From Moniliella sp. 'wahieum' (taxonomy: Eukaryota > Basidiomycota > Moniliellomycetes > Moniliellales > Moniliellaceae): DNA of 64,000 bases. Positions 1 to 64,000 of the stretch are shown here, piece after piece (position 1 is the stretch's first letter; every line of letters starts with the position of its first letter). A program made the translations under genes and the position numbers. Where the stretch lies: positions 1 through 64,000 of the forward strand of contig RSEE01000096.1 in the NCBI GenBank assembly GCA_003971905.1. Direction: 5' to 3'. A model generated the notes under the pieces. It had not been told where the DNA came from and made no database searches. It worked only from the letters and a program-made list of their open reading frames with translations.

Positions 1-18
1 CTAACCCTAACCCTAGGG
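1..18. repeat. Telomeric repeats, left chromosome end
   Basis: The first bases are tandem CCCTAA units (TTAGGG on the other strand), ending in CCCTAGGG. C-rich strand reading 5' to 3' at the left edge is the orientation expected at a left chromosome end. Only two to three units are present, so the assembly starts at the inner edge of the telomere. Another CTAACCCTA lies near 630. Confidence 0.85.
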
Positions 19-560
19 AGGGCCGAGGGTAGATAGCGAGCTACCCGAAGGGAGAGAGTTATGCCGAGGCGATAGCTCGCTATAAAATCGTCCGCTCTAT
101 GCAGCATATGCCCTCCGTTTCTCGATTGGACGCACCGTTGACAAGTTACACCCACCCATCCCTAACCCTACCCAACCCAACCCAACCCGCCCTAACCCTA
201 GGGGAGGGCCGAGGGTAGATAGCTCGCTACCCGAAGGGGAGAGAGTTATGCCGAGGCGATAGCTCGCTACCCGAAGGGGAGAGAGGAGAGTTATGCCGAG
301 GCGATAGCTCGCTACCCGAAGGGGGAGAGAGTTATGCCGAGGCGATAGCTCGCTACCCGAAGGGGAGAGAGTTATGCCGAGGCGATAGCTCGCTACCCGA
401 AGGGGAGAGAGTTATGCCGAGGCGATAGCGAGCTACCCGAAGGGGAGAGAGTTATGCCGAGGCGATAGCGAGCTACCGAAGGGGAGAGAGTTATGCCGAG
501 GCGATAGCGAGCTACCCGAAGGGGAGAGAGTTATGCCGAGGCGATAGCGAGCTACCCGAA
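16..560. repeat. Subtelomeric 40-bp satellite
   Basis: A tandem array with a unit of about 40 bases. Each unit contains GTTATGCCGAGGCGATAG, a short variable core, and CTACCCGAAGGGGAGAGA. The ATG inside successive units falls at 248, 293, 334, 374, 414, 454, 493 and 533, so spacing is 39 to 41 apart from one 45-base unit with an extra GAGAG. Degenerate copies lie at 16-100. The core is AGCTCGCT in the units from 73 to 395 and AGCGAGCT in the first and the last four. The array is interrupted at 100-200 by unrelated and telomere-like sequence. Confidence 0.9.
158..206. repeat. Interstitial telomere-like tract
   Basis: Degenerate C-rich telomere-like sequence (CCCTAACCCTA, then CCCAA repeats, then CCCTAACCCTA) inside the subtelomeric satellite. 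It looks like an old telomere-satellite junction that was duplicated inwards. Confidence 0.7.
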
Positions 561-1700
561 CGTATGCGATGACCTCCGCCTCGATTGTTATGCGCCTCGG
601 GACTATTGAATCTTTGAACATACGTCTAGGCTAACCCTACTATTTTGAATTGCACCGATGCATGCGCGGCCGGCGCGGTCAGACAGAGCTTGTACGATTT
701 TCACCAACCGGGCTCGCTTTTTTTCACCTAGTGGTTTTTGGAACAAGGTGGGTGCCGATTTCAAATTGAAAATCACCAATTGATGCTGACAACATATGTC
801 TAGACTCTAGAGTCGCCGCGCATAGGTCAATCTCTGGTTCCGCTCTTTGTTATACCCTCTTCGCCACCACCTCGCCTTCCCTTACCTCCCGCTTGCCGCA
901 TTAATCGCATTGCCTTGATTACCACTGGCTAATTGGTCTGTGCTTTAGAGACGATGTGTCTCCTAGGTACGAGCCTTTTACGCGTCGCTGCAACTCTCGT
1001 AGCACACAAGCATAGTGTGGCTCGTCACATGCTTTCCTCTCATGTGTCCGCAGGTTGAGCCGGAGCCAGCCATCGTCGTGTCGCTCAGGGCACCACCACA
1101 CTGAGGACTTTGCTGCGCGTTGGTCTCACACTACTCTGCTTTTTCGCATCGAGTGCATCAGCTAGGGGTAGCGAGATGGAATGAAGATAGATTGTCCCTT
1201 GATGATACACACTCCCTACAGTTTTGTAACGACCGCAGCCAAGACCCAAGAACCGGCATCAGGCGTTCACGGCCGATCGGCATGCGGCGGGCAGCGGGCA
1301 TTCCACTGCAGAAGAACCTTCTCCCATTGCGCGGGATGTGCGCATCGTTTTGGCCCGTGCTACCCGCTGTAAGAATTGAGTGTTATGGCATTGGTAGTAG
1401 CGAGAGAGAGCCAGAAGGAACCTTATCCATGACGCGAATACTTTCAGTAGCGCTTGCTCTTCTTTACGACTCCATATGATTCTGCCTACTACAGCGCGTC
1501 CAGTTTCGTGACTGCAGGTCACAGCGTTAGCGGTTACCGGAGCACCTGGACCCCTTTTCAAACTGGTCCGACAACCTACGTACGCGCCTACCTCGGAGGG
1601 TCTAAGCTGCGGCCTTTGCACGCAGACAGCCACCCAAACCAGAGGGTCTCTGCCGCCTCTACACCCGCTCAAGTCAACCAGGATCTGAGGGAGGACCTAA
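561..1700. other. Subtelomeric stretch without a recognised gene
   Basis: Only short unsupported reading frames are present on either strand. No conserved protein motif, tRNA-like structure or repeat array was seen. Confidence 0.5.
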
Positions 1701-1741
1701 CGAGACTCCGATTTGCCCGTCCAAGGGTTTACACCCCTAAA

Positions 1742-3112
1742 CTACAGGGGTGGGCCCACCTCGGAACTCCCCCCAGGACAGTTTCCTTGCACGACGGCAA
1801 CATCTTCCCGGATTTCGTCTTCGTATACGATTGGCTCGGGGATATTGCTAAGTTCCACCATCGAACGCCAATGCACGCCGAATTTGGCCCACAAGGCTCG
1901 AGCGGCTGAGTTCGAATTGTGGAATGACAACTTGTGCCTGCGCACCTTGCCATGTTGTAACCCCGGGAGCGCCCAGGAGTACCTGACTCCTTTGAAACCG
2001 GAACGAGTAGTGACTTTTCTGATAGCACACCTCTGGATTTGGAAGATCTCCCACTGGACTAGTGGCAGGCGTTCAGGCGGCGGGCGCGGGGCGGTATCGT
2101 CCACGTCGTCAAGCGGAAGAGCGGGACGAGGAAGCAAACGATCAGGGCTCGAGGCAGAGTTCTCAACTGGCTCTGCTTGAATGCGGATCTCGGCGGGCGT
2201 TTCTGTTACCTCCCCCCTCACACCCGGTGCATCGGTAGTCGGGGGCGCGACAGCCATCACATCCGTCTGCATCTCGTCCCACCCGTCGGGCTCACGTGGT
2301 CCCCCACGCCCGAACTATCTTTCAGCGGCGGCAAGACAGGAGTGTCGGCGGGAGTGGAAACGGATGCGGTATGGGAAACTTGGTTGTGTCGAGGCACGCA
2401 GGGAGCGATTCAGCTCCGCCCACCACCCATTCGGTGGCGAAGACGGCGACGAGTACCCGTCCACAGGCTCGCTGGTCAGGTCGATCATGTCGGTAGCAAC
2501 AGGAGTATGGGCGACTGTTAGGGAAAATAGTAGGGGAAGCAGTAGGGGAAGCGGAAGCAGAACTAGAACTAGAAGTGGAAGTGGAAGTGGAAGTGGATTG
2601 GTCGACCGAAACCCAAGTAGCGGAAAGAGGCCCCGCACTCGCTTGCGTTGTGACGGGTGCCGGTGCCGTGGGGCTGGGGGACGCGCGTAGCGCGTGGGGC
2701 TGGGAGGTTGTGGGCAGCACCACAGACGAATTGGACGCGGCGCGAACGTCCCCTCGTTCCTCCTTTCGCCTTGCACCCTCCCATCCACTTCCACTTCCTC
2801 CTGCTCTTGCGCTTGCTCTTGCGCTTGCTCTTGCACGCACACCCGCCTGCGCTTGATCAGGAAGCGCCGAGCGCCCAGCGGCACCACGCGATGGGAGGTG
2901 CTACCCCCCGCCGAGTGCGAGTCCTGGGCAGCGAACTGCTGGGCAGCGTCAGGATGCGTGTCGGGTGCGCGGGCTTGGAGTGTGGCATGCAGTACCTTGC
3001 ACGCCGGGGTAAGCCTGGTCAGAAAAAAGAAAAAACAGACGGTCAGGGCTCGAGTTTGGATTTGCACACAGGCACAACACGGGGGCAGGGAGGAGGGGTT
3101 AAGCGCCCGCCG
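1742..3112 (-). CDS. Hypothetical subtelomeric protein, fragmented
   Basis: Unidentified. Several overlapping minus-strand reading segments look protein-like but sit in different frames. One segment has an acidic, proline-rich stretch followed by a charged C-terminal part (about 2272 to 1742). Another contains VATDMIDLTSEPVDG near 2480, which resembles a SUMO-interacting or acidic patch. A hexamer microsatellite (2528-2598) and Gln-Glu coding repeats (near 2800-2833) interrupt it. It may be the 3' part of the gene that starts near 4.6 kb, or a decayed gene. No function is proposed. Confidence 0.2.
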
Positions 3113-3116
3113 TAGC

Positions 3117-3686
3117 TCAAAGGGAAAACGCACCCATCCGAACCAGGAAACCTCGAGTCGACGCAACAGCTCCTTGGCGCGAGCTGGCACACTTCGTCTG
3201 TCGATAGGCCCGCGACCAAGCTCCTGGCCAGTGAGAGCATACAGCGGGGTACCCCCTTGCTCGCGACCGCTCGGTCAGGGCAAGAGAGCGCGTGCCAGTG
3301 GACGAGGCGTAGACACCACTGGGTGGGTCGACTGGCGCCCCTGAGGGCAGGTCGGGCGGCCTGGCAACCGGTTCAGGCACCATCAACAACAAAAAGGGGC
3401 AGCCGGGCGTAACGCAAGTGAACGTGTGCTGCAGCGGGTTGACGAGACGTTGCTGGTTTGCCGTCTCCGGTGCCAATTTGTACGAGCGCGAGGAAGTGTT
3501 TGAGGGCTGGAGGCACCACAGCTTGCCGGGATGGTGGATGAAGAGCGTCGAGGCAACATAGGCCAAGGCCGCTTCGTAACTGTCAACCCGGCGATCCGTG
3601 AGCCACGCAAAACTGGCGCCGGAGCCATAGGCTCGGTACCGCGCTCGGGCGCGGCGTGGGGCAGCGGGAGCGGCATCATCGGCCAT
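3117..3686 (-). CDS. Hypothetical protein with CPFLLL cysteine module (downstream)
   Basis: The reading frame from an ATG at 3686 encodes an Ala/Arg-rich start, then SYEAALAYVASTLF, then a cysteine motif TFTCVTPGCPFLLL followed by a Pro-rich tail. The order (helix with SYEAAL, basic and Ser-rich stretch, C-x5-CPF) recalls the N-terminal FAR1/FLYWCH-like DNA-binding modules found in MULE-type transposases. That link is inference from a short motif only. A very similar motif occurs in the neighbour just upstream on the same strand, so the two are probably tandem domains or duplicates. The frame breaks several times after the motif. Confidence 0.3.
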   Translation of the reverse strand: MADDAAPAAPRRARARYRAYGSGASFAWLTDRRVDSYEAALAYVASTLFIHHPGKLWCLQPSNTSSRSYKLAPETANQQRLVNPLQHTFTCVTPGCPFLLLMVPEPVARPPDLPSGAPVDPPSGVYASSTGTRSLALTERSRARGYPAVCSHWPGAWSRAYRQTKCASSRQGAVASTRGFLVRMGAFSL

Positions 3687-3796
3687 TGCATGTCGGCGGC
3701 GATAGCACGCCGTTTCCGGGCGCTGCGGAGCACATTCGTTGCGCAGATGTATGGATTCTGGAGACAGAAGCCGCACGGCCCGGGAGAAAAAGAAGG

Positions 3797-4651
3797 TCAG
3801 TGGGCGCGAATGGGGATGGAGAAGACACGCACGGTCCAGGTCAAGGGGTGCTGTTGGAGCACTAGTTTGGGCGTCATGTGTAGCAGCGTGTGGTCATCGA
3901 GGCGAGAGAGCGCGGCTAACACCTCCTCGCGCCAGCCCAGCGGCGCGCCCCTGGCCAGTGCGGGCAGGCAGGGGCAGGCGTCGGCGTGGGCAGTGTAGGT
4001 GCGGATGGTCCACCCGCGGGCGGGGGATCGTCGGGGGCGGCAGCGGTGGCGGGGGCGGGGGCGACGATGTGCGGGAGGACGAGGAGGAGGAAGGGGCAGT
4101 CGTGTATGCGGCAGGTAAAGGCGGTCTGGATGGGACCGACGTGGGCGGAGGGCTGGTAGAGAGGGCCCAGGCCGGTGCGGGAATGCGTCGCGTGGCGCTT
4201 TGGCAGTGGCGTGGGTGCAGATTTGCTCGTTGGGGGCGTTGCAGGGCGCTCCGACGCATCCTCCGGCGCATCCCCCGGCGCAACCGCCCACTCGCCCTTC
4301 TCCGACGAGGTGGAGGTCGCCTCCGGCGCAGAAGACGACGCGGACGCTGCGGCCCACTCGAGGTTCAACTCGGCAAAGCTGGCCAGATGCGGGGGCGAAG
4401 AACGGAGCCAGCAATCTTGTTGGCGGCAAACTGCTGCTGCACCACCCTCCCCACCGCCATCTCCCGCGTCGGGTACACCGTCCCATCCGAAGTCCACGTC
4501 CACGCCACCTCCATCGCCGTCGCCGTCGCCATCGCCATCGCCATCGCCATCGCCATCGCCAGGAAACAAGCAACGGCAGCGGACACGAGACAGCAAGCAC
4601 CGCTCGGGACGCACGCGTCACGTGACGTGTCATATGGCGGTCGCGTGTCAC
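3797..4651 (-). CDS. Hypothetical protein with CPFLLL cysteine module (upstream)
   Basis: Minus-strand reading segments encode a Gly/Asp repeat (from a GCCATC hexamer tract at 4511-4560), a segment TVYPTREMAVGRVVQQQFAA, and a cysteine motif TAFTCRIHDCPFLLL. The last segment, ending near 3797, contains SRLDDHTLLHMTPKLVLQ. The cysteine motif matches TFTCVTPGCPFLLL in the downstream neighbour, and TVYPTREMAVGRVV aligns with its SYEAALAYV region. A GTGCGT donor near 3836 and a TCTCCAG acceptor near 3760 could join this exon to the downstream module in one gene. The frames are inconsistent. Function is unknown. Confidence 0.3.
   Translation of the reverse strand: MTRDRHMTRHVTRASRAVLAVSCPLPLLVSWRWRWRWRWRWRRRRRWRWRGRGLRMGRCTRRGRWRWGGWCSSSLPPTRLLAPFFAPASGQLCRVEPRVGRSVRVVFCAGGDLHLVGEGRVGGCAGGCAGGCVGAPCNAPNEQICTHATAKAPRDAFPHRPGPSLPALRPRRSHPDRLYLPHTRLPLPPPRPPAHRRPRPRHRCRPRRSPARGWTIRTYTAHADACPCLPALARGAPLGWREEVLAALSRLDDHTLLHMTPKLVLQQHPLTWTVRVFSIPIRAH
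4511..4560. repeat. GCCATC/GCCGTC hexamer microsatellite
   Basis: About eight tandem CGCCAT/CGCCGT hexamers. On the minus strand they read as Gly-Asp or Trp-Arg runs, depending on frame. Confidence 0.85.
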
Positions 4652-5129
4652 ATGTCACATGTCAGAGACTGGGGTCCGTGCGCCGATGGCAAATGTCAAA
4701 TTGCTGTCAAGCGGCAGCAGAGCAAGCCCCAATTGACTCCTCCTGTCCTACCGCCTTCTGCCCCGACACGATTCCACCATCTGGTACGCTTCCCGGGGTT
4801 CCCCGTCGCAATGAGGGTCAAATAGCGTGGCATACCCGACCGGGTTTCCATGGCTGGAGGAGAGATTTTGCTTTTCTCCCCCCACGCACTTGTCCCATCA
4901 TTGCGCTCCTAGCCCAAGGATGTGTGACGGGCGAACGCTGGCAGGCCGGCCAGCGGTGCGCGCCGATCCCCTTTTAGTCACCCCAAGCCCTTGTATTCGT
5001 GTGAGCGAACGTTGACAGGCGGTCCAACGGAGCTTGTACCCTCCCCAAGTCCCAGAAGAAGCGAGAATTGGTCGGCGGGCCAGCAGCGCCTCTACCCCCT
5101 CCGTTCCCTTGCTCCCAAGATGGCTTTGC

Positions 5130-5290
5130 CTCGCACCCCCGACGAACGAAGGAAGGAGGGGCGTGCGAAGGAGAAGAGACTGTGGCTCGCAATCCCGACG
5201 CTCGAAGGAAAGTGGGGCATGTGAGCAAGAATCCGTTTGGATGGCATGCCCAACGCTCGAAGGAAGGAGGGGCGTGCCGAGTATCCAAGT
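5130..5290. repeat. Degenerate tandem repeat, about 56-bp unit
   Basis: Three imperfect copies of a unit containing CGAAGGAAGGAGGGGCGTGC, at about 5146, 5201 and 5256. The middle copy reads GAAAGTGGGGCATG. Confidence 0.65.
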
Positions 5291-6165
5291 GCCCAGTCCC
5301 CGTTCCAAGTTTGGTCCCTCCCCACTGTTGGAAGAGAGGGAAGCCGTTCCTTTAAGCATAAGGACACGCTTGGTGCAGAGGAGCATGATGTCACGGGCCA
5401 AGGCGGGATGGCAAGCCCGGCGGCGCCTATGTGCGTCCCTTGCCTTCCTAACCCCGTCCCCAGGTTGGCCAGTGTAGCGGATCCGACCTGATCCAATCTC
5501 CAAGCTAAGGCACGTCTGCTCAATCTGATCAAAGAGCTCGCTCCCAAGTTTAGTCCAGCTCCATCGTGGCTGGCTCGACCGCCAGCGCGATATTGGTGAG
5601 TCTCCTTCGTCTCTTTGTGGTTCTCTGTGATACATGTGATGATTCTGGAGCTAATTGCCTGTCAAAGGTTCATCTTGCTTAGACTACAATCGTGTTGTGA
5701 TGCACTGGGGGTGTTGTTCGACGGATGGGTTTAGTGGGTTGTCAAGAAGCGCTGGGCGGCGGTGCTCCAATCCCAGTGGAACGTGTACGTGCAGCGCGGA
5801 GACGCGGCAAAGGGGGCCAACGTTGGAACTGAGATCTTCGATCCTTGTGTCACCGGGAACACCGACTGGCGGGGTCCGGGAGTAGCATTTGAGCTGGAGC
5901 CGGTAGGGGGGGTTGAGGCATGAAGTTGAAGGGATATAACGAGCACAATGACATCCGTTGCTTGTCCCCTCTCCTCCATCTTTTGGCTTCAATTACCCCC
6001 TGACTCCTACACGGCTTCGTGCCATCTCGACTTTGCTTCCCTCTCTGCCCTCGTCTTGACTCCCGGTGCTTCTCTCTGCCATAGACTGTATTTGCCGCCA
6101 GTCCAACTGCCTGGCCCACCGCAACAGACGACCGACTATATCCCCTCCATCGGCCTGAAAAGGCA

Positions 6166-6316
6166 ATTAGAAGGGAGAGCGGCCGAGAGACAGCGGCCCA
6201 GAAAGCGGCTGAGAGACAGCGGCCAAAAAAAGCGGCCGAGTGACAACAGCGGCCAAAAAGCGGCGCCGGGAGCGGCCGGGAGCGGCCGGGAGCGGCCGAG
6301 GGAGCGGCGCAACAGG
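6166..6316. repeat. GCGGCC-rich tandem repeat
   Basis: Repeated AGCGGCC words separated by short A-rich or GA-rich spacers, ending in four tight copies of GGGAGCGGCC. Low-complexity, apparently noncoding. Confidence 0.7.
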
Positions 6317-7157
6317 CGGCGCCGCCTTGTGGGGACGGCACACGCGCCCCAGCCGCTCTGCCGCTGCGCTGCTCTGCGCCACAGTGCCCGAATGGGTTCT
6401 ACCGACGAGGCACGGGGGCAGCGGGCGCTCAACGCCCGTTGCGCCCTCCCGCGCCGGAGATACCGACGGGATGGGTGACCGGTGACCGGTGACGGTGACG
6501 TTTACCATCGATCACTGATCACACTGTCACCCCTGAGGCTGAGGCCAGGCTCGTGACGCGTGAGAGCGCGTGAGCAGTGGGAGTATGCACGAGTACGCCC
6601 GCTGCGAGTTGCCAGCTGCTGGGAGCGCAACCGGGTGACCGCCCCCAACATGGTGGCGACCCATCGCCCTCCCCACACGAGGCCGGCGGCAAAGCAGGCC
6701 ACGCAGGGGCCCTGCCCCTGGTATACTTGTAGCGCACCAAGTCCGACCGCGTTGCCTTGTACCGGATGCCGGTAGCCACAGGCACCGACTAATCGACAGT
6801 CGCTCAGCAGCAGATCGAAGCCATGTATCTTTACCTACAGCCTCGCGCCTATGCCCTCGCTGCCTCCATCGCGTATCCACGTTGGTCCAGCACGCCATCA
6901 CCCACCACCTGAAACCACAGATCAGATCACCGCCGGCTGCCGAGATGCCAGCACACAGCATAACCTTTTTCGCCTCGTCGCCCACTTGTTTCCACCGGCC
7001 GCAACCGCACCTCCCACGATCGCGTTCTGGCAGCTATAATGGCTAGCACACACGCCACTCCTCTCTCCCTGCTCCCCCACCATCCCTCCTATCCCTAGGC
7101 CGTCACCCCCAGCGTCTCGCCGTTCCCGCCTCCCTTCCGCCGCCGCCGTCAGCCTCC

Positions 7158-9395
7158 ATGTTTGCTGCGCCTGAACAGGCGGCCTCTGCCGCCCACCGCA
7201 CAATACGAAACCCCACCCCTCTCACCGACACCACCGCCACCACCACCACCACCAACAACAACAATGCCACCAACGACGACAACGATGCTCACTTTGGCAT
7301 CCCGCCCGAGTCTTGGGACGAGCTGGACGAGGATGACCATGATTTGATCCGTGTCGCCTCTCGTCGCGGGGAGCTAAGCTCGATTCGGTCTCATGACACC
7401 ATTGCGCCCTGAGCGGGGAAGCTGAGAAGGAGCATCAGGGCCTGTCTCCGTCCAAGGCCCAGCTCGACAAGGTCCCTAACGCCGACGTGGAGGCCCAGTC
7501 CAACGGATCGAACTTGGACCTACGCCCCTTTGCGTCGCAAGAGGACAAAGAACAAGTGATCGTTCATTGGGAGTCGTCCGACGACCCTGAAAACCCGCGG
7601 AACTGGGGCATGATCTATCGGTGCGTCGCTGACTCTGGTGGCACACCTCCCTCCCATCTCCCCTGGCTTAGCTTCAACAAACGGAAACTGAGTGCTGACC
7701 CCTTCTGGTGGACCAAATAGCGTGTATGTCACTACGCTCGCTGGTATTCTCGTTTTCAACTCAACGTTTGTGTCCACCATCCCGCAGGGTACCATGGACC
7801 AAATCATTCAAAAGTTCCATGTCTCGAGGGAGGTGGGAACACTTGTCATCTCGGTGCGTATCGCCTATCGTTGCCGTGCGTCCGGTTGCCGATTGGCCAG
7901 GTACTGTGTGGACCCCGGACAATTGACCACGGGCAACTGACCACTGCCTGTTTCATCGTATGATGCCGCCACAGATCTACGTCGCAGGATATTGCTTGGG
8001 CCCATTGATCTGGGCACCGCTTACAGAGAGAGTTGGCCGATACCCCCCCACTGTTATGGCCCTCGTTGGCTTTGTCGCCTTCAACGTGGGTTGCGCTCTC
8101 TCGCAAAATATTGGCTCGCTGCTCGTGTTTCGATTTCTGACGGGCGTGTTTGGCGCCTGCCCGTTGACCACCGCGGGCGCAATTATATTCGACTTATGGG
8201 AACCTGAGGTACGTTGCTCTGCCTTTGGGCCATTGGAGTAGTAGCAGTGAAGTGATGGAACTGATACCATTTGGTTTTGGTTTTGGTTTTGGGCGTGGTT
8301 TTCGATGGCAGCCACGCGGCTATGCCATGGTTTCCTTCTCGCTCGCACCCTCTGCTGGGCCAGCATTGGGGCCCATCGTTTCCGGAGCGATCCATGTGAC
8401 TGGTACGCTGTGGCGCTGGTCGTTTTACGTGTCGATCATGTTTAGCGGTGCGATGCTGGTGATTACGGCGTTGACGCTTCGGGAGACGTATGCGCCGGCC
8501 CTACTGGCTCGTAAGGCGCAGCGTTTCCGCAAGACCTATTCCGACCAACGCTACATGGCTCCGCTCGAGCTCATCGAGTTTCAACCGAGGGACTTTGCCT
8601 ACCAACTGCTGCTTAAGCCATTGGTCATGATGGCTTTGGAGCCCATGCTTCTCTCGGTTTCCATCTTCCTCGCCTACGGTACGTCCTCCTCCTCTCCAGT
8701 CCCGTCCCGCTGTACACGTTGCGTGTGTTTTGGGTTTGGGGGGGCCGCCGTAACAAATTTGCTGACCTGTGGAACAATTCGCCACTTAACCAACAGGCTA
8801 TGGACTCTTGTACCTTTTGTTTGAGTTTTACTCGACGTACCAAACCATCTATGGTCTCAATGCGCTCCAAGAAGGATTGACCTTCTTACCCTTTTTCGTG
8901 GGCAACACGCTCTGCATCATTTGGTATGCCGCCATCACTTTGCCCCGGTACAATCGCAAGCTCGCAGCGGCTCAGGCAAGGGGAGAAACCAAGTTACCAC
9001 CGGAAGATCGCTTGTCGATCAGTAAAGTATGCGGCCGCGTTGGCCATCAGTTTCTTTTGGTTTGGTTGGGCGAGTTATAAGGAGGCGACGCTGTGGGCGC
9101 CGCTGTTGAGTGGCCTGTGTATTGGGGTTGGGGTGTGTGCGCTGTTCCTGTCCTTGACCACGTACGTGGTGGAGGCGTACCAGGCCAATGCGGCCTCGGG
9201 CTTAGCTGCCCAAACTGTCTTGCGGTCCGGTACGGGCGCTGGCTTGCCCCTCGTCGCCCAGGCATGCTGTCCAACATGGGTGTCCATTGGGCTTCCTCCC
9301 TCCTCGCCTTTCTCGCCATCCTCATGACACCCATCCCGTTTGTACTGGAACGCTGGGGGCCCCAGTTACGTGCCAAGTCGCGTTTTGCCTTTTGA
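7158..9395 (+). CDS. MFS transporter, DHA1-type drug/proton antiporter
   Basis: Plasma-membrane major facilitator, probably exporting toxic small molecules in exchange for protons. An Asp/Asn-rich cytosolic N-terminus is followed by DPENPRNW, the motif that precedes the first membrane helix in fungal DHA1 antiporters. Next come GPLIWAPLTERVGRYP (MFS motif A type) and FRFLTGVFGACP (motif B/C type). Later helices include WRWSFYVSIMFSG, LLYLLFEFYSTYQTIYGL and a final MGVHWASSLLAFLA. Four introns fit well: 7621-7720, 7854-7974, 8209-8311 and 8679-8796. The start at 7158 gives a long but plausible tail. Three one-base shifts (near 7400, 9025 and 9265) are needed to keep the conserved sequence in frame. 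Substrate cannot be read from sequence. Confidence 0.85.
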
Positions 9396-9585
9396 TCCAT
9401 CCCTCCCTCACTCCCTCCGTCCATTCATCTATCTCATCGGTGCTCGGATCGGGTTCCCTTTTTTGTTTTCTTGCTGGTCTTCTGGAGGTCTCTTGCTAGA
9501 CGTGTTCTCTGTAACATGTAACACAGCTGTGCTCCACCGTACATTCCATTCATGTTGATCTTGTGCTCATCCCTTTAGCTTCATT

Positions 9586-9802
9586 GTGATGAGACCTGGA
9601 GTCCTGATGGTCCTCTAGGGTGATGCAATCGCACTGGTGGTGGTGGTGTGGCAAGCAGCATTGCCTACAGAGGAACGTCAAGCAGCGAGTCGCCATCAGG
9701 GGCTAAACTGCAGGACAAGGAGAAAAACAGGAGAGGGAAAACAGCGGAACTCCTGCGCCTGAGGAGGAACTGAAGGGACATTGGCCAAAGCACGAGCCAC
9801 CC
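9586..9802 (+). repeat. Dispersed repeat, copy A
   Basis: About 217 bases beginning GTGATGAGACCTGG and ending ACGAGCCACCC, roughly 80 percent identical by eye to 15680-15903 in the same orientation. It has a GGT-triplet run. No reading frame is conserved between the copies, so it is probably noncoding. Confidence 0.85.
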
Positions 9803-12247
9803 AGCTCAACACATTGCCTGCTTGGCCCACGTGCGTTGCGTCTGCGGTCAGTATTCCTTCATTGTGATGTGTGATGATGTATCATGCATGATGATGATCG
9901 GCCTACAGAAGAGGCGGACCGGCCTGAGCCCAATTGAACCGATTGACCGTTGGCTGGTTGACGCGTTGACGTTGAACACATGAGACTCAGTAGGGGCCAT
10001 CTCCATCTGACTGTGCGGTCAGTTGGTCACCCGGTCAGGGCACAACATGGGGTTGAACGGTACATTACCCGTTACGTATTGCTGAAAGATACCCAGCATA
10101 TACCCTGCATATAGACAGGTCATATGTTAGTGTTAACGTACTGAGTATTACTGAGTATTACTGAGTACCGGGTGGGAAAAAGTCATCGAGGGCATATCCA
10201 ACCTAGGGGAGAAGGCGGTGGCGCTCTATCTCTCGGTACATTGGTATAATAATAGAAGTCACTCTGGACCCAAAACAGAAAGGATTAAACCGGTGCAGAG
10301 TGGTCTGTGGCACGGTTGACTTGTTCTGAAACGACTACTAAACGGGTGCTGGCAGGATTGGGAAGGGCCCGTGCGTTGGCCGATATTACGCATGGTGTGA
10401 GCAGATACACTATACCTTCTTGATGGAAGGCGAGGGGAAAAAGCACAGTATGCTCTTTACCCATGTCTGCATCTCGAAGGAAGAAGCGTGTTCTCGTGAC
10501 GAGTTAGTTGTTGCTGTATACGCGCCCCACTTTGTCTTGGCTGTGGCTTTGGCGTTTCTTATACCATTACTTGCATAGGCTGTAATCCCCATATCAACAA
10601 AAAAGGAACCATGCGGGAACACACCCAGTACTCTGGGGGGGTCCAAATGGACAGGAGGAGCCTTGTATACCCCTTGTGCTGGAAGTCCGCTTCTCTTGTG
10701 ATTAATGATTATCGATTATGGAGGAGGGATGCACCCTTTTGTCCTTTCCCTCTCCTCAGGACTCAGGCCTCAGGATAGACAGAGCAGTATACCTAGTGTG
10801 GTCACCGGTCATTCGGGAGACTAGGAGTATACGACAGGGGCACCGAGCGCGTCTGACACCGCGAAACATTGTCACAAACTCGACAGGCAGCGTGGGAAGA
10901 GGCTGAGAGCAACAAGTATTATACCTGAGAACCTGGCTCGCCTCCGCCCCATGCTGCATGTGCATGATGCATGACTCATGAAGCACATGAAGATGTATAG
11001 GTGCTGAGTTGTCTCAGTGTCACACCCTACGGCACATAACCACGTGCTCTGGGCTTGACGAGCTTGACGGACGACAGGGGCCGCGGTCCCTCAGAACCGG
11101 ATCCGACTCTCAGGACAAAGCGTCATCGTCCAGGGTCGTCGGAGTTTGTCCTTTTAGGCAGAAGGGAGCGACGGGGCGGGGAAGCCTCCGGACATTTACA
11201 GACAGCTATGCGGCTGTGTGCCGGAGCGGATCCGCTGCCCGGATGAAAATCGAGGGTCTGTCGTCTGTGGCGTCGATGGAGCGGAGGGAATGTGAAAAAG
11301 GATGACCAACGCGCTTTATTCTGAGACCGTCCGTGGTCAGCAATGAGTAATGAGACTCTTCATCTCCAGGTATGCCGCATTTCATAGACCTCTCATCTTC
11401 GACTCAGTATTTCCCCGGCCTTTCATCTCATCGAGGCTCGTTAGAATAGTAAAACAGTCTGGGGACTATAAACGTGGGACGCCGCGGATTTCCGCCGCAG
11501 CGCCAGAACCGCTTGAACTTAACGTTACGACGGAAGCTTAGCAAGCATTTTGTGCCCAGTGTTGCGAGAGCAATGTATCAACTGTTGATCCTGACTGGCC
11601 TGCGTTCCCAGTCTCTTCGAACTGCGTCAAACTAGCGTAGTACCAGTGTCCTTCAAAACTCGGACCGCGCTTCTTCCTTCACCCGTGCCTCTAGTTCTTC
11701 ATCTGCTGCACCTGCTTTTATGTCTTCCCGTTTCGTAGAGCTCTACTCATCGGTCTGATCTTCGGCTCAAGATATGTATTCTGATCGTGGAGCTCTCATT
11801 TCTTAACCCATTTTTGTATCGTATAGAGTTCTTAGGCCTCTTATTTCTCATCGACGTAGGTACTATATATAGCCCTGATGGGGGGAGGGGGAGAGTTGCT
11901 GGTAGGAAAAACATCCCCACCATCCCTTTGTCACCGTGCAACCCTTCTCAAAACCCATATGTTGGTTCCTCTATTTTTTACCACCATCAAGCCCTACGAC
12001 GGGCACCGACGGTGAGCCCATGATACTCTACCGCCCCGAAGGCGAACTCACGTATCATTGCCTCACCCTCGACGTAATATAGCGGGACGGACGAGTGGCT
12101 CGGGTGGGTACGTTCGAACTGGTTGCAATGTGCAGGGTCCAAGCCACCTCCTCTACCACTCCTTCTCATTGCATCCTGGTGCGTCCTAATTGCCATGACG
12201 TTTACCTCCACGAGCAAATGGTTTCCAACCCGGAAGGAACAACTTCT

Positions 12248-12275
12248 AGCTTCAAGCTTCAAGCTTCATCGATTA
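12248..12275. repeat. AGCT/TCGA heptad array
   Basis: Words AGCT, AGCT, AGCT and TCGA, separated by TCA, in 7-base register. Confidence 0.9.
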
Positions 12276-12694
12276 TCTCTCATACTGTAACACGAAACAT
12301 GCGCTGCATCGAGGTGTCACTTTCCTTGACAGGAAACTACAGTTGAGTTGAGTTGCAAACTCAAGTCATTTCTTGTTCGTGCAGCTTCCGCGCTCTTTCC
12401 TGCTGCCACGAGAGTAGGTGATGGGCGTGGCGTTACACGCCAGATACAGATGCCGTAGGACCTGTAAAACGCGTCAAACTCCATCATGTCACATGTCAGC
12501 CCCGCCATCTCCATCGGCACCGACTACTACCACCACACGCGTGTTGATGGGTTGTGTCTCGTCAAGATAACTTGTGACAGTGCTTCGACGTTCCCACGAC
12601 AGCATCGGATCGGCCTTTAAGCTTTTACCCCACCGACCTTGGCAACAGTCGGATAATGCCGTCAAGATAACCTGTTTTTTTCAAATACATTTCC

Positions 12695-12727
12695 CCCCTG
12701 TCCCAGCCTTAAGCTCTGTCAATGATA
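12695..12727 (+). repeat. Dispersed short element, copy 1
   Basis: Core CTGTCCCAGCCTTAAGCTCT followed by GTCAATGATA. It recurs at 20406-20455 and, inverted, at 32133-32175. It lies about 500 bases before the homeodomain-like gene. Confidence 0.8.
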
Positions 12728-12757
12728 TGGATGCAGAAGAGAGAGAGGATTCAATGG

Positions 12758-12781
12758 TGACCGGTGACCGGTGAGATCTGA
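12758..12781. repeat. Mixed CCGG/GATC heptad array
   Basis: Four TGA triplets in 7-base register, separated by CCGG, CCGG and GATC. Confidence 0.9.
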
Positions 12782-13216
12782 GATGCAGAGAGAGCGAAAG
12801 AAAGGCTGCGCTATTGTAGCGAGGAATAGGACCAGGGGCTACGGTACAAAACACGACGTACAATGTGGGTGTGGGGGTTACATATACGGTGGAAGTCATA
12901 GTGCATATATTGATAGCAAACCTCTAGGACTGTAGTGCGATGAAGGCAGAAACCGTAACAGTATATGGCTGGGGCAGGCGATCAGGGCCTACTCAACACA
13001 TCGCCCACCCTGCCGCCACCCGCCCCCCCCCGCCACCGTTAATAAAAAGCACCCGTGCCCCGCCGTCCAGATCTGATCAAACCCCACCAACCTCCCCCTC
13101 CCTCCCTTCCCCTGTTGCATACCCCCCCACAGAGAGAGCGTGGTCTCTCTACCCAAGCCTCTTTTCACCGACCCCTTCCATTCCTCCCGCCGCCCCTCAC
13201 AGTCTGCACAAACCTG

Positions 13217-14917
13217 ATGAGCCTGCTCCCGTTCCAATCATTTCTTCCCCTTGAGGGGCTTGCCCAACTTCGTCTTGCATCTGGCGATGCCGTGCCTAAG
13301 GCTGATTTCGGGCTTGGCCCAAACGGCACCCCGACCGGGGTCTCCGTTGAACAAGAATCCCTTGGCCCAAACGGCAGCCCGACTGGGGCCTTCGTTGAAC
13401 AAGAAGCCCGTCTCATTCGAGCCAGACTCGGAAAGCGTTTGCCACAAGTCTCCGAATATGGACCCCACGGCCTGGTACAAAAGCTCAATAATGTTGGACA
13501 ACCCTCAGAAATCGAGGCGGCCGAGGCGGCTCATCAGCAGCAGCGGCAGAGGGGAGTGGACGTTACTGCATCTTCAGAATCCCTATCCCACGAGGAAGAA
13601 AAGATGGAGTTTACGAAGGGCCCGGATTCCACCGCCCCGAACAACATTCAAAGTACAAACGGAGGCGGTGAGACGGGATTGGAAGGTGGAGCATTGAACA
13701 GACTGCACAGTCACGGGAAAAAGCCTGCCACATCGATCGAGTCGGTTGACATTTGGTTCAGAAACACCCGCACACGGTCGGGCTGGACCAAATTTTCGAA
13801 GCTTATGCTCAAAAGGATTTGGAGAAGATGGACCGCATCATCACTCAATGCTGGCCGATCCAGACCTTTGCCTCGAATGTAGAAAAAGGTGGTGATGACG
13901 CTCTGAAGGGTGTTCGCCAAGAACACCTGTGGGGCCTTCAAGGCATCCTTGACACGAAGCCTTCCCGTTCCAAGCGCAGAAAGACAGCATCCGGAAAATC
14001 GGCGTCGGCCAAGTCCACTCATCGGGGAACGAAGTGGTGGATGAATCGACCGCACGCCAGTGCTTCACTGACTTTCAAGCCATGGTGCAATACATCGCCA
14101 TGCCCAAGGACGAACACGTTCGCGCTTGGGTTGATGATGTAGCGGAACTCGCGCGGAAGACGATCCCTGGCTCGTACATTTATGGATCCAATGCCGAGGA
14201 GAATCGGGCCATGTGCCGGATTGGATGCTCACGTCCTCCGCCCCAGACTGTCTTTTGCAACCGTTGCAACCTTGTAGTCTCTCTCTTTAACTGTTATTGA
14301 ACACCAACAGGTCATTGACATTTTCTTGTAGTCCCACTTCAACAGAGCCCCCTCATTGACTGACGGACCCGACTCGTCAAATCGAACCTTAGCAGTGCCG
14401 CATTCACTCCTGGGGTTCAGTACTCTGATTACAGTGGGAGCCCAAATGTGGGGGCGAATGCTACGCCTGGGGATTACTCGGGTGGTCAACCCGGTCCGTT
14501 CAGCCAAAGTCCCACTTTCAAAGAACTCTTGCGTCAGGCGATCTTCTGGGAAAGTTTGGTCTCTGCTCCGACGGGTTTGCCGAGCGAGGTGAGAGAGAGA
14601 GGGTTCATTCTGACGTTTTTCCGAAACAATTAGATATCAACTGATTTGGGGGATGGACTCTACCCCGCGCCCCTTTTAGAGGGCTTGTTTCTCAGAGCGG
14701 GATTGACTACCATATATCTCGCTCGCCTTCCGGTGGCGCAGAGTCACATCCTCTGCAATGATTATCTCTCAATGATCTGTTCGACAACAAGTTTTCCATC
14801 TTCTGCCCTCATCATCCTCAACCACCACGGGGAGATCCATCTGGCTACTGGCCAGCATTTCTCCCACTGATTTTGACGCCGTACCAGGCATTGGACATTT
14901 ACTCTGTCTTTATCTAG
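13217..14917 (+). CDS. Putative HD-type homeodomain protein
   Basis: Likely nuclear DNA-binding protein. At 13754-13786 it encodes WFRNTRTRSGW, which fits the homeodomain recognition helix (W48, F49, N51, R53) in the WFxNxRxRxGW form typical of basidiomycete mating-type HD proteins. Helices 1 and 2 were not clearly seen. After a one-base correction in an A run near 13791 the protein continues as IFEAYAQKDLEKMDRIITQCWP, then a basic stretch SRSKRRKTASGKSASAKS that could be a nuclear signal. A Gly/Ser/Pro-rich part ends at a GTGAGA donor near 14588, and a final exon may end at 14917. The N-terminal part has a perfect-length 16-residue duplication (13313-13360 and 13361-13408). Three or more frame breaks and one in-frame TGA mean it could be a pseudogene. 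The start matches that of the paralogous copy at 21325. Confidence 0.5.
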
Positions 14918-16440
14918 TGCCCAGCACCGAGAAAGGGGCAACGTACATGTCCCGTGCTTTTAACACGCTTTCCCACTGCGTTCACGGATCTCTTTATCTT
15001 GCGCGCGTGGGGTTGCACTGGCCATTGCTTTCCTTTTATATCCATTTTACCACAACCCGGTGGCACTTTTCGAAGGTGTGCACAGCAACTGCTATCTGCG
15101 TTTCTATCGAAAAAATCCCCACGGATTCCACAAAGAATACAAACAAATCTGTTTTTTCACATACTCTTCTTAAGATCCAATCAATCAGAAATCATTTCTA
15201 TATCGTGTGCTCTTCTGTATAGGTGTGTGAACCGACTTATAGGACCCCTATATCATGGCCAGGGAGGGATCGCCGAGAAGAAGTGCCTGTATTAGTAGTG
15301 TTGAATGTTGATGTATTAGGAACCAAAGAAGTTTTGGGAGTTGAGAAGCAAAGATTTATACCATTGTTTTGTCCTTCCCTAACACACTGGTGGTTTTTTA
15401 ATTTGCCCAGTTGGTCTGGGCATTCTTATAGGCACTAGAGTGCCATCGAACCGACGGCCTGGTTTGGGTGCTAATGGGCAACCGTTCCAACGTCCGCCGT
15501 TCTGCTGTTCCTATTATTATTTCGTCCAAAAACTTGTTGCCAAAACGACCCTCTCTTTGTCGGCCTCGCTCCTACCACTGTGGACAGTGTGAGCCCTGAA
15601 AAAAGTCGTATTGGACTCATAAACTTCTACAACTCATCCCGAGACGTGCGAGCTCGGAAGGAAGGAAAAGCCGGCCCACGTGATGAGACCTGGGGTCCTG
15701 ATGGCCCTCGAGGGTAATCGAATCACACGGTGGTGGTGGTAATCTAATAAGCGAAACAGCAACGCCTGCAGAGGATCATCAAGCAGGGGTCACCATCAGG
15801 GGGCTAATGCAAGACAAGGAGGAAAACGGGAGAGAGAAGACAATGGAACTCCCAGGCCTGAGGAGGAACTCAAGGGACATTGTCCAAAGTACGAGAGCCA
15901 CCCTATGGCTAATAACATCACTTGTGACTCAGGGTCCGCGTGGTTCTGGAACGGATGCCTTTTATATATAGTGGGGTAACATTTACAAGCTCAAGCTTGG
16001 GAAGCGAAGAAGAATCGCGGCGCCTAACCGGCCTCCAAAACCGGCGTCTGTAGCTTGCTGGTGCAAAGCCGTTTAGGAAACCATAGGAACCTCCTGCAGG
16101 TCTATCGACTGAGGCCTGTCGTTTCCAATTAACGCACACCGGCGTAGCGTGATGGGTCTTGGTGGGCTCAGGTGCTCGCACCATGTGGGGGTACATGTGA
16201 GATGGTGAAACCTGTCCTGAATAGAGCGGCCACCGGGACCGGCTGAGGTAATGGCCCGGTTGTGCCTCCCGGCACTAGTGCGGTGTCGGCAATCATTAAT
16301 CCAAGCCCCGGCGGAATGGGTTGGGCTAATTAGTTTTGCCTTTCACGTCCCCAACGCTGCCGTTGGCCATCGACGTCGTCAGGGGACGTGGCGTGACGTT
16401 GCGTACAAGTCGGCGGCCTCCTTCCGGCGTCACGGCCACC
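14918..16440. other. Intergenic region
   Basis: No gene was supported. It contains the second copy of the dispersed repeat (15680-15903) and a TATATATA box near 15963 that does not precede an obvious start codon. Confidence 0.5.
15680..15903 (+). repeat. Dispersed repeat, copy B
   Basis: Second copy of the element at 9586-9802, same orientation. Both share GTGATGAGACCTGG at the left, GCCTGAGGAGGAACT internally and GGGACATTG near the right end. Confidence 0.85.
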
Positions 16441-18346
16441 ATGACGGCGTCCGTGCTGGCCAAGGAGGCCCTCCAGGCCGCTGCGACCGATCCAGCGCGG
16501 CTGCTCCTCCCCCTCGTCCCCCCGCCACGGATGCTCCCGCCCGCCCCCAGCGGTGGCAGGTGCCAGCCACAGCGGCGGACGCCTTGGCGCCGCCGCTGCA
16601 CCTTCTTCCAGGCGGTCAACTCTCGGCGGCTCGGACGGCGTTCCGTATCCGATGGTGTGGTCTGGACCGCGCGCTCCCACACCTTTCCTGCTGCCTGCGC
16701 GCATCTTGCCCACCGGCACCACCCCCGCAGGCCATCCCATCCCGCCCCCGGGTCTGTCCAAGACCGGTGCGGCGGCGGCGTGGGAAGAGATGGTGCCACA
16801 AGTGATTGATGCTTCGGTCTGCAACGTTCTTATCACGGAGGAGTACAGTAATCAAGTGATCCAGGAGCGCATCACAACTCAAGAGCGACAACTTTGGTCT
16901 GTGGTCGAGCGCATTGTACCAGACCATCCAGGCGGTGCGGAGCAGCCAGGTGCCCAGCATGTTACCCTCGTAATGGCCCATGCCAATGGGCTCCACAAGG
17001 AGGTGAGTCCATCTCCCCCTCTTCCCCTCTGCCCCCTTTCTCCTGAAACGCAAGCGCGGGTAAACTAATCAGGATTCATCCCGAGCAGACGTTTGAACCA
17101 TTCCTAGCTGCCTGCTGGCCAGGCTTCCGTCCGACATTGTTGTTGATGATTTGGTCCCTTGATGGGATCGACATGGGCGAATGTGCCTCGCTCAATCGGC
17201 ATGGCATTGGGGCTGGGCGTACGTGCTCTTTCATTGCCCTCTTCGTACCTTGAGACCTGTTCGTGAGGAGCAAAGAAGAAATACTGACCTGGACACCTTT
17301 TCTCAGTCAACGTTTGGCCCGATTTGACCAGAGATCTGATTCAGTTGATCAAACACTACCTTCCCGCCTCCCGTCCTGGTCAGGAGGTAGGGGACGTCCT
17401 TCCGCGTGCCGAGGATGACGCCCAGCCCGTTCGCGTCATCCTGATTGGACACAGCTTGGGAGCATGTCTTTCCGCCATGGTAGCCAATACGCACCCTGAG
17501 CTGATCGACACGCTCAATGCTTGACCCACCGCTGCCCCACCCTCCTGTCTTCTCCGTCGAGGGTCTTTCACCGGTAGTTGGACCAGATGGGTCAGAAGTG
17601 CCCCGCGGAGCGGTAGTTTTTTGGGAATCACCTCTTTTGTATGTGAATGAGCCGGCGCGGGCTAGCATAACGGTGCGCAGACGGGACACTTGGCCTTCCC
17701 TTGCGGCAGCGCGAGATTCGCTAATCCAGTCGTCGTTCTACGGGAGTTGGGATGCCACAGTACGGGACTTATTTGTGGAGCATGCGTTGGTTCCTCTCCC
17801 CAGGGCGGATGGGAGCATTCCGGGCCGGTGGAAAGACCCCGATGCACCAGTGGGACTGAGTACAGCGAAGTACTCGGAAGCTTCTCTGTCTTTGCCTCCA
17901 TCGGAGCTGGCGGCATGGGCCATTTCCTTGCTCTCTTTTCGGGTTCCTTTGCCCACTATTGGGAACGCTATGCTCCCCCCCCAAATCGTAAGGGTCGCAC
18001 CTTCACCGCTTTTGCGACCGAGTACCAGCTGTACGGCTTGACCATGCCGTACTACCAGCGCATGCGCGTTGTTATTGGTAACGCCGATGCAGTTCCCGTG
18101 TCGGAACAACGGAGGGATGGGGAAAGGCTACGATCCCAGCTGATTGAGCACAAGGTGGCCGAAGTGCCAACCCAGTACATTTCCAGATGGGAGGAACTAC
18201 GGGCACGCTTCCATATCAAAGGAGAAGCCGCTGTGTTTGCTGATTCGGGCCACATGTTGCCGCAGATGCAGCCGGACAATGTGGCAAGTGTGGTCGCCGG
18301 TTGGATAGCTGAGACGGTCAGCGAGAAGCCAACTGTTCATCTCTAG
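16441..18346 (+). CDS. Alpha/beta hydrolase fold protein
   Basis: Serine hydrolase, possibly an esterase or lipase. The start ATG at 16441 sits in GCCACCATG. After a variable Ala/Pro-rich region come VTLVMAHANGLHKE (first core strand and oxyanion loop), a short exon LLLMIWSLDGIDMGECASLN, then the nucleophile elbow VILIGHSLGACLSAMVA with Ser in GHSLG. The catalytic His fits FADSGHMLPQMQPDNVA near the C-terminus. Introns fit at about 17002-17089 and 17219-17307. The arrangement resembles the fungal AKT2/Lpx1-type hydrolases, which are often peroxisomal, but the C-terminus (PTVHL) is not a convincing peroxisomal signal. Frame breaks occur near 16600, 17520 and 17880. Confidence 0.75.
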
Positions 18347-18938
18347 GTTGCGCACATTCTATCTCTTTTTGTTGCAACTGAACTTATTGGCCTGTTAACG
18401 GGCCATATGTAGACCTTTTTAGATGTATTCACGAAAGCTGGATGCCCATCACTGTATGAGTACGCCGGGGAAGGGCAAGCACATGATTCTTCTTGCCATT
18501 GCTGGTCCCCCATCACCTTCAATATAACTTGCACCATATGCGGTTGCAACCATCACACAGGTTGGGTAGGTTGCGCTGGGGGTCTGTGAGCCTACCGATC
18601 TTGGTGAACCACACCACAGGCTGTCAGCGCTCAACAGAGGCCTGGCGGTCCTCGTCTCATGGGAACTCTATCAGAAAAAGCCCATAGAAATAGCTGCTTC
18701 ATCAAAGGCTGATTGATGTGTGCGTCCGTAGCGCTACCATGCTAGAGTGCTTTTCGTTTTCCGCTTCCTACTAGACCTTCTACTGCGATATCAATACATC
18801 TTTGCTTCCAATGGAGATCGATTGGGGAACAGGTGGTATGGTTCGAGCCACAAATGGAGAAGGCCATCATCATAGAGAAAGCGTCCCTAGAGGCAATACA
18901 ACGAAAGCCAAAAGGGGGGCACAATCACATGGATCAGC
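18347..18938. other. Intergenic, convergent 3' ends
   Basis: The hydrolase and the CipC-like gene point at each other. No further gene or clear structure was seen here. Confidence 0.5.
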
Positions 18939-19325
18939 TTACTGAAGGCCGGCCTCGCTGAAGGCTTGCTGCTCAGCGTGGCGTTTGGCCTTCTCTTTGT
19001 CGACAAAGTCAAGACCCTTGGTCTCCACAACGCGGGTCAGACCAGCCGAGACAAGGCCGGCAAGGATCTGCTTGGCCTGGGCGTGGTCGGCCGGCTCACC
19101 GTTCTTGGCCTTGTGGTCGTTGTAGGCCTTGAGAGCCTCGTAGCCAACTGCACCGCCCAGCACCTGGTGACTAAAATAGGGACGGTTGTGTGAGAAAAAT
19201 GGCAAGGATGCAAAGAAAGACAGTAGAGTACTCGACAGAGGGAAGAAGCAGGACGTACGAAGCTTGGCCTTGTGGCCCTCCGAGCCGTCGTAGCTCTGGA
19301 CAGTGTTGTAGTTGTCGAGACCCAT
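18939..19325 (-). CDS. CipC-like protein (DUF3759)
   Basis: Small, highly charged fungal protein of the CipC family, first linked to concanamycin response in Aspergillus. Biochemical role is unknown. The start at 19325 gives MGLDNYNTVQSYDGSEGHK. The conserved core follows: LGGAVGYEALKAYNDHKAKNG, then ILAGLVSAGLTRVVETKGLDF and VDKEKAKRHAEQQAFSEAG. One intron lies between, with a GTACGT donor near 19257 and an acceptor near 19170. The exact junction is off by one base with the sequence given. The encoded length of about 100 residues suits the family. A TATATATA box lies about 105 bases upstream, as expected for a strongly inducible gene. Confidence 0.85.
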   Translation of the reverse strand: MGLDNYNTVQSYDGSEGHKAKLRTSCFFPLSSTLLSFFASLPFFSHNRPYFSHQVLGGAVGYEALKAYNDHKAKNGEPADHAQAKQILAGLVSAGLTRVVETKGLDFVDKEKAKRHAEQQAFSEAGLQ

Positions 19326-19428
19326 GGTGAATGGTTGAGAAAGCGTGGATGTTGAGGTGGGAGAGCGGGAGAGGGAAGGCGATGGGGTGGTGGGAGAAAG
19401 AAGGCAGAAGGGGGGGGCTGGGGGGTGG

Positions 19429-19438
19429 TATATATATG
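19429..19438 (-). promoter_or_regulatory. TATA box of the CipC-like gene
   Basis: A run of alternating T and A (TATATATA) about 105 bases before the start codon at 19325, preceded by a G-rich tract. Confidence 0.55.
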
Positions 19439-20405
19439 CTGTTTTCGCTATAGAGATCAGTTCCATGGCAGTTTTTGTTACGAGCAATAGAAAGAGGGGG
19501 AGTTGGGGGCGTGCACGGACCATAGTGGATCAGTACTGAGACTCAGTCGCGTTCTGCAGCTGCTCTCGTCGCAGCAAAGTCGCTCCGGGCACGTGGCTAT
19601 GTGGGAACATAGAAGTGCCGAGAGAAGGGAACTAGCATATAGGAATAGCGATGCTCACCCAGACCATTTTCGGTGTCCTCTCCCAACCATCCGCGCGCCC
19701 CCTCAGAATATGTCCGCACAGCAATACGAATGCCTGGTACAATTGTTGTACCAACAACGGCGAAGGATACTATTATCGTCCCTTGGCTGTTGGTGTGCAC
19801 AGCAGACACCCCCGTCCTGCCCCCCTGCAGCGCAACACCCCGCCGGACTTTGCGTTGGGCCCACTCCTGCTTCTCTCGCTCCACCGGCCACCGGCCACCC
19901 CGCACCGCCAGGGCAGATTTCTCACGTTAAAGTCTAAAGTCTAAAGGTCCAGGCCGGAGGCAGCATACCACTGCGTTTTGCACCACAGTGTGATCGCGCT
20001 GGTTTCAGGTTTTGTTGCCTGGCGGGCAGCTCTCGGACCAGGCAGCATGCTGACGGGTCCCTTGTGTCTTCCTCGGCTCTCCCCTGGGTGTGTGGCTCTG
20101 GTTGGCCCTGCTCCGCCCACTCGGCCGACCGCAGCAGAACACAGCTCCGCAGTCCAGTGTCGTACCTAAGCGTGTGTTGCTCGTGTTGGTCTGTGGCGCA
20201 CCGCAGCCAGTCGGAGGGGTCACGCGTGACTATATATATACACTTCAAGGGTGACTTCACGCGTCACAAAGCAAAACGCCCGAGATATAATACAGCTCCA
20301 TTACACGATGACGCCATCCGTCCTGTGCTCTTTCCATGTCTTGTATATCCTAGCGCGAGCTTGGCTGCGTCGCAGCACACGCAAGATGCACAGGTCGGTT
20401 GGGCG

Positions 20406-20455
20406 TCGTAGCGTTTCCCTGTCCCAGCCTTAAGCTCTGTCAATGATAAGGATGC
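20406..20455 (+). repeat. Dispersed short element, copy 2
   Basis: Longest copy: CGTAGCGTTTCCCTGTCCC, then AGCCTTAAGCTCTGTCAATG and ATAAGGATGCA. It lies about 900 bases before the shortened homeodomain-gene copy. A downstream stretch (GAGCGAAAGACGGCTGCGCC) also matches the sequence after copy 1. Confidence 0.8.
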
Positions 20456-21324
20456 AATAAAGGAGCGAAAGACGGCTGCGCCATTGCAGCGGAGCGAGAG
20501 ATAATCCCCGATATGAGGAGGATACGATGTGGCCGCAAAAGCATTCATGATGTGGGGCTAGGGAGTCCAAATATTCACAGCCCTATAGGGAGGATCGAGG
20601 CGCGGAGAATGAGAATACTGGACGCGGAGTAGCGTCACAGCCGCCAAAGCGTCACCCGCGGTGGCGAGAGGGGGTGAGAGTAGAAAGAGGGGAAGTCTCA
20701 CCAGGGCCTGTTGTGCCAACTGCAACCAGGCCGCGGCACGAGGTCGGTATGAAGAGGATACTCTCCCCATCCTGGCGAGCGGGCATGAGATCTGAGAGGA
20801 TAAGTACTGATGAATAACCCAGAGGATTTTGTATAGAAAACCTGGGATTGAGGAAGGCTTGGCACTGGCAATTTACGGCAATGGGGGGTGGTGGGTGCGT
20901 CATGCCCTCCTCATGCCACACCTTATGTATATACAGGGGCTATAATAGTGCCATGTGGGCGTGGGATACTTATGTATGTCGCTAGTCAAATTGGACAAAA
21001 GATTGATAGCAAAAAGAGGACTGTACCGCGAAAGAGGGCGACATGCATGATGGCATGCAATGACAGAGAGAGTCCAACAGTATATGGCTGGAGCAATGGA
21101 TCAAGGTCTACTCACCTCGCTCACCTTGCCACCACCCGCCGCCATGCCACTGTTAATTAAAGCACCGTTGCCACCAACCAGATCCTGAGACCAAACCCCA
21201 CCAACGTATCCCGCCCCCCTCCCGTGCTGTTCACGCGCTTACGACAGAGAGAAGCTCGGTCTCTCTTCCGAAGCCCATATTGCACAATCGCTTTTCCATC
21301 CCCCGGCCGCCGCACACATTCAGC

Positions 21325-21722
21325 ATGAACCCGAACAAGGAGCTCCAGTCGCTCTTCCCTCTCCGTCAGGACCATGCCCAACTTGGTCCTGCGTCTGGCG
21401 ATGCCGTGGCTGAGATTTCTTCTGGGCTTGGCGGTGACGGCAGCACTCCTGCGGTCTCCATCGAAGAAGCACGCGGTTATTCGAGCCAGACTCGGAAACC
21501 GTTTGCCACAAGTCGCTGGTGAACGACTCAAAGTCCTGGTCGAAGAGCTCGTCAAGGCTGGACAACTCCAGAAATCGAGGCGGCAGAGAGGGCTCGTCAG
21601 CTTAAGCGGCAGCGCGGAAGTGGATGTTACTTCATCTTCACGATGAACCCCATCCCACGAAGGAAGAAGAAATGATGGAGATGATGCAGGACCCGGATTT
21701 GTTGCGCAACAATGAGGTCTGA
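21325..21722 (+). pseudogene. Shortened paralogue of the homeodomain-like gene
   Basis: Resembles the first third of the gene at 13217. Matching segments include ASGDAV, RARLGNRLPQV (RARLGKRLPQV in the other copy), QRG and VDVTSSS (VDVTASS). At DNA level the match goes on through CATCCCACGA(A)GGAAGAAG and GGACCCGGAT, where this copy shifts frame and stops. It lacks the recognition helix and everything after. It carries one copy of the 16-residue unit that is doubled at 13313. The upstream AACAGTATATGGCTGG and the CACC/GCC-rich leader are also shared. It is either a remnant or a short N-terminal variant. Confidence 0.55.
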
Positions 21723-23569
21723 GTGCCAGCCACCTCCAAGAACACTTTGATGCTTTTGCGTATCCGGACACCATGCAAGTTCCACATACGTCCCCTGATG
21801 GCACTCTTTTCTCATCGTCTTCCTTTTTACTTTCCTCGGCTTCCTCAGTGATCGCTTCTTTTCCCGTCGCCACTGCATAACTGCGCTTAGGGCGTCGCTG
21901 GGGAACCAGGATCATCGATCATTATGATTCATCTAGTATAACGCGAACGACATTCACTGTCACGGGGCGATGCACAGCACAGTCACCGGAAATAACCCGT
22001 TGGCGCCGCCGCTGCTTATCGTTCGCTCTTGGCTTCTAATCGGTTCGATGGCCGATGTTTCGCGTTTGCGGATCGACGGGAGCTATCAGCCGCGTGGTCT
22101 CCAACAGACCACAGTTAGGCCGCTTGCCTATTGTACAACCTGTGGGCCTTTGCCTGCCTATATAAAGACCCGCTCTGTACTAGGAATGCATAGAGGCAAG
22201 CGACCAATCGTCTTGTCCTACGTCCACCCTCAGCGCCACCTTCTCCAGGACTCAGCTTAGGAACGCTATCGCTAGGAAGGCAGAGGGGAGGACATCCCTT
22301 GGGTACGAAGCTCGTGCTTCGGGCCTGCAACTGGTCCCCTTGCCTGGCGAGCCAGAAGGCCGGCCCCTTGTGCCCCCGTCGGGCGAGGTTGTCACCGCCC
22401 GGGAGGCCACACCGTTACATCCACGTACAAGCGTAAGGAGGCGATGAGATGGAATCAGAAGGTGGAGCATCTTCCCGTCTGTGCGCAGTGGATGTGTGTC
22501 TCCTGAAGAGCGATGGCTTACAGATGACGTCGACGACGTCTCTTATATGTATATCTCCTCTCAGATCTCAGATCTCGTCCTCAGAGCCACTTTAGTATGT
22601 AGGCACGTAACTCTCTGTATAATTACCTGTTGGGTTCTGTCTTCCTTTCTCTTACTGTGTCTCGGGCCCTTGTCCTGTCAATCTCGCATTAATTAGAGTA
22701 AATAGGCATCAATTCCTGTTTTTCGTAAGAACCACCATTTCGTGCGCACCGCCATCGCGTCTTGGAAAGAGTCGAGCAGTGCGTGATCTCCCCCCGTCCG
22801 GCAGTTGATGGCTCCCAACGGGCATACTTTCTCATCGATCATCCCCCTCCTCTTCCCTCATCATTCTCCCTCATCCCCGTCGGTCCCTCTCATCTCGCAT
22901 CTCTCTCATATCCACCCCACGCTACACTGCATCAAATTAAATGATTGAACCTTCGCTTCAAAGAAGGTGGAGATGCATAGTAGACCGTACAGTTGAGGCG
23001 TCGTATCGATATCGTATAGGCTTCTGAGTGTTGTATTGTCCAAGAGAATGGAAAGGTAGGTAGTCTATCGCCGTACCGGTAACGAAAAAAGAAAAAGAAA
23101 CGGGCAACAAGGCGTAGTCGTGGCCTTTTGGTACCTTGGGTGGTACACAGTAGTAGGCCGGCTAGGCGCGATCCCCAGATTCAGCACGACCAGACGCAAC
23201 ACAACTGGGTAAATGCGAATACAGTATGCCTAGGGGACGATGCGTACCCGAGAGAGGCAGATGAAACGAGGTTGAGGTCCGTCTTATAGGCAGAGAGAGG
23301 CCCGTGATGCGTGACGCGGCCGGGTATACTTCGCCAAAAAAAAAGAAACCTCCCGTCGCCATCCCCACACGGCCCGTTGCTTCCTTCCTTCTCCGCTTGC
23401 CCCGACAGACCCCCACAGTAGGTGAGTGCGACCAAAGGCATCGTTCCGCAGGAAGAAGCACTGCTCAGGGCGGAGCAGAACAGAAAGGAGACGGAAAGAG
23501 AAGGTCACCCCACGAAGGACAGAGCAGGAGCACAGCGCTCTATCACCGGATCACCACGAGGTCAGTTGT
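21723..23569. other. Intergenic region
   Basis: No gene was supported. A GATC-type 7-base array lies at 22561-22577, and a TATATAAAG promoter-like box near 22160 has no clear gene behind it. Confidence 0.45.
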
Positions 23570-24352
23570 TCAGTTGTTGCATTTTTTCTTGTAAATAATA
23601 TCTTCTTGGCGTGCAATCATGGCTAGCGTGGTTATAAAGACGGTATCCACATAGGGTGGTACTGTATGACCAAACGAAGGCAGTGTTAGTAAGGACGAGG
23701 GGTGGTGGAAAGGAGGGCAGGAGAGGAGAAGTGGAGGAAGGAGGACGAACCAGTTACGACAGCTCGGTTGCCAAAGACAGGTTCTTGGATCGACGCAACA
23801 ACCGTGTCGTCGGGGGCTAGGAACTCCCACAGACCCGAAAAGTGGTGTCGGTGCAGTTTGTACGTTTGTGTGGGGGGCGGGGCCGAGGAGGAATAAGAAG
23901 AAGAAGAGGGGGAGGCGCCAGCGGGACACTGGGCCCAGTTACGAAAGGTAACGCTCATGTCGCGCGAGTTGAAAAGGGTAAAGTAAGGTCGGCTCAGTTC
24001 GCAGAGCACATCGCCCGTGCGGGGATCCGACAGGACCCAGTTACCCTCGATCCCGGCCAGACTGGCCTTGCTCTGGCGCGCGATGAGCAGGGGCGCGTGG
24101 GTGCGCGTGTCTTGCACCAGGTACTCGCCCGCGCGGAACACAGCCGTGTACTCGTGCGACACGCTCTTCCACTGCAGCACGGGGGCGCGGGTGGCCTGGT
24201 CTGTCGCATAGAGCTTGGAGGAAAACGCCACCTTGCCCGAAAGCTTGATGCGCTGCGGCTCGCGGTGCTGCGCCCAGGCGGGGAAGAGGCCGATGGGGGT
24301 GGGTGGGAGCGCGACGCGAACTTGGTGTAGGGGGGGGGCGAGGCAGCACATT
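23570..24352 (-). CDS. LURP-one-related (tubby C-terminal-like) protein
   Basis: Small protein with the LURP-one/tubby-like beta-barrel fold, probably membrane-lipid associated. Molecular role is unknown. The start at 24352 gives MCCLAPPLHQVRVALPPTP. The barrel follows with KLSGKVAFSSKLYATD, LQWKSVSHEYTAVFRAGEYL, LAGIEGNWVLSDPRTGDVLC and the last strand WEFLAPDDTVVASIQEP. One intron (23662-23750, with a CTTACTAAC branch region) joins GNRAVVT to VPPYVDTVFITTLAMIARQ. That is the hydrophobic closing helix of the family. The reading frame is intact across both exons, unusual in this window. A repeat with an 11-base unit lies just upstream. Confidence 0.75.
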
Positions 24353-24385
24353 TGGCGTCGGAACGAAGCATGATGCGAGATGGGG

Positions 24386-24463
24386 GTCGGATGGGAGTCG
24401 GATGGGAGTCGGATGGGAGTCGGATGGGATGGGAATGGATGGGCTGGATGGGCTGGATGGGAT
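24386..24463. repeat. 11-bp tandem repeat upstream of the LURP-one gene
   Basis: Four copies of CGGATGGGAGT followed by GATGGG/GGCTGGATGG variants, within 120 bases of the start codon and so probably in the leader or core promoter. Confidence 0.75.
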
Positions 24464-25846
24464 GGTTGTGATGGGACTCTATAAACAAGAGGAGCAAAAG
24501 TAAGGACAGCAGGAACAAGTAGGAACGACGGGAGTACGTAGCGGCTAGGACAGGAGCGACGGCCGGTGAGGTCACCGGTGAGCAGTTCGCTCTGCGAGAC
24601 CATGACGTCGGTTGCCACGGGAGTCCGCCGGCCCACGTGGGTTAGTAAAACGCTGCGCGGGCAGCTCTTGCGTCGTGGACTTCGCGCCCGCACACGCTCG
24701 CCGGGTGTCGTGGGCAGCAGACCAGACGATACGAGGGGTCGCCTGTAAAGAAGAATGGAATGGGGTGGTGCGGAGAGGACGGAGTGGTGGTCGCCCCACA
24801 GGAGGGACAAAGAGAAGGACCGCAAGGGGGAGGTCGCGCGCTCGCGCGAGCTGCCCGCTGCGCCCCCAGTGCAATATGGGGCCCACTGCGCCAGCTGGGC
24901 AAGCTATCTATCTACGTCACACAGCCTGTCGCTCGTGCGGTGGCTGCGGTGGCGTTCCACTCAGTACTCATGGCACCTTCAAGCTTCAAGCTTCACGCGT
25001 CACGCGTCACGAGCCCCTGTTAGCGGACCTGTGCAGTGACGCCATCCTGGATACACGAGCCGAAGTACGCTGTATGACCGTGACACGCGCGTGACAGCCA
25101 ATCAGACAGACAGACACAGAGGGTGAACCAGATTCTCGAGCAGCACCTTCGTTGCTACCTGTGGATGCGCAGCAGTCTAACTGCGTTGATCTTCTCTAGG
25201 CCGTAGCTCGGAAGGCGAGTGTCGCAGCCCAGATGCGGTATCGGACCTACGCTACGGAGATCAGCATCGCACCGAGGCCGACTCCTTTCATGTTGGTCAA
25301 CATGGTTTGGTCCGTCGCGGTGGCGGTACCTGCCTGCTGCCTCTTGTTTCCCTCTTGTTTCCTCCCACGAAGAATGGTCTTGCCATTTCCCCTGCCTCTG
25401 ACAGCACCTTGGTCTCCCTTGTCTAGCCCCGACGGTTTCATCCAAGAGAATCCGGCTACATGCTTGGTGTCAGTAATCCACCCTCTTCTCGAACGTCGCC
25501 GTTCCGCAGCCGTCAGATAGACGCCACGTGTGAGTGGGGGGAGGTAGAACACAGATCAGATTTCCAAAAGACATCATATACAAAGGCAACATTTTCTTCA
25601 CGGGTACACTAATCATCGGTACATACATTCTTGGCAAAGCCTTTACTCTCGCCCACACATCATTCATGTGCCGTGTGTGCGGGGAGGGAGATCAAGACGC
25701 CAATCGTCCCTTGGGGAATTCGCACATCCCGATGCACGAGCCCACGCGTGCACAGTACAAAGCAAGAAACCGAACGGGAGTGCAAGACCCGACTTCTTTT
25801 CTTGCTTCTCGGTTGGGGGGGTCTCGCACCACTAACGGTGACCTTA
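24464..25846. other. Intergenic region
   Basis: No gene was supported. A mixed AGCT/CGCG 7-base array lies at 24979-25009. Confidence 0.45.
24979..25009. repeat. Mixed AGCT/CGCG heptad array
   Basis: Five TCA triplets in 7-base register, separated by AGCT, AGCT, CGCG and CGCG. Confidence 0.9.
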
Positions 25847-27622
25847 TTATGGCACGTTTCCCTGGGCATCAGGTCGCGTCGGTTCGTACAGGTTAATATC
25901 TCTTGTTATCACAGGAAGCAGGGTCACTCCCCACCGCGATTCCTTCTTACGTTGCACATCCGATTTAGTGTGGGTGGAGCGCCAGGTTGTCCAGAGTGCG
26001 TTGCGCATGCGCGGACGCTGAGCGCGAGCTTGCTCGGCAGCCTCCAGAATCTCCACTTCTCCTGTGCACATGCAATCGCCTCCCGAAGCAGGGCCAGTCT
26101 CCTGCACAGCCGACAGGCTCGGCTCGGCGGGATCGGTAGGCGCAGAAGCGCAAACGGGATCCTGAAACAGGGGATGAGAGGTATTAGTGTCGATCTCCAA
26201 GGGAGAGACGCAGTTGTGCTTGGAGTCGGACGGGATGGGCTGAACGGGATCCGGATCCAAGGGAGGGGGCGGGACCGGTATAACGGGTTGGCCATTGATA
26301 CTCACAATCCGTCTTGATCTACTACTTCGGTGGCCGACCTGGGACGAGGAGCACTGCCCACGTTCTTTGGGGGTCCGCATCCGCTCTGTCGTGTGCGCCG
26401 GGTTGTAGTTGGGGAAGAGCGTGGCGAGCGTGGGATACCGTTCCCGCGTCTGCCCCTCCTGGGGAGGGAGGATCAATGTAGGCGGGCGCCGGGGTGCTTG
26501 AACAGCGCGCGAGGTATACCGCCCCCGGTCCAGCACCGTGGGGGAGGTGGGAATGTCAGGACGTGCTTCGCCCGAGGGAGAAGGTATAGACAAACTTGTC
26601 TTCCTCTGCGAGGGGGCACAACGGGGCGGGACAAGTGAGACCTTAGGGGTTCGTCCAGTTTGCCTACGGGTAGGTGGAAAGCCCGAGGTGCGCGAAGAAA
26701 GTGGTCGTGGACGCGCAAGGATGGAACCGGTAGAGTGGCGATTGGCTGGGCCGAAACAAATTGGGGAAAGCTGATCGAACCTTCTCCTTCAAGATCTTGC
26801 TCAGACAGAGCTGAGAAAAAGCTGTTGTTCCCTACCGTGGAGGTTTCCCAGTCGTTCCTTCCCAAGGACGAATCCGTCCGATCCGACACGCACACTGACA
26901 TTGGCACGGACTCGAATTCTGACTCTGGTGCCGACTCAGAAGCAGAACGGTGACACCCCGAAACGGAGGTCTTGCCCATCCCCCTACTCGAAAGAGAAAC
27001 AAGATCCGTCGTGCTCGTACCATGAGGTGGGGAGGATCCAGCGTGAGGTCCAGTAGGTACGGCCGAAGGCAAATTCGCTTGGACGGTAGGTGCAGGTACA
27101 GGCTCTGGGGATGGGATCCGCTCAGGTTCCCATCCAGAGCCATCATCCCGCCCAGGACAGGACGAGTCGAACGTGCCCAGGCTTGCCGATCGTGGACCAC
27201 AGACTCGGAGGGGATTACAACAGACCACGACGGTCTGTTCCGGTGGGAGGCAGTGGAAGATGAGTTGTCCCTGTTGGTCTGGCTGTTCCATCCCGCTGGA
27301 CACGGCTAGATCTTCATCCTCGCCGTTCTGGCTTAACGAACAGAAACTTTGTTCCAACCGAAGCATCTGGGCCGCTTCCGGGTTGGACCCGTCTTCATCC
27401 TCCTCGTCATAGTCCACTGCATCGAAAGGGGAGAGGGCCGACCAGTGTGTATGCCTCAGATGGGGTGTTGATGGCATGGACCCGAGGGGGGGGCAAGCGG
27501 AGCGGATGGTGACCCAGCGCCCCAGACAGAGAGTCGGCGCCTGGGGCACGCACGGAGCAAGGCAGCAGTGCCATGATGGCATACTTGCCCTCCCGGTGCG
27601 CCCCACTGGGCATGGTGCTCAT
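25847..27622 (-). CDS. Hypothetical acidic, low-complexity protein
   Basis: Unidentified. From an ATG at 27622 the product begins MSTMPSGAHREGKYAIMALL. Near 27430 the frame changes to an acidic segment DAVDYDEEDEDGSN, then a long Ser/Pro/Gly-rich part containing DRTDSSLGRNDWETSTVGNN. A second frame change near 26590 leads to TLILPPQEGQTRERYPTLATLFPNYNP and a basic C-terminal end rich in Arg. Length is about 580 residues. The two large segments overlap in different frames, as expected if one base was lost, or they may be joined by an unseen intron. Composition suggests a largely disordered nuclear or cytosolic protein. It is divergent from the poly(A) polymerase gene. Confidence 0.45.
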
Positions 27623-28241
27623 GCGGCTGATTGAGGTGGAGTCGGGTTGGAGTGGTGGACGTACGCGCCCCCCACGCGGGAGATAGTGGTGGGGAGGTGA
27701 GAGGCGGTACAATAATAATAGGCAAACGCAGGCCCCCTTGGCTGCGCCACGAGAGACCAAAGGGGGACGGAGAGGAGGGGCAGTGGTGGTGGGGGGGAGG
27801 AGGAGGCGGGGGCAACTCGCCGGAGCGATTGGATCTGCTCCATCGGGCAGGCAGTGTGCGGGTGGATAATGGGTGCGCCTGTCGATCTATCTATCTATCT
27901 ACTGCTGGGATCTCATGTGCCTACCCCGCACTCTCCTTTTCCGGCAAGAGCCAGCGCGAGTGTGCCCAGCGCGACGCATCATGCATCAGACATCATGCAT
28001 CGCCCATCCTGCCCCAGGCGACGCATCGTGGTTCCGCCTCTTGGCGGAATAGGTGCCGGCACTGCTTACCTCACGCCCGCCACGCCCCCCCTAATGGCTG
28101 CTGCTGCTGCTGGATTGTGGTTGGGCGTGCGTGCCATCACCACCGCCACCGTTTCTGCTGTTGCTTGCGTGTTGCCTGCCTGTGCCTGCCCCCGCAGTGC
28201 GCCTACTGTCTCCGTTTCTTGGTTCCTTGGCAGCGTCCCCA

Positions 28242-30225
<1,984 letters not shown>

Positions 30226-30855
30226 CGGCGACCACGCCAGCCGAAGCAGCCGCAGCGGTTACGAGTTAGAAATGTGCTTGCTGTGGATGGATATCTGTGT
30301 AGTTGAGAAATACGATATGCTTCAGGTAGGACCACTACTACTTCAATGACATGAACATGAGGAGAGCGCCTGCCAGCAGGTAGGATGAGGCGGGGGCTTG
30401 TGCGGGGGGCTGTAGATGAGGGGCTGTTTTAAAGGCAGCTGCATGATCATGATGGTAACCGCTGTGTGAGCGGGGGCGAGCTATTTCCTATCTAGTTGTG
30501 CGAGCTCGCATGTATGCAGGAAAGCAGGAAAGCGTACTATGAGGGTGCGAAACCAGATTCGATGCGTTTTGTGGCATGCAGTGCGATCCAATTTGATGTC
30601 CACAGAAAACCAATACGCGACGACGGGAATATGCTGCAACAGGAACAGGCGACTCGTGCGGGAGCGGGGCGAGCAGAGGAGCCAGGTGCCGAGGGAGAGG
30701 CCGGCTTTTGCGATGAAGAATGAGCGTGAGGGAGCAGGAAAGGTAAGAGGAAGCAGCAAATGTGAGCCACAGGCCAGGGCGATCTAGGGTATGGGAGGAG
30801 GATGAGGTGGTGGAGGAGGAGGGGGGGGGAGTGATGACGTCTAGTTGTCAAAACA
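30226..30855. other. Intergenic between convergent PAP1 and RRM gene
   Basis: The 3' ends of the two genes face each other. No separate gene or structure is supported. Confidence 0.5.
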
Positions 30856-31917
30856 TCATCTTCTTGCCCCACTACGGCCGCCAAACCCACCCCGTCCACC
30901 GCCACGGCCGCCAAACCCACCGCGGCCCGCACCGCGTCCACGCCCACCAAACCCGCCGGGCGGCCACCGCCGTTGCCGCCCTCGCGGTTACGGGGAGGAA
31001 GCATAGTCCAAGCGAATGGGACGACCCTTGATGTCGGCGCCGTTGAGGGCTGCGAGCGCTGCCGTCGCCTCGTCGACCGAGCCAAACTCAATGTAAGCAA
31101 AGCCCTTGGGCTTGCCCGAGTTCATGTCGGTAGGCAAGCGGACGCTGGCTACCGAGCCGTGCGGCCAAACGCGTCGCGCAGGTCACCCTCCTCGGCGGAC
31201 CAGGCCAAACCACCAACAAAGGGGTGGCAGAAGGGTCGGAGGCAGGACGGCGGGTTGTCGCGCTTTTCGCGCGGCTGGGCGGGGTCACGCGGAGCACGTT
31301 GGGTGGCAAAGTCGACCCGGATCGCACGAGTCCACCTCGTGGCCTGCATCGTCTCTACCGCCTTCTTGGCCTCGGCAACCGAGGAAAACTCAACGTAGCC
31401 AAAGCGCGCGGAGAACGGTGCGAGTCGCGCGTCCAACTGCAACGCGCCGCCTTGACCGTGCCCACGTTGGCAAAGATCCGCCCAAGCCACTCGTCATCCA
31501 CGTTCCACGACAGCTGGCCAACAAGATGTTGGCCGGCTCGGCATCGGCATCGGTAGCTGCGTTGGTAGCGGGCGAGTCGTGCTCAGTGACCTTGGCGGTC
31601 TTGTTGCTGATCTCCTCTCCGCCTCGTCCTCCGCCTTGCGCTCTTGGACTCGGACTCGGACTCGGAAACCGACGCGTCCGAGGCGAGCTCGCCGACTCCT
31701 CCGAAGCAGGCGAGGCAACCTTGGTCTCCTCCTCCGATGCGTCGATGGCCTCCTTGTCAGCCTCGGAGGGCACCTCGGTCTTGCTCTTTGCTCTCTTGCT
31801 GGCCTTGTCAGTCTCTTGTCGGCCCTTGTCGGTCTTTTCGGCCTTCTTGGCAGCCTTCTTCAGGGCCTTGTCGTCCTGGACCGGGGTGGCGGTGGCGGTA
31901 ACGTCCTTCTTGCCCAT
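30856..31917 (-). CDS. Nucleolin-like RNA-binding protein (Nsr1/Gar2 type)
   Basis: Likely nucleolar protein for pre-rRNA processing. The start at 31917 gives MGKKDVTATATPVQDDKALK. A Lys/Glu/Ser-rich N-terminal half is followed by two RRM domains. RRM1 ends with FGYVEFSSVAEAKKAVETM (RNP1). RRM2 starts with FVGGLAWSAEEGDLRDAFG (RNP2) and has GFAYIEFGSVDEATAALAAL (RNP1). The C-terminus is an RGG tail (repeated GRGGFGGRG) ending at 30858. That order, acidic/basic tail plus two RRMs plus RGG, is the Nsr1/Gar2/nucleolin layout. Frame shifts of one base occur near 30990, 31160 and 31510. Confidence 0.85.
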
Positions 31918-32132
31918 GATGGTTCGCAAACGAAATGGAAATGTGGGGTGGAGGTGAGCAGCAGGGACAGCAGTGAGGCTGCGCGTGGTTTATATGCGGG
32001 TGCAAGGGGCCATTCAACAGGGCCCGCAGGAAAAAAATTAGGATCGGTTCAACGCGAAACTTTGACCTCTTGTTGCGGGGGCGGGTGCAAGTTGCAATCT
32101 TCCATGCGGATGGAATCTCTAGACCACGTCCA

Positions 32133-32175
32133 TTTCATTGACAGAGCTTAAGGCGGGACAGGGGGAACGCTACGT
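32133..32175 (-). repeat. Dispersed short element, copy 3 (inverted)
   Basis: The reverse complement of this stretch matches copy 2 over about 43 bases with a few changes, including the CGTAGCGTT left part that is missing from copy 1. No homeodomain-like sequence follows it. Confidence 0.75.
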
Positions 32176-33144
32176 CTAAACCTAACCGTTCATCTTGCGG
32201 GGGTCGGGGTGTGCACCACTCTTTTACATTAGCATTGCGTAAGCCACCGGGGCGCAGCCAGCCACCCCAGCCACCCCAGCCAGCGCGTATCGGTGATATT
32301 ATAACTACGGTGGCGAAGGGGGGAACGGTGGCTAAGGTGGCGACGGGGGACCGGGGGAGGGAACGGTGGAACTAAGGTGGCGAAGGGGGAACGGTGGCTA
32401 CGGTGGCGACGCAGCAGACCGGGCCGTAGGCCCGGTGGCCTCCTCGTTGAAATTGAGATAACCCACAAAAGAGGCCCGCTGCGCCGCGCTCATAGAAGGG
32501 CCGGCTTGAAGCTTGACGATCAACGCCTAAGGATGGAGATGAGCGGATGGAGCGAGCCCCTCGCATGCGCTTTCTGGAGTTGTGTGTGGCTAGGCGCGGG
32601 GTGTGGTCTGTGCGAAGGGGCTGGCCTGCAGCGGCCGAGATGCCGCTGGGGAGCGCCGACAAAAAAAACAGAAAAAGAGCCCCCGCGCCAGGAGGAGCAC
32701 AGGCGCACACCGACGGGCATCAGGGCAGGCAGCCGCACGTGACCAGCAGCGGTACCCAATGGTTACTCGAAGGAGAGCGCACGGGGAGAATGCATCATGC
32801 TCGGGCGAATGCTCCGGCTGCGGCAGGGCTGCAGGGGACGATCAGAGGGGGTGTGTGCATCTGCTCCACACGGGCGCCGCCCTCCCATGGCAGCTGGACC
32901 GCGTCGATCGCTGGTAGGGAGCCGGCAGCCGGTAGGAGCGCATCAGCTCAGCAGCCGCGCCGTGACAGTGGCGCCGGCCGCCCCCGCCGGCTGGCTGCAT
33001 GCCCCCCAGCAGCAGAGCATGTCCGACGCCCACACCGCCAATTGTATAAGCGAGCGGCCAACATCGGCTATATCGAACAGGCAAGCAAGCGGCCGCAGCA
33101 TTCTGCCGTCCCCGACGCAGGGGGGGTGGGGGTTGGGGGGCGCG

Positions 33145-33205
33145 GTGCAGGTGCAGGCGCAGGCGCAGGCACACGCACAGGTACAGGTACAGGTACAGGT
33201 ACAGT
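33145..33205. repeat. Hexamer minisatellite (CAGGCG to CAGGTA)
   Basis: About ten tandem hexamers that change from GCAGGT/GCAGGC on the left to ACAGGT on the right. It lies about 250 bases before the multicopper oxidase start. Confidence 0.85.
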
Positions 33206-33452
33206 GGCCCACACCACCCACCGCACAGCACAGCACAGCTCTCAGCCGCCCGCAGCGCCCTGTATACTCTGTGGTTGTGTTGTACAGCGCATGAACAGAA
33301 CAGCAGGTGCATCCGCTCCCGGTGCCCCTTATAACCCGCGCGTCCGCCCGTCCCCCTCGGTTCCCCCCCCCACCCGTCCCACCCCTCCTCCCACAGCACG
33401 ACCTTCTTTCCCCGCCTCACTCCTTCTGGCCCGCCCCAACCATCCTCCTCTC

Positions 33453-36221
33453 ATGCTGCTCCCTCACCCCCTCCTCCGCGCCGGCGCCCTCGCCCTCGCC
33501 TCGGCCTCAGCGCCGCTCCCCTCCCTCCCTCGCCGTCCCCATCCAGGGCCAAGTCCGTGCCCCGCCCGGCGCTGCCCTCCTCTACCCGGCCAAGCAGGCA
33601 CGCGCCCCCTCCCCGGCGACGACGAGTACACTGCTCCCCGCGTCGGCGGCATCAAACCCCCCAATGGCTACATCGTCCGCTCTCCGGACCCCATCCAGGG
33701 CCCCCTCGTCGGAGGTGACTCGCCCGCGATGGGCTTTGTCACACGCCAAATTGTCGACCCCAAGATCTACAACGAGTCCAACTTCCCCGTTGCCGACAAG
33801 GAGTTCAACCTCACCGTTACACGCGATTGGTATGCTCCAGGTACGTATCATTATATGCACTCCTTTTCCTTCTCCTCACATTCTGCACCGTCTTGTACCC
33901 CTTATTCCCATAAGGAAGAAATGTTCTGACTCGGGCAATTGTGCATACACAGACGGCTATGGACGTATTCACTATCTGATCAATGGCCAATACCCCGGAC
34001 CTCTTCTCCTTTGGGACGAGAACGATTGGGTCAAGGTTCAAGTAACCAACAACTGCAGCAACCCTTCACGATGCACTGGCATGCATCTGGCAAGTCGGCA
34101 CTCCCCCAGATGGACGGTGTGCCCGGCGTCAACCAATGGAACATCCCCGTCGGCGAGACATACGTCTACTACTTTCCAGCTGCTGAAGCAACACGGCGCC
34201 TACTGGGCTCACACCCACAATCAAGTACGTTTCTCTCTCTCCTAGAGTCTCGATCGCGACACCCTCTCTATGCTGCCTCGCTTTGGCCTCCTTCTTCCCC
34301 TCCCCCCAAAAAAGAGAAGCATCACTGACTCTCCATTTGGTTTTCTTGATTAACTACGACAGGGCTACTACTCTGATGGTCTTCGTCTGCCCATTTACAT
34401 TCGTCCCAAGGCCGGTACCAAGAAGCCATGGTATCTCATTTCAAACAACACCAACGACATTGCCGCGATGGAAGCAGCCGAGCAAAACTTGGCCTCAACT
34501 GGCGTACCGACGAATGGCATGTCACCGCCGAAGAGATGGAGCTCACGTGCACGCCACGGGTGTCCCACCTGCATGCATGGATGCACTCCTGACCAATGGC
34601 CGGGCCGTCAGTTCTGCTTTAACAACTGGACCGCTGTGGCCAGCCGGTGGAATCGATCCTCTACAACGCAACAAGGACATCAACAACGGCTGGTCGTCCA
34701 AGGGACATTTCGCTCGTCAAGGCCAAGCCTGGCTTGACACGGTCAAAGTCTTTGACCAATACTATGGCGGAAAGTGGCCAAACACGACGGCTCCCATCAC
34801 GGTGACAATGCAGGGCGGCGCTCAAGGCCGGAAGGAAGTACTTCAACCTGCAAGTGATTGAAGCTACGACCAATTGGTTGACGGATTCAGTGTGGATAAT
34901 CACAACGTTTGGCTCGTCGCCGTCGACGGACATTATGTCATTCCGAAGTTGATTCAATTTGCTCAGCTCACCATCGGGAGCCGGCTAAGCTTCATGATTG
35001 AGCTCGACAAGAGCAAGGCCTACAAGGACTGGCCCATCCGCTTTACGGGTGTGCGTGCATTGCAGCCAATCGAGGGTTACGCCCTCTTGTCGTACAATGA
35101 GACAGCTGGCGAAACGGTGGACCTGAGTGTGGACGAGGGCTTCAAGCACTTGACTGACCGCGTCAACGCCTCCGTCACCATGGGTGGTCTGGTCAACAAG
35201 ACGGCACTGGAATGGGTTCAGGCAGAGGACGAACCGTTCGACTTGGAGTGGAAGGTGCCTCAAACGTCCAATGTGACCCTGCATGCATTTGCGGCACAGA
35301 ACTCGCTCAACGTGTGGCAGGTGGCTGAACAGCCGTTGAGCACGGTCAAGACAGACAGCATTCAGCCAGTCATGTTCCAACTGCTTAACAACGGTGGCGA
35401 TATCTCCAAGATCAACACGACCATGCTTCCTCTCAGCCCCAAGATCCCGATGGGCGCCGTGGTCGATATCGTGATTCACAACCCAGCTCTCTCCATTGTC
35501 GGCAAGAGCAACAGTCCGCACCCGTTCCATCTCCACGGCCACAAGTTCTGGGTCATCAAGGCTGCCACGGGACCCTTCACCTACGATACAGTGGCTGATG
35601 CGATGAAGGGTGGACTCAACTTTTCCATGGTCAACCCTCCGTTCCGTGACGGGTTTGATGTGACGAATGACGGCTATGCTATCATTCGCTACATTGCGGG
35701 TGTGGGCCCCAACCTCCTTCACTGCCACATTGGTACGTCTCCCCCCCCTCCCCCCCTATTGTGTTCCCACTCTTGGTTCGCTCGTTTTACTGACACTTTC
35801 TCCATTTCTGCACACAGACGACCACTTGGTCCAGGGGATGGCCTCTGTTTTGCTTGAAGGCTTGGACCAAATCCCTCAAGGTGCCTTTGCGGCGAAATAT
35901 ACGGACAAGCCCAACAACTGGCGCGAGACGAACCAGGAGCCTGTCCCGATCGAGCTGGACAAGAGCTGGAACACGGCCATCGTTAACGACCTGATCTACC
36001 CCACTGTCAACCCAAGCAACCCTTGGGGCGACCCTCGTGTGGAAGGCCAGTCGGCCCAAAGCCTGGCGTCCAAGGTCTCTGTGTCGCTCAACCACTCGGC
36101 CATCTCGGCTCTGTCGGTCGCCTCAACAGCCAAGCCGACAACCCCACCGGAGTACACGTACATCAACCCCATTGCCGCCCGCAACACGATTGTGCAAGGC
36201 GCGACCAAGCTGGCGGTGTAA
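33453..36221 (+). CDS. Laccase-like multicopper oxidase
   Basis: Secreted oxidase that takes electrons from phenols or similar substrates and reduces oxygen to water. A hydrophobic N-terminus is likely a signal peptide. Copper ligands are visible: TMHWHA (type 2/3), AYWAHTHNQ (type 3), HPFHLHGHKFWV (types 1, 2, 3) and LLHCHIDDHLVQGM, with the type 1 Cys and an axial Met. Introns fit at 33841-33952, 34225-34362 and 35733-35817, the last within the HCHI-DDH motif. Asn-Xaa-Ser/Thr sites are frequent. It lacks a C-terminal membrane helix, unlike FET3 in this window, so a laccase role is favoured over ferroxidase. HWHA replaces the usual HWHG. Frame breaks occur near 33590, 34090, 34530 and 34830. 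Confidence 0.85.
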
Positions 36222-37189
36222 AGCAAGGTATATGCTGTGTTTATGTCTCTTCTTCCGCCAATTCCCCTCCCCTTCTCGCTCTTTCCAAGGGAGACTACAT
36301 TCTCCTGTCATGTTCCCATTCCCTTTTGTCCTGCTTTCCTTCTCTCTACGTGTTCCCATGTTTGATAAGCACATTTCTCTTCCATTCGGCTCTTGCGTGT
36401 TCAATCGTTGGTGCCTCGTCATCGCCATCAGGTGCAGGATGCGATGGTGCGATGGAACGATGAAGCGCATCACGCTGTCGTTTTGGTGGGATGGGGATGG
36501 GGGGTGAGGGTTGCATTTCAGTTCCTCTTGCAGCCAATCCGTCCCAATCAAGGGGCATATCATGCTTGCCTGCTCCCTCCCTTTCCCCTCCCCCCACCCC
36601 CCGGCGCACTCCCCCACTAACGTTGTTTTTTCGCCCACCCCCGAATGTTCTTTTTCCATATCACTGTTGGGGGCGTTGCACAGACTAGCATGTGGTAGTC
36701 TGCTGCGGCCTTCCTGTGATGCTGAGCTTATGAATTGTTTCTCCTCGTCTTGGAGGGACGGATTTGGACAGAGATAGAAAGGTCAGGTCTCGATCCTTTG
36801 GAAAAGGGGGAAGTGGCTCCCCTCATCGAGAATGCGGGCTAGAATGAGTGGTATGATGCCAAGAAGTGGGAACAACCAGCGGAGAAGCAGACGCTAAGCG
36901 CTTCCCTTACTATAGCCCATGGGTACTAGTACTAGTAAGGATGCTATACTTGTTGCATTGGCTCACTTGCTTGGCTGGCGTCTTACCCTGGCGTGAGCGC
37001 CCATTCCAGATGATTGATGCGTGCCAACCCAGGCCCACTATGGCGCTACACAGGGGAAACGAAGAAGACAAAACGAAAGAAAAAGTCCGTACAGTAACTA
37101 CTTGTCCTTGTAGGCCAACCGAATATTAGCCTCGGGCGCACTGATCGCCCATCGAGCTCACTCTAGGGCCACACTACGAGTAGCCAGAT
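36222..37189. other. Intergenic between convergent genes
   Basis: The 3' regions of the oxidase and the hydrolase-like gene. No gene was supported. TACTAGTACTAGTA near 36925 is a short repeat. Confidence 0.5.
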
Positions 37190-38996
37190 TCACGCACCAG
37201 CCCACCCCACCGCTTGCGAACCAGCCTTCGTTCTTTTAGTACAAGTTCGGCTTGGAACCTGCCTCTTCCTCCACGCTCCGTCGTAGTTGGCCGTAAAGAG
37301 GAACGGGAGAAGCAAGTAGCACAGGGCGACTGCGCCGCAGGAGCCGCCCAAGAGGGAGCGTGCCATGGTCTTGTGTACGGGCGTGGCGAATTTATGCAAC
37401 CCAGTCGAGTTGGTATGGTTGGTGTGGTTGTGATGGATGTGGTGTGGCTTGTCGCCTGGGTTGGTAACGTTGGTGAGCCAGGGATTGCGCTGGTGCAGCC
37501 CGTCCCAAAAGAGCCGCTGGAGGGACATGTTGGCGGTGTACATGCCGTAGTCTTGGTGGGTCATGTTGGCAATAAAGTCGGCGGTATGTGTGGGCGGGAA
37601 ACCACCTGGGAAATCGTTGCCGAGAGACATGATAAACTTGGCACCGCGGTCCAAATGGTTAAAACCTTGCCACATTGCCGGCGCGGCTGTCACGCCAGCT
37701 CCAACGTCCATCAAGGCCAAGCCGTAACCTACTGTGCGGTTGCGGTACCGGTCCGCGACCAAGCTTCCGTTTGTGCTACTACGTCGCGTCGCGCATACGA
37801 CGGCACTTTGGTCGTGTTTTGGTGGATCCCATACGGCCATTGGTCGTACGTGTCGGCGGCTGAGGAGTTGGTGTTGGGGCGTTGGGAGGTAAGGTAAGCC
37901 CAGCTACCGGGGTTGCCAATCCAAAAGCGGACATTGGGATCGTACGCCTTGGTCTTTTTCAGCACGGCGTATCGTTGTGCACCTTGTCCTCCGAGGGAAT
38001 GACCAGCGACAACCACTTGGTTCAGCATGGGAAAGGTGGTGTTGAGAAACAACTGGTCCAGCAGTTGGTCCATGGCCAAAAAGGAGCTGATCGAATGCTT
38101 CATCACGGGGTTCTTGTTCGACCCGCCCTGTTGCCAATACGAGTTGAAACACAGGTACTGAGGCTTGCACGCGCCCGCCTGCAGATCTTGCATGTTGAGA
38201 AACACGGGCGCCACAATCCCCACACTGGCATTGGTCAACTTCCAGTCGGCCCAGGGCTGTATCCCTTTCCCACCCTGGATCACAGGATGTTGCGTGCGTT
38301 CAGCATAAAGTTGGCGTAGTTCCATACATCTCGCGGCTGGACCGGCAGAATTCAAGTAAGCAAGAAGAATAAAGCGAGCATTATGTACTTGTGTCAGCCA
38401 CCCCCTCCCCTTTAAGCAACACCGAAGCATACGGTACGTACTTTGCCTGGAAGGACGACGATGAACCGTTCCACCTCCGTCGCGGGGTCATCGACGGCCA
38501 TGTAGTATGGAAAGATGGCCGACTCGTTGTTGAACCGGTTCGAGACGCGGAAGGTATCATTAAATGTGAACCCCTGAATCTGGGGCAGTTGCTGCCACCC
38601 TCCCTGCTCGGAACCATTGACGTTCGGATCAGCCGTGACGGGAATCATGTTGTTCCAAGGGTACTGTTGGCCATCACTACCAATCAGTTGGCCAGGCACG
38701 TTGGCCAGGTTACCATTCGCACCCGTCTGAACTCCTGGGATGTTATCGGCAGCCTGGGCAGCCTGGACATAGTTGCCCTGCAGCGCGTCCTGCACCGCCG
38801 GAGCTTGGTTGGCGTCCGTGGGCGTAAACGCCTGCGATCCCTGGCGCCGGTCGAGCGGAGCGCGGGCGTACAGCTGAAACCCATCTTTTTTCCCACTGCC
38901 ATGGGAGGAGACAGACGCAGACACAACAGAGGGAGTGAACGTGAACACGAGCAGAGTCGCAGCCGCAGACAAAAGGAGGGTAAGCGCGCGGGCGGC
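37190..38996 (-). CDS. Secreted alpha/beta-hydrolase-like protein
   Basis: Probable secreted or cell-surface serine hydrolase with unknown substrate. A hydrophobic leader (ARALTLLLSAAATLLVFTF) acts as a likely signal peptide. Its ATG could not be fixed, because a C run near 39010 disrupts the frame. The mature part holds PRDVWNYANFMLNARNIL, VGIVAPVFLNMQDLQAG and the nucleophile elbow NQVVVAGHSLGGQGAQRYAV. Many Asn-Xaa-Ser/Thr sites suggest glycosylation. Near the C-terminus a His/Asn-rich segment (about 37420-37450) precedes a membrane-helix-like stretch AVALCYLLLPFLFT, perhaps an anchor. An intron is likely near 38350-38440. The gene converges on the laccase-like oxidase, which is also secreted. 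Confidence 0.65.
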
Positions 38997-40067
38997 GCTG
39001 AGGTTGGCCCGCCGGGGGGGGGTGGTTGTGGGTGGTGCACAAGCATATCACAAGGGGAGGGGGAGAAGACCCGCAAGGTGATATTGGTGGTGGTGGTGGT
39101 GGTGGTGGGAATGGCAGTGGTGGTGATGGCGTTTTTCGTCGCCGTGGCGGCCCCGAAGAGAAAAAGCGGGAGGGCAGACGTGCTGATCTGGGTGGCAATA
39201 GGCGTGCCAGTTGTCAGTTTCCGTAAGTACTAAGTGGTCGCTGTCGGTACCCGCCCACTGGGCTACCTACTGCGTGGCGGACCAAACCCAATGGGATATG
39301 TGGAGCGAGCGCCGAGCGTCGCAAGCGATCCCACGCTGAGCCGTGCGGGCGAGCAGACGTGCACACTGCCCCCGTAGCTACGCCCCCACCTGCTCGCACG
39401 CTCGCTCGCACAACCACTCGCCCCGTGCCTGCTTCTGCACTCGCACGCTCTGCCTCGTCCCGGCCCCTGCAGCGTCGCGGTACACTGTGCCCGTGCGTCT
39501 GCTGGGCTGCAGTCATCGATCACCGATTGCCAGCCGCCGATCTCCGCTCGCCCTTAAAGCTTCACGCTTGTTACGCCGCAGAACGTAGGATGCAACTGCG
39601 GACGGCGCAGTGCTTCTGCCCCCTTGTGCCCTTTGTAGGCTAGTTGCTAAAGGGCTCCACATGTACTGGACTGAGTTACTGATGGATTGGCCAATGATCA
39701 ATGGTCGATGGGTCATGGTCCCCTGCCGATTGATCGCTCCGACGCTCCGATCTTTCAGATGGCCTCATTAATCATTCAACCCACCACTGCAGCGCAGGAA
39801 ATGTGGGAGGAAGCTGGTCTGGATAGTACTAGGATTGGCGCGATGCCACCATTGCGCTTAGCAACTCATGGCTCCATCTGAGGATTCGGTACTCGCTACT
39901 GAGCTCAGTACTCATCCTCAGTTGAACGTTGAGTGCTCATTAATCATTGCCATTTCCGGTCCCGGTTACCGATTGAGCCCTCCCTCAAGGTTGAAGGTTG
40001 AAGCTCGAAGACCGGACAGGACTGGTGGATGGGTATGGCAGGGCGACGCAAGGCACGCATGCATACA

Positions 40068-40108
40068 TAGGTAGGTAGGTAGGTAGGCAGGTAGGTAGGT
40101 AGGTAGGA
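40068..40108. repeat. TAGG tetranucleotide microsatellite
   Basis: Ten TAGG units with one CAGG interruption. Confidence 0.9.
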
Positions 40109-40256
40109 TAAGACACTACGATGACAACCCCACGCCCGCGCCAAGCCCGTAACGCATAACCTTGCAAACGTGGGGGAGGAAAAGAACCAAAAACGAAGCG
40201 AAGCCAAGCCAAGCGCATGTCGGCCGATGAAAATCGTCCATAGCGAGACAAAGACG

Positions 40257-40385
40257 GGGAGAGAGAGGGACAGACAGAGAGATGGCGGGAGAGGCAAAAA
40301 GAAAAGAAGAGAAACGAAGAGAAGAGAGAGAAGAGAAGAGAAGAGAGGAAAAAAGAGAAAAGGAAAGGAAAGGAAAGAGAAAAAA
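40257..40385. repeat. Polypurine tract
   Basis: About 130 bases that are almost entirely A and G on the plus strand (GAGAGAGG, AAGAGAAGAGA, GGAAAGGAAAGG), just downstream of the TBC gene stop. Confidence 0.85.
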
Positions 40386-40420
40386 CAAACAGCGGTGGTG
40401 GTATGCAGTAACACATCCTA

Positions 40421-43400
40421 TTAAACGTTGGCCAATCGCTTGGATAACTTGGTCACACCCTCGGTGGTAAACAGGACATCCTCCTCCTCTCCCGACGGGA
40501 CAAACTCCTCGTCATCTTGGTTCAGCTGGGCAAGAATAGCATCCTCACTAAGCGCTTCCTCCGAAGAGTGGGAGGCAAGTACGGGCGAATGCCGGGACAA
40601 CAAGGTAGGTGTCCGGGGAGACGAGGAGAGGAGCATGGGCGTCATCGTATTCTCCCTCCCGACGGGCACGGGCGTAGGTTTGGGCTTGATCGTGTCGTTG
40701 CGAGAGAGGGAGGAGGGGTCGAGGAGCTGGGTCGTCGTTCTCGCCCTCGTTCTCGCCCTCGCCCTCGCCTCTCCTTCCCGCTGGGTCGTGCTCTGTCAGG
40801 GACCCTTCGGGCTTGAAGTTAGGTTCGGTCAGCTCCAATACCGGATCGGGCGAGGGCAGGCGCGCATGGCCATGGCTCCAATCGGGCGAAGAAGAGCCAC
40901 GGAGAAAAGTGGCAATGGTGTTGTCGGAAATGGACTGGGTACGAGGATCGTGTCGCCCGGCACGGATGTGATACGCCAGTGAGCTCGGTCGGCTCACCCG
41001 GCGAGAGGCAGACATGGTCCTGCTCAAGCCGGTGTGTGCCATGGGAGGTGTATCCAGTGGGGCTCGCCGGCTGGTCAAGCGGTCCGAAGCACGCGACGAG
41101 GCGGACAAGATGCTGTCTCTCCGTGAGGACGGCCATCGTCGTCACGCGAAGGGTTAGAGCTGAAAGTGGACGAGCTCTCAGCGCGTACGTGGCGGCGGGA
41201 AACGTGCGGGCTCATACTCGGACTGCCATTCCGAGACTCTTGGGACGGCAAACGGGCACGTGGCCTGGCGTCGGGGAAGTGTGACCGCGATTGGACGATG
41301 CAGAGAGGGAGGAGGCACCAGAAGCATCAGTGCTTGGGAGGAACTCGCGAAGGGGTCGGCACCGAGCTATGCTTTCGTCGCACGGCGGCAAACATGCCTT
41401 CAATACTGGATGCCAGCTGGCAGCCGAGGTACCCGACGCGGCCGACGTGTCACCACACTCCGATTCCAGAGTGTTCGACCCGAGCGCGGAGAGATGTGGA
41501 GAGTGGAGAGTGACGCGGGGAAGACCATTGGTCCACCAACAACAGTGACTTTCTCGTACTTTGGCGGGGGCTGTCGTCCGACGAGTGCACGGAGAAGGCA
41601 GGCGAACCTAGGACACTGCGCGGACTGCGGTTCGTTTCCAACTCACTGGCTTGGTGGATCGGTTTAATTGTCCCGTTGCGCGAGATTGTGTACAGTCACT
41701 GGTCACGGACGTGTCGGCATCTTCGGTGGCCGAGGTTGGCGCCGCCGCAGTGGCTTGGTTCCAGGACTTGAGCGCCTTGGCTGCCCAGACAGAACCTTTC
41801 CGAGATAAGTTGTTGACAGTGTCATTGGAAGAGATCTGGGTGGCATAACGGGACAGAACACTGCTCCCGCTCGCCAGAGAAGAGAAACTAGAGTCCCCAT
41901 TTGAGCCTGGGCTACCTGAAGGGGAGGGATTTTGAAGCCAAGACTTGGCGGCGGGAGAGAGACCGAAGGAGCCAAGAAGAGAAGTACGAGGTCCTTTTGC
42001 GGGGGTGCGGGGCGGTCGGTTGGCCTGGGACGCGGGTGCATCACCAGTAAGTGAGGACGTGATCCGACGTTGGCGGTAGTTGAGGGCAAGTGACACCACC
42101 TCGATCATGTCGGTCCGCCGGGGATAGTTGAGCAAGAGCATCATGACCCGACGATACGGGTCCTGATTGCGACCATCGTCCCTTCTTTGGTCGGGCGGCA
42201 TCAAAGAGTTGGTCGCGAATGGTCACGATCATGGCGCAACTAACGTCGATCAACAAGTCAATCTTGGATGTTGATTCTACGCTTTCCAGTCGGGTTTCGC
42301 GCCCCAGTCTCGGCCAAAATGCAGTCCCATACAAGCGCCACCGCCCGCGGCTGCATCTCGGTACTGAGAAGCGAAACAAACCAGCGGAACGAGTAGAGAG
42401 GTAGACGGGGATCGAGCGATAACGAAGAAAGTAGATCCCATACCTCGCGGTCGAGCCATTGGAGCCGAATACTGAATTGCTTAAGTGCGCCTGCTATCCC
42501 CTCGTTCTCCTTGGATGACACGGTGGCAGGCTGGGCGCGTGTGTTGCTAATGTGCAGCCGGCCGCCGCGCTGTGGTCAATCCCATCAAAGTCAAACAAAT
42601 CCCGCACCTCACTCATCAAGGCAGAGAAGCACCAAAACGCATCGGCCTCCACATGGTCCTCCAGCTCGAGCTGAGCCAGCCCGTCAGGAGCATCTGGCCC
42701 CATACTGTCTTGCCCGAAAACGTAGAGAGAAACACAGCGGCGGCATCATGCATTCCCTGGGGTGATGCGTACGGGTCAGCGACGCGCGGGGGGGGGGGGG
42801 GGGGGGGGGGCAAAAAGAGCGAGGGAGAGGGGAGGGGCGTACTTGAATGTACCGATGGATGGGTTGAGAAGGGAAAAGATATAGAGGATGCGCAAAAGAG
42901 AATGCCAGCGCACATCGCCAAACCGCATGCTGTCCATCTGCTCCGCAGAGACCGGCTCGCCCGTGGTGGACGGCTAGAACTGTCGAGAAAGGACGGGTGG
43001 ATCTTGCCGAGGCGCCGGAGCAGCATCCAGCGCGAGGCGATGCGGGGCACCGCGGGGGGGTGGCACTCGGCGTCGGGCACGGGGGACAGGGGGTTGGATG
43101 CGGAGGCGGGGATGGGGGTGGCAGGGTGCCGCGGGGTGGAGAGGGTGCTGTTGATGTCGTTGAAGACCGAGTCGAGGAGGACATCGCGCTCGGACAAAGT
43201 GCCGGGCACGCTGTAGGAGGGCGGGCGTGGGGGGCGCCGTCGGCGAGAGGGGAGAAAGTCGCGGACGAATTGCTGGGCAGCCGTCGCAGTCAGCAGCAGC
43301 AGCGGCGCACACAGGCGGAGGAGCACGCACATAGTACTCGGCGCGGCGGCGCGCGAGGTGGGCGGGCCACTGGGCCTTCTGGGGGGGGAGGTAGCTGAGC

Positions 43401-43569
43401 AGCGCCACGCGAGCATGCGCGTCCACGCCGGGCGCGCTGCGGCGGGCGGCTGGAGGCAGAGGTGGCGCAGCGCATGCGCATCCAGCACGGCGGGCGTGCG
43501 CGCAGACGCGGCGGGCGGGATGAGGAGCGCGACGAGCGTCGCGCGCTGGTGGTCTGCCGAGGCGGCCAT
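40421..43569 (-). CDS. TBC-domain Rab GTPase-activating protein
   Basis: Switches off a Rab GTPase in membrane traffic. The start at 43569 gives MAASADHQRATLVALLIPP. An ATG at 43644 in the same frame is possible. The TBC domain begins with LLSYLPPQKAQWPAHLARRR, followed by DVLLDSVFNDINSTLS, then a variable insert, and QGMHD after an intron. Later helices include VEADAFWCFSALMSEVRDLF, RLQWLDREVWDLLSSLSLD and LPLYSFRWFVSLLSTEM with MVWDCIL-like sequence. This matches the TBC1D13-like class. The C-terminal third is Ser-rich and ends with SEEALSEDAILAQLNQDDEE. The arginine of the usual IxxDxxR finger is not apparent. An intron near 42780-42840 contains a run of 23 G. Several frame breaks are present. 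Confidence 0.75.
42788..42810. repeat. Poly-G run (23 bases)
   Basis: Uninterrupted G homopolymer on the plus strand, inside a TBC gene intron. Comparable C or G runs lie at 29805-29821 and 58567-58576. Confidence 0.9.
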
Positions 43570-43804
43570 GGCGGTGGGGCAGCCCAGCAGCCCCGCGAGC
43601 GCCCGTCTGCGAACGCTCGACGAGCGGCGGGGCGTGGGATGCATTCCGCCCCATTCCGCCCTCGCGCCCCACCCGGCCAACGCTACGCACGCCTTCCAAT
43701 TAGCATCCACTCTTACCCGCTGCCACGTCGATTCTATCTGTCGCCTGTCTGCCCAAACCCATGGTACATCGCCTTCATTAACGGGGCCACCGCCACGCCC
43801 CCCC

Positions 43805-45387
43805 CTACATCTTGCCCAGCCGCGGCTCATCCTCCGCCACACCCTCCGTCAGCGGCGAGCCCACCTTGCTGTCCGTGCTGGGCGTCGGCACATCCCCACT
43901 CGTCTTCCCCCTGTCCTCCCAGCCCTCGCCCTCGCCCGCACCGCCACGTCGGCCGCCGCCCCGCGCGGCGCGGCGCTCGGCCCGCATCTGCTGGAACGCC
44001 TTGCGACGGCGCGACTCCCACACCTTGATCTCTTTGCCCTTGTAGGTAAACACCAGCCCCATGCGCCCCTCGGCCCACATCCGGTAGTTGAGATACGCTG
44101 CCACCACGGCCCAGAAGAGCGCGTAGGCAATCGTTGCGCCGTAGCTCCACGAGTTGTTCTGTCCCAAAGAGGGTTAGGGTTAGCACTCTGCCATCTTTCT
44201 CCCCAGCAACCAAGGGCGAGAAGAAGATTCTTCCCGCTCCTCCCCACCTTCCTCCAGCAGCCAAGGGTTTCGAAAGATCAGAATAGGACGTACCCAGCCA
44301 AAGAGCGAGTTGAGGATACTCCAGCCCGTTCCACCTCCCTTGTCCTCCGGGTTGCCCGTGTCGAAATGGACAAACACGTCCCACGGCGCGTAGGACCAGG
44401 ACCCGATCCCGACTCGGCCGCCGAGTCGCCCACCAGTGAACATACTTGTAAAACTGGAGGTAATACACTGAGCGCGAAAACATGCCCGCCGCAATGATCA
44501 GCAATGCACATGTCGAAACAAGAGGAAGGCCTTGACCCGCTTGGCCCACGCGCCACCGCGCCAAATCAAAATCCCGATCCCAAACCCGATCAGTAAACCC
44601 ACAATGGCCGGGAAGGGGATCGAGCTGGCGGGCAACCCAAGCGAAACACCTCCGATGAATCCACACCTTCAGTCCTTCCCGAGCGTGGTGATCAACGGAA
44701 TGGTAAACATAACCCACTCGGGCTTACTCCGCATCGTGGCCAGCCTGTTTTCCTTATTGTTGTGCGACTTGGCCGGAGGAAGCAAGCCAAAGAATCGACG
44801 GCGAGGTGGGAGTTCTTGACCAGGAAGCGCGACCGCATCCCGTGTTGAACCGCTTTGGCCGCCTCCTTGCGCTTTGTTTCTCAGTGGCCTCCTCAAACGC
44901 CTTTTCAGCTTGACGCTCCACTTGGCCTTGGACCGATCGGCACGTAAGATGGCCATGCATGGGAAGAATGAGAACAACGGCAATCAAGTTGAAGATGCCT
45001 CCCACAGTTCCTCAGCTTTGCCGTACAAGTCATTAACTTGGGTGTAAAAACACAGCCAAGAAGGCAGCGCCAATGCAAAACGCAATCATCAGCCCGATGA
45101 ACGAGCCGAGAAAGATGGCTTTGCGCAATTGCTGATGAGCACCTTGCGTTCCAGCTCGACATGCTCTTTGGTTTCTGGTTTTCCGTCTAAGTCCTCCGGG
45201 GGCGGTGGGGCATTGGGGTCACGCTCTTGCGGGAGAGGGAATCGCAGATCGTCTTGACCAAAGACTCGACCGACGCGAGCAGGATGCCAATCACCAGCGA
45301 CGCCTCCATCGCCTCACGCCAGGCGATGAAGAGAATGGAAGGCGCAAACACCTTGTTGCCCGTATTGCCAATGAGTGGCGCAGACAT
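43805..45387 (-). CDS. FTR1: High-affinity iron permease
   Basis: Plasma-membrane channel of reductive iron uptake. It takes Fe(III) directly from the ferroxidase Fet3. The start at 45387 sits in GCCACCATG. The first REXLE-type motif is in FIAWREAMEASLVIGILLAS. The next helices read LGSFIGLMIAFCIGAAFLAV and LYGKAEELWEGIFNLIAVV, the classic Ftr1 second motif. A second LREGL motif precedes FIGGVSLGLPASSIPFPAIV. The C-terminal helix is SYGATIAYALFWAVVAAYL, followed by a charged tail ending KVGSPLTEGVAEDEPRLGKM. An intron fits at 44159-44293. Several one-base shifts occur between 44480 and 45190. It is divergent from FET3, so the pair is probably co-regulated by iron. Confidence 0.9.
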
Positions 45388-45493
45388 GGTGGCGACTGCT
45401 ACGACTCCAGGTGGTGGGAAGGAGGGGAGAAGGATGAGGTAGGTATCTTTATGTGTGGTAACTTCGACAAATTGCAAGGATACGTAGAAGGGA

Positions 45494-45517
45494 TGATCGA
45501 TGATCGATGAAGCTTGA
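45494..45517. repeat. TCGA/AGCT heptad array near FTR1
   Basis: Four TGA triplets in 7-base register, separated by TCGA, TCGA and AGCT, about 110 bases upstream of the FTR1 start codon. Confidence 0.9.
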
Positions 45518-46622
45518 AGGGAAGCAGGGGACCGACACGGCGAGAGAGAGAGCTCGTTGACGTGCTGACGAAGGACAGGGTGTGTGAGATACCGGGTCCA
45601 GGCACACGGAGTTGGGATTGCTGTTGTGCAGCATGTCGATGGGTACCAAGCACAGGAGGAGAGAAGCTGTTAGAACACTGTTCTTGCGGCTTGCCCTGAA
45701 AGAAGCGAGAGTGGCGGTATGTTGGTCGACGGGCGGAGGATGTCGTTCTAGCCCATATGTCACTTGCTCCCTACATCTGGGGCAGATGCAAGGAGGAGGT
45801 GCCGAGTCAGCTTATTGCGGTTTCGCACACGCACTGGCACGCCTACCCATCAATCAGATTGGCCATCCTGCCTCCCCCACATCTCTTCGTTTCATCTTCT
45901 CATCGATCACCGATCATCCTCACCTCCGAACTGAACGAGCCGGCGGGCTAAGCCAAGTGAGTGAGTGAAGTGCTGGTGAGCCAGGGGCCCTACTCAAGAA
46001 AGCTCTCATCCGCTCGTCGGGACCCGCGGATGAGATCGACCTTGCTGATGCTGCAGATAGCCATACGCCTTCCGCCTTCATCCATATGCGCGCATCACAC
46101 AACACATCAGTCCCAGAGGGTCATGGATTTTTTTCCTTCGGGTAGCTGCGTGAAAAAGAATTCTTTCTCGTCCCCTCCCTCGACGATAGTCCAGCTAGTC
46201 CACATGCAGTCAACACACTCCTGCTGTTGCCTTGGCCGCTTCCAGTCTTGCATCGTGTCTCGGCTCTGCGCTCCACATGGCCATGGAAGTTTTTTTGCTG
46301 CCTACTAGACCAAATTTCGTCTGGCCCCGCCTTGGGTGGGGTCTCTTGGCCCTCCGTCCGGCTCCGCCACACAATAAGAGGGGCTGTGTGGCCATCCCTA
46401 CTGCGCGGGTGCAAACAGTGTGTGCTTCAACTTCATTAGTCTCCAAGCTTCAGTAATCATTAACTTTGCTCGTTTAATTCGTCCTCACTGGATGAGCCCC
46501 ATGCGCTCTTCCGAAAAAAAAAAAAAATGCCCAGATGTGCATCTGATTAAAATGCGCACACATCACACACATCACACCAATCACACCGGCTGCCAAGCCA
46601 GAGTGGCGCGGTGCGTGTCCAT

Positions 46623-46631
46623 TTATCAGAT
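46623..46631 (-). promoter_or_regulatory. GATA-type iron-regulator site (ATCTGATAA)
   Basis: The plus strand reads TTATCAGAT, so the minus strand reads ATCTGATAA. This equals the consensus ATC(A/T)GATAA bound by fungal iron-sensing GATA repressors (Urbs1, SreA, Fep1), which shut off iron uptake when iron is plentiful. It lies between the divergent FTR1 and FET3 genes, about 1.2 kb from each start. Confidence 0.6.
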
Positions 46632-47736
46632 CTGCTATCGCTTCATCGATCATCACTCGCACTCGCCCACCGCGAGCCCCGGGCAGCTGGTCTCTGTGAT
46701 TAATGGTTGGCTACGTTTGCTGCTCGTCACTAGTGCTGTCCTCGGCCAGCACCGCCCCACTCTCCTCTCTGGCACCCGTGCTGCCCCATTCGGATGCGCC
46801 ATCAGATCTCAGATCTCTGATGTGCTATGGTCGATGATCGATGCGCCTCCGATTAACGCACTCGATTGCCAATGCGAGGCGCCCCGAGAGAAAGAGAGGA
46901 GACGAGACGGTCCCACAGCCTCTTTTCGAGCGTCCGAAAAGCGGTTTGTGAGTACACCAAGTGCACTTGTGCACAAGCGCAGCGGCGGTATTTCTGTTTT
47001 CAGGCGCTGTTCCTTGGTGTGAACAAGGGTCGCTCGGGTGCTACAGGAGGTGTTCATGTTATGCAACCACAACGGAGGGTGCGGGGAAGACACGGAAAGT
47101 CGCGGAAGAGGAAGAGCGCCGGGAATCCCCAATCACGCTGTCCCTGGTGGGTGTGTTTGATCCAATACGGGCACATGTGGCAAGGCCCAAGGGCGACAAA
47201 GAATAACAGCGCAGAGCCCCCCCCCCATGCCATACTACCGCCTGGGTGTTCTCCTCAACACGACGGATGGGTAAGTTTCAGAATATGGACCGGTTACTTG
47301 ATCCGATCGTTGTTTCGTCCATACCCCATAGTGGTTCCGCGGGAACCCCGTCCCCACCAGACGCCCGACAGTCGAATCATTTGACACTTTTTTTTGTTCT
47401 ACCGCCAACAGCGCAACTCTTTGCATCGTACTCAGTTGAGTACTCACTACTCACTACTCGCGGAGCCATGCACACGACATGTGACAGGTGCCGGTGCCTG
47501 AGCCAGAACCAGGCAAGGGACTTGTGCCCAGGTGCGTTGGTCATGTTCGGATGCACGCTGATCAATTATTCATGGATTAAGTTAAGGTGCGACGACGACA
47601 GCAGCTGTCAGTATTTTGTCTGCAGGCCAGTAAAAGTATAACTCTACCGCTCCTGGAAGCAGCTGTCTTTCTTCTCCTCTCCCTCACCTGCTCTCCCCCT
47701 CACCCCTTCCCCCTCCCGGTACGTTTTGTTCGCAGA

Positions 47737-49844
47737 ATGGACCGCCTTCTCCTGAGCACCGCCGCGGCGCTCGTCGCTGTGTCCGGTGCATCCGGCGCGT
47801 TCGTCGACCAGTACTGGAGCATGGACTGGGTCCCGAACCAGGACCCGCGGCGCTCGGCAAGCCCCGTTCGGCGGTCGGGTACAACAATACCTGGCCTCCG
47901 CCTGTGGTCAATGTCAACTCTACCGACCGACTCCACATGACCATGTACAACAACCTCGGTCAAGGCGGTTCGTTGCACAGCCATGGGATCTTTTTTAACA
48001 ACACTGCCTACTACGATGGTACCACCCCGGTCACCCAATGTCCCATCCCGCACGGGGGCAATTTGACGTACGAAGTGCTCAATTCTGCGCGGGCCGCGCC
48101 CAACTCGACGCAAAATGTGGGAACGTACTGGATGCATTCGCATACCGAAGGTGCCTACACCGATGGCATGCGTGCCCCGCTTATCATCCATCCCGCCGAG
48201 GGCAGCGCGCACCACTACGACGACGATTACACCATTATCTTTAGCGACTGGTACACGCGCTACAATGCCGATCTGCTCCAGAATGAGTTTTGAACAAGAA
48301 GAACCCGACGGGAGCCGAGCCGGAGCCAGACCGGTGCTTGAGTACGTTTCTTTTCTTTGACCTTTCGTATGGGAGGGGGCGCGGGGCGCCTTATGTTTTG
48401 AACTGGATACGATAGTGGGTCGGAGCTGACACTGACCTTCGCATCGGGAATAGTGTACGCCGCTCGCACGCGGCAAGACGGACCGGTCAATCCTCCGTAC
48501 CTACCTGGGTTTAACGAGAATGTGACCATCCCATTTGAACCGGGCAAGACCTACCGTCTGCGATTTACCAATGAGGGCGTCTTTGCCATGGCTAACATCT
48601 GGATCGACGGGCACGATATGAGCATCATTGAGCTCGATGGGGTGGAGACCGAGCCCTATCCGACCGACGTTGTGCCTCTTGCCACAGCCCAACGGGTCAG
48701 TGTCCTCGTCACCGCGCGCAACGATACGTCCCACGATTGGCGGTCAACTCGTACCAAAACACAGCCATGTACGATGTGATTCCGCCCGAATTGCGGTTGT
48801 GGAGTACATTCGAATCGGGTACGCTGCCGAGCCGCAAGAACTTGGCCCCACCACGGAAAAGTCCGACTTTCCCTTTTCAACGAGATGGCCCTGCGTCCGA
48901 TCGAGGTCAAGCCCATCCTTTCCCCCGATTCCAAGGCGCTCGTTCCCTTTAACTTCAACACCTTCCGCAGCAACAAGAATTATGCGACCGTCATGGAGAA
49001 CCAAACTACGTTTATTTCCCTCAGACCCCTTCCTTGTTCACTGCGATGACCATGGGGGAAGATGCGCGGAATATGGACGTGTATGGCCCGGCAGGCGGCA
49101 ATGCGTTCCTAGGCGACTGGCTCACCACGGTGGAGATTACGATTCAAAACATGGACACGGGCGAAACCCGTTCCATCTGCACGGGTTCCTGTTCCAGGTT
49201 GTGCAAAAAGTACAAGACTACACCACTGCCCCGCCTGTCAATGAGTCCCAACCGAACCCGATTCGGAGAGAGACACAGTATCAGTCCCAGCGGGGGGCAG
49301 GTGGTGTTGCGTGGTGTTATTATTGATGTCCGGGGGTCTGGTTTTGCACTGTCACATTCAATGGCATCTTCAGGTACGTGTGTGTCTCTATACCCCTTTC
49401 CAACCTTTGGATTTTCCTCCGTCGTGATGCGCAAAGTGTATCGGTTTGGCCTAACTTGTGTTGTTTGTGACGTACCATGCAGAGCGGGTTGGCTGCGTTG
49501 GATCGCGCTGCGCCCGAACGAATCCAAAGTGAAATCCCACTTGCCCGAGGGGATGAAGGAGGCACTGTGCTGCGATGGAACTTGCCGAGCGAAGGGAATG
49601 CGGGCGGACTGTACTCGCTCAACCAACTTTGGCACGTTGCCTAAACAAAACCGAGATAGTTCCGGTAGGGGGACGGGTAAGGCGACGGGCGCTTTTATTG
49701 GGTGCTTGATCAGTGCCAATCTTGGGCATCGGGAGGAGCATCATTATTTATGGTTCTGGCGAGGCGGATCCGGACGAGGAGTATATCCTTAAGACCAAGT
49801 GGTACAAGTCCCTTTGGAACAAGGCCCGGAGCAGCAACGCGTAG
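47737..49844 (+). CDS. FET3: Iron-transport multicopper ferroxidase
   Basis: Cell-surface ferroxidase that oxidises Fe(II) for import by Ftr1. The start at 47737 gives a signal peptide (LLLSTAAALVAVSGASG). Copper motifs are GSLHSHGIFFNN, GTYWMHSHTEGAYTDGMRAP, NPFHLHGFLFQVVQ and the HCHIQWHLQSGLAA type 1/3 site. The C-terminus has a membrane helix GAFIGCLISA...GIGSIIIYG-like segment and a short cytosolic tail EYILKTKWYKSLWNKARSSN, so it is anchored as Fet3 should be. Introns fit at 48342-48453 and 49374-49482, the second just after HLQ. Frame breaks occur near 47865, 48735, 48830, 49150, 49310 and 49640. One copper site reads LHSHG rather than LHFHG or LHWHG. Confidence 0.9.
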
Positions 49845-52678
49845 TAACGGCGCATAAAGTAACCTAATATTATATGCACACAATGTGCTTTTGTGGGATA
49901 CCACACACACATGTCTTCGTGTCGGCAAGTGGACTGGTTGGTTTGTTGAGTGGATTTGACGACCCCATTCCTTAGTACCTGCCTCGTTCTCTTTTCTATG
50001 CCTTGGGTCTAAGATGCGAGTAGAATATAATGGTTCAAAGCAAACTGTAGCCTTTGTGATCCAAAATGAACTTCTCCCACTTCCCATTTCATTGGGAGAG
50101 AGATGGCCGCTGGAAAGTGACGCCGCGCGGGGTCGGTGGGTCTTACGACACAACGGTGTTCTATATCTACAGAGTGACAAGCTCAATAAGGAAATGCCTT
50201 ATGCAGTAGTAAGTAATAGATTCACAGTAAGCGGTATATATACGTCGTATTCCTCCATAGGGTCATAGAGAAACAAGAGCAGCCAACAACTGACCCGTAT
50301 ATATATCTTTTGTTCAACGGCTGTGGTGCAGGGCGTATCCAGGGAGACAGGATGTGACGGCTAATGCGAGCGCCAAAAGGGACTGCGGAGGTACATCGGG
50401 AGGTGCACGGTGGCAGCCATGTGGCTTTTGCTGTCCCTCTCTCATATTTGATGGACACAATGGATTCGTTAGTAGAGGTTGTTGACATCCGCCCGAGAAA
50501 ACCGTGCGGACCCTCAGTTGTGTCAGTTAGTTTTTTCCTTCCTTCCAAGCCCGCACCAGTGTACTGGACAATTCAGTCGCACATGCTTCTTCGTCCCCAA
50601 TACGGAGTTCAGTGCTCACAATCACAGTGGTAGTATAGCGAACCCGACAGACTTACCTTATTCATATCTGCTCATCCCTGAGCTGGCCAAAACTACACCA
50701 ACAACCATGGGCGCTAAGGTTAATACTGATCTCCCTTGTCAACGACACTATGATCATGATGGTGAACAAGCGCGACCGCTGGACGCCAGCCTGCAACCCG
50801 CCACACCGCCTCCACCCCTCATTGATTCCGACGGTAAGGCTCACAAAAGGCGATCGTTATCGAAGCGCACGTGTGGTGTAAGAAGACGGGTTCGATCTTT
50901 AGTTTTAAAGGCCGACAGAAGCGATGGTAGAGGTGATGGCGGAGGTGAGGCCTCAGCCTGAGGTCTGACGCTCAGGTGTAATGTCTAAGGAGACATGGCT
51001 ATAGGAAAAGGAAACGATGGAGACGAATGGCAGCAAGGGAATATTTATAGCTAAGAGCTCGATCATGCATCAAAAGCTTCAAGATTGCATCATACACGGC
51101 CGGTAACCGGAGTGTCCATAGAAAAGGCGCAACTGAAACAACCGCCGATCCTCGGTTTCGATCAAATGATCGGAATGGCGATGCTAGCGCGTAGGCCGTA
51201 GGCCCTAAGCGGTAAGACTTAGCGCCACCTTACAGCTTAGTTGCTAATGCGCTGCCGATTCACAACGTTGACATGGACATGTCCACATGTCATGCATCAT
51301 GCATCGTGTAACATGCGACAGTAGTCTTTCCCTGCCTTGCTACAGTAGGCAGTGGAAGGAGGAGCCTTATTGCATGAGACTGAAGACTGAAAAAGCTTCA
51401 CAGGGCCGTCGGGGTCCTGCAAGCTGCATTGGGCACTAAGGCTTAGTCCTAAGGTGGGGCCACTGCGTCGAGGAATCCTTATCGTATCCAGCTCATGCAT
51501 CATGCATGTGTTCTCAATTTCACTCTTCATATTCCTAGTCGCCTTTACAACGCGATGCATGGTAAGGAGGACACGAAACGCCTGTGCGCAAAACCGATTC
51601 CAGAGGACGTAACAGACGTAACCGCAGTGGGTTCTTGAGCACGTGAGCTCGAACCAGGTCGCGGCGGCCTATAAGCGCTTCGGTCTCTCAGGAGCACTTT
51701 CAGCAATCTCAGAACGTACCAACATCTCAGCCTTTTGAGCGTACTTTCTCAATCTCAATATTCTACTGTGCGTTCAACAACACACAGATGTGTACGTTCA
51801 ACTAACGTTTATCGCCACGTTCTCACAACAGAACAAAAATCCAACTCGCACTTGAATATACTAGTACTACTTAATGCCAGCCAGTACATGTCGTGTCGAC
51901 GGGGGGCGGTTGTACGTTGAACGTACGTGTTGAACGATGAACGTTGTCGACAAAATTAATGAGATCGTTGAGAGAGGCAAGGGCAAAACATGTAACGCGC
52001 AACGCCTCATCAATGTCAGAAAGCGTACTAGTTTTACGCTCACAATACCGGCCATACCCCAAATTTGGCTTCTGTAAAAGGGTCACTGTCGTCATGCTTC
52101 ATGACGGTCCACGCCGGCCAAGCTTCGAGCTTCAAGCTACTATTCAGGCTATAGTCATTGTAGTTAACCAAGCTTCAAGCGTCGCGTGCCAAAGGCTAGC
52201 GTCAATATAAGTGTGTCCTACAGCGGAGGGTTGAACGGTGGTCAGAGAAAAGTCGGACTCTCAGATCTCAGCCGAGATAAGGAGCATGTGTTGCATGCTG
52301 TGCATGTCAATGCATGATGCATGGTCATTCGATCATGAACAAGCAGCTAAAAACACACATTTCTTGGTCCTCTCTGGCATCTCTAGTCTGTCTAGTCCGT
52401 ATAGCATTCGCAGAAGTTGGGCAGCGAAAGAAAAATGCTGTTGAACATGCTTTTGCGCCTCAAGCATCATTTAATCATTAGTCGTTGTTGTTGTGCAACA
52501 TAAGTACCAAGTAGCCACGCGCGATCGATGGAGGGAAGGATTGCAGCCTACCGGCTAAAAAGGTCTAAAAGGTCTTATATTTAGCACCCTAAGGCCCTAG
52601 AGCCTATAAGCTCTAATCGAAAATTGCTTATCGAATAAAGTACCCCCTCGACTCTCTGCTCAGTTTTCCCCGCGCACT

Positions 52679-52720
52679 TGAAGCTTGACGCGGGAGGTGT
52701 GACGCGTGACGCGCGACGTG
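52679..52720. repeat. Mixed 7-base-period array, 52.7 kb
   Basis: Six heptads in unbroken register. The triplets are TGA, TGA, GGA, TGA, TGA and CGA. The four-base words are AGCT, CGCG, GGTG, CGCG, CGCG and CGTG. Confidence 0.85.
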
Positions 52721-52975
52721 GCGCTGTGTGGGGAGAGTATACCGGTACTGTATATGTACGAGGAGCGGCAGTGTGCGGTCTGGTGCGACTGGGGACCGGT
52801 CTCTAAGTACTGGTAGGATAGTTGCATGAGTTGCTGTTTAAAGCTTAAAGCTTGAAGAGTCCCCAGTTGTGCGTTACATGTGTTACATGTTTTTATTCCA
52901 GAGCCACATCGGATGTCGGAGGTTGTTTGGCCGGCGTTGTTACATGTTATATGCTTCCGCGCGGCACACGGCTGC

Positions 52976-53003
52976 TTAGGCCTTAGGCCTTAGGTCTTAG
53001 GCC
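52976..53003. repeat. TTA-GGCC heptad array
   Basis: Four heptads of TTA plus GGCC, with one word changed to GGTC. Confidence 0.85.
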
Positions 53004-53048
53004 GCTAGCACCACAGACAAGACAAGCGGGCAGCTCAAGCGCTCAAGC

Positions 53049-53134
53049 TCAAGCTTCAAGCTTCAAGCTTCAAGCTTCAAGCTTCAAGCTTCAAGCTTCA
53101 AGAAGGCCTGAGGCCTGACCGGCCTGACCGGCGA
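53049..53134. repeat. TCA-AGCT heptad array with GGCC/CCGG extension
   Basis: Seven perfect copies of the heptad TCA+AGCT (53049-53100), followed at 53105 by TGA-spaced GGCC, GGCC and CCGG words. Confidence 0.9.
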
Positions 53135-53991
53135 CTGGCCTGACCTATGGGGCTAGCTGAACGCTGGGCTCAGCTGAGCGCTCAAGGCTCAAGATCAGTT
53201 GCGCTACGCTTAGTCTCCTGAGGATGATCAATGACGTTAATGACGTTAATGCATTAATGATGGGAACAAGAAGCCGCAGGCGTTGTGCGTTGTGTGGCAG
53301 TGTTCAACTTGAACACGAAAACACGTTCACGTACAGCGAACGTTGAACGGTGAACGCCGGTGAGGGCCAAAGGTGGTCTGATTTGCGAGGGGAAGAAGCA
53401 AAAACCCCGCACTTGTCTGCACTTTGTACTTGTACTTACTAGCTGCTCTCGCTTCACTGGCAGTGGCAGGCAGTGGTGGGTGGCCAGCCACTAGTCAGGA
53501 TCAGCATCAGTGGCCTTCTCCGATGGAGGGAACGCTGATGACCGTCACGCGTCACCGCTCGTCACAATCATTATATTACCCGAGGCAGAGTGCTCTTGTG
53601 CTTGCTGCTCTGTGTGGGACTGCGATGTCGCCGGCGCAGCGGCGGGGGCAGAGGGCGGCACACCGCCACGCCATGCGGACCAGGGTTCTGGGATCGGCAT
53701 GGCAGTACAGCACTAGAGCACTCCTCTTCAGTCCACCGTCTGAGTCGGGGTCTCAGAGGACAGTACGTGGTCATCCGTCTCATCCATCCGCCCCTGCCAC
53801 CCCGCCCCTCCGCGCCCCTGCCCGCCACCTCAGCCGGATCCGCATCCGCTCGTCGGCAGCAACACAGTATCCAGTCCTCAGCAGCGCCAGCAGCAGGTGG
53901 TACTGCCGCAGGGCTTCGTTTATCTATGTCGCTGTCCCTTCATCTGCTGCTCTCCCCGTTGCCCAACCTCCTGCCCCTCCCCCCCCCCAGC

Positions 53992-55275
53992 ATGTCCACC
54001 ACCGTCGCCGGCCCCAATGGCCACGCCACGCCAACCGAGCCGTGGAACAGACAGCTGCCCACCCGGCCATCCATGTCCAGCTCCCGCCCTGCCCGCTCCC
54101 GCTTCGGCCGCCTCCTGGCCAAGGCCAAGAGCGCACCTCCCTCCACTTCCTTCCACCTGGCCAGCGCCCAACCACCCCTGGCTCCCGACGACTCCACCGC
54201 CCCTCCCCCTCCCCCTCTGCCCGCACCTGCACCGGCACCTGCACCTACACCAGCACCAGCACCAGCACCCGCACCCTTTCAGTCGCTCTCGCCCTCGCCC
54301 TCGCCCTCGCCCTCGCTCTCGCTCTCATCGCCTTCGCCCCCGCATCCCGCATCCCCACCTCGCCCCAGCCTCGCCGCCCACGAGCCCCCGGCTGCCCCCC
54401 GCCCTGCCCCCGATGAACAAGATCCCCCATCCCACCCACGCGCAGTGGCCCGCACCGTGTCCATCCCCACACCAGCTCCAGGCCTAGCGACCATTCCGAT
54501 GGCGAGCCCAGTGGACGCCTGGCGGGAACGCACTAAGCCGTCGCCTTCTCAAGCGCAGCACAGCATCCATCGTGCCTGCCTCAGTCCATTCTGACAGCCC
54601 CCCTCCCCCGCCCTACCACACTGGAGCACCAGCCCAGCTTCGTCCCCCTTTTCTCTGCCCAGCCAACCCAAGGGTCACCCTTCGCCCCGTTCCCGGCATG
54701 GAACTTGCCCCCTTCACCTCGTGTGGCAGCACTCGAGATCCCACCTCCCATGCCACCTCCTACTTCTCCCTTGGCACAGGCTCATGCACTGCCTGCCTCG
54801 CCCACCTCGAGCGCCGCGCCCGCCCACGCACTCCATACTTCTGGGTCGCAACATTCACTCCCTTCTGCGTTGCTCGTTCCTGCCGTGGAGAATGTAGGTG
54901 CAGGTTCGATCCCCGGTACGCCACGGCGGGTGAAAAGTGCCGCGCTGTTACGGTCCGACCCAGACCGTAGCCGGGCAAGCCGTACCACCCTCCCTCAGCC
55001 CATTTGCCTCTCCTGCCGAACGCACCCCGTCAGACTCCCTGCCCGCGTGGAAGAAACGTACTCGGTCGCGTTCCACTGCTGGCGCCGCGGTCAGCGTGGT
55101 ACGAGAAGATGAATTTAATTTTGCCGCCGGTCGAGCGCCTAGGATAACAAGAAGGCACCGAACCACACTGGTACCGCCACCGCCACCTCTACCGCCCGTG
55201 CCGTCACCTGTTCCCTCCCTGTTCACCGGGCGTACCCTCCCCCTCCCTCGGTATCGGGCGAGACACAGGAGGTGA
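53992..55275 (+). CDS. Hypothetical Pro/Ser-rich disordered protein
   Basis: Unidentified. From an ATG at 53992 it begins MSTTVAGPNGHATPTEPWNR, then RSRFGRLLAKAKSAPPSTS, followed by long Pro-Ala and Ser-Pro repeats. Frame changes near 54600 and 54960 keep a Pro/Ser-rich product with segments such as SIPGTPRRVKSAALLRSDPD and KKRTRSRSTAGAAVSVVRED. The basic Ser/Thr-Pro sites look like phosphorylation targets. No globular domain was seen. Composition is strongly biased, so part of the frame could be chance in GC-rich DNA, but it stays open for over 1.2 kb once single-base shifts are allowed. Confidence 0.4.
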
Positions 55276-56279
55276 TGGAGGAGGACATGCCATCGCCGCA
55301 AACAGGTTGAGAAGCACGGCGAGCAGGGCACCAGTGGAGGGCACCACTGGTGTGCGCTGGATCGTGTCGGTCCCTTTTTGATGAACCTTTTTTTTTCCCA
55401 AACCATCTTTTGTATCGTGTCCCGCTCTCTGTTCTCTCTCACCCACCAAACGACTTTGCTGCCTCTCTGCACGGTGAAAATGCCGCACGACTGGAAATGA
55501 CTCGATGACCTGATTAATGATATCAATGAATGATGATCGACAATGAAGCTTGAAGGGCCGAACGTGGAAGAAGGATCTAGTCTGGAAGAAGGAATATGTC
55601 AGCTGGGAAGATCGTATGTAACGTGGGGGAGGGGACACAAACAAAGGATACGAGAGAGGTATTGCATGGAACCGTTCGTTGCAATCCTCTGTGGGCCAAG
55701 TCTTTGCTCAGCGCCTTGGCCCTCAGTTGGGGGACTTCCAGCTGATCCTCAAGTCCATATGTGCGCGTGAGATGCCGCCGGGATGAAGTACTCTCTCGTT
55801 GCGTTCCTCCCCATGAATGGGCCCTTCTCGTAGTTGTGCATCAGTACTTTATGGCCGTCTTGCTCTATCATACACTTCTTGGTGCAGACGTGCTGAATAC
55901 TGTGCCCATACCTTGACACAGTCCCTTGAGCTGGGAACCGATGTGCACTTGCTCCTCAAACAGCATCAACAATTGCATTAACCATCTCATTGGTTCCATC
56001 CGACAGTCATGCTGTGTTTCGTTTGAACACCGTTGGTACTTGCTGAGGTCCGTCTGTTGATCATCTCTCAAAGTGCATGTCATGCTGCGCTGGACCAACT
56101 GGGGCAGTCGTTCTTAGTATGTTCGCCTCAAAGACCCACGATCGTTCAACTGCTGTCATTGTGCGCTTCAACATCCACGACAGGTGTTCAGATGCTTCGG
56201 TGGTGCATGTTCCCAACAGACTAGAGTGGACGGAGAGATAGGCTGAATGATAACATACATTAGTATGTTCCTATTATAA

Positions 56280-56450
56280 ATGCTTGATGTGGAGGATGGG
56301 GAGCACATGCTTGGGAATGGAGAGCGCAGGCTTGGGGATGACGAGCGCAAGGTTGATGGTGGTGATGGGCACAAGCACATGGAAAGTATAGGCTTGGAAA
56401 TGGCGGGCGCATGCTTGGACATGGCCGGCACAAGCTTGGAGACGCCTCAG
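56280..56450. repeat. Degenerate 21-bp tandem repeat
   Basis: About six imperfect copies of a 21-base unit of the type GAGCGCATGCTTGGGAATGG (first copies near 56302 and 56323). Being a multiple of three it stays open on the minus strand as a 7-residue repeat (SIPKHVL/QACALHS types), but no gene was supported around it. Confidence 0.7.
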
Positions 56451-56944
56451 GACACAAGGTCGAACCAACAATTGCCACCGGCCGAGCGCAAACGTGGGAC
56501 GCGACAGTGAGACAGAGCACCACGTCGTACTTGCATAAGAGCAACTCGAGCTTGAGCATGACCGTGACGAGCGTTGAGATGGGGGTAATGATAAGGGAGA
56601 GCGACGTGGTAAGGGCCAAGCGGCTGGTGGAAGAGCGGGTCAGAATGAGGAAAGGTGGGATGGGATGGAATGGAATGGGATGGGATAGCTTGTGACATGC
56701 TTACCGATGCGCGCGACCAGGCTGCACATGGCCAAGACGACGTTCGTCGAGATGAGGAACCCAAGCTCGACGACAGCAGAGGCGGCCAAGGAGGTGCACA
56801 TGGGCCGTCAGAGCGTCGGAATGGGACGGCGTGGCAAGCTGTACGGCCTGCTTGGACGTGGGCGAGGCAGGGGGGGAGATGGCCGAGACGAGCGTCCAGA
56901 TGACCAACTCAAGAGCGACGGTGCTGGCAGCAGGCGAGGCGGCG

Positions 56945-57130
56945 CTTAGTTAGTCAATGTATTGCCGAGCTCTCTGGTGCTTCCCACTGAGAGAGTTTCT
57001 TGTGCTGAGGGTTAGTTAGTTAATGTACTGCCGAGCAGGCGTCCCGTCTGGTGCCTCCTCCAGAGAGCTGTTAGTCAATGTACAGCCGAGGCTGCATGCC
57101 CTCTGGTGCCTGCCTCTAGCTGAGACAGCT
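56945..57130. repeat. Three tandem units of about 60 bp
   Basis: Each unit starts GTTAGTCAATGTA(T/C/A)TGCCGAG or close to it (near 56949, 57013 and 57070) and contains CTCTGGTGCCT. Spacing is 57 to 64 bases. Confidence 0.85.
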
Positions 57131-58694
57131 TCACCCTGGATCACTGCCTCAGTGCCGCTAGTGTTGCGGCACAAGTCAGACATAGCTTTCCTATTATAGG
57201 CCCTGGCGTGGCCCAGATTGGCCTGTGCGCACAGATTGCTTGCGCTGCAGGCGCACGTCCCCTTAATCACCTGCTCCTTTGTGGTTGCATACTGTCTCCT
57301 CACCACCCCCCTTCTCATTGCGCCCGTAGCAACCAGTATCCCATCCCTACAGCCAGCACATGGCAGAGTGCTCTGGGCCACGGTACAAAAACTGCACCAT
57401 CTTCTTCCCCTGGTCACCAACATCACCATTGTTGCAGCCTGCACCGCCTGCTGCCCGCTTTTCTCATCCCTCCCCCATCACTCGGTCCTGCTAGCCTAGT
57501 CGGCATTGCAGCTGTACGTCTCCATTCCCTCACCCGTCACACTCCGTTCTCCTCGCCTCGTCTGCATCGCTGTTGGACCCCCCCCCCCCTTTTGCCCCAT
57601 CACCCCGTCCCCCTTTCACTGTCCATGCATCGCTTCTGCCGTACGTGCTCCTTCCCTCTTGCACAACAGCGCGCCGTTGCTGACCTGGCCCTGCCGCCTG
57701 CATACACAGACTTCCCCTCGCCGGCCATTAGTGCATTAGCCCCACCCAGCCAATCGGTTAGAGAGTCTACAAGCACATCCAACAGCTACTGTGGCGAGAG
57801 GTTTCCAACAAGATGGGGTGGGCAGTGGTTGGGCCAAAAGCCAGGAAGGGTAACTGGGATCAAACTTATCAGGAGATGAAGATGGGAGCAAAGATGAGGA
57901 TCGTATTCATCGAGTCGACAGGGGACGAAGAGGGATATATGCCTCGGAGAAGAAGATACCATGCGAGCTGGATCACGGGGACAGAAAGGGGAGCATAGAC
58001 AAAGGGGGGAAACAGGGTCTATAGAACAAATCAGGGACCACAGTCAACCTGGCGACTATGGGTAACCAGGTGGGTCTGATCCCGCCAGGGTAAGGGCTGC
58101 CCCTTTCACCCAGTGCATTCCATCAACATTGGCCTCACCTCGATCTCTCCTCAGTCGTGACAATGACACCCTCAGTCCCATCTTGATTTGCATGCACAGT
58201 ACACTCTGGTCGGCGCAGAGCGTAGAGCGAGGTGTCTATCTGGTGTGCAAACGTATCAGTAATGGCACCATGCATCGTTGGCAACAGGTTTGCGCACACT
58301 TTTCTTATGGATGGGCGGGTGAGTGCGAGTAGGATACGAATCAATAGGCGCAACGGGTGTCTTATATCCCAGCAGCTTGATGCAGCGCGTACAGGTACTG
58401 CCTGTGTCCTGCAGTTGACGTGCAGGACACGGTGTAGCCATCAGATACAGGCACAGTACTGCGGTAGTACACCTGTTGGCATACGAGTTGCGCGACAGCT
58501 GGCGGGTAGGGTGCACAGTGTGCGAAGGCGGGGGTCCATCGGGAGGTGTGTGTGAGGGAGCCCACCACGCGAGGGGGGGGGGGGATGGGGTAGGTGCATC
58601 GCATGCGCGTGGCGGGACGCGGTGGCTCATTGGTGTGGGGGTGCCATCACAGATCAGATGGGGGTGCAGTGCGGTGCAGCAGAAGAATGAGGAA

Positions 58695-59228
58695 TTAGGT
58701 GCTTGGCAGGGGGGGGATGGACTTGCCCATGCGTACCAGCGGCACTGCATCGAACAAGCGCTCGATCTCCGTGTAGCCGCAGGAGCGATACAGCGGTTCC
58801 CCCGCCAAGGTGCCGGCCAGTTCGAGGCGAGTAAAGCCCTCTTTGCGCGCGGCCTCTTCGCACAGACCGAGGATCTGACGCCCGACACCGCGACGGACAA
58901 AGGCCGGGTGGGTGTACATGGCACGCACGCGGGCTGCGTCCTTGGTGGGGTCGAGCAGCGCCGGTTCGCGACCGGGCGTGTGGTCACCACCGTACATGGT
59001 GTTGCGCCGGCTCCAGCCGCCGCAGCCAGCGACCTCGCCCGAGGGCGTCAGCAGGATAAAGTACGTCTGGTCGTGCAGCAGCTGCGTGTCCAGCCCCATC
59101 ACTTGCCGGCTCGCAGCGACCTGGTCTGGCGTGAGAAAGCCGTGCTGCAGCTGGCCGATTGACAGGTCCATCACCTGCCGCAGCGCAGGCAGGTCGTCCA
59201 GCGTAGCGAGGCGCGCGACGAACGCCAT
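58695..59228 (-). CDS. GNAT-family N-acetyltransferase
   Basis: Transfers acetyl from acetyl-CoA to an amine. The substrate is unknown. The intact 177-residue frame starts MAFVARLATLDDLPALRQVM, a typical GNAT beginning. It continues with YFILLTPSGEVAGCGGWSRR (strand beta-4), RVRAMYTHPAFVRRGVGRQI (motif A with the RxxGxG/A acetyl-CoA loop) and GFTRLELAGTLAGEPLYRSC (motif B). It ends AVPLVRMGKSIPPLPST. It is the only gene of its size here needing no frame correction and no intron. It shares a 738-base divergent promoter with VTS1. Confidence 0.85.
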   Translation of the reverse strand: MAFVARLATLDDLPALRQVMDLSIGQLQHGFLTPDQVAASRQVMGLDTQLLHDQTYFILLTPSGEVAGCGGWSRRNTMYGGDHTPGREPALLDPTKDAARVRAMYTHPAFVRRGVGRQILGLCEEAARKEGFTRLELAGTLAGEPLYRSCGYTEIERLFDAVPLVRMGKSIPPLPST

Positions 59229-59966
59229 GGCGGTGGAGGTGGGCCGAGCGGAGATAGCTGATGCGTGTCGATACCGTGTCGCGCAGGCACGGTTCGGTCG
59301 GGGACTCTTCTGACAGGAAAAGGGAGCTGTGATAAGGCCATAAGGGGGGGCTGGGTGCACGTGATTGCCAGGGTGATGTGCTGGGCCAAGGAGAGAGGCG
59401 ATGGATCCCCAACGGGGACGTGTGGGAGGGGATGTGCGCATGTGATGAGGGGGTGATGCCGCAGCGCTTGCGTGGGGGAGGGGTAATGGGTGATGCGGGT
59501 GCGCAATGGGTGACAGGCGCATGGTTGCATGCTGGCCCTGCAGGGGGGCGGCAGCCGGGGGGTGCGGGCACGGGGCGAGTGGAGACGTGGCGCGGGCGGC
59601 GGGGGGGGGGGCGTGCGGCGGGCGGGCTGAGCACTGGCGCCGTGCCCGTCGCCGCCGCGCCAGCACAGGTGCGGCAGGCAGCGGCCACACGGGCGCCGTG
59701 CCAGCGGCGCGGCGGGTGCACGGCGGCGGTGTGGGCCGGGCCGGGGGCACACACGGGCGTGCTGCGCGGGGGGGCTGGGGCGCTGGGGCGGCGGCGGGCG
59801 CTGCGTCGCTGCTTCGCTGCTTCGCCCCTCCATCCCACCGGCCTGCTTTGGGACACGCCGGCGTGTCCAGTGCGCTCCTCGTCCTTCTCTCGGCCGTCTG
59901 TGTCGTCTCTGCCGCCACCACCGCCACCGCCACCTCCACCTCCACCCCTCCTCTGCGCTGGCCGCC
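59229..59966. promoter_or_regulatory. Divergent promoter between the GNAT gene and VTS1
   Basis: Very GC-rich stretch with G runs and a CCACCGCCACCTCCACC pyrimidine-rich tract just before the VTS1 start. Long reading frames cross it on both strands, but these follow from high GC content. Confidence 0.45.
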
Positions 59967-62177
59967 ATGAGCAGCCCCCCCGCCCCTCGGCTCGGCCCCC
60001 ATCGGCCGCACCGCCTCCCCGCGCCCCCCAGCGCCTCCCAGCCCGCGCCCCGCCAGCCCCGCCGCCCCGCGCACCGGCCTCCCCTCCCGCCCCGCCCCGC
60101 ACCAGCCCGACCTCGCCCGCCGCTCCTACGGCGCCGCCAGCCCCAGCCCCAACCCCAACTCCAGCTCCGCCCACTCCCAACCCCGCCGCCACCGCCCCCG
60201 CCGCCACCTCCACTGCGGCCCCTGCCGCCCAGGCCGCCTCCAACTGGCGCTCCTCCTCCATCATGGGCTCTGCTGCGCCCATGGCCAACCAGCGCATCGC
60301 CCGCGCGGCCACACCTCCCTCCTCGCCTCGCCCCTCACTGGGGTTTGGCGGGGGCCTCGGCGGCGCCACCTCCCACTCCTCCTCTCCCGGGCTTTGGTGC
60401 CTCGCCCCAGCCCCAGCGGCCCGGCACGGTGGGCGGCATGCCGGCCGGCGCGCACCTTAGCTTGTCGGCGCATGGCACGCCGGCCGACCAGAGCGGAACG
60501 ATGGACCGTTGGTTTGAAGATCTGCAGAACTACGAGCATACGCTCGAGGAGATGGCCGCTGCCTCGCTCGATGCCAACTTTAAGGAAGAACTGGGTGCGA
60601 TTGAGCAGTGGTTCCGTGTCTTGTCGGAGGCGGAGCGTACCGCGGCGCTGTATAGCTTGCTCCAAGAGTCGACCCAAGTCCAGATTCGTTTCTTTATCAC
60701 GGTGCTGCAGCAGATGGCGCGCACGGACCCGGTCCATGCCCTCCTCTCGCCCGTCACGGGCTCGCACAATGGCGTCAACTCCATGATGGCTGAACAACTC
60801 GAAGCCAAGATGTCCTCCCTCGGCTTGGCCCCGCCCACGTCCCAGCCGCCCCAGGGGGGCAAGTCTTACCGTTCCCCTGCGCTCGACGGCAGTGCCGCTC
60901 TGAGCAGGCCGCACGACTCAAAGCCAACGTACCTCGGCCCCGGAACACCTTGCCCACTTCACCTTCCCGGTGGCAACACCACAGGCACGCGTTTGCGCTA
61001 GCCGCTGGACGAGTATCGGAAGGCATTGCGTCGCGGCCCGAGCGCGGCCTACGACGCTCGGTGCGCCGGCTGGCAGCCAGTCCCGCTCTCTATTCCGGGC
61101 AGCGGTCCGACCAGCCCGCCGCCCGACGAAGGTGTCGTTGCCGCGTCGGGTCGCACCCGGCTTCGCGGTCGCGTCCGCGCGCCCGGCCTCGGGCGAGGCG
61201 CCCCTCGCGCCTGCTACACACGACTACCCCTCCGACCCGGCTGCGGACTGGGAGACGATGCGGCGGTGCTGCAGCAGGCCAGTTGGCCGCGCAGCTCCAA
61301 GCGCAGGGAGGACTGTACGACCCTGCGCAAGCTGCGGACCTACTGCGATGCGGGTGCAGCAGCCTTGTTGGCCAGTCCCTTGGCTGCCCTTGGCTCGCCC
61401 AACCCGGCTGTCGGTGGCCTTTCGACCGCCGCATTGCGGGCCTGCAGTCCCCTCGGGAGGGCTGGGAAACCCAGCCAACTTGCAGGCGATGAATGCGCTG
61501 GCCGGGCTTGGCGCCGGCTTGTCCCCGCCGCAACTGATTGCGTTGCAGAGAACCTCCTGGCACAAATCGCCGTGACCAACGGGCAGTTTGCCGGGTGCGC
61601 CGCCGCAGGGTTTGTCGCCCACTTGGGCGTGGGTGCGCTTGCCCAGCACGGGAGCCTACTCGGCCGCTGGGTCGCGCCAGGCTTCACGCCAATTCCACGG
61701 TGCCGGCTTGAACGTGGCAGCGGCGAATGCGGGTGTAGGTGGCGAGGGGGGGTAGGTGGAGGAGTCGGGCGTGGAGGTGTGAAATCGCCACGGCAAGTGC
61801 GTCGGTCGCCTGGACCTGTGCGACGTGCTCACTAGCCTGCCCCGCGTCCGCATACGCCACACACGAGGACGAAGTGCTGACCTGAGCGTGCTGGAAGATA
61901 CAGCGGCGTGGTTACGCCAGTTACGCCTGCACAAGTATACGAGTAACTTTGCTTCGAGCGAGTGGCCGCGATATGGTCGTTATGGACGATGCGGCGTTAC
62001 AGGCCATGGGCGTTGCTGCGCTCGGCGCGACGCAAGATGCTCAAAACGTTTGATGCGGTGCGCAAACGGTACGGTATCCCCGACCCGCCGTCGATCAAGG
62101 CTGAAAAGGCCGTGCGAAGGAAAAGGAAGCTGCGGGCGTGCCTCCCGTCCCGCGTTGCCTACCCGCAACCAGAGTGA
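59967..62177 (+). CDS. VTS1: SAM-domain RNA-binding regulator Vts1
   Basis: Post-transcriptional regulator of the Smaug family. It binds RNA hairpins and recruits the deadenylation machinery. The start at 59967 gives MSSPPAPRLGP and a long Pro-rich region. The conserved N-terminal block begins at 60501 with MDRWFEDLQNYEHTLEEMAA and goes on to IEQWFRVLSEAERTAALYSL and FFITVLQQMARTDP, as in other fungal Vts1 proteins. The C-terminal SAM domain has DTAAWLRQLRLHKYTSNF, then in another frame MDDAALQAMGVAALGARRKM and LKTFDAVRKRYGIPDPPSIK. The middle (about 60900-61850) is Ser/Pro/Gly-rich and crosses several frames. The stop is at 62177. Confidence 0.85.
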
Positions 62178-62638
62178 GCAGATCCACGCCCGTCGGCGCT
62201 CTTGCCCAGTGGGTTTGGGTTTGCGTTTGCCTTTGTCTGCCCCGGTAGGCGGTTGAGTCGGGTCCAGTGAAAGTGCAAGCGCTGGTGGGGCTAGGGACTG
62301 GGGACTGTGGTGGATTGGTGCATGGCGCATGGCGCATGGCGCAGATGCGCAGCTGCCGGGTCGCTAGTCTCTAGTCTCTAGTCACTCTACTCTCTCGTCA
62401 CTATGCTACGTTTTGTCCCTGTTATTGGTGGTGGTGGTGGTGGTGGGGATGGAGTGGCGGGAGATGGAGCATAGATCGATAGGGATAAGCCTTGGTAGGC
62501 ACCAGGATAGCTGCTTGTGCAGTGGAATCGTAAATGTCCCTGTCGAATGTGCTGCGAATGGCGAATGGCGGCGACGCCCCGTTGGGGCACGGATGCGCCG
62601 ATCGGCGCAGGGTACCGGTCACGTGGGTGTGCTGGGCG

Positions 62639-62680
62639 TGACGCGTGACGTGCGACGCGTGACATGGATATCACATGTCA
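62639..62680. repeat. CGCG/CATG heptad array upstream of TUP1
   Basis: Heptads with words CGCG, CGTG, CGCG and CATG spaced by TGA, TGA, CGA and TGA, then a separate TCA-CATG-TCA eight bases on. It lies about 230 bases before the TUP1 start. Confidence 0.85.
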
Positions 62681-62779
62681 GGTGCACCACACCTTCCACG
62701 TCAGCACGAGAAGGGTGCGATGGGGGTGCTCGCCTGCTCCCCGCTCCTCGTCCTGTCTTTTGCCGAGGCCGTTCCCCAC

Positions 62780-62829
62780 CACCGTCACGGCTACCGTCAC
62801 GGCTACCGTCACGACTACCGTCACGACCG
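62780..62829. repeat. 12-bp tandem repeat before TUP1
   Basis: Four copies of ACCGTCACGGCT with small changes. It ends about 75 bases before the start codon and probably lies in the leader. Confidence 0.85.
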
Positions 62830-62904
62830 CCCTGCCGCCCCCCGTCTCCGTCTCCGTCTCCGTTCCCGCCGTCGTCTCCGTTGGCCCCCCCGTGTGTAAG
62901 CGCC

Positions 62905-64000
62905 ATGTCGGTACAAGCGCATACCCAAGCGCATACCCAAGCGCATACCCAAGCGCATACGCGCCTCGCCTCGGTGCTCGACACGATCCAGCGTGAGTTT
63001 GAGCTGTTGCACCAGGACGCCGGTGCGTCGCGCGCAGAGTGCGACGGTGTCCAGTCTCTCTCTGCCCAGCTGCACGAGGTGCAGCAAATGCGTTTGCTGT
63101 TTGCCCAGCTCGAGAAGCGGCACTCGGACTTGCTTGCTGGGTATGTCTGTCTGTCTCTTTTTCGTCTGCTCTGTCTGTTTTCATATCTTGTCTTATGCTG
63201 TGCTAACTCCCCGCCCCGCCCATGCGTAGCTACGATGAACAGATTTACCGGCTGCGAATGCAATTGCAAGCGCACGGTACGGAAGCGGACGAACGTCCGC
63301 TGCAAGAGCGGGACGAAGGGCAGTACGCCAGCCCGTCACCAAGTGGGAACATGCGCAGCCGCACGTTGCCATGCGCGACGACGCGCCGGATCCGGAGCTG
63401 GAGACCCAGGACAAGACCAAACGTATCCGCTTGACTGACCCCACCGCGCGCGATTGGACGGTCGAACGCGACTTGCCCGCATTGTCGGTTCCAGCTCCGT
63501 TGGACGAGCCTCCCGATACCCACTCCCCACGCCCCCGCCCGCCCACTCTCCACCTGCTTCGGAACCGCAGCAGGGGACGACCAACCGGTGCGCCCTGCTG
63601 TCGACGCCCACCCGAACCGACTGCGACTACGACCGCGACTGCGACTGCGAACCCGAACTCGACCCCGAACCGAACCCGGACCCAGCCGCCAGTGCAGCGG
63701 CCGAAGCCAATCGTGCCGTGGCTAACCTGAGCGATCTGGACCCGGACGAGGTGCCGAAGGAACTCAAGACCGAAGGTAGCGATTGGCATGCGATTTTCAA
63801 TCCGCAGGTGAAGCGGGTGTTGGATGTGAATTTGATGCAGACCTTGATGCATGAGTCGGTGGTGTGCTGTGTGCGGTTCTCGCGCGATGGCACGTTGCTC
63901 GCGACGGGGTGCAATGGGCAAGCGTGCATCTACGAGACAAAACGGGAGCCAAGGTAGCTGAGCTTGTGCACCGTGCCCCTTCCGGCGACCTGTACGTCCG
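62905..64000 (+). CDS. TUP1: Transcriptional corepressor Tup1 (5' part)
   Basis: General corepressor that works with Ssn6/Cyc8. The start at 62905 gives four tandem AHTQ-type units, then the tetramerisation helix RLASVLDTIQREFELLHQD and MRLLFAQLEKRHSDLLAGYD. An intron at 63141-63229 (GTATGT donor, GCTAAC branch) interrupts the last piece. After a low-complexity linker comes DLDPDEVPKELKTEGSDWHA, FNPQVKRVLDVNLMQTLMHE and SVVCCVRFSRDGTLLATGCN. That is the Tup1 C-terminal domain and its first WD40 blade. One-base shifts occur near 63380, 63560 and 63945. The gene is cut by the window end, so the other WD40 repeats are missing. Confidence 0.9.

Follow-up and report, generated by a model that had tools for sequence, protein, structure and literature searches.

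V(D)J coding joints, which are programmed in lymphocytes, carry short palindromic additions that arise when hairpins are nicked some 2 nt from the tip. Footprints of hAT transposons, too, are reported to involve palindromic P-nucleotide insertions and the resolution of hairpins, in the accessible parts of two studies (PMC5873905, PMC3499496). With Ac/Ds, 128 Candida albicans revertants gave 28 footprint types, the two main ones (35 and 18 clones) being distinguished by a single base at the fusion site, and the S. cerevisiae set held 140 footprints, according to the excerpted text (PMC5873905). For TcBuster, a hAT element of the Buster type, the portion of the report consulted gives a target consensus of nnnTAnnn, an 8-bp duplication and footprints formed by hairpins and end joining (PMC3499496). 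The hAT target duplication is usually 8 bp and 5-7 bp in named subgroups, and hAT7 of rust fungi, DNA transposons whose target duplications measure 7 bp, is named after that length, as stated in extracts of the source (PMC12730594). For EnSpm/CACTA-like elements of the CMCT clade, the source extract gives a 2-5 bp target duplication.

In the genome of Moniliella sp. 'wahieum', short arrays in which TNA recurs at 7-bp intervals with palindromic words between are probably excision scars of a cut-and-paste element that makes 7-bp NNTNANN duplications and whose donor ends are hairpinned and end-joined, often at re-used sites. The process resembles hAT excision in its working, a likeness of mechanism that is no proof of class membership. 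Compared with the Ac/Ds footprints in the excerpted text, the scars have a 7-bp duplication and a P length of mostly 2, and they are read from a genome and not from an assay; their range of outcomes is narrower than that of the hAT footprints in the published text consulted, which weighs against the excision reading. TcBuster shares the central T..A target (nnnTAnnn versus NNTNANN), whereas its reported duplication is 8 bp and the present one is 7 bp, its T and A separated by a single base. The 7-bp duplication is common to hAT7 as described, but no hAT domain was found in the present genome. V(D)J coding joints have P nucleotides as here, but are programmed and lack the 7-bp duplication. A literature search, in which subscription journals were poorly covered, gave no description of such arrays among the titles and opening lines of abstracts listed; the statement of the first-pass annotation that no described element follows such a rule nevertheless fails in kind, since hAT P-nucleotide footprints are described in the accessible text (PMC5873905, PMC3499496). 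The arrays are probably scars of a familiar type, present at unusually high density, and this reading supersedes that of an undescribed element; a mutational process accounts for them better than an element with a function of its own.

In the following, L and R are the dinucleotides left and right of TNA, rc is the reverse complement and X'X' is rc(XX). An element would insert at XX-TNA-YY and duplicate the heptamer, giving the 7-bp target duplication; on excision, both flanking ends would be sealed into hairpins of the kind formed in hAT and RAG-type reactions. Nicking about 2 nt from the tip would produce palindromic 4-nt overhangs, YYY'Y' at the left end and X'X'XX at the right end, and the ends would join with the overhangs in register, the mismatched 4 bp being resolved to one strand. 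The predicted products, XXTNA-X'X'XX-TNAYY or XXTNA-YYY'Y'-TNAYY, show TNA with a 7-bp period, the intervening word being palindromic, and each array unit would be the scar of one excision. In a minority of scars both full duplications would be kept, with 1-6 P-nucleotide-like bases between them. Repeated use of one site would build chains in which the words of each flank accumulate on its own side, and some long uniform arrays may have lengthened further by slippage. We infer the hairpin chemistry, the in-register join and a transposon as the DNA removed. The scar sites assigned in the window, that is, the whole stretch of 64,000 nucleotides, are listed below.

4646..4666, + strand: scar chain, 2 units, TG-TCA-CATG-TCA-CATG-TCA-GA; word rc(L)+L, L=TG
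6474..6494, + strand: scar chain, 2 units, GG-TGA-CCGG-TGA-CCGG-TGA-CG; word rc(L)+L, L=GG
6552..6565, + strand: single left-derived scar, CG-TGA-CGCG-TGA-GA
9510..9523, + strand: single scar of both types at a palindromic 7-mer site, TG-TAA-CATG-TAA-CA
10697..10720, + strand: adjacent scars in different register, TTAA right-derived and TCGA left-derived
10761..10774, + strand: single right-derived scar, AC-TCA-GGCC-TCA-GG
10963..10976, + strand: single left-derived scar, CA-TGA-TGCA-TGA-CT
12250..12270, + strand: left-derived scar chain, 2 units, CT-TCA-AGCT-TCA-AGCT-TCA-TC
12487..12500, + strand: single left-derived scar, TG-TCA-CATG-TCA-GC
12756..12783, + strand: mixed chain LLR, GG-TGA-CCGG-TGA-CCGG-TGA-GATC-TGA-GA; left words L=GG, right word R=GA
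20784..20797, + strand: single right-derived scar, CA-TGA-GATC-TGA-GA
22559..22572, + strand: scar at a palindromic site, TC-TCA-GATC-TCA-GA
24977..25011, + strand: mixed chain LLRR, CT-TCA-AGCT-TCA-AGCT-TCA-CGCG-TCA-CGCG-TCA-CG
27977..27990, + strand: single left-derived scar, CA-TCA-TGCA-TCA-GA
39763..39776, + strand: single right-derived scar, CC-TCA-TTAA-TCA-TT
39921..39948, + strand: two scars with starts 14 bp apart, ACGT left-derived and TTAA right-derived
45492..45519, + strand: mixed chain LLR, GA-TGA-TCGA-TGA-TCGA-TGA-AGCT-TGA-AG
46641..46654, + strand: single right-derived scar, CT-TCA-TCGA-TCA-TC
46800..46813, + strand: right-derived scar, CA-TCA-GATC-TCA-GA
51288..51301, + strand: right-derived scar, TG-TCA-TGCA-TCA-TG
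51491..51504, + strand: right-derived scar, GC-TCA-TGCA-TCA-TG
52259..52272, + strand: left-derived scar, TC-TCA-GATC-TCA-GC
52974..52994, + strand: right-derived scar chain TTA/GGCC, centre base T, then a mutated unit
53047..53102, + strand: longest array of the window, TCA-AGCT repeated
53543..53556, + strand: single left-derived scar, CG-TCA-CGCG-TCA-CC
62637..62650, + strand: scar at a palindromic site, CG-TGA-CGCG-TGA-CG

Repeated events at a single site are documented best by the LLRR chain at 24977..25011, and the array at 53047..53102 probably consists of one or more scars extended later by slippage. The arrays cited in the first-pass annotation were recovered at or within a few bases of its positions, with three details that differ: those at 22561-22577 and 51290-51306 are present, but their last unit is TCG and not TCA; 51914-51924 does hold ACGT words, but as ACGT-TGA-ACGT, one TGA flanked by words instead of TNA-word-TNA; and 20257 does carry a palindromic word, but one that its flanks do not fit.

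The sample comprised the window and 25 stretches of 10 kb, 20 of them regularly spaced along contigs C1-C3 and five from C5, C8, C11, C14 and C16, in total 314 kb or about 0.45% of the 69.5-Mb genome; the period test and the long-array analysis covered 264 kb (the 20 stretches and the window). Loci L001-L008, picked for GATC arrays, and L034, picked for a transposase, were excluded from every rate. Low-complexity units were removed before the period, long-array, run-length, word/flank, repeat, insert, locus and coding counts, and identical stretches were entered once in the insert count. The null consisted of 200 dinucleotide shuffles for the window and 40 shuffles for the 25 other stretches. 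In the window, 66 of 126 TSA-N4-TSA sites are palindromic, whereas shuffles average 58 sites with 3.5 palindromic (maximum 12); the 25 other stretches have 495 such sites with 254 palindromic, against shuffle averages of 227 and 14.3. The palindromic share is thus about one half in both sets, compared with the 16/256 at which the proposed pattern was to be given up.

Among periods 4-15 (264 kb), a strong excess of self-complementary units was found at period 7 only, in 145 of 355 runs versus 55.8 from shuffled units, and in 50 of the 76 runs with at least 10 matching positions; the inner pair was T..A in 133 of the 145. The corresponding counts were 385 versus 314.1 expected at period 4, 309 versus 300.9 at period 5, 31 versus 31.6 at period 6, and at most 2 at periods 8-15 (period 11: 2 versus 0.2). 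Genome-wide, where overlapping matches within one array were counted singly, TCAGATCTCAGATC had 419 matches and its reversed control 0, a permuted non-palindromic word had 9 (reversed control 7), and the 21-base three-unit TGCA array had 483 (control 0). An Rfam scan of the window at gathering scores gave no match, and a known RNA family is rejected.

The word in these arrays is largely set by the neighboring dinucleotide, a dependence that, like the duplication itself, is apparent from the DNA letters. The core takes the form [XXTNA][X'X'][XXTNA] or the reverse complement of this, the palindromic word being X'X'+XX, and exact fits occur at 225 loci in 314 kb, where about one site is expected. 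Exact scar sites number 57 in the window, versus a mean of 0.24 over 200 shuffles (maximum 2), and 230 in the 25 other loci, versus 1.1 in shuffles. At 611 same-centre TNA-N4-TNA sites, the word is rc(L)+L in 198, R+rc(R) in 193 and both in 104 (2.4 expected for each), while nine control configurations gave at most 35 each, and no more than 6 where the word was non-palindromic. The flank dinucleotide dictates 287 of the 343 palindromic words at these sites, so the palindrome does not vary freely; 56 fit neither flank, which weighs against the rule, and their flanks are assumed to have mutated. The argument that a single protein motif cannot explain variable words at fixed spacing and self-complementarity stands, but in place of the ten of 16 palindromic words first counted, all but one of the 16 possible outer dinucleotides are represented (15 of 16; 314 kb).

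Exact-length runs keep phase: 68 of 86 runs with 5 matching positions are bounded exactly as XXTNA..XXTNA (29) or TNAYY..TNAYY (39), 15 of 20 runs with 12 matching positions are exactly phased, and run lengths fall at 5+7k in a fixed phase. TNA-centred 7-mers repeated at 0 bp number 121, arrays included, compared with 24 for ANT, 34 for CNG and 46 for GNC. One mark of hairpin-type footprints, a direct duplication that always has the same length and lies on both sides of the join, is present, at 7 bp. A 5-bp duplication NTNAN is ruled out because both outer bases are present in the middle copy, and a 3-bp TNA duplication because the P bases would come from TNA rather than XX. Coding-like DNA, delimited by a mask that is a crude codon-bias proxy, holds 6 of the 225 scar loci (3.8 versus 21.7 per 1000 TNA), an approximately 6-fold depletion that is expected if 7-bp insertions shift the reading frame; the reported absence from coding exons is therefore borne out as depletion, but not as emptiness. 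In non-coding DNA the scars are broadly spread at about 0.7 per kb, and scaling the 225 loci of the 314-kb sample up to 69.5 Mb suggests a total of the order of 50,000.

Word order and inserts, both legible in the arrays themselves, point in the same direction as predicted for excision. Left-derived words lie left of right-derived ones in 8 of 8 mixed chains (7/7 in the 26-sequence set and 1/1 in L034, the sole mixed chain among nine further loci). Single-unit chains, much commoner than longer ones, are 62 left-derived and 59 right-derived, the two main types being equally common. Single-unit scars lie at palindromic 7-mer sites in 36 of 157 cases, where roughly one in 16 would be expected, and this excess may explain why sites are re-used; more than one unit is found at 44 of the 225 loci, a high re-use that weighs against the excision reading and that palindrome preference alone may be insufficient to explain. 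Where NNTNANN 7-mers are repeated with 1-6 extra bases, the inserts are complements of the adjoining ends: such P-type inserts make up 18/26, 27/39 and 5/10 at 1, 2 and 3 bp (11.2, 7.0 and 0.7 expected) and 4/14, 2/12 and 3/12 at 4, 5 and 6 bp (0.2, 0.1 and 0.0 expected). Seven control centres show a mild excess at most (e.g. ANT at 2 bp, 5/13 versus 2.1; GNG at 2 bp, 9/34 versus 5.5). P nucleotides complementary to the duplication ends, a further mark of hairpin-type footprints, are thus present.

A search of the 314 kb for 7-bp TNA-centred duplications with terminal inverted repeats revealed no convincing resident element, which counts against excision. With 12-bp inverted repeats and at most 2 mismatches, none of eight 7-bp matches was convincing, and with 8-bp repeats nearly all of 27 matches were scar arrays pairing together, with one weak element candidate (L025, 2855-3394). 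The hAT profiles PF05699 (Dimer_Tnp_hAT) and PF14372 (hAT-like RNase H) and the BED finger PF02892 had no match in the genome, and likewise none in the control genomes; PF13359, PF18758, PF18759 and PF10551 (DDE_Tnp_4/Harbinger, KDZ, Plavaka, MULE) also had none in the genome, the controls matching PF13359 and PF10551 only. The RVT_1 profile had 71 genome matches and Transposase_21 (EnSpm/CACTA-like) two, one above and one below the cut-off; the Transposase_21 element on C17 (L034) showed no clear ends and no clear TIR or TSD around the match. The 7-bp duplication lies outside the 2-5 bp range of EnSpm/CACTA-like elements of the CMCT clade. A regular expression for hAT dimerisation motifs found no match in the loci scanned, and the repeat families from self-BLAST were SINE-like and tRNA, with no TNA-centred duplication seen by eye.

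The lack of a convincing transposon in 314 kb and of matches to seven transposase-related profiles would also suit breakage in the absence of a mobile element, by a recombinase of the host or a domesticated one (RAG-like, or acting in programmed breakage) whose 7-nt staggered breaks at NNTNANN are closed as hairpins, and the scar chemistry would be identical. This explanation is unlikely, since a full 7-bp duplication with hairpin ends is the normal result of insertion followed by excision, and the broad non-coding spread is closer to insertion scatter than to a programme. A bolder reading, less likely than not, is a hairpin-forming cut-and-paste element with 7-bp NNTNANN duplications from a group outside the profiles tried, or a recombinase domesticated from one; it would have been active until recent times and would have produced scars of the order of 50,000 that can still be read, numerous ones at re-used sites.

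Improbable, too, is hairpin-driven slippage, by which quasi-palindromic heptamers would expand like CNG triplet repeats with no excision. The units are indeed self-complementary save for one centre base, and a few arrays, such as that at 53047-53102, are long and uniform; but the restriction of the strong excess to period 7 with an inner pair nearly always T..A, and the phased 5+7k steps, speak against it, and slippage predicts neither the left/right word order of mixed chains nor P-type inserts between full 7-bp copies. In 36 bacterial and 2 viral stretches with the 21-base TGCA array, a rough contrast in that these loci were selected by one palindromic word, the arrays are ordinary 7-bp repeats with many non-palindromic units, which sets them apart from the fungal arrays, and palindromy is therefore not required for slippage. 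Selected binding sites of a protein family, which would suit the fixed spacing and mostly non-coding location, are hardly credible and are rejected because the word follows the local flank, which no binding specificity predicts, while 15/16 outer dinucleotides are present and single-unit chains are far more numerous than longer ones.

A paralogous comparison is suggestive only for the excision-scar reading: the copies of a duplication in L028, about 80% identical, differ at two places by 7-bp units as that reading predicts, and may represent an empty and a filled site, in a single duplication with non-unique alignment and unassigned polarity. The first place involves a net 14 bp within a TNA chain (CATGACG versus CATGACG-CG-TGACG in a BLAST-type alignment): three of six alignment settings give its CGCG unit a 7-bp gap to itself, while the other three, like MAFFT, place it within one 14-bp gap; the second, a single 7-bp difference, fits after one assumed substitution. 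The same duplication also holds 7-bp differences that are not TNA scars.

If the excision reading is right, a baffling class of short repeats is reduced to one type of event, in which target site, duplication length, hairpin-opening position and strand choice are readable; if it holds genome-wide, thousands of natural excision repairs would be available, above the 128 revertants and 140 footprints given in the excerpted report (PMC5873905). The scars would point to an element that annotation with the transposase profiles tried would miss, and, should the novel-element or recombinase reading be true, they would record host hairpin opening and end joining in sequence. Scars of this kind in other fungi, seen as palindromic 7-bp arrays, may be mistaken for regulatory motifs or microsatellites.

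As minor observations, a multicopper oxidase had no close named relative. DUF3759 homologues gave 29 matches, the named ones mostly from Agaricomycetes, with one from Mucoromycota, which places the DNA among the fungi. The ends of contigs C2 and C33 are identical across the 4 kb compared.

The arrays in which TCA or TGA recurs every 7 bases lie where the first-pass annotation placed them, with minor exceptions, and palindromic words greatly exceed what shuffled sequence gives: 66 of the 126 TSA-N4-TSA sites in the window carry one (3.5 expected from 200 dinucleotide shuffles), as do 254 of 495 sites in 25 further stretches of this genome (14.3 expected, 40 shuffles). In the genome, which spans 69.5 Mb in 223 contigs and has the window on C96, the string TCAGATCTCAGATC has 419 matches and its reversal none, a 21-base TGCA array has 483 and its reversal none, and a permuted, non-palindromic word has 9 and its reversal 7. 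In 264 kb (the window and 20 stretches), self-complementary units strongly exceed expectation at period 7 (145 vs 55.8; inner pair T..A in 133 of the 145 runs) and mildly at period 4 (385 vs 314.1), the excess at periods 5, 6 and 8-15 being small or absent. The spacing between TNA trimers is maximal at 7 (1.95-fold), the control trimers A.T, C.G and G.C giving 1.20, 0.97 and 1.01 at this spacing. The pattern is real and, puzzling as it initially was, can be explained as the scars of transposon-type excision.

The rule originally proposed, a palindromic four-base word at fixed spacing, stands, except that the word does not vary freely; with L and R denoting the dinucleotides outside the two TNAs and rc the reverse complement, it is mostly rc(L)+L or R+rc(R). 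Among 611 TNA-N4-TNA sites whose two centre bases agree, 343 have a palindromic word; the word is exactly rc(L)+L at 198 and R+rc(R) at 193, both at once at 104, and 56 palindromic words fit neither flank. Non-palindromic words include 17 plain 7-bp duplications (2.4 expected) and one-base P types at 7 and 5 sites. Exact runs come in lengths of 5, 12 and 19 matching positions (5+7k), with XXTNA or TNAYY boundaries in 68/86, 15/20 and 2/2 cases, respectively, so that the arrays are copies of XXTNA with the reverse complement of XX between them, or the mirror image of this arrangement.

A duplication of 7 bp suggests that insertion was staggered by 7 bp, and the complementary additions suggest hairpin-closed donor ends. 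In the proposed scheme, an element would insert with this stagger and leave hairpin-closed donor ends on excision; both hairpins would be nicked 2 nt from the tip, and the resulting overhangs, YYY'Y' and X'X'XX, would be joined in register, creating a 4-bp mismatch settled as either word. Such joining and mismatch resolution would account for the fixed spacing and for the equal abundance of the two main types (62 left-type and 59 right-type single-unit chains). If the duplication is of 7 bp, some joins are expected to retain both full copies plus short complementary additions; these occur between NNTNANN repeats at gaps of 1-6 bp in 18/26, 27/39, 5/10, 4/14, 2/12 and 3/12 cases (11.2, 7.0, 0.7, 0.2, 0.1 and 0.0 expected). 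Seven control centres show a mild excess at most, as in ANT (5/13 vs 2.1 at 2 bp), GNG (9/34 vs 5.5 at 2 bp; 2/15 vs 0.9 at 3 bp) and CNC (11/18 vs 8.5 at 1 bp).

If repeated events hit one site, the nearer flank templating each word, left-derived words are expected to the left and right-derived words to the right. In chains of at least 3 TNAs containing both, this order is found in 7/7 (two LR, two LLR, one LLRR and a further two that each carry an extra mutated unit); the sole such chain among nine additional loci, an LLR in L034, the stretch with a transposase match, has the same order. Three of these mixed chains lie in the window:
12756-12783, mixed chain
24977-25011, mixed chain
45492-45519, mixed chain

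For hAT footprints in Candida albicans, PMC5873905 describes hairpins, end joining and insertions of palindromic P nucleotides, and considers PSO2 as a factor that cleaves hairpins; PMC3499496 gives nnnTAnnn as the TcBuster target consensus, and PMC12730594 reports 7-bp duplications for hAT7 elements of rust fungi. The logic stated in the first two sources is the one proposed here. What sets the present scars apart from known excision scars is a 7-bp target centred on TNA, a narrow outcome, their density and the chains that record several events in order.

In 314 kb (the window and 25 stretches of 10 kb) there are 225 exact scar loci, of which 44 hold at least two units; they are clustered, as 0 to 18 occur per 10 kb across the 25 stretches (mean 7.4, variance 24.6). 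Only 6 of the 225 fall in coding-like DNA, which by a crude mask makes up ~16% of the sample. The outer dinucleotides CT (1.84) and CA (1.66) are over-used, and TT, TA and AT are nearly missing (0, 1 and 1; 11.1, 7.9 and 9.8 expected). Grouped by how far they depart from the pattern, 391 sites show no departure, 381 show one and 988 show two, compared with 0, 96 and 826 for the A..T control; the excess (391, 285, 162) declines roughly geometrically, which, we infer, fits long-term build-up until the recent past and not a single burst.

No convincing resident element with a matching duplication was found in the 314 kb. Profiles for hAT, BED, KDZ, Plavaka, DDE_Tnp_4 and MULE had no match in the genome, control genomes being likewise blank for PF05699, PF18758, PF18759, PF02892 and PF14372, so that for these five profiles a blank is no proof of absence; the same search returned 71 reverse transcriptase matches. 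The Transposase_21 profile had two matches in the genome, and one such frame is adjoined by many scars:
L034, 4690-5685, Transposase_21-like reading frame
Terminal repeats and a target duplication were looked for around this frame and not found. The claim is therefore limited: the scars appear to work like hAT-type excision, and membership of their source in hAT is not claimed.

Another stretch, L028, contains a duplication with ~80% identity between copies. At one place CATGATG-CATGACG-AGTGATG faces CATGATG-GATGATG-CATGACG-CGTGACG-AGTGATG, a net 14 bp; in the BLAST alignment, the change from CATGACG to CATGACG-CG-TGACG matches the predicted right-type scar exactly, and the other unit is one base off prediction. 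MAFFT places a single 14-bp gap instead, and six pairwise settings divide into three with a separate 7-bp gap and three with a 14-bp gap. At a second place (CCGTCTCACACAGG vs CCGTCCCACGCGTCACGCAGG), a 7-bp difference appears in 5/6 settings and matches the scar model once a T to C substitution is assumed. Further 7-bp gaps are not TNA scars; the BLAST comparison gave two of them between other repeat pairs, one within a low-quality stretch and one elsewhere in L028, and the pairwise settings gave another in L028. Judged from these alignments, the reading as empty and filled sites is suggestive only, and either copy may be the older.

Bacterial and archaeal contigs (L037-L072, many from Nitrospirae) picked by one TGCA array carry 7-bp tandem repeats of various kinds, about 19-80 bp long, frequently with two or more unit types in the same contig. 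At 218-560 of the window, a 40-bp tandem repeat is present in ~8 copies; within it, some copies have TAGCTCGCTA and others, in alternation, the reverse complement TAGCGAGCTA, as though a short piece had been inverted between copies. Dispersed repeat pieces of ~80-200 bp (one pair longer) are found in L030 (2253-3239, adjoining one another), L009, L011, L026 and L027 and in the window at 57867-58052, 32113-32198 and 20376-20456; with a tRNA-like B box in some, they look like parts of SINEs. Contigs C2 and C33 are identical across the 4 kb compared near their starts (2801-6800), representing a shared contig end or an assembly duplication. An acetyltransferase (GNAT) reading frame at 58695-60074 (-) of the window is 55-70% identical to the best 120 of its 7802 matches, among which the few organism names are all bacterial (Phenylobacterium, Pseudomonadota) and none fungal; the gene was possibly acquired from bacteria. 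A multicopper oxidase exon at 34874-35857 of the window has relatives at 77% identity, but <40% identity to organisms with names.
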